The notes under the pieces: generated by a model
The model's input: only the letters and a program-made list of their open reading frames with translations
Told to the model about the DNA's origin: nothing
The model's database searches: none
From: a virus
Virus record (IMG/VR): IMGVR_UViG_3300022934_000235
Span: 1-21,521 of that record
Length of the DNA: 21,521 bases
Reading direction: 5' to 3' (one strand)
Shown: positions 1 through 21,521 of the stretch, piece by piece
Numbering within the stretch: the stretch's first letter is position 1
How the letters are laid out: each line of letters opens with the position of its first letter
Program-made: the position numbers and the translations under genes

Positions 1-159
1 GAAGACGTAAAGCAGCAACAGGCAAGAACGGAATACCTGGAACGTCTTTACCAAGCAGACCTGCGATATATGCGGGAACACCCCTTTCATGGACGCTTCT
101 GCGGTCTATACGAGCTGTATAAAAACCATGGAACGTATGGCCGAACACAGAATCCCTGA
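1..159 (+). CDS. C-terminal end of an unidentified protein (5' truncated)
   Basis: Frame 1 is open from the first base to a TGA at 157-159, giving the last 52 residues of a protein whose start is outside the window. The visible part is rich in Tyr, Arg, Gln and charged residues (for example RTEYLERLYQADLRYMREH) and ends in a Gly/Tyr-rich tail. I recognise no family. It overlaps the beginning of the next rightward gene, as is common in compact phage early regions. A chance open stretch of this length is possible, so confidence is moderate. Confidence 0.45.
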   Translation, partial: EDVKQQQARTEYLERLYQADLRYMREHPFHGRFCGLYELYKNHGTYGRTQNP

Positions 160-301
160 ACCCGTCATTACCAATACAGATGACGGCATGGTGCGTATAT
201 CAGTTGGCGATGAATTTGGCTGGGTAAGCTCACACCATCTAGTCCCACCAAAAGTCAATCAGCTAACGCAAACATGGCTAATGAAGCACAAGCCAAGCTG
301 A
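128..301 (+). CDS. small hypothetical phage protein
   Basis: A 57-residue reading from ATG 128; in-frame ATGs also exist at 89 (70 residues) and 137. I prefer 128 because it shortens the overlap with the upstream partial gene, but no Shine-Dalgarno sequence decides the start. The sequence PEPVITNTDDGMVRISVGDE followed by FGWVSSHHLVPP looks like a small beta-rich fold. No family recognised. Its 3' end overlaps the nuclease gene by 28 nt, suggesting co-transcription with it. Confidence 0.5.
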   Translation: MERMAEHRIPEPVITNTDDGMVRISVGDEFGWVSSHHLVPPKVNQLTQTWLMKHKPS

Positions 302-1080
302 GTAAGTTACGAAAAAGTGCCCTGGTTCGTGATGACTCTGGAACCGATTTCAACTGGCGCGTTTATCGGGACAACACTGGCGGCGTGTTTCATAGCGTCA
401 CCCACATACTGGGCGCTACGGCACCGGATCACCAAAAGCAAGCACTGGAACGTTGGCTGGCTCGTCCAGGTAGCGAACAAGATCGGGAAACCGCTGCAAC
501 ACGAGGCACCCTTGCCCACAACCACGCCGAATACATCCTCAAAACCGGCGCACAACTAGCCCGCAAAGCAGCCAACAAACGCAACGTCTGGAAAACCCAT
601 TCAGACGGCTTGGAACGTTGCCCTGGATCGATTACCGCTTGGGGTATTGAAAGAGCCATTCAAGGTGCTCCTAGAGTCCCCTGGAGCGCAGCAGGCTATG
701 CAAGAGGACTACGCGGCTGGATCGGTAAGAACGTAACCGCCATTCATGCCGTCGAATTTTCCATTCACCATTCAGCCGGTTTTGCTGGTACGTGCGATGC
801 CCTGCTGGACATTCAAGGCAAGGGACCAATGCTTATCGACTGGAAAACCAGTCAACGCGAAAGAAGCGAAGAGATGCTTACCAACTACATCGACCAATTA
901 GGCGCATACAGTTTGGGTCTCAAGAGTCTCACAGGCATAAAGGCGGCTGGAGCGTATGTGGTGGTGGCACGTAGAACTGGAGCCCCGCAGCTACGAGAAC
1001 TAAGTGAACTCGAATTGCGAGGCGCAGAATCTAGATTCCTGGAACGTTGTGAGGTGTACTTCGACGGCCTGGCTGCTTAA
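274..1080 (+). CDS. RecB/Cas4-like PD-(D/E)XK nuclease
   Basis: A 268-residue protein with the signature of the PD-(D/E)XK nuclease superfamily, RecB-like branch. Visible parts in order: helix motif RGTLAHNHAE with His82 and Glu86; GTCDA with the metal-binding Asp175; IDWKTS with Asp189 and Lys191; and a QLGAY motif at 208-212 typical of RecB-type domains. Such phage enzymes usually act as exonucleases in recombination or host DNA degradation, or in genome processing; the specific role is inference. The gene starts inside the end of the previous small gene and ends 2 bp from the convergent gene at 1083, with no visible terminator between them. Assignment to the fold is confident; the substrate is not known. 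Confidence 0.82.
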   Translation: MANEAQAKLSKLRKSALVRDDSGTDFNWRVYRDNTGGVFHSVTHILGATAPDHQKQALERWLARPGSEQDRETAATRGTLAHNHAEYILKTGAQLARKAANKRNVWKTHSDGLERCPGSITAWGIERAIQGAPRVPWSAAGYARGLRGWIGKNVTAIHAVEFSIHHSAGFAGTCDALLDIQGKGPMLIDWKTSQRERSEEMLTNYIDQLGAYSLGLKSLTGIKAAGAYVVVARRTGAPQLRELSELELRGAESRFLERCEVYFDGLAA

Positions 1081-1082
1081 CT

Positions 1083-1466
1083 TTATTTTTTCGGCAGTGG
1101 CCCAAAGCCTTCAAGGCGCTTTAAGGCGGCTGGATCGCCTTCTTTAGCCTTACCTAAAAAAGCCTTTCTCAAGTCCCAATACTGCTCTTTATTCAGCCAA
1201 ACAGTTACGCCATTTTCTGAGAAGTAGTAAGGGAATTCGCGGGAAGGCGGCTTTAGTTTGGAAAGCCGCAACCTAGGAATAAAGGAGGTGGTTCGTTTGT
1301 GTACTTCTGGGGCGTGCTTATTAAAAGCTTGGATTTTCTTTTTAATATGGAGTAATCGGTAATAACGGGGAGTTGTGTCCCAACCTAGTTCTTCAAGTAA
1401 ATCCAGCTCCCAGTTGATTGAGTCAATCAAGAGAGGGTAATCATCAACTTTGAGATCAAAAGACAT
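1083..1466 (-). CDS. hypothetical protein
   Basis: A 127-residue leftward protein, last gene of the first leftward block. The N-terminal half is acidic and helical (SFDLKVDDYPLLIDSINWEL); the middle is basic (HKRTTSFIPRLRLSKLKPPS); the C-terminal part YWDLRKAFLGKAKEGDPAAL is again helical. No membrane segment or signal peptide. I do not recognise the family. The 50 bp before its ATG contain repeated TCTCAG units (about 1499-1513 on the + strand), which could be a local control site. It converges on the nuclease gene. Confidence 0.65.
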   Translation of the reverse strand: MSFDLKVDDYPLLIDSINWELDLLEELGWDTTPRYYRLLHIKKKIQAFNKHAPEVHKRTTSFIPRLRLSKLKPPSREFPYYFSENGVTVWLNKEQYWDLRKAFLGKAKEGDPAALKRLEGFGPLPKK

Positions 1467-1515
1467 GGTTTTGGGTGGTTCGTGTGTTTAGTGTTGGGTC
1501 TCAGGAGTCTCAGCC

Positions 1516-1884
1516 TCAGACGTAACCGTTGTTGGCTGATCCCTGGATCGTTAGCGCATAGCCTTGCCATTTTTTAGCTTTGTCGATCGCACCGACAAGC
1601 TTTGTCATGGCTGGTACGTCACCATTAGCGGCTGCGATGTTGAACTGGTGCTGAAGCATCCCGAGAACGCCAATCAGGTCGGGCTCTGAGGTTTCCTCAG
1701 TGCTTGGTCCGTCATCGGATGCGTCGATGGTGGCTTGCACTTTGGCGATGTCTGAATAAGCAGTGGAACGACTCAGGCCAAAGCGGGCGCTGACCATGGT
1801 CGCCACTGTTGAGTGGCTAGCACCAGTCTCCAGCCATCCACGGATGACGGAGTGACGCTGCTCGATCTCCTGGGACGTTGCCAT
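1516..1884 (-). CDS. helix-turn-helix protein, possibly small-terminase-like or regulatory
   Basis: A 122-residue protein. Residues about 12-48 resemble a helix-turn-helix: a first helix around VIRGWLETGASHSTVATMV, then ARFGLSRSTAYSDIAKVQ as turn and recognition helix. This pattern resembles the N-terminal DNA-binding domain of small terminase subunits and of other phage DNA-binding proteins. The C-terminal half (LIGVLGMLQHQFNIAAANGD, then a Lys-rich helix) could be an oligomerisation part. The ATG overlaps the stop codon of the upstream gene (TAATG on the - strand), indicating translational coupling. Because a better terS candidate sits beside terL, I favour a regulatory or accessory DNA-binding role. 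Confidence 0.68.
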   Translation of the reverse strand: MATSQEIEQRHSVIRGWLETGASHSTVATMVSARFGLSRSTAYSDIAKVQATIDASDDGPSTEETSEPDLIGVLGMLQHQFNIAAANGDVPAMTKLVGAIDKAKKWQGYALTIQGSANNGYV

Positions 1885-2114
1885 TAGTTGGCTGCGGTGG
1901 ATTTGATGCCGCAGAGATCAACCACAAGTTGCTTGTAAATCTCGCGGGCGTTTTCGCCTAAGTCTTTGGGGTCTGCCAGTGCAGGACTGGGACGGAAGCG
2001 CATCCTTTCAAGTTGCGCAAATTTTGCGTAAATGCTGCTGCCCATGCCGCCGTGCCAAAGCATGGCGAACATGAAGTGAGCCTCGCAAATGTCGAAGCGG
2101 TCGAAGTGTGCCAT
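1884..2114 (-). CDS. conserved small phage protein (function unknown)
   Basis: A 76-residue protein, first gene of the left leftward block. It has the pattern FDICEAHFMFAMLWHGGMGS, then FRPSPALADPKDL and ENAREIYKQL. I associate this layout with a widespread small family in phages of many bacteria that has no assigned function; that is recall, not a search. It is coupled by a 1-base overlap to the HTH gene downstream. Its start faces the divergent control region at 2115-2256. No Shine-Dalgarno sequence is visible. Confidence 0.7.
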   Translation of the reverse strand: MAHFDRFDICEAHFMFAMLWHGGMGSSIYAKFAQLERMRFRPSPALADPKDLGENAREIYKQLVVDLCGIKSTAAN

Positions 2115-2165
2115 GAGGATGGTGGCTGACTCGTTTCTACCCTATCACAACAGAACAGGAAAAAC

Positions 2166-2198
2166 CGGAATTCTCGGACAAGTCGGAATTCTCGGACA
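2166..2198. repeat. two tandem 15-bp repeats, candidate operator
   Basis: CGGAATTCTCGGACA occurs at 2166-2180 and again, identically, at 2184-2198. The period is 18 bp, so both copies are offset by nearly two helical turns on almost the same DNA face. Each copy centres on the palindrome GAATTC. They lie directly upstream of the -35 hexamer of the rightward promoter and between two divergent genes, which suits a regulator controlling one or both directions. The regulator is not identified. Confidence 0.65.
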
Positions 2199-2202
2199 CC
2201 GC

Positions 2203-2231
2203 TTGACAACTGCCTGGAACGTGGGTCATAT
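2203..2231 (+). promoter_or_regulatory. sigma70-type promoter for the 2257 gene
   Basis: TTGACA (2203-2208) is followed after 17 bp by TCATAT (2226-2231). This is a consensus -35 with an acceptable -10. Transcription would start near 2238, giving a leader of about 20 nt before ATG 2257. The spacer contains one copy of the TGGAACG heptamer (2215-2221), and another copy follows the -10 (2235-2241). Confidence 0.6.
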
Positions 2232-2256
2232 TGGTGGAACGCCACACCTACAGGCT

Positions 2257-2742
2257 ATGACAACAGAAACACAGGCCAACCACGCCGAAGCCAACGCTAA
2301 CGGCCATGCTCAGACCATTGAAGCCCTCTATGAGCTGTCTTGCTGGGATTTTCGCACTGGTGAGCTTCCGCAGGCTTTGACTGGTGCGGCTGCCGATTTG
2401 CTCAGCGATATTGGCTGGGACGCTGAAACCGGCACGCCAGACAGCCTGCAGGAGGCAGTCACTCAATACGCTCAGGAGATGCCGCTTAGCGTAACGGTGC
2501 GTTCTGATTGGCACTTCCCCGGTGAATCTGACGAACCCGCAGAGTTTCAGATTCAGATGTCCTGGGGCGGCCCTTCCTGCCGCATCATTGGCGTGCTGGA
2601 TCGTGGGTCGGTTGCTTGGCAGTCAGGCTGTCGTCCAGTCATGCAACATCAGGACTGGTTCAAGCCGTGGACTGAAATAAGCTATGACATCAACACCGAT
2701 GCTTTGCTCTGGTTCTGTGAGCAGTTCTACTACGGGGAATAA
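2257..2742 (+). CDS. conserved acidic phage protein (function unknown)
   Basis: A 161-residue acidic protein, the only rightward gene between two leftward blocks. The frame stays open upstream to 2089, but that extension would run across the promoter and tandem repeat, so I choose ATG 2257. The N-terminus is Ala/Asn-rich and probably flexible. The C-terminal half contains VRSDWHFPGESDEPAEFQIQ, a GGPSCRIIG motif, then QDWFKPWTE and a final LLWFCEQFYYGE. I recall this C-terminal pattern from a widespread family in phages and mobile elements with no firm function. It has its own promoter and operator-like repeats, so it is probably expressed independently, perhaps early. A counter-defence or host-takeover role is only speculation. 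Confidence 0.78.
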   Translation: MTTETQANHAEANANGHAQTIEALYELSCWDFRTGELPQALTGAAADLLSDIGWDAETGTPDSLQEAVTQYAQEMPLSVTVRSDWHFPGESDEPAEFQIQMSWGGPSCRIIGVLDRGSVAWQSGCRPVMQHQDWFKPWTEISYDINTDALLWFCEQFYYGE

Positions 2743-2760
2743 AAAGCCCCCGTAGGGGCT
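2741..2760 (-). terminator. intrinsic terminator of the second leftward operon
   Basis: On the - strand AGCCCC-TACG-GGGGCT (2760 down to 2745) is followed by a run of five T (to 2741) and then ATT. The stem begins at the last base pair of the stop codon region of the 2760 gene and overlaps the end of the facing 2257-2742 gene. The loop TACG closed by C-G is a stable UNCG-type tetraloop. Confidence 0.82.
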
Positions 2761-2966
2761 CAGGCGTCTGGGTGGATCGTTAGCTTGAGTTCCGCCAGTT
2801 GTCTGCCGGTTGAGGCATAAGGGCGGATCCAGTCACCAGTCAGCCGCCAGCAGTGAAAATCTGCTGACCAGTAAAGGCAGTCAGGATCCTTACCCACTGC
2901 CCTTAGCTGCGCTGGCGTTACGGGTGGAACGTATGGGTTCCGGTAGTTGTGCTTGTACTCAGTCAT
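2760..2966 (-). CDS. small hypothetical protein, last gene of leftward operon
   Basis: A 68-residue reading from ATG at 2966. The frame is open further upstream to 3029, but that extension would be encoded across the terminator hairpin at 2981-3003, so the shorter form is preferred. The protein starts MTEYKHNYRNPYVPPVTPAQ and contains DPDCLYWSADFHCWRLTGDW, with many aromatics, one Cys pair and no obvious catalytic motif. It lies beyond an internal terminator, so it is made by read-through or from a promoter I could not identify. Family not recognised. Confidence 0.6.
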   Translation of the reverse strand: MTEYKHNYRNPYVPPVTPAQLRAVGKDPDCLYWSADFHCWRLTGDWIRPYASTGRQLAELKLTIHPDA

Positions 2967-2980
2967 TGATTTTGCAGGTG

Positions 2981-3003
2981 AAAAAGGGAGCCCCGAAGGG
3001 CTC
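2981..3003 (-). terminator. internal intrinsic terminator in leftward operon
   Basis: On the - strand GAGCCC-TTCG-GGGCTC (3003 down to 2988) is followed by CCTTTTT (to 2981). The C(UUCG)G tetraloop and T-run are classical. The stem overlaps the TGA stop codon (3002-3004) of the 3002-3217 gene, the same arrangement as the terminator at 2741-2760. Confidence 0.8.
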
Positions 3004-3217
3004 ATAAGTTGGCATAACGGGGATGACACGGCTCATCGGGATAGAGAAATTCCATTCCGATGATTTCTGCCTCCTTGACGCAGATCCCTAAGACAGCCTT
3101 GCGGCGTGCTAGGACTTCCCTGCGGCTGTCCTCGTGCCACAACGTCCTAAGAAGGTCGTCGCAACGTTCGAGGTCAGCAACGCAGACAGCGATTTTTTGC
3201 TGGGGCGTTAATGTCAT
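3002..3217 (-). CDS. small hypothetical protein
   Basis: A 71-residue protein beginning MTLTPQQKIAVCVADLERCD. The first 50 residues look like two amphipathic helices rich in Arg, Asp, Glu and Leu. The last 20 contain Pro, Tyr, Cys and His (FLYPDEPCHPRYANL). The start has the best ribosome binding site of this block: AGGAG about 6 nt upstream, inside the end of the preceding gene. The genes overlap by 4 bp (ATGA), so they are translationally coupled. Family not recognised. Confidence 0.7.
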   Translation of the reverse strand: MTLTPQQKIAVCVADLERCDDLLRTLWHEDSRREVLARRKAVLGICVKEAEIIGMEFLYPDEPCHPRYANL

Positions 3218-3447
3218 GCCAACTCCTGAATCATTTCATCCAGCTCGGGGTAATTAACAAAAACGTTGTTAAAGTACACGCCGTCAGGAGTTTGAGGAAG
3301 AATGATCCCGTCAGTGATATAAGTGAGAAACTCAGCGTAATCACTGCAACCGCATCCGATTGAATACAGGTTGAAATCATTCTGGATCCAGAGAGCAACA
3401 TTCCAGGTCTCGTAATTAGACCAGCCGTTGTAAGTTTCAGCAACCAT
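3214..3447 (-). CDS. NGW-NYETWNVALW family small protein
   Basis: A 77-residue protein whose N-terminal part has YNGWSNYETWNVALWIQNDF. I recall this signature from a common small phage/bacterial family without known function. The remainder is acidic and aromatic, with a GCGCSDYAEF stretch that supplies two Cys residues. The ATG lies after a stable intercistronic hairpin (3469-3491) and a pyrimidine-rich leader, without a Shine-Dalgarno sequence. It overlaps the next gene by 4 bp. Family membership is fairly clear from the motif; function is unknown. Confidence 0.75.
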   Translation of the reverse strand: MVAETYNGWSNYETWNVALWIQNDFNLYSIGCGCSDYAEFLTYITDGIILPQTPDGVYFNNVFVNYPELDEMIQELA

Positions 3448-3468
3448 GATTTAAAAGAAGAAAGTGTT

Positions 3469-3491
3469 AGCCAGGATGTGAAGTCCTGGCT
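3469..3491 (-). promoter_or_regulatory. intercistronic hairpin
   Basis: A perfect 8-bp inverted repeat, AGCCAGGA (3469-3476) and TCCTGGCT (3484-3491), has a 7-nt loop. It lies between the stop of the 3499-3702 gene and the start of the 3214-3447 gene. On the - strand it is followed by AACACTTTCTTCTTTT, which is pyrimidine-rich but not a clean T-run. It is therefore either a weak terminator/attenuator or an mRNA stabilising or processing element. Confidence 0.55.
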
Positions 3492-3498
3492 CGTTTGA

Positions 3499-3702
3499 TT
3501 AAGAGATGCGCGACGTTATCCATGTATGGATGTTGTCAGCAACTTCTTCACATTCAGCATCAGAGCGAAACTCTGATTCCATCCTGACGATGACGCAAAG
3601 GGACTCATACAGTTCCTCATCATCGAAAGTACCGGCGGATACCCGCTCCTGTACTTGAGGAAGTACGGAGCGGATAACTGCGGCTTGAGAGATGTCAGCC
3701 AT
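3499..3702 (-). CDS. small acidic hypothetical protein
   Basis: A 67-residue, strongly acidic protein (MADISQAAVIRSVLPQVQER, then a Glu/Asp-rich middle and NIHTWITSRIS at the end). It is predicted to be all helical. No catalytic motif seen. It follows the 3705-3872 gene by only 2 nt and precedes an intercistronic hairpin, so it belongs to the same leftward operon. The acidity would suit a nucleic-acid mimic or an inhibitor protein, but nothing in the sequence demonstrates that. Confidence 0.65.
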   Translation of the reverse strand: MADISQAAVIRSVLPQVQERVSAGTFDDEELYESLCVIVRMESEFRSDAECEEVADNIHTWITSRIS

Positions 3703-3704
3703 GT

Positions 3705-3872
3705 TCAGAGGAAACTAGGGAGTTCAGGAGCCAAGCCTTGAGCTTTGTAGCGGTGGAGCGGATCAACCCGTTGCATGATTGCCGCGAGTCGTTCCGCCTC
3801 ATGCTTAGCCAGTGGCCGCAGGGATCCCCTTACGGGGACCCAGCCACTAGTGATGCCCTGGTATTGGGTCAC
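3705..3872 (-). CDS. small basic hypothetical protein (GTG start)
   Basis: On the - strand a GTG at 3872 opens a 55-residue frame ending in TGA at 3705-3707. The product begins MTQYQGITSGWVPVRGSLRP and continues with a helical, charged middle (KHEAERLAAIMQ) and a Pro-rich end. It fills the 173-nt gap between the neighbouring leftward genes almost exactly: 8 nt from the upstream stop and 2 nt from the downstream start. That fit is the main argument that it is real. The DNA also contains a strong hairpin near the 5' end (GGTCCCC/GGGGATC, about 3815-3835). Family not recognised. Confidence 0.5.
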   Translation of the reverse strand: MTQYQGITSGWVPVRGSLRPLAKHEAERLAAIMQRVDPLHRYKAQGLAPELPSFL

Positions 3873-3880
3873 TATGTGTC

Positions 3881-4165
3881 TCACTTTGCAGTCTCCTCGC
3901 TCTTTGGGGAGAGCTTGGTGATTGCTTCAGTGAGAGACTCCTGCATCCTGCGTAGTGCCTTGAGTATCTCGCCGCGTTCGCTCTCATCGTGAGAGCAGGC
4001 GTGAATATCAAGCCACCAACGCAACTCCTTAGCAACTTGTACACGGGATAGACCCGTAACCGTTACGTTATCGCGCGAAACAGTATCAGTGACGCTTAGG
4101 CCATGGCTTGATAGGCTCAGGCTGGCGTTGCTGACGTCATGCGAGATCGTGTGAGTCGTTTTCAT
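3881..4165 (-). CDS. hypothetical protein, first gene of second leftward operon
   Basis: A 94-residue reading from ATG 4165 (MKTTHTISHDVSNASLSLSS). The frame is open upstream to 4249, but that extension would run through the structured leader region, so the shorter form is preferred. The N-terminal half is Ser/Thr/Val-rich and probably beta-stranded. The C-terminal half (residues about 42-94) is helical with HDESERGEILKALRRMQESL. No Shine-Dalgarno sequence lies before the ATG. It is the first gene after the promoter at 4584-4613, so it is probably the first translated product of the operon. Family not recognised. Confidence 0.62.
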   Translation of the reverse strand: MKTTHTISHDVSNASLSLSSHGLSVTDTVSRDNVTVTGLSRVQVAKELRWWLDIHACSHDESERGEILKALRRMQESLTEAITKLSPKSEETAK

Positions 4166-4195
4166 GATTGAGTAGAGATCAGAATGAACTAGGTT

Positions 4196-4318
4196 GAGAG
4201 GTAAGCGAAGCGCTACGGCGACTTGATGCCCGCAGTCCGGAAGTTTCACCAGCGCAGCCTGAAGGCATCGGTGGATCGACTCCCATCAGCAGGAGTCGCC
4301 GTAGCGGCTCCGCCTCTC
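4196..4318 (-). promoter_or_regulatory. strongly structured leader element or small inverted-repeat element
   Basis: Nested inverted repeats are visible. GAGAGG (4196-4201) pairs with CCTCTC (4313-4318). A perfect 13-bp arm CGCTACGGCGACT (4211-4223) pairs with AGTCGCCGTAGCG (4294-4306). GATGCC (4225-4230) pairs with GGCATC (4264-4269). The right arm can alternatively pair locally: CGACTCC (4277-4283) with GGAGTCG (4292-4298), or GGAG... with ...CTCC at 4292-4311. If transcribed leftward it lies in the 5' leader of the operon, ending about 30 nt before ATG 4165. It could be an attenuator-like RNA switch, a small RNA, or a MITE-like element with imperfect terminal repeats. The transcribed strand is an inference from the promoter. 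Confidence 0.55.
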
Positions 4319-4427
4319 CCTATGCGGTTTTCAAGGTGCGCCGAAGGTGAGCTGGTTTGCTTCGCTTCGGTACCCCAATTGTAATACAGAAGCCCGCTGC
4401 TGTGAACCTCCAAACCCCCTTTGTTGT

Positions 4428-4445
4428 GCCAATTTAATCATTGGC
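4428..4445. repeat. inverted repeat, operator-like
   Basis: GCCAAT (4428-4433) and ATTGGC (4440-4445) are perfect inverted copies around a 6-bp AT-rich centre, giving an 18-bp operator-like palindrome. A looser pair CTGACC/GGTCAG (4450-4455 and 4487-4492) lies next to it. Both are in the gene-free control region between the divergent operons. Which protein binds is unknown. Confidence 0.4.
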
Positions 4446-4572
4446 TAAACTGACCAGTCATGCGCGACTTATCAGCCTGGCTTATGGGTCAGGTAGGGGT
4501 GCAGTTGCGATTGATTCTCAATAGCAGCAAGGTGGGGGGAACCTACTGAAACATCATCAAAAATCACTAGTG

Positions 4573-4597
4573 TACTACCCTATATTATACTGTAGTA
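4573..4597. promoter_or_regulatory. inverted repeat flanking the leftward -10, candidate repressor operator
   Basis: TACTAC (4573-4578) and GTAGTA (4592-4597) are inverted copies separated by 13 bp that contain the leftward -10 hexamer. A dimeric repressor binding here would block the promoter directly. Confidence 0.5.
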
Positions 4598-4613
4598 GGC
4601 GGGCAGGGGTCAA
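4584..4613 (-). promoter_or_regulatory. leftward sigma70-type promoter for operon 4165-2760
   Basis: On the - strand TTGACC (4613 to 4608) is followed after 18 bp by a perfect TATAAT (4589 to 4584). The start would lie near 4577, so the first gene at 4165 would have a leader of about 410 nt containing the structured segment 4196-4318. I see no other comparable promoter closer to the first gene. Confidence 0.6.
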
Positions 4614-4614
4614 G

Positions 4615-4643
4615 TTTGCCTGGGACGTAAACCGCTAGGCAAA
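4615..4643. repeat. 7-bp inverted repeat upstream of terS
   Basis: TTTGCCT (4615-4621) and AGGCAAA (4637-4643) are perfect inverted copies with a 15-bp centre. It lies between the leftward promoter and terS. It may be an operator or part of the packaging (cos/pac) region; there is no T-run on either side that would make it an intrinsic terminator. Confidence 0.4.
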
Positions 4644-4661
4644 AATAATACAAGTGCGCTA

Positions 4662-4690
4662 GTTTTCACTCAAGTTGATAAAGTGAAAAC
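4662..4690. promoter_or_regulatory. perfect 9-bp inverted repeat directly before terS
   Basis: GTTTTCACT (4662-4670) and AGTGAAAAC (4682-4690) are perfect inverted copies with an 11-bp spacer. The right arm ends 3 bp before ATG 4694. As DNA it would suit a dimeric regulator or the small terminase binding its own packaging site. As RNA it would hide the translation start of terS. Confidence 0.6.
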
Positions 4691-4693
4691 GGA

Positions 4694-5236
4694 ATGCAAC
4701 AAATTATGGCGGAAGACACCGCTAATAAATACGACAGCGGCTTTGAAGACGAAGCAGAAAAGCAGGATGAAATAAAAAGGCAGCGACCATTCGGCCCAAA
4801 AAGCACCAAAGAAGCCCAACAAGCCCGCATCCAACGCCTCTACAAACGCCAACTCGAAGGTTTACCCGTCCGCCAACTCGTACTAGAACACGCCGCCAAA
4901 GAACAAATCGGCATCGCCACTGCCTGGCGCGACTGGAAAGGCGTCTACGAACTCGTTGCCGAAGATTTCGAGCGCGAACGCACCAAAATGGCAGGCCGCA
5001 TCTTCATGCAACGCCAACGCCTTTTCAATGCCGCCATGAAACGCGGCCAAATGCAAACCGCCGCCAACGTCCTCGACTCCCTGGCACGTCAAGTCGGCTG
5101 CGATATGCCCGAACAGACCAGCTCCCTGCCCGAAATCCGCGTCACCGTCGAACCACCCAACGAAATTGCTGGATCGGACGCCGCCCAACTACCCCAAGCC
5201 GAAATTATCGACGTAGAAAATGAGCACAACGATTGA
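4694..5236 (+). CDS. terS: terminase small subunit
   Basis: A 180-residue protein directly upstream of, and overlapping by 17 bp, the large terminase gene. Residues about 5-40 are charged and probably disordered. Residues about 38-75 (RIQRLYKRQLEGLPVRQLVL, then EQIGIATAWRDWKGV) look like a helix-turn-helix DNA-binding domain. The centre (FERERTKMAGRIFMQRQRLF onward) is a long helical oligomerisation region. The tail is acidic, ending near the terL start. Such subunits form rings that recognise the packaging site and load the large subunit. ATG 4694 and ATG 4706 (MAEDTANKYD) are both possible starts; the inverted repeat at 4662-4690 sits immediately before. Identification rests mainly on position and the HTH pattern. 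Confidence 0.78.
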   Translation: MQQIMAEDTANKYDSGFEDEAEKQDEIKRQRPFGPKSTKEAQQARIQRLYKRQLEGLPVRQLVLEHAAKEQIGIATAWRDWKGVYELVAEDFERERTKMAGRIFMQRQRLFNAAMKRGQMQTAANVLDSLARQVGCDMPEQTSSLPEIRVTVEPPNEIAGSDAAQLPQAEIIDVENEHND

Positions 5237-6470
5237 CATCAGCCTCAAAAAGGCCCAATCCGAAGTTTTTTACAGCAAAAAACGCTTCCGCGTCCTCGTT
5301 GCAGGCCGCCGCTTCGGCAAAAGCTACCTGGCCTGCATCGAACTCTTTACCAAGGCCCTGGCACGTCCCGGCGAAACCTTCTTTTACTGCGCCCCCACCT
5401 ACCGCATGGCGAAAGACATCGCCTGGAAGGTGCTCAAAAAGATCGTCCCACCGCAATACATCCGCAGCAAAAACGAAACCGACCTCAAGCTCGAACTCAT
5501 CAACGAATCGACCATCGAACTCAAAGGCACGGAAAACGCCATGGCCCTCCGTGGCCGCAGCCTCTCTGGTGTAGTACTCGACGAGGCGGCTTTTATGGAC
5601 TCCGAGGTCTGGTTCGAAGTCATCCGTCCCGCTCTTGCCGACAAACAAGGCTGGGCACTCTTCATCAGCACACCGGATGGAACGGCAAGCTGGTTTTATG
5701 ACATGTGGTGTTATGTCCCAGAAGACAAAACCGGCGACTGGCAGCGATGGTGCTACACAACCATCCAAGGCGGCAACGTCCCACCCGAAGAAGTCGCCGC
5801 AGCCCGCGCTCAACTTGATTCGCGCACGTTCCGCCAGGAATTCGAAGCGTCGTTCGAGAACCTCAGCGGCCTAGTTGCCATAAGTTTTGCTGATGACAAC
5901 ATCTCCAAAGATGTAAAAGACTTACCAGTCCTTCCCCTACTGCTTGGCGTTGACTTTAACGTTGACCCCATGACCGGCATCTGCGCCGTCAAAAAAGGCG
6001 ACGTGCTCTGGATTTTCGACGAAATCATCATGACCGGCGGCGCAACCACCTGGGATTTCTGCGAAGAGGTCCAAAACCGCTACGGCGTGGATCGTCGCAT
6101 CATCAGCTGCCCCGACCCCACTGGCGGAGCCCGCAAAACCCAAGGCGTCGGCACCACCGACCACAGCATCCTCCGCAAATCCGGCTTCACCGTCTCCACC
6201 CCCCGCGCCCCCTGGAAAATCCGCGACAAAATCACCTGCGTCAACACCGCCCTTCTCGATGCGACTGGAACGCGCCGCATGTTCATCCACCCCCGCTGTA
6301 AAGAACTAATCAAGGCACTCCGCACCCTGACCTACGCTCCTGGAACGGGTCTCCCCAACAAAAATTTGGGTGTTGACCACGCATTTGACGCCCTCGGCTA
6401 TTTATGCCTGCAAGTATTCAACCTGGCGAAACCGGAAACCATGGGAAGCACCAACTATCGAGTCTGGTAA
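5220..6470 (+). CDS. terL: terminase large subunit (ATPase and nuclease)
   Basis: A 416-residue DNA-packaging motor protein. The ATPase part shows Walker A GRRFGKS (29-35), Walker B VVLDEA (118-123) with the catalytic Glu122, and a coupling motif STPDG (150-154). The RNase H-like nuclease part shows GVDFN with Asp245, CPDP with Asp299, and VDHAFDALGY with Asp386 and Asp390, the expected acidic cluster. The length is near the short end for this family but all motifs are present, so it looks intact. It pumps DNA into the prohead at the portal and cuts the concatemer. It overlaps terS by 17 bp; the codon choice is C-rich compared with the tape measure gene. Four TGGANCG motifs fall in it. Confidence 0.96.
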   Translation: MSTTIDISLKKAQSEVFYSKKRFRVLVAGRRFGKSYLACIELFTKALARPGETFFYCAPTYRMAKDIAWKVLKKIVPPQYIRSKNETDLKLELINESTIELKGTENAMALRGRSLSGVVLDEAAFMDSEVWFEVIRPALADKQGWALFISTPDGTASWFYDMWCYVPEDKTGDWQRWCYTTIQGGNVPPEEVAAARAQLDSRTFRQEFEASFENLSGLVAISFADDNISKDVKDLPVLPLLLGVDFNVDPMTGICAVKKGDVLWIFDEIIMTGGATTWDFCEEVQNRYGVDRRIISCPDPTGGARKTQGVGTTDHSILRKSGFTVSTPRAPWKIRDKITCVNTALLDATGTRRMFIHPRCKELIKALRTLTYAPGTGLPNKNLGVDHAFDALGYLCLQVFNLAKPETMGSTNYRVW

Positions 6471-6661
6471 TCACCCCACAACTCGAAGAAGCCCTCGGCC
6501 TGCTCTACCGAGGCCAAACAAACGTCGCCAAAAAAGCCAAAGAACTCGACATCCCCCTAGCCCTATTGAAAACCTTTCTCAATAAGCACATCACCCAAAT
6601 CCCCACATGCGACGATGCCTGGAACGCCGACATCGAGCTAGGTTGGCCTTATATCACCTGA
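6404..6661 (+). CDS. small RGQTN-motif phage protein (function unknown)
   Basis: An 85-residue frame from ATG 6404, overlapping the end of terL by 67 nt. The conserved-looking part begins only around residue 22 (VITPQLEEALGLLYRGQTNV), so the true start may be a non-ATG codon near 6464, just before the terL stop. Residues about 26-60 look like a short HTH (YRGQTNVAKKAKELDIPLAL), followed by a hydrophilic end DAWNADIELGWPYIT. I recall similar small proteins beside terminase genes in cyanophages, without known function. A DNA-binding or terminase accessory role is plausible from position only. Confidence 0.68.
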   Translation: MPASIQPGETGNHGKHQLSSLVITPQLEEALGLLYRGQTNVAKKAKELDIPLALLKTFLNKHITQIPTCDDAWNADIELGWPYIT

Positions 6662-6671
6662 TGTGTTTCTA

Positions 6672-6737
6672 ATGCCCGGACACTACGGCCACAGCGGTAA
6701 GAAAAAGCCCAAAGGTAAGGGCACCAAGAAGAAGTAA
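6672..6737 (+). CDS. 21-residue lysine/glycine-rich peptide
   Basis: ATG 6672 to TAA 6735-6737 encodes 21 residues, MPGHYGHSGKKKPKGKGTKK plus a final Lys. It is extremely basic. Small Lys-rich proteins of this type often lie between the terminase and portal genes of tailed phages. Supporting its reality, the next gene is also very basic and the two fill the space after terL. A nucleic-acid binding role is inference from charge. Confidence 0.55.
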   Translation: MPGHYGHSGKKKPKGKGTKKK

Positions 6738-6762
6738 AATAGGGCTAAGAGTCGCCAGATTC

Positions 6763-6933
6763 ATGCCTAAAAAACGCGGCCTATACGCAAACATTCAAGC
6801 AAAGCGCAAACGCATTGCTGCAGGATCTGGCGAAAAGATGCGAAAGCCTGGAACGAAAGGCGCACCAACCGCCGCCAACTTCAAAGCAGCAGCCAAAACC
6901 GCCAAAAAGCGCAAACCCAAGCGTAAAAAGTAA
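6763..6933 (+). CDS. conserved GLYANI-type small basic protein
   Basis: A 56-residue protein, MPKKRGLYANIQAKRKRIAA followed by GSGEKMRKPGTKGAPTA and a Lys/Arg/Ala tail. I recognise the pattern GL(Y/W)ANI-AKR-RI-AGSGE-MR-PG-KGAPTA as a widespread small phage family found near terminase and portal genes; its role is unknown. It is strongly basic and probably binds nucleic acid or acidic scaffold. It is too short for many ORF callers. One TGGAACG copy (6849-6855) falls inside, encoding a Pro-Gly-Thr. Confidence 0.82.
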   Translation: MPKKRGLYANIQAKRKRIAAGSGEKMRKPGTKGAPTAANFKAAAKTAKKRKPKRKK

Positions 6934-6974
6934 GAAACGGTATGCTTTAAGAAAGAAGTAGCGCGTACCGTGCA

Positions 6975-7295
6975 ATGGCACTTTTTGCCTTTCACTCCCA
7001 TCCGCTTACAGCACTAACGGCGGTAGGCGTTACCCCAGCGGTAGAGGTCAAAGCAACTGACCTCACCTTCCAAGTCACGGTATCCGGCATCGGTACAAAC
7101 GTAGTTATCCGCCTCGAAGGCAGCGTCGATGGCACGTCTTACATGAATCTTGCGGAAGACGAGTCCGATTACACGATTACTGCTGACGGAACTACTGGAT
7201 ACGTGCTTTACGCTCCAGTGAATTTTGTAAGGCTGCGCCTCGTAAGTTTCTCAGGCGGTAGCCCTTCTGTGGCTACAGTCATCGGAGGCAAGTGA
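6975..7295 (+). CDS. small beta-rich structural protein, candidate head decoration
   Basis: A 106-residue protein with alternating hydrophobic/polar strands (LTFQVTVSGIGTNVVIRLEG, GTSYMNLAEDESDYTITAD, then FVRLRLVSFSGG). The layout resembles an immunoglobulin-like or beta-sandwich domain. There is no signal peptide. It lies in the block between terminase and portal, ending 8 bp before another beta-rich protein. Its position and fold suggest a virion surface or capsid decoration protein, but I recognise no specific family and the role is inference. The leader (6934-6974) is A-rich with no clear Shine-Dalgarno sequence. Confidence 0.65.
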   Translation: MALFAFHSHPLTALTAVGVTPAVEVKATDLTFQVTVSGIGTNVVIRLEGSVDGTSYMNLAEDESDYTITADGTTGYVLYAPVNFVRLRLVSFSGGSPSVATVIGGK

Positions 7296-7303
7296 GGTAA
7301 GTC

Positions 7304-7732
7304 ATGAAATCTCTTAGCCCTAACAAACTCGCTAGTGCCAGCGGCGGCGGCGCAGCCCAGGCTGAAGTTTCTGGAACGACAGTTTCTATTGCAGATGCAG
7401 CCTCAGCTGATCTAACCATCACCAACACCGGCAAAGCAGGGCAACTACTTTCTATCGAGACCGACGCTGCAGCTTGGGTAACGGTTTACGCAAGTCAAGC
7501 TACCCGCACGGCAGACGCTTCTAGGACAGAAACTACCGACCCGACTGCAGGTTCTGGAGTTCTTGCCGAAGTAATCACTACAGGCGCTCAAACAGTGCTT
7601 TTAACGCCTGGCGCAACATATTTTAACGCTGAATCCACCCCTACCGGCAACCTTTACTTAAAGGTCGTCAACAAATCTGGTGCATCAGCTGCAATTACAG
7701 CAACGTTATCTGTTGTTCCAGTACAGGTATAA
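7304..7732 (+). CDS. small beta-rich structural protein
   Basis: A 142-residue Ala/Thr/Ser-rich protein starting MKSLSPNKLASASGGGAAQA. It contains strand-like segments (VSIADAASADLTITNTGKAG, WVTVYASQATRTADASRTET, LYLKVVNKSGASAAITATLS). The start is supported by a good ribosome binding site, GAGGT about 7 nt upstream. It follows the previous beta-rich gene within 8 bp, so the two are probably co-translated and may form one structure. I suspect a virion component such as a head decoration or fibre-base protein; no family recognised. Confidence 0.68.
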   Translation: MKSLSPNKLASASGGGAAQAEVSGTTVSIADAASADLTITNTGKAGQLLSIETDAAAWVTVYASQATRTADASRTETTDPTAGSGVLAEVITTGAQTVLLTPGATYFNAESTPTGNLYLKVVNKSGASAAITATLSVVPVQV

Positions 7733-7794
7733 TTTTAGGTAACAGCTGCTTGGTCCAGCTAGTCCACCCTGCACTGCTCCAAAGCTCTTAAGCA

Positions 7795-8664
7795 ATGGCC
7801 TACACCAAAGTCAGCTCGATCGTAACCAACAACAGCCAGACAGATACTGTTAACGGGAACGCTGTTGGTTGGAAGTATTTTTATGAAACGTTTCTTCCCA
7901 CCGTTGGCTGGACTGTAACTCTTTGTGCAGACAACAGTGCAAGTCCGCCAAGTGCTTACAACCACAACCACTGGTATTTCCTCAAAAAAACACTAACATT
8001 TACTGACGGCACGACAGATACTATTGCGCTTGTATATAAATTCGAGCCAGGTGGACAAGATCTGCACGTTTACTCTTGGGACGGTGTATTAGCCACAAAC
8101 GATAGTGGCGATGCTCAATACGGTCGAGGCAATACTGATCATCTTAATGACACAACCAACTATATTGTGCAAACTTTCAATCCCAGCACATACGATATTT
8201 GGAAAGATGATGATAATGATTCTTGGTTTTGGGTAAAAAATGGACGTTTTATCGGTTGCTGGTTTCCTAATGGCGGTTGGGTTCGCCAAGACTTTGACTA
8301 CACACCAGGCACTGATTATTTAACAAAGCACGCTGTTCCGTTACCAGGTTTCGACGAAATCGGAAGGATGGCACGGCACTATAACGCTAACGGTCAAATC
8401 GAATCGCATTACCCTTATGACCTACCTAATGAGAAAAAATTCTCTAATTATACTTATTTAAGTGTAAACAATTACGCTATATGGCGTGGAACCAGCAGTA
8501 ACATTATTATAAGACCAAGTAGGGTAGGATTTAACCCAAACAGTTCAATTTACACAAAAACATATAAATCAGGCTCCAACTACTATTTTGGTATGACTGA
8601 CAGTGTAGGTCAACTAGGCCTTCACTTCAATGTAGGCACTACCGATCCGGGGTATCGTAGATGA
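7795..8664 (+). CDS. fibre-like virion protein, paralogue A
   Basis: A 289-residue protein rich in Asn, Asp, Gly, Ser, Thr, Tyr and Trp, the composition of fibre or receptor-binding proteins. Marker segments: ETFLPTVGWTVTL (about 31-43), YFLKKTLTFTDGTTDTI (about 61-77), YDIWKDDDNDSWFWVKNGRF and GCWFPNGGWVRQDF (about 133-167), and an end motif FNVGTTDPGY. These recur in the next gene, so the two are a tandem duplication. Position between terminase and portal is unusual for a tail fibre and suggests a head-attached fibre or host-contact protein. Family not recognised; function is inference. The DNA is more AT-rich than the terminase genes. Confidence 0.75.
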   Translation: MAYTKVSSIVTNNSQTDTVNGNAVGWKYFYETFLPTVGWTVTLCADNSASPPSAYNHNHWYFLKKTLTFTDGTTDTIALVYKFEPGGQDLHVYSWDGVLATNDSGDAQYGRGNTDHLNDTTNYIVQTFNPSTYDIWKDDDNDSWFWVKNGRFIGCWFPNGGWVRQDFDYTPGTDYLTKHAVPLPGFDEIGRMARHYNANGQIESHYPYDLPNEKKFSNYTYLSVNNYAIWRGTSSNIIIRPSRVGFNPNSSIYTKTYKSGSNYYFGMTDSVGQLGLHFNVGTTDPGYRR

Positions 8665-8720
8665 AATCATATAGTTAGCCTTTCCATTCTTCGCAGTCTC
8701 GTTCCCTTTGCTTCAGTCCC

Positions 8721-9593
8721 ATGGCCTACACCAAAGTTTCCACAATCACCACTACCGGTGATCAATACAACTCCACCAATGGGAATCCCAGTGCGTGGAG
8801 ATACTTTTTTGAGACATTTTTGCCTACTGTCGGTTGGACAGTAACGCTCACTGACAGCAACAGCGCAAACTCACCGGCAGGTACACACAGCGATCACCAC
8901 TATTTCCTTAAAAAAACCCTGACATTTACAGATAACACGACCGATACTATTTCTTTTGTTTGTGTAGCTCAACTTGGGCAGGGTGATATTCACTATCACT
9001 CATGGGACGGCGTGAAACCTACAAATGATTCATCAGATCCAGAATACGGACGGGGAAGCCAAGAAATGCACAACGACCAAAGCAATAACATTATTCATGG
9101 CGGCGCCGGAACTTATGATATTTGGAAAGATGAGAACAGTGATTCTTGGGTGTGGCTAAAAGAGGGTAAGTTTATTGGCTGCTGGCTTCCTAACGGTGGT
9201 TGGATTCGTCAGGACTTTACATACACACCAGGCACAGAAGCTGTTTCAAACCACGCCCACCTGCTCCCTGCTTGGGATCAAGCCAGCTTTATGTGTCATT
9301 ACAGCAGTAGCAACGCTGGCCTGCAGACTGCTTTGCCTATTGACGAAGTAAACGAGGATAAATTAACCAATTACATTTCTTTGAGCACTAATAATTATGG
9401 TGTTTGGTTAGGGACAAGCAACGACATCTTGATGCGAGCCAGCAGAATGGACTGTAGCCCAGAAATAGCGACTGGAGGTGAACTTCTGCAGGTAGGTTCT
9501 TCTGCTCCTTATGATTACTATTACGGCATGACTGACAGCAATGGATTCAAAGGTGTTTATTTTAACTTTGGTACTACCGATCCTGGGTATTGA
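8721..9593 (+). CDS. fibre-like virion protein, paralogue B
   Basis: A 290-residue paralogue of the preceding gene, roughly half identical by eye. It shares the start MAYTKVS, ETFLPTVGWTVTL, YFLKKTLTFTD, TYDIWKDENSDSWVWLKEGK, GCWLPNGGWIRQDF, GMTDS and the end FNFGTTDPGY. The first 17 bases of the two genes are identical. The region around residues 200-265 differs most and could be the specificity part. The stop is followed 2 nt later by the next gene. Two diverged copies suggest either a hetero-oligomeric fibre or broadened host recognition; neither is proven. Confidence 0.75.
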   Translation: MAYTKVSTITTTGDQYNSTNGNPSAWRYFFETFLPTVGWTVTLTDSNSANSPAGTHSDHHYFLKKTLTFTDNTTDTISFVCVAQLGQGDIHYHSWDGVKPTNDSSDPEYGRGSQEMHNDQSNNIIHGGAGTYDIWKDENSDSWVWLKEGKFIGCWLPNGGWIRQDFTYTPGTEAVSNHAHLLPAWDQASFMCHYSSSNAGLQTALPIDEVNEDKLTNYISLSTNNYGVWLGTSNDILMRASRMDCSPEIATGGELLQVGSSAPYDYYYGMTDSNGFKGVYFNFGTTDPGY

Positions 9594-9595
9594 TC

Positions 9596-9853
9596 ATGGC
9601 TGCTGTTCCTTACACTGATGCAATCATCGCGTCAAGCAATTACCGTCCTCTATCGGATGTGAATACACTTGCTTACGCGGTTTACCCCGGAACTTTAATC
9701 CCCACGAGCGAATACGCTCCTCTTCCCTCCACGCCTACTTCACCTTCACTGCCAACTCCTGAGACGTTGACACCTTCAGAGGTGACTGGGGTTAGTGGTG
9801 GCGGTTCAGCTCGACCAGCATCTGGCATGGTTTACCCGCGTAAAACAGGTTAA
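9596..9853 (+). CDS. small Pro/Ser/Thr-rich protein
   Basis: An 85-residue protein starting MAAVPYTDAIIASSNYRPLS. Residues about 35-60 are almost entirely Pro, Ser, Thr and Leu (LPSTPTSPSLPTPETLTPSE). The end is Gly/Ser-rich (VSGGGSARPASGMVYPRK). A TTG start 6 nt upstream is possible, but ATG 9596 is preferred; it follows the previous stop by 2 nt. Such a linker-like sequence suits a virion-associated tether or fibre connector. Family not recognised. Confidence 0.62.
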   Translation: MAAVPYTDAIIASSNYRPLSDVNTLAYAVYPGTLIPTSEYAPLPSTPTSPSLPTPETLTPSEVTGVSGGGSARPASGMVYPRKTG

Positions 9854-9861
9854 AAGGCGCA

Positions 9862-10041
9862 ATGGGCACTCGAATCGTTCCCGGTTACTGCAAACACATC
9901 GAAGTTGATGCAGACAACCACAGCACCGTCGCAACCTTTACTTTCATGACCCCCAACGATGTCGAAGACTTCGCTGGTTTGATGGTGCGTCTAGCATCAG
10001 GCATAGAAGTCATGATTTCGGTAGAGGATGATGGCGATTAA
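9862..10041 (+). CDS. small hypothetical protein
   Basis: A 59-residue protein from ATG 9862, starting MGTRIVPGYCKHIEVDADNH. It has clear strand-helix-strand character (STVATFTFMTPNDVEDFAGL, then LASGIEVMISVED). It lies 8 bp after the previous gene and about 50 bp before the portal gene. No family recognised. The compact, complete frame with a sensible hydrophobic pattern supports it being real, although it is shorter than usual ORF cut-offs. Confidence 0.6.
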   Translation: MGTRIVPGYCKHIEVDADNHSTVATFTFMTPNDVEDFAGLMVRLASGIEVMISVEDDGD

Positions 10042-10090
10042 ATGAAGTGGTAAGTATCTGTCAAAATGAGAATAAAGTAGGCAACTGACC

Positions 10091-11500
10091 GTGGTTTACA
10101 GCGCAAACATCCCACCCACTGGCGCTTCGGTCAGCGAGTCGCCTTTCGTGCGTGACTTAGAAGTCATCGCAATGATGGAAGACTGGCAGGTCATGGCTGC
10201 CGTCACCCGTGGCACTAACTACATCCGCGATCTAAGCGAGCAATTTCTACCGCAAGAACCGAGGGAAGACGACGACGCCTACCAAACCCGCATTGACCGC
10301 AGCGTCCTTTCTCCTTACACCAGCCGCCTAATTGAAAGTGCCGCTGGAGCAATTCTCCGCAAACCGATCCACATCGAAGGCGATGACTACTGGCTCGAAC
10401 TAAGCGAGAATATCGACGGCATCGGTTCAAACATCAACGAATATGCGCGTCGTGCCTTGGTTAGCAGCCTTTCCTACGGCCATAGCGCAATTCTTGTGGA
10501 CTACCCCGCCGCAACCGGGGCACGCAATTTGGCGGAAGAGCGTGCGATGGGCCGTCGCCCGTATTTTGTGCATGTTGACGCAGCACAAATTTGGGGATGG
10601 CGGCAGGCTGACTACACGATGCCCGGCAGCCCGCTCACCCAAATCCGAATTCACGAGTACGCCACCCGTCCTCTAAACGATTTTGGTGAAGAGCAAGTCG
10701 AGCAAATGCGGGTCATTTACCCAGGCCGCTATGACTTGTACACGCTGGGCGAAGACGTTGTCGAATTCTCCCAAACCGGGGGCTTCAGCCTGGACGAAAT
10801 TCCAGTGGTGCCCATTTACAGCAACCGCCGGGGCATGTTGCGCTCTCAACCGCCACTGCTCGACATCGCCAACCTCAACATCACGCACTATCAACGCCAA
10901 GCCGACCTAATTCACGCGCTCCACATCGCCGCCATGCCAACACTTGTGCTAGAGGGCTGGGACGACACGCTTGGATCGGCAACGATGGGCGTTAATTACG
11001 CGATTGCGATGACGCCTGGCAATAAGGCGTATTACGTGCAAGCGGACGCCACAAGTTTCGACGCACAGATGCAAGAGCTGCAGTCACTTGAACAACAGAT
11101 GTCCACGCTGGGTGTTACTAAGTTGCTGGGCCAAAAGTTTGTTGCTGAATCTGCTGAGGCCAAGCGCATTGACCAAGCACAAGGCAACTCAGTGTTGTCA
11201 ATCATCAGCCAAGAACTGGAAAGTGCGCTGAATCAGGCGTACCAACTTGCTGCCCGGTACGTGGGAATCGAACCACCCAAAGTTCGCATCGACCGCGACT
11301 TCGACTACTACCGCCTGATCGGCCAAGATATTGCGGTGTTGTCTGACCTCAACAGCAATGGCAAGATCAGCGACGAGATGCTGCTGGAAGTATTGCGCCG
11401 TGGCGAAATTCTGCCCGACGACACCAACATCCAACAAGAGGCAGCAAAGATTACCGCACCAGAACCGTCTGTTGTAGTTAATGAGAACCCTGTAGAATAG
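10091..11500 (+). CDS. portal protein (DUF4055-like)
   Basis: A 469-residue protein in the portal position. It starts at GTG 10091 (MVYSANIPPTG). Recognisable stretches include SPYTSRLIESAAGAILRKPI (about 76-95), RRALVSSLSYGHSAILVDYP (about 119-138), and PLLDIANLNITHYQRQADLI with a following helix (about 256-280), all typical of a portal-like family I associate with DUF4055. A long helix at about 316-400 (DAQMQELQSLEQQMSTLGVT) matches the portal stem and wing region. The protein forms the dodecameric ring at one capsid vertex through which terL pumps DNA, and the connectors bind it. The start has no Shine-Dalgarno sequence. Confidence 0.85.
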   Translation: MVYSANIPPTGASVSESPFVRDLEVIAMMEDWQVMAAVTRGTNYIRDLSEQFLPQEPREDDDAYQTRIDRSVLSPYTSRLIESAAGAILRKPIHIEGDDYWLELSENIDGIGSNINEYARRALVSSLSYGHSAILVDYPAATGARNLAEERAMGRRPYFVHVDAAQIWGWRQADYTMPGSPLTQIRIHEYATRPLNDFGEEQVEQMRVIYPGRYDLYTLGEDVVEFSQTGGFSLDEIPVVPIYSNRRGMLRSQPPLLDIANLNITHYQRQADLIHALHIAAMPTLVLEGWDDTLGSATMGVNYAIAMTPGNKAYYVQADATSFDAQMQELQSLEQQMSTLGVTKLLGQKFVAESAEAKRIDQAQGNSVLSIISQELESALNQAYQLAARYVGIEPPKVRIDRDFDYYRLIGQDIAVLSDLNSNGKISDEMLLEVLRRGEILPDDTNIQQEAAKITAPEPSVVVNENPVE

Positions 11501-11523
11501 TATTGCTTTAATACAAAAGTCTC

Positions 11524-12228
11524 GTGTCTGAAGAAACGCAAGCAAGTCCTTCTGTGGAGGATGCGACTGCACAGCCTGTGGCTGACCTTACCAATCTCCA
11601 AAGCCAGCTCGACGCACTCAAAGCAAAAAACGCCGAGCTAATTAGCGAACGCCGCAAAGACAAGGAAAACCGCGACAAGCTCCAGCAACAACTGAGCGAC
11701 ATTGAGTCCGCAAAGAAACAAGCGGAAGAAGCACGCCTGGCCGAATCCGGCGAATACAAAACGCTGTGGGACGACGCTCAAACCACAATCTCCTCGCTAA
11801 AGGCAAGTCTGGCCGAAAAAGAAGCCGAGGTTGAGCAAATTAAGCAGGGGTATTCCAAAGAACAACTGCGCTCAAATATGCTCTCCCAGTTATCAACGGC
11901 TGGTGCGCTTGCACCTGATCAGCTGTATCGTCTAGTAGAGGATAATCTTCGCAGCAAAGACGGTCAGCCTGTGGCTGTTGTCGGCGGTGTGGAGACTCCG
12001 GTGGCGGAATACGTCGCCAACCTGAAAAATCCTGGCAGCGGTTACGAGCATCATTTTGCAGCTAGTAACACTGCCGGAATGGGTGTTACGGGCAGTGCCC
12101 GCGCCACCTCCCTTCCCGGCCAATCCAACCCGTGGTTGAAAGAGAGCTTTAACATCACCGAGCAAATGCTGCTTCTTGCAAAAGATCCAGACAAAGCTCG
12201 AATTCTTAAAGCTGAAGCCGGGAAATAG
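11524..12228 (+). CDS. capsid scaffolding protein
   Basis: A 234-residue protein starting at GTG 11524. Residues about 22-115 are almost continuous heptad-like coiled coil (LQSQLDALKAKNAELISERR, then SLAEKEAEVEQIKQGYSKEQ). A Gly/Ser/Pro-rich linker follows, and a basic helical C-terminus (EQMLLLAKDPDKARILKAEA) of the type that binds the capsid protein. Gene order portal-scaffold-capsid, acidic coiled coil and basic tail all match phage scaffolds, which template the prohead and are then removed. No protease domain is visible, so the scaffold is probably either released or cut by a protease encoded elsewhere. Confidence 0.85.
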   Translation: MSEETQASPSVEDATAQPVADLTNLQSQLDALKAKNAELISERRKDKENRDKLQQQLSDIESAKKQAEEARLAESGEYKTLWDDAQTTISSLKASLAEKEAEVEQIKQGYSKEQLRSNMLSQLSTAGALAPDQLYRLVEDNLRSKDGQPVAVVGGVETPVAEYVANLKNPGSGYEHHFAASNTAGMGVTGSARATSLPGQSNPWLKESFNITEQMLLLAKDPDKARILKAEAGK

Positions 12229-12272
12229 TCCTAGTGGGACGCCTGCCGTAAACCCTTTTTTAGGAGCCCATC

Positions 12273-13382
12273 ATGGCTGCCATCTCTGAAAACTATTCCG
12301 GCGGAACATTCCTGTCGGACCTCGTCACCCGCCCCGAATTCCTTCAGTACACCTCTGAAGGCATCTTCGAGCAATCCAAGTGGGTGCAAAGCGGCATCAT
12401 CCAACGCAACGCCGCTCTGGATGCCCGTGCCGGTGGTACGCGTGTTCTTGTGCCTTTCCACGATCCCATCAACCCGACTGAGGAGCAAATTCTCAGCAAC
12501 GCAACCTGGGGAACCGGCGGCGCAGGTTATCTGACTCCTCAAGGCACTTCAGCCGACGAGCAGATCATGACTCTGCTGCACCGTGGCTTCAGCTATGCGG
12601 CTGATGACCTCAGCAAGCTGGGTTCTGGCGCTGACCCCCTCGCCCACGTCCGCAACCAACTGTCTGCAGCAATCAACAAGCTGAAGACCGGCACCCTGAA
12701 GGCTCAACTGCTGGGTCTGTTTGGTGGTATTTCCGGCGCTGGCGTCCTTGGACCCAACCAGCACGACGCCTCTATCGCTGGTACGACTGCCACCGAAGCC
12801 AACTACATTTCTGTTGGCAACGTTCTTGAAGCCAAGAACAAGCTAGGTGAGCGTGGTGAAGAGATCGACACCATCGCAATGCACTCCGCTGTTGCTTATT
12901 ACCTGCAACAGATCGGAATGCTGACCTTCAGCACCTCAGCACTCGCCGCTTCTGGCGCAGTGACTTGGGGCGGTGGTGGCGTCGGCATTGGCGACCCCCA
13001 AGTCGCAACCTTCGCCGGAATGCGCGTCGTCATCGACGACCAACTGAGCTATCTGGCCGGTGGTACGGCAACCCACGTGGTTAAGTACCCCGTCTACATG
13101 TTCAAGTCTGGTGTCGTGTCTGAGGGCATCCAACAGGATCTGCGCCTCGCCGCCGACCGCAACATCCTGTCCATGCAGGACGTGCTGGCTGTGGATTACC
13201 ACTACGGCTTCCACATCACCGGCACCAAGTGGGCCGCCGCTGGCGACAACCCCACCAACGCTGCAACCACCGGCAACCTGGCTAACACCGGCAGCTGGAA
13301 CCTTGTGTTTGCAACCACCAAGATGGTGCCCATCGTGCGCCTGCTGGTCAACACCCCGTTCGACACCACCGCTTATTCCTGA
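12273..13382 (+). CDS. major capsid protein
   Basis: A 369-residue protein following the scaffold. The ATG has a strong ribosome binding site (AGGAG, about 8 nt upstream), in contrast to the weak sites nearby, and a powerful terminator follows the stop: the usual signs of the most abundant virion protein. Recognisable parts include residues 1-60 (MAAISENYSGGTFLSDLVTR onward), DARAGGTRVLVPFHDPINPT (about 50-70), and MHSAVAYYLQQIGMLTF (about 210-226), resembling the P-domain surface helix and strand region of capsid proteins. HK97 fold is inferred from position and pattern, not proven. Codons are strongly biased to C-ending, consistent with high expression. Confidence 0.87.
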   Translation: MAAISENYSGGTFLSDLVTRPEFLQYTSEGIFEQSKWVQSGIIQRNAALDARAGGTRVLVPFHDPINPTEEQILSNATWGTGGAGYLTPQGTSADEQIMTLLHRGFSYAADDLSKLGSGADPLAHVRNQLSAAINKLKTGTLKAQLLGLFGGISGAGVLGPNQHDASIAGTTATEANYISVGNVLEAKNKLGERGEEIDTIAMHSAVAYYLQQIGMLTFSTSALAASGAVTWGGGGVGIGDPQVATFAGMRVVIDDQLSYLAGGTATHVVKYPVYMFKSGVVSEGIQQDLRLAADRNILSMQDVLAVDYHYGFHITGTKWAAAGDNPTNAATTGNLANTGSWNLVFATTKMVPIVRLLVNTPFDTTAYS

Positions 13383-13409
13383 TAAGCTCCACTCGGTATT
13401 GGACGACCG

Positions 13410-13431
13410 GCCCCCGAAAGGGGGCTTTTTT
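13410..13431 (+). terminator. intrinsic terminator after the major capsid gene
   Basis: GCCCCC-GAAA-GGGGGC (13410-13425) is followed by six T. A GNRA tetraloop closes a 6-bp all-GC stem, making this the strongest terminator in the window. It separates the capsid gene from the leftward gene at 13438-13722. Confidence 0.92.
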
Positions 13432-13437
13432 ATTGGC

Positions 13438-13722
13438 TCAAACGAGGCCCAATCGTTTCTTTTCTTGCCAATCAAACACCTCTTCGCTACGCACGGTCAT
13501 TTTGTAAGACCGCAGAACCACCTGATTCGTAACGACGTAGCTGATTTTCAGCTCGCTGGCAATCTCTGGAACGGTTTTACCGCGCTTCCGCAGCTTCTGA
13601 ATTTCTTTAACAACATCAGCAAACTTCCGTGGCTTTTCCGCCTTGGGAGCCTCTGTTTTTCTTACGCTAGTACCAGAGGACTCACTTTTACGGACCGGCA
13701 TGGATTTAGTGCGGCTTTTCAT
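13438..13722 (-). CDS. leftward helix-turn-helix protein within the structural module
   Basis: A 94-residue basic protein encoded on the opposite strand to all surrounding virion genes. The first 30 residues are Lys/Arg/Ser/Thr-rich and probably disordered. Residues about 36-70 (VVKEIQKLRKRGKTVPEIAS, then ELKISYVVTNQVVLRSY) form a clear helix-turn-helix pattern like those of small phage regulators. ATG 13722 and ATG 13701 are possible starts. The gene ends just beyond the capsid terminator and its start faces the 13748 gene. A regulatory role is inferred; it could also be a homing or accessory insertion (moron-like). No terminator follows it on its own strand. Confidence 0.72.
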   Translation of the reverse strand: MKSRTKSMPVRKSESSGTSVRKTEAPKAEKPRKFADVVKEIQKLRKRGKTVPEIASELKISYVVTNQVVLRSYKMTVRSEEVFDWQEKKRLGLV

Positions 13723-13747
13723 TACTCAGGATAGTACAAAAAGCTTT

Positions 13748-13882
13748 ATGGACATTCCAGCCAGCACAGTCAACGAAACCCAAGCGCAAATTGAACTAAA
13801 CGGTGGAACGGTTTACCACGCTTGCGTCCTACCTAAACCGGCACGACGTAGTAGAGCTAAACTCAAAAGAAAGTGGTATTAA
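13748..13882 (+). CDS. small basic protein before the connector gene
   Basis: A 44-residue protein from ATG 13748, starting MDIPASTVNETQAQIELNGG and ending in a strongly basic tail (ARRSRAKLKRKWY). The frame is open upstream to 13643, but that part lies inside the antisense HTH gene, so the short form is preferred. It lies 3 bp before the connector gene. No family recognised. Its size and position are consistent with a small head-completion accessory protein. Confidence 0.55.
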   Translation: MDIPASTVNETQAQIELNGGTVYHACVLPKPARRSRAKLKRKWY

Positions 13883-13885
13883 ACC

Positions 13886-14413
13886 GTGGCCGCAACAATC
13901 GACGCCACTCTTCAGGGAGCATCAGCCAATAGCTATGTAACGTTGGCCGAAGCCGACGCATACTTCCTGACGACCCCACACGATGAGCATTGGAGTGGGT
14001 CGGATGATCACAAAAACCGTGGGATCATTACCGCAACACGGTATCTAGACAACTTTGACTATTACGGAACGCGCTGCAGCACGACCCAAGCATTGAAGTG
14101 GCCGCGCAAAGACTACAAAGTTGACGGCGTAGAGATCGACTGCACCTACATCCCGCAGCAAGTCAAAAACGCCACATTTGAACTTGCCCATGTGCTCCTT
14201 TACAACGGTGAAGCCCTTGTAGGCACCACTGGAACGCAGGGCACTTACGAGGAAGTAGAGCTTGGCGACCTCAAGGTCAAGTACAAGGACAGCAGCCAAA
14301 CCCCCGGCGTCATCAACAACATCCTCGACATTTACCCTTGGCTTGAATCATTCCTCGGCCCCTACATGAAATCCGGCGCAACCAACTACGCCGTAACCCT
14401 GGAACGAGGCTGA
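13886..14413 (+). CDS. head-tail connector, DnaT-like/gp6-like adaptor
   Basis: A 175-residue protein starting at GTG 13886. It has the signature of the so-called DnaT-like phage family: NSYVTLAEADAYFLTT near residue 16, GIITATRYLDNFDYYGTRCS around 48-67, ALKWPRKDYKVDG, and IPQQVKNATFELAHVLL around 90-106. This family sits in the position of head-tail adaptors that bind the portal ring from below and complete the head. It is followed 1 bp later by the head-closure gene. The role as adaptor is based on family position; the old DnaT name does not imply replication. Confidence 0.78.
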   Translation: MAATIDATLQGASANSYVTLAEADAYFLTTPHDEHWSGSDDHKNRGIITATRYLDNFDYYGTRCSTTQALKWPRKDYKVDGVEIDCTYIPQQVKNATFELAHVLLYNGEALVGTTGTQGTYEEVELGDLKVKYKDSSQTPGVINNILDIYPWLESFLGPYMKSGATNYAVTLERG

Positions 14414-14414
14414 C

Positions 14415-14792
14415 ATGGCGCTAATTGACGACGTATTCGGCAGCATTCCAACCACCATCCTTAGAGATTGGGGCCGGGACATCACCTATGTCAAAACCGG
14501 ACTGCCATCGGTTTACGACCCAAGCACTGGAACGGTGGTGAGTGTTGAGACCACGGTGACGGTGAAGGCAGTCATCCTCAACGTCAACCCCAGTGAATAT
14601 GACGGTTTGTATCAAACCACTGATTTAAAGGTGATTTTCGGCGCATCAGAGCTGGGTGATTACTACCCGATGCAAGCTGATCACATCCGTTACACGGAAG
14701 CAGGTGAAACCCGCGAAGCCAAACTGATCGACATCAACACAAAACGCGGCGACGGCCCAATCCTGCACACCATCATTGCGAGGCCGCAGTAA
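14415..14792 (+). CDS. head closure/neck protein
   Basis: A 125-residue beta-rich protein starting MALIDDVFGSIPTTILRDWG. Strand segments such as TVTVKAVILNVNPSEYDG, DLKVIFGASELG and HIRYTEAGETREAKLIDINT resemble small SPP1 gp16-like head-closure proteins. The position after the adaptor and before a gp10-like neck protein agrees. It would plug the connector once DNA is packaged. It overlaps the next gene by one base (TAATG), indicating translational coupling. Confidence 0.65.
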   Translation: MALIDDVFGSIPTTILRDWGRDITYVKTGLPSVYDPSTGTVVSVETTVTVKAVILNVNPSEYDGLYQTTDLKVIFGASELGDYYPMQADHIRYTEAGETREAKLIDINTKRGDGPILHTIIARPQ

Positions 14793-15346
14793 TGGCTAAG
14801 CGCGACATACAATTTTTGGTTCGTGACCTAGAAGCACTGACGATTCAAGGCGCTGCTGAAGCCGCAGTGGAAATCATGAATGCCTTGGTCAAAGCCGGTC
14901 CTGGTTATACAGGTGATTTTTCGTCTTCTTGGTACACGATTGCTCCCGGCAAATCTGCTGGCGGACCTCGTAACAGCAGCGGGCTTTACAACTACACCCT
15001 TAGAAATGTTCCGAAGACGAAGTTTAAAACCACAGGTGTCTACTCAATAGTTAATACGTCTCCTTACGCAGCTCAAGCTATGGACTTAGTTCCGTACACA
15101 AAGCCGCTTCCAGATCAGGAGATACCGGAGCGCGTTGTCACCACAAAAGATATTACAACTGGCAAACGCGACGAAGGCGCAACACGCGGCGAAGTGAGCG
15201 GTTCAGGCAAAGCAACTAGCACAGCACCGGCTGACTGGTGGTTTACTTTTGGCAGAGGTGGCGGCCTAAGCAGCTCGCTTGCTAAAGGTTTTAAAAGAGG
15301 TTTTAAACAGCCCCTTAGATTTGGTAAAGCACGAGGATTCGGTTAA
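14792..15346 (+). CDS. neck/tail-completion protein, HK97 gp10-like
   Basis: A 184-residue protein starting MAKRDIQFLVRDLEALTIQG. Residues 10-45 form a helix followed by GDFSSSWYTIAP; then NTSPYAAQAMDLVPYT near 87-102, the pattern of HK97 gp10-like neck proteins (a YA-x-x-x-x-YG-like site). The C-terminal part is basic and Gly/Ser-rich (GGGLSSSLAKGFKRGFKQPL). It joins the tail to the head-completion ring. It is coupled on both sides by 1-base TAATG overlaps, so the three connector genes are translated as a unit. Confidence 0.7.
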   Translation: MAKRDIQFLVRDLEALTIQGAAEAAVEIMNALVKAGPGYTGDFSSSWYTIAPGKSAGGPRNSSGLYNYTLRNVPKTKFKTTGVYSIVNTSPYAAQAMDLVPYTKPLPDQEIPERVVTTKDITTGKRDEGATRGEVSGSGKATSTAPADWWFTFGRGGGLSSSLAKGFKRGFKQPLRFGKARGFG

Positions 15347-15777
15347 TGGATTACCAAGCTATTCGCGCAGCTGTTGAAAACCCGTTGCTGACTGCGTTCA
15401 ACAGCTTGACGCCGCCAGTGCCGGTTTACTTCGACAACATTACAGCCGCGCCTAAAAACACCACAACCGAATACGTTCGAGTCAATGTGACCTTCGGAAT
15501 CACAAACGAACCAACCTTGACAGGTAGCGTTGACTTTGCGCGTGGTGCGGTTGTTATTCGCGTGTTTACCGAAAAAGGCCGTGGCCCAGCACGAAACCAG
15601 ACGCTGGTAAATACAGCCGTCACCGCATTAGAAACACTCAACGACACAGAAAAAACAAACAGCGGTGTATTTTTCCGCGTAGGAGAGATTGATGGTCCGT
15701 CATTTATGTCTGACGAAACATCGCCTCATTTTATGAGCCGTGTTAGTACAGGCTACACAGCAACTGTGCTCAGTTAA
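15346..15777 (+). CDS. tail terminator protein (DUF4128-like)
   Basis: A 143-residue protein starting MDYQAIRAAVENPLLTAFNS. It contains VPVYFDNITAAPKNTTTEYV (about 25-44), a strand ARGAVVIRVFTEKGRG (about 65-80), a helix with VNTAVTALETLN, and a C-terminal SRVSTGYTATVLS strand. This is the usual layout of tail terminators (lambda gpU/DUF4128 type), which cap the tail tube and dock it to the neck. The position between the gp10-like protein and the tube gene agrees. It has a 1-base overlap with the upstream gene. Confidence 0.75.
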   Translation: MDYQAIRAAVENPLLTAFNSLTPPVPVYFDNITAAPKNTTTEYVRVNVTFGITNEPTLTGSVDFARGAVVIRVFTEKGRGPARNQTLVNTAVTALETLNDTEKTNSGVFFRVGEIDGPSFMSDETSPHFMSRVSTGYTATVLS

Positions 15778-15841
15778 TAAAAGGGCTATCCTATAAAAAG
15801 CCGGGCAGTGCCCGCAGAAAACCACATTCTTCGGTACGCCA

Positions 15842-16612
15842 ATGGCCGCCACCGTTCTGTCCGGCACCTCGGGTGCCCTGTATTACAAACCTGCTGGCAC
15901 CCTGGGCCAGTGTGACTCCACTGGTATTGACACCACTGGAGACACCATCACCGTCGCGCCTTTCCTGAACTTTAAGGTTGGCGACCCTGTTGTTTTCAGT
16001 GTTGTTGACACCACTGACGGCAGCACCGGAACCGGCACCCTGCCCTCTGGCATTGTGGCTGGCACGGTTTACTACGTCATCTCTTACGTCAACACCACGG
16101 GTGTGATGCAGGTGTCCGCCACTTCCGGTGGTTCGACCATCACCATCACCGACACCGGCACTGTTGCGGCCCCCAACAAGTTCCAAGTCGAGTATTCAGC
16201 TTTTTCGGCTGTGGGCCAAGTGCGTGAGTGGAGCTTTGAGATCACTCGTGACGAAATCGACGTTACGACCATTGGCGCTGCTCCCGGTCAGTACGTTCCC
16301 TTCCGTACCTTCATCGCAGGTTTTGCGGATGGTTCGGGCAGCGCAACGGTGTACTTCACCGACACCGACGACACCCTGGGCAACCGGATGGTGGAAGACG
16401 TGGTGCTGCGTATTCAGACCGGCGCAAAGTTCAAGCTCTACACCGACCAAGTGTTTAGCGGTGGCACGTTGAACGACACCTTGAGCCGTTCCATCGAGTT
16501 TGAAGCCAACCTGACTTCCGCAAACCTGGCGATCAACCCTGATGACGCTCAGGCTGTGGACATCAACTTCCGCCCAACCACCACCCCGACTTTCGACTTC
16601 GCTAAGTCCTGA
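15842..16612 (+). CDS. major tail tube protein with an inserted domain
   Basis: A 256-residue protein between the tail terminator and the chaperones, followed by a strong terminator: the position and expression signs of the tail tube subunit. The tube fold appears in residues 1-20 (MAATVLSGTSGALYYKPAGT) and from about 124 on (VGQVREWSFEITRDEIDVTT, then FADGSGSATVYFTDTDDTLG). Between them, about residues 28-115, lies a separate beta-rich unit (PFLNFKVGDPVVFSVVDTTD, GTVYYVISYVNTTGVMQVSA) resembling Ig-like surface domains inserted in phage tube proteins. Codons are biased to C, as in the capsid gene. Upstream, 15802-15814 forms a small CGGGC/GCCCG hairpin without a T-run. Confidence 0.82.
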   Translation: MAATVLSGTSGALYYKPAGTLGQCDSTGIDTTGDTITVAPFLNFKVGDPVVFSVVDTTDGSTGTGTLPSGIVAGTVYYVISYVNTTGVMQVSATSGGSTITITDTGTVAAPNKFQVEYSAFSAVGQVREWSFEITRDEIDVTTIGAAPGQYVPFRTFIAGFADGSGSATVYFTDTDDTLGNRMVEDVVLRIQTGAKFKLYTDQVFSGGTLNDTLSRSIEFEANLTSANLAINPDDAQAVDINFRPTTTPTFDFAKS

Positions 16613-16639
16613 TAACTTAGAATCCGAATAAGGGTGCTA

Positions 16640-16665
16640 ACCCCGGTTATCCGCCGGGGTTTTTT
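16640..16665 (+). terminator. intrinsic terminator after the tail tube gene
   Basis: ACCCCGG (16640-16646) and CCGGGGT (16654-16660) form a perfect 7-bp stem with a 7-nt loop, followed by five more T. It lies 28 bp after the tail tube stop and before the chaperone gene. Confidence 0.9.
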
Positions 16666-16708
16666 CATGCCTAATCCGCTACATTAGACGCATACATCTG
16701 TAATTCAA

Positions 16709-17056
16709 ATGCCCGCCAGCAATCTGCGTGCAATCGACAAGCTTCGTAAGGCAGCCAACCTCGAACCAACCAAGAAAGAAGTTGTACTTTCGGATGGAAC
16801 GATTTTCACGTTCTATTCCACGTCACTGGTAATGGCCGAACGTGAGCGTGCTACACGGAATGCAAAATCAGACGACGCAAACGCTTTTGCTCTGCAGCTT
16901 CTGATTGCCAAGGCAATGGATGAAAACGGGCAGAAGCTGTTTAATGCTGGCGAGATTGACGTTTTGAAGAACGAGGTCAAAGACAAAGATTTGCAGTCGT
17001 TGATGCTGGCGGTTCTTGCTGACGATGACTCTGCTGAAATGGACCCAAACTCCTAA
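16709..17056 (+). CDS. tail assembly chaperone (gpG-like, unshifted product)
   Basis: A 115-residue protein between the tail tube and tape measure genes, the position of lambda gpG. Features: MPASNLRAIDKLRKAANLEP, a strand pair DGTIFTFYSTSLVMAERERA, helices around LLIAKAMDENGQKLFNAGEI, and an acidic C-terminus ending DDDSAEMDPNS. It binds the tape measure protein and recruits tube subunits. Its last codons contain the slippery heptamer CCCAAAC (17044-17050), from which a fraction of ribosomes should continue into the T frame. Family identification rests on gene order and the frameshift arrangement. Confidence 0.8.
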   Translation: MPASNLRAIDKLRKAANLEPTKKEVVLSDGTIFTFYSTSLVMAERERATRNAKSDDANAFALQLLIAKAMDENGQKLFNAGEIDVLKNEVKDKDLQSLMLAVLADDDSAEMDPNS

Positions 17057-17244
17057 GCGCAGAACTTCGCAAAGACAACTGGCTCATGCTGCAGTTCGGC
17101 GTTGCCAAGGAACTGGGCATGACCTTGTCGCAAGTTCGCGCCACCATGACCCCAGAGGAGCTGCTTGGCTGGAGCGCCTACTTCAAAGTGCTCAACGACG
17201 ACCAGCAAAAAGAAATGGATAAAGCCAAGCGCCGCCGCCGCTAA
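16709..17244 (+). CDS. tail assembly chaperone GT fusion by -1 frameshift
   Basis: Predicted join of 16709-17050 and 17050-17244, 178 residues. In the -1 frame, open after the TGA at 17035-17037, translation continues LLSAELRKDNWLMLQFGVAK, then ELGMTLSQVRATMTPEELLG and WSAYFKVLNDDQQKEMDKAK with four final Arg. The EELLGW-AYF motif and basic end are typical of the T domain of siphovirus GT proteins. The T part has no plausible independent start that would include its first residues, and its frame differs by exactly -1, as in lambda. The long form binds tail tube subunits while the G part coats the tape measure. Confidence 0.82.
17044..17050 (+). promoter_or_regulatory. -1 programmed ribosomal frameshift site CCCAAAC
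   Basis: The heptamer reads C CCA AAC in the G frame and fits X XXY YYZ exactly. It lies one sense codon before the G stop codon (TAA 17054-17056) and inside the short window (17038-17053) where the shift must happen. No strong pseudoknot is obvious just downstream; only weak short stems are seen. Confidence 0.85.
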
Positions 17245-17271
17245 ACTTTTAAGAGTACAAGTCAAAGTGCT

Positions 17272-20200
17272 GTGGCTGACTATCAGGCAAAAATCAATTT
17301 GCTTGTTAGCGGCCAACAGCAGCTAAAGGCTTTAACGAACCAGCTTAAAGAAGCTTCTGAGCAAGCTGAGGCTCTAAACCAAAAAACTGAAAATATCAAG
17401 GCCGCTGGAAGGCGATCCCGCACTATTTTAAGTGTTACAGGGAGAGACCAACCAAGAGGCCCCAAAGGCCAGTTTGCTAAAGATCCAGACAGGCAGTTAC
17501 GCTTAAGCGCACTAAGGCAAGAGCGAGAAAACTTTAAAGAATTTAGGGCTTCCAGAAGAACACTCCAGTTAAAGAAGCTTGCTGTAACTGAAACAGAGAA
17601 TCAAGTACGCGCACAGAAAAAAGTAAATAGGGAAAATGTAAAACAACTAGAGACCCAAGTTCAAATTGACAAAACAGTTGAACTGTTCAACACACGACTG
17701 GCTAAGTTTCAACGTGGCCGTCCTTTAGAAACAAAGACAAACGTACAGGAGGTGCAACGCATTCGAGATGCTGGTGAGCAATTACAGCAAGCGTTTGCGG
17801 CAGCTAAAAAAGGCGGGCAAGAAAACTTGCGCTTGCTGAAAACATTAGCTGACGCTCTAGGCAAGTTAGTTGAAAAACAAAATGAATTAAACAGAGCATC
17901 TAAACTAAGCACTCAAGGCTTTGAGAGAGGCCGTGCTTTACAGGAAAGAGTAGACAGCCTTGCACAATCAGGTCTGGTAGGTGCTCCTAGGGTTAAAGCC
18001 GCACGCCGTATTGCTACTGCGGTTATTGATGCTGGGAACGTAGGAGACGCAATCAAATACGCTAAAGCAGTAGGTAAAGCAGAAGCCCTTATCAGAAGAA
18101 CAGAAAAAGAAGTACAAAAAATTGAAAAAGGTTTAAATTCAGTAACGTCAACTCAAAGAACTTTAAACAACCTAAGCCAGCAAGAGCTAGTAGACAAGAA
18201 GGCAGTGGGACGTATTCAAGCCAAGCTGGACAAAGCTAGGCAAGAAGCCTTAAAAGGAAATATAAAGGCAGCTAAAAAACTTACGCAAGAGGTTAAAGAC
18301 GAGCTTCAAGCACAGAGAAACATAACTAGAGAACTGAAAAAACAGAAAAAAGATAGAGATAAGGCAAGCAGACAAAAAGCTGCTGGTCGTGGAAGGTTTG
18401 TTGGCAACCTTGCCTCATCAGTTGGTTTTCCACTTTTATTTGGCGGTGGCGCAGGCTCTGTTGTTGGTGGTGCGATAGGCACCATCGCAGGTTCTTTACT
18501 TGGACCGGGGGGAGCTTTTGGCGGCGCTATTTTAGGAAGTTCTATCGGTCAACAGTTTGACACGTTGGCTGAATCAACTTTAAACCTTGCTAGAGCATTT
18601 CAAAATACAACTGACGGCCTTGAGGATATAGTCAGGTCTTTAGGCACACAAACACCGGAAGGATTCAGAGGCCGAGCAAGTTTCTTAGCATCCCAAGGTT
18701 TCGGAGCCCAAGCAGGTCTTGCTGCATCTCAAGAATTTGAAACTATCTATGGCTCAGAAGCGGCAAGAAAGATTAGAGAGCTAGCAGACACGACCAGAGA
18801 ATGGGACAGACTTATTGCTGAGCTAGGCACTGAACTACAACTTTTCTTATCTGGTCCGTTAAAAGCAACGCTAGAAGCAATCAAAAGAGTCACAGGTCGA
18901 GGTGAGCCGGACAAACAAGGCTCAGTAGCCTCTAGAAACCGTTTTCAAACAGAAGCTGACGCCCTTTTACCTCAAATAGAAGCATTACGCGCTATAGACC
19001 AGAAGAGTATTGGAGAAAAACAGCAATTAGCTGCTCTGGAGGCAAAACGCAACAATTTACTAGCGGTTGCAGTACAGTACAACAGAGAAATCGAAAAATC
19101 AAAGAAAAACCAAGCTCAGAGCGGTCAAGACATAGTAAATCTTGAACAATTAACAAATCAGATTTTACGTGATCGTAAAGCTGTAGATGACGCAGCGACT
19201 GATGCCGTTCGACAACAGCTGACAGCAAGAAGAGATAACCTTGCACTACTGCAGAGTGAAGCTAATATCCTAAAACTTACGCAGAATAGAGATAGAATTA
19301 AAGCCGAACTAGCTGTAGAAAAAGAACAGAACGAAAACAGTCAAAGGGCTATACAACTTGAAGATGAGTTAAACCGTGCTAACGCCGCTTTAACACAAGC
19401 CAAACTAAGCCGAAACAACGCCTTGGTGCGTGCTCAACGTGCAATTAGCCGTGAAGAGTTTTCCAATCTAGCGGCTGCAGAGAGAGCACGCATACAGATT
19501 AACGCTACTTTGCAGGAAGGTTTGGGTATCCAAGATACAGGAGCTGAATACTACGAGCGAACCGTTGCAAGCCTTAAAACTCAATTAAAAGCAAATATAG
19601 ACCTTCTTGAAGCTCGTAAACAACAAGAATTAGTAGGTAAAAATGAACTAGAAGTAATAAACGCTATTGTTACAAAATATGACCAACTTATTACGCTAGA
19701 GCAAACTCGCACAGCTCTAAAATTAGAGCAAAAGAAACAAACCGAACTTGCTCGTTTAGATTCCGAGCAGCAGTTTAAAAACGAACTTGCTTTGCAAAAG
19801 CTACAAAGCAAAAATCAAGCTGAAGCATTTATTCGGCAAACCAGCCCAGAGACTATCGGTAAATTCCAATTCAAAGGTTTCGGGTTCTTTGACCAGAGTG
19901 TTGCTCTAGAAGACGATCTATTGAAAAGTAGAACTGCCCAAATAGCGGAATACACTACAGAGTTAAACCAGCTAAACCTTCGTATTCAAGAATTAAGTCT
20001 TGCAGGAGCAGATCCAAAAGGGCGTTTAGGTGATTTGATAAAAGAACGGGATGCTCTTCAGCAAACCAAAGAACTTTACGAACAGTTGCAACCAGCCCAA
20101 GACGCTGCTGCAGTAGCCCAGCAGCGTTACAACGAAGCGTTGGCAGTAACCACACCTGTTGCTGAATCCCTAGTCAACGAGCTACGTGAGGTTGTTGCTG

Positions 20201-20670
20201 GAACGAAGAGTGCTCAAGAGGCATTTGCTGATTTCTTGAGAGTTATCGCAGAGCAATTTTTCACTCTTGCTGCAAGAATGCTTGCACAGTATGCGGCTCT
20301 TGCTCTTGCGCGAAATCTTGCGTTTGGCGGTACATCCGGTGGCGGTAGTGTTATTCCACAGGTGCTTACTGCTGGTCTTGACTTTAGTGGTGCATTTGCT
20401 GATGGCGGTCGGCCTGCAGTCGGCAAAGCCGCGCTGGTTGGTGAACGCGGACCAGAGCTGTTTGTCCCCAACAGGTCAGGCACCATCATCCCCAACGATC
20501 AGTTGGGTGGATCGAGCAACACAGTTACAGTTAATGTGGACGCGAAAGGTACAGAGGTGTCGGGCAACAGCGACCAATCAAGGCAGCTTGGTGCTGCTAT
20601 CTCCCGCGCAGTCCAAGCTGAGCTGGTGAAACAGCAACGTCCTGGCGGTGTGCTGCACTCTTCTCGCTGA
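17272..20670 (+). CDS. tail tape measure protein
   Basis: An 1132-residue protein starting at GTG 17272, by far the longest gene. Residues about 1-370 and 560-1000 are mostly long charged helices and coiled coil. Residues about 373-430 are Gly-rich and hydrophobic (VGFPLLFGGGAGSVVGGAIG, then TIAGSLLGPGGAFGGAIL), probably the membrane-active part used in DNA delivery. The C-terminus has the characteristic AFADGGRPAVGKAALVGERG and PELFVPNRSGTIIPND motif of tape measure proteins. It sets tail length; by the usual 0.15 nm per residue rule the tail would be about 170 nm. The DNA is clearly more A-rich, with AGA/TTA codons, than the neighbouring capsid and tube genes. No peptidase domain recognised. 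Confidence 0.95.
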   Translation: MADYQAKINLLVSGQQQLKALTNQLKEASEQAEALNQKTENIKAAGRRSRTILSVTGRDQPRGPKGQFAKDPDRQLRLSALRQERENFKEFRASRRTLQLKKLAVTETENQVRAQKKVNRENVKQLETQVQIDKTVELFNTRLAKFQRGRPLETKTNVQEVQRIRDAGEQLQQAFAAAKKGGQENLRLLKTLADALGKLVEKQNELNRASKLSTQGFERGRALQERVDSLAQSGLVGAPRVKAARRIATAVIDAGNVGDAIKYAKAVGKAEALIRRTEKEVQKIEKGLNSVTSTQRTLNNLSQQELVDKKAVGRIQAKLDKARQEALKGNIKAAKKLTQEVKDELQAQRNITRELKKQKKDRDKASRQKAAGRGRFVGNLASSVGFPLLFGGGAGSVVGGAIGTIAGSLLGPGGAFGGAILGSSIGQQFDTLAESTLNLARAFQNTTDGLEDIVRSLGTQTPEGFRGRASFLASQGFGAQAGLAASQEFETIYGSEAARKIRELADTTREWDRLIAELGTELQLFLSGPLKATLEAIKRVTGRGEPDKQGSVASRNRFQTEADALLPQIEALRAIDQKSIGEKQQLAALEAKRNNLLAVAVQYNREIEKSKKNQAQSGQDIVNLEQLTNQILRDRKAVDDAATDAVRQQLTARRDNLALLQSEANILKLTQNRDRIKAELAVEKEQNENSQRAIQLEDELNRANAALTQAKLSRNNALVRAQRAISREEFSNLAAAERARIQINATLQEGLGIQDTGAEYYERTVASLKTQLKANIDLLEARKQQELVGKNELEVINAIVTKYDQLITLEQTRTALKLEQKKQTELARLDSEQQFKNELALQKLQSKNQAEAFIRQTSPETIGKFQFKGFGFFDQSVALEDDLLKSRTAQIAEYTTELNQLNLRIQELSLAGADPKGRLGDLIKERDALQQTKELYEQLQPAQDAAAVAQQRYNEALAVTTPVAESLVNELREVVAGTKSAQEAFADFLRVIAEQFFTLAARMLAQYAALALARNLAFGGTSGGGSVIPQVLTAGLDFSGAFADGGRPAVGKAALVGERGPELFVPNRSGTIIPNDQLGGSSNTVTVNVDAKGTEVSGNSDQSRQLGAAISRAVQAELVKQQRPGGVLHSSR

Positions 20671-20672
20671 TC

Positions 20673-21014
20673 ATGGCTACGTTTCCTGACTACGAGCCGG
20701 TTTACACGGCGTCAAAAGTAAGCAACCCAAACACCAAAACTGTGCAGTTTGGTGACGGTTACGAGCATCGAATCACGTTTGGCTTAAACCAAAACCCAAA
20801 GCAGTGGTCCGTAACCTTTGACCAAGACACAGAAGACGCAAATGTAATCGCGGCATTTTTAGATGCTCGCGCTGATGATTCAGCAGCATTTGACTGGACG
20901 CCACCGTACGAAACACAGTCGTACAAATGGGTGTGTGAATCATGGACACGCGAGATTTACAACCCTCATCGCGCCAGAATCAGTGCAACCTTCCGTCAAG
21001 TCTTTGAAGTCTGA
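20673..21014 (+). CDS. minor tail protein, lambda gpM-like
   Basis: A 113-residue protein following the tape measure gene by 2 bp. It has the gpM family pattern: a VSNPNTKTVQFGDGYEHRIT segment near residues 16-35, FDQDTEDANVIAAFLDARAD in the middle, FDWTPPYETQSYKWVCESWT around 74-93, and a terminal NPHRARISATFRQV. In lambda-like tails gpM acts in tail-tip assembly together with gpL and gpK. Its stop overlaps the start of the gpL-like gene (TGATG), as in lambda-like gene order. Confidence 0.88.
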   Translation: MATFPDYEPVYTASKVSNPNTKTVQFGDGYEHRITFGLNQNPKQWSVTFDQDTEDANVIAAFLDARADDSAAFDWTPPYETQSYKWVCESWTREIYNPHRARISATFRQVFEV

Positions 21015-21521
21015 TGGCAGTACCTCATTCCGAACTACAGTCCGTCACTCCTGGAGCGGTAATTGAGCTATACCAGCTGCAGCTAAACACTGAGCAGCAT
21101 GGTGTAGAGCAGACTTATTACTTCCATGCAGGCATCAATGCTGACCAGACAGGCGATGTTGTCTGGGACGGACAAGCTTATACGCGCTTTCCTGTCGTAG
21201 TCGAAGGCTTTGAATACAGCGGCAGGGGCGAGTTACCAAGACCGCGTTTCAGGGTGAGCAACGTGCTGAGCACAGTCACCACGATTTTGGCTGGATTGCC
21301 AAACGGTTTAGGTGGTGCAAAGGTCATACGCATTAGGACTCTGGCACGTTTTCTCGACGCAGTGAACTTTGAGAACGACACCAACCCTTACGGCACTCCA
21401 GATCCCACAGCTGAGTTTCCGCAAGAGATTTACTACGTTGACCGCAAATCTGCCGAAAACCGCGAGGTCGTTGAATTTGAGCTAGCTGCAATTTTTGACA
21501 TCGCAGGCGTCCGCGCACCTA
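21014..21521 (+). CDS. minor tail protein, lambda gpL-like (3' end outside the window)
   Basis: ATG 21014 opens a frame that runs off the right edge, giving 169 residues. The N-terminal part MAVPHSELQSVTPGAVIELY matches the gpL family, followed by TYYFHAGINADQTGDVVWDG, then YTRFPVVVEGFEYSGRGELP and RPRFRVSNVLSTVTTIL. The end in the window has EIYYVDRKSAENREVVEFEL, also typical. The C-terminal domain, which in lambda carries an iron-sulfur cluster held by four Cys, is beyond the window and cannot be checked. It is translationally coupled to the gpM-like gene by a TGATG overlap. Role: tail-tip hub assembly. Confidence 0.9.
   Translation, partial: MAVPHSELQSVTPGAVIELYQLQLNTEQHGVEQTYYFHAGINADQTGDVVWDGQAYTRFPVVVEGFEYSGRGELPRPRFRVSNVLSTVTTILAGLPNGLGGAKVIRIRTLARFLDAVNFENDTNPYGTPDPTAEFPQEIYYVDRKSAENREVVEFELAAIFDIAGVRAP

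Follow-up and report, generated by a model that had tools for sequence, protein, structure and literature searches.

The 21,521-nt window, meaning the whole stretch of viral DNA analyzed here, carries a PD-(D/E)XK RecB-family exonuclease gene near its left end, followed by terminase and tape-measure genes (Table 1; genes called with a home-made gene finder). Its proteins match those of cultured cyanosiphoviruses: the window's terminase and capsid match those of S-2L at 42% and 40%, respectively, and its portal protein matches those of KBS-S-2A and S-H1 at 36%. IMG/VR holds hundreds of relatives closer than these cultured phages, and capsid relatives are present in two picocyanobacterial assemblies. 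These assemblies and the cyanosiphovirus protein matches make a cyanobacterial host very likely for this virus. In a full-length relative (such records were examined in 20-kb pieces), leftward genes encode a sigma factor, PolA and a primase-helicase (Prim-Pol, PriCT-2, AAA_25); rightward genes then encode an SSB-like protein, the exonuclease, small proteins and terminase. The AlphaFold model of the exonuclease (pLDDT 89) is closest to human MGME1, then to AdnA and RecE. This predicted fold would fit a role in recombination or in flap/primer processing alike.

Table 1. Copies of TGGAACG and associated genes in the window
Feature	Position	Strand	Support
TGGAACG, CTGGAACGT context	38..44	+	
TGGAACG	129..135	+	
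TGGAACG, inside exonuclease gene	446..452	+	
TGGAACG, inside exonuclease gene	611..617	+	
TGGAACG, inside exonuclease gene	1040..1046	+	
TGGAACG, antisense in leftward ORF 1516-1884	1764..1770	+	
TGGAACG, outside called genes	2215..2221	+	
TGGAACG, outside called genes	2235..2241	+	
TGGAACG, antisense in leftward ORF 2760-3029 (plausible, uncalled)	2925..2931	+	
TGGAACG, terminase large subunit gene	5678..5684	+	
TGGAACG, terminase large subunit gene	6266..6272	+	
TGGAACG, terminase large subunit gene	6341..6347	+	
TGGAACG	6620..6626	+	
TGGAACG	6849..6855	+	
TGGAACG	7372..7378	+	
TGGAACG, antisense in leftward ORF 13438-13722 (plausible, uncalled)	13567..13573	+	
TGGAACG, outside called genes	13804..13810	+	
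TGGAACG	14230..14236	+	
TGGAACG	14400..14406	+	
TGGAACG	14528..14534	+	
Sole opposite-strand TGGAACG (CGTTCCA on +)	16487..16493	-	
TGGAACG	16795..16801	+	
TGGAACG, tape-measure gene	20199..20205	+	
Part of C-TGG-N-D-CG-T peak zone (about -0.3 to +3.2 kb from exonuclease start)	1..3500	+	
PD-(D/E)XK RecB-family exonuclease gene	274..1080	+	PF12705, PHROG 298, AlphaFold model
Probable terminase small subunit	4694..5236	+	Position only; no family match
Terminase large subunit; its strand sets the motif's + direction	5220..6470	+	

An exact count of the 21.5-kb window gave 22 copies of TGGAACG on the + strand and one on the – strand, and 11 and one of TGGATCG, the same numbers as in the preliminary description. 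Markov models of the window predict 1.5 (order 1), 2.5 (order 3) or 5.3 (order 4) copies of TGGAACG on the + strand and about 1 on the – strand (1.0 at order 3). The + strand count exceeds the order 1 expectation 14-fold and the order 3 expectation 9-fold; the strong enrichment reported earlier thus stands, although not the 17-fold figure attached to it. Nor does the signal vanish under a third-order model, which had been raised as a possible refutation (22 versus 2.5 on the + strand). No other 7-mer of the window has a higher z (11.3). Replacing the last base with A, C or T leaves 0, 3 and 0 copies, respectively, so such variants are scarce, as had been noted by eye, if not quite the 'about two copies' then given. 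TGGAACG ranks first among the forms of a degenerate word, C-TGG-N-[A/G/T]-CG-T. In the window, TGGNRCG occurs 64 times on the + strand and 14 times on the – strand (13 and 12 expected), and CTGGAACG 14 and 0 times.

We then counted the word in related phages. Across 159 related loci, TGGAACG was found 689 times on + and 138 times on – (154 and 84 expected), at the head of a family that includes TGGAGCG, TGGGACG, TGGCACG, TGGTGCG and others. C-TGG-N-[A/G/T]-CG-T best describes the motif in the closest group of relatives (group A, 314 kb), where the flanking C and T are each favored by a factor of about 7.5 and any single substitution at TGG..CG brings counts down to roughly expectation or lower. 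In a second clade, the last G of the motif is relaxed. The window and 23 relatives, the latter spanning 37–59% GC, all show over-representation on the terminase strand (2–9 fold in the 24 phages), with 6–7 fold enrichment on + in low-GC relatives. In the 23 related records, this enrichment holds regardless of gene direction. Absence of bias in relatives would have spoken against the preliminary description; instead, the bias spans the whole genome in related full-length records. Sites are conserved between relatives at 56.6%, whereas permuted words reach 33% and – copies 42%; like the polarity and codon-shuffling counts given below, these come from phages of shared ancestry and are not independent.

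The strand polarity belongs to the genome as a whole and does not follow genes or transcription. In 15 phages (616 kb), TGGAACG occurs on the + strand at 0.57 per kb in + genes, 0.52 in – genes and 0.79 outside genes, and on the – strand at 0.11, 0.15 and 0.20, respectively. Shuffling of synonymous codons predicts 369 copies of the word on + in rightward genes and 64 in leftward genes; 922 (z about 40) and 286 (z about 34) were observed. On the – strand, the corresponding values are 314 observed versus 191 and 142 versus 87, indicating that – copies are mildly enriched overall. Earlier claims that the word is independent of codon choice and gene direction, and that copies lie antisense in leftward genes and in non-coding DNA, are borne out by these data. 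Three leftward ORFs had been named in that connection; the first was called by our gene finder, and the other two are plausible but uncalled (Table 1).

The word is not spread evenly. In every full relative with the exonuclease gene, its density is highest or near-highest on this gene or immediately beyond it, in the stretch that separates replication genes from terminase, and declines toward terminase. At 250-bp resolution, + density inside the exonuclease gene is about 11–13 per kb in higher-GC relatives, and at the peak it reaches up to 10 per kb in 36% GC relatives. Around the exonuclease, polarity is strict over a zone from about –3.25 to +3.25 kb. In higher-GC loci, – copies are depleted within this zone to 0.29–0.64 of expectation and are 2.6-fold enriched to its left, where + copies are as frequent as – copies. 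The first ~3 kb of the window correspond to the right half of the zone, and its first 2 kb hold 16 copies of TGGNRCG on + and none on –. The preliminary description included neither the degenerate motif nor the sharp density peak lying between replication genes and terminase, nor a link to the replication/recombination module.

That link emerged from comparisons among clades. Motif strictness follows the exonuclease/primase/SSB clade rather than the terminase/capsid (MCP) clade, and trees of the exonuclease, primase and SSB each contain the same relaxed clade. Motif enrichment is still present in a relative (G324) that has exonuclease and primase but no terminase or capsid match. Among the loci searched, none had exonuclease or primase alone. 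Five picocyanobacterial genomes showed no enrichment of the word (observed/expected about 1.0–1.2). In RCC307 (1.2 Mb), 1229 copies lie on the leading and 1053 on the lagging strand versus 1174 and 1071 expected, with no leading-strand bias beyond base composition; the four other hosts are at about 1.0. Enrichment was likewise absent from eight other picocyanophages, including S-H1 (on WH7803), S-CBS1, 3 and 4, Syn5 and P60. Given this absence and the linkage to the replication module, the word belongs to the DNA metabolism of this phage group. It is almost certainly a selected, functional, phage-borne directional DNA signal.

Our best reading of that signal, put forward tentatively and by analogy, is a Chi-like site acting on host RecBCD or on the phage's RecB-family nuclease. 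RecBCD recognizes Chi on the strand whose 3′ end lies where the enzyme enters (PMC5959072 for the 3′ side), so the + orientation would be active for an enzyme entering on the terminase side and moving left. The helicase-nuclease would enter at a double-strand end left by concatemer cutting for packaging, or at a broken fork, run leftward, and meet the sites on the strand with its 3′ end at the entry point. The sites would then switch the enzyme from degradation to recombination, which could keep unpackaged DNA intact and favor concatemer formation as well as fork repair. The enzyme might be host RecBCD, or the phage exonuclease encoded at the center of the peak might be involved.

Several features of known Chi sites are found here. 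Bobay and colleagues describe Chi as over-represented in lambdoid phages without RecBCD inhibitors and concentrated between their replication genes and terminase (PMC3784561). Like E. coli Chi (GCTGGTGG) in those phages, the cyanophage word is over-represented in phage DNA, clusters between replication and packaging genes, and starts with CTGG; its polarity is independent of coding. RecC, which RecBCD action on Chi would call for in the host, is represented by its family (PF04257) in 61 of 61 picocyanobacterial genomes of the order, the presumptive host group of the window's virus. The known RecBCD Chi sites, GCTGGTGG and GCTGGCGC of Pseudomonas syringae, start with GCTGG (PMC5959072). The latter, Chi-Ps, shares the CTGG core, its CTGGCGC fits the degenerate cyanophage word, and it acts only when entered from the 3′ side (PMC5959072), as is proposed here for the cyanophage word.

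There are also differences. The cyanophages prefer the CTGG core without preference for the 5′ G, and favor A or G forms over the CGC of Chi-Ps. Compared with E. coli Chi, the word has a different 3′ half (NDCGT) and is far denser, and the nuclease that would read it is only proposed here. It is strongly one-stranded, whereas the orientation of lambdoid Chi is not given in the available portion of PMC3784561; some validated Chi words have no skew (PMC5959072). In its own host, E. coli Chi is over-represented 2.3-fold (PMC3784561), but the cyanophage word shows no over-representation in RCC307 and the four other genomes and, in RCC307, no leading-strand bias beyond base composition. Because host over-representation was looked for and not found, we do not classify the word as Chi. 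Also counting against Chi, phages of the same kind of host do without the word, its density falls toward terminase rather than rising to a presumed packaging end, and contig ends, used as a cos/pac marker, showed no clustering and no fixed terminus. Chi nonetheless proves the best of the analogies offered in the preliminary description.

The main alternative, which we consider unlikely though still a serious contender, is that the word is a lagging-strand priming site for the phage primase-helicase, used on one template strand. Mainly rightward replication from an origin near the replication genes would place the sites on the lagging-strand template, densest just downstream. Every motif-bearing full-length relative in which the region is present encodes a divergent primase-helicase with PriCT-2, and motif strictness tracks this replication module. 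There is precedent: AEP primases that have a helix-bundle domain recognize motifs in the template, and the NrS-1 phage primase-polymerase uses an 8-nt site, TTTGGTTA (PMC8718748, PMC7102993). The NrS-1 case (TTTGGTTA, GTG) is alike in pairing a phage-encoded Prim-Pol having a helix bundle and a helicase with a short template motif (PMC8718748), but its helicase is of another class and its genome has two copies of the 8-mer versus hundreds of sites in the cyanophages. More generally, the primase sites known so far are either shorter or present in few copies per genome, and here the same motif accompanies primases that share only 36–47% identity. The polarity zone has a sharp left border: at –3.25 kb, – copies change from enriched to depleted, which resembles an origin; since + copies left of it are as frequent as – copies, however, it is not a clean flip. 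An origin in the primase/SSB intergenic region gained no support: inspection by eye showed a hairpin with a T-run there, but neither iterons nor further features of an origin. Exonuclease, primase and SSB are always inherited as a set in these data, which therefore do not distinguish priming from the Chi-like reading. PolA is an unlikely reader of the word, as three motif-bearing records have no PolA match.

Rather less likely is some other phage DNA-binding activity, apart from RecBCD, such as strand-specific nicking, an asymmetric methylation mark or an exonuclease pause site. The word is asymmetric and sharp, all single TGG..CG substitutions being depleted or neutral in group A, and it peaks on a gene whose modeled product resembles MGME1, a nuclease acting on ends and flaps. 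Localized single-strand interruptions are known from phage tf (PMC3517423). Against such activities, the search for a methyltransferase or nicking enzyme shared across the group identified none, and at least 2 sites per kb is, by general knowledge, far above known nick densities.

A host architecture word borrowed by the phage, such as a KOPS-like segregation signal or a DNA uptake sequence, is very improbable. KOPS/AIMS are likewise short, polar, over-represented and gene-independent, and strand polarity and over-representation in the phage had led the preliminary description to name both. Yet the cyanophage word is neither enriched nor polar in the presumptive host group and keeps one direction over most of the phage genome. 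With no enrichment in five genomes and no RCC307 leading-strand bias beyond composition, these two analogies are unsupported: RCC307 has no orientation flip at ori/ter as expected of KOPS, and none of the five has the strong enrichment expected of an uptake sequence. A by-product of codon usage, amino-acid content, GC skew or type III restriction avoidance can be practically dismissed: CTG-GAA-CG does encode Leu-Glu-Arg, and one sense phase is commonest, but the word survives codon shuffling and is equally strong in antisense and non-coding DNA, and avoidance alone would deplete one strand without enriching the other, whereas + is strongly enriched.

It is nearly an even chance, if slightly short of one, that the word is read by a phage-encoded enzyme (the RecB-family exonuclease or the primase-helicase) and forms a private directional signaling system. 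This would be either a Chi of the phage's own or a 9-base code for lagging-strand priming, spread over hundreds of synonymous positions and missing from the host and from other phages. Such an enzyme would have imposed a private polarity code on the whole genome. If host RecBCD reads the word instead, picocyanobacteria would have their first candidate Chi, and with it a way to study recombination in the main photosynthesizers of the sea; the literature searched held no report of a Chi or Chi-like signal in cyanobacteria or their phages. Under either reading, the sites provide a marker, open to direct testing, for the location and direction of DNA processing in uncultured cyanophages.

A few minor observations complete the survey. 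A convergent flip at terminase, seen in fragments of low-GC relatives, was absent over their whole genomes. Scanning the collection for three close TGGAACG copies returned mostly tandem-repeat genes, and this approach was dropped. Among cultured phages, S-2L shows weak enrichment of the word, and KBS-S-2A is enriched on both strands (57 and 35 versus 25 and 19 expected). In the eight other picocyanophages, the word stands at 0.84, the lowest among 20 permuted cores, a value no more than suggestive of mild avoidance.

In eight other picocyanophages (L508, L509, L510, L511, L512, L513, L190 and L702), the observed/expected ratio of the motif core TGGNDCG was 0.84, at the bottom of 20 permuted cores, a possible sign of mild avoidance. 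In the cultured cyanosiphovirus KBS-S-2A (L189), the narrower form TGGNRCG was about twofold enriched on both strands, with no peak at the phage's own exonuclease gene. For relatives of 36–39% GC (loci L580–L600), the motif on the opposite strand was locally in excess between +5 and +8 kb, counted from where the exonuclease gene starts, covering the terminase gene and extending past it; this excess was not sustained across the whole genome. A second word with strand bias, CCATTCAT (strand counts of 171/9 over all loci), was enriched in higher-GC relatives such as L035, L038, L059 and L145, perhaps reflecting a conserved peptide.

The model of the phage exonuclease (window 274–1080) most resembled MGME1 of human mitochondria, which is a nuclease that works on flaps and single-stranded ends; normalised to query length, the TM score was about 0.6. 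The group's PolA had no match in three relatives (G013, G321 and G322) that do carry the motif together with the primase/exonuclease module. The primase-helicase and SSB genes diverge from a spacer of 130–270 bp, in which L181 (1070–1202) and about 20 other relatives, even at 36% GC, have a G+C-rich hairpin with a T-run after it. The spacer apparently also contains divergent promoter-like elements. Two neighbouring rightward ORFs of the window look like tandem paralogues.

Neighbouring ORFs resembling tandem paralogues
Feature	Window position	Strand	Length	Sequence opens
ORF	7795–8664	+	289 aa	MAYTKVSSIVTNNSQ
ORF	8721–9593	+	290 aa	MAYTKVSTITTTGDQ
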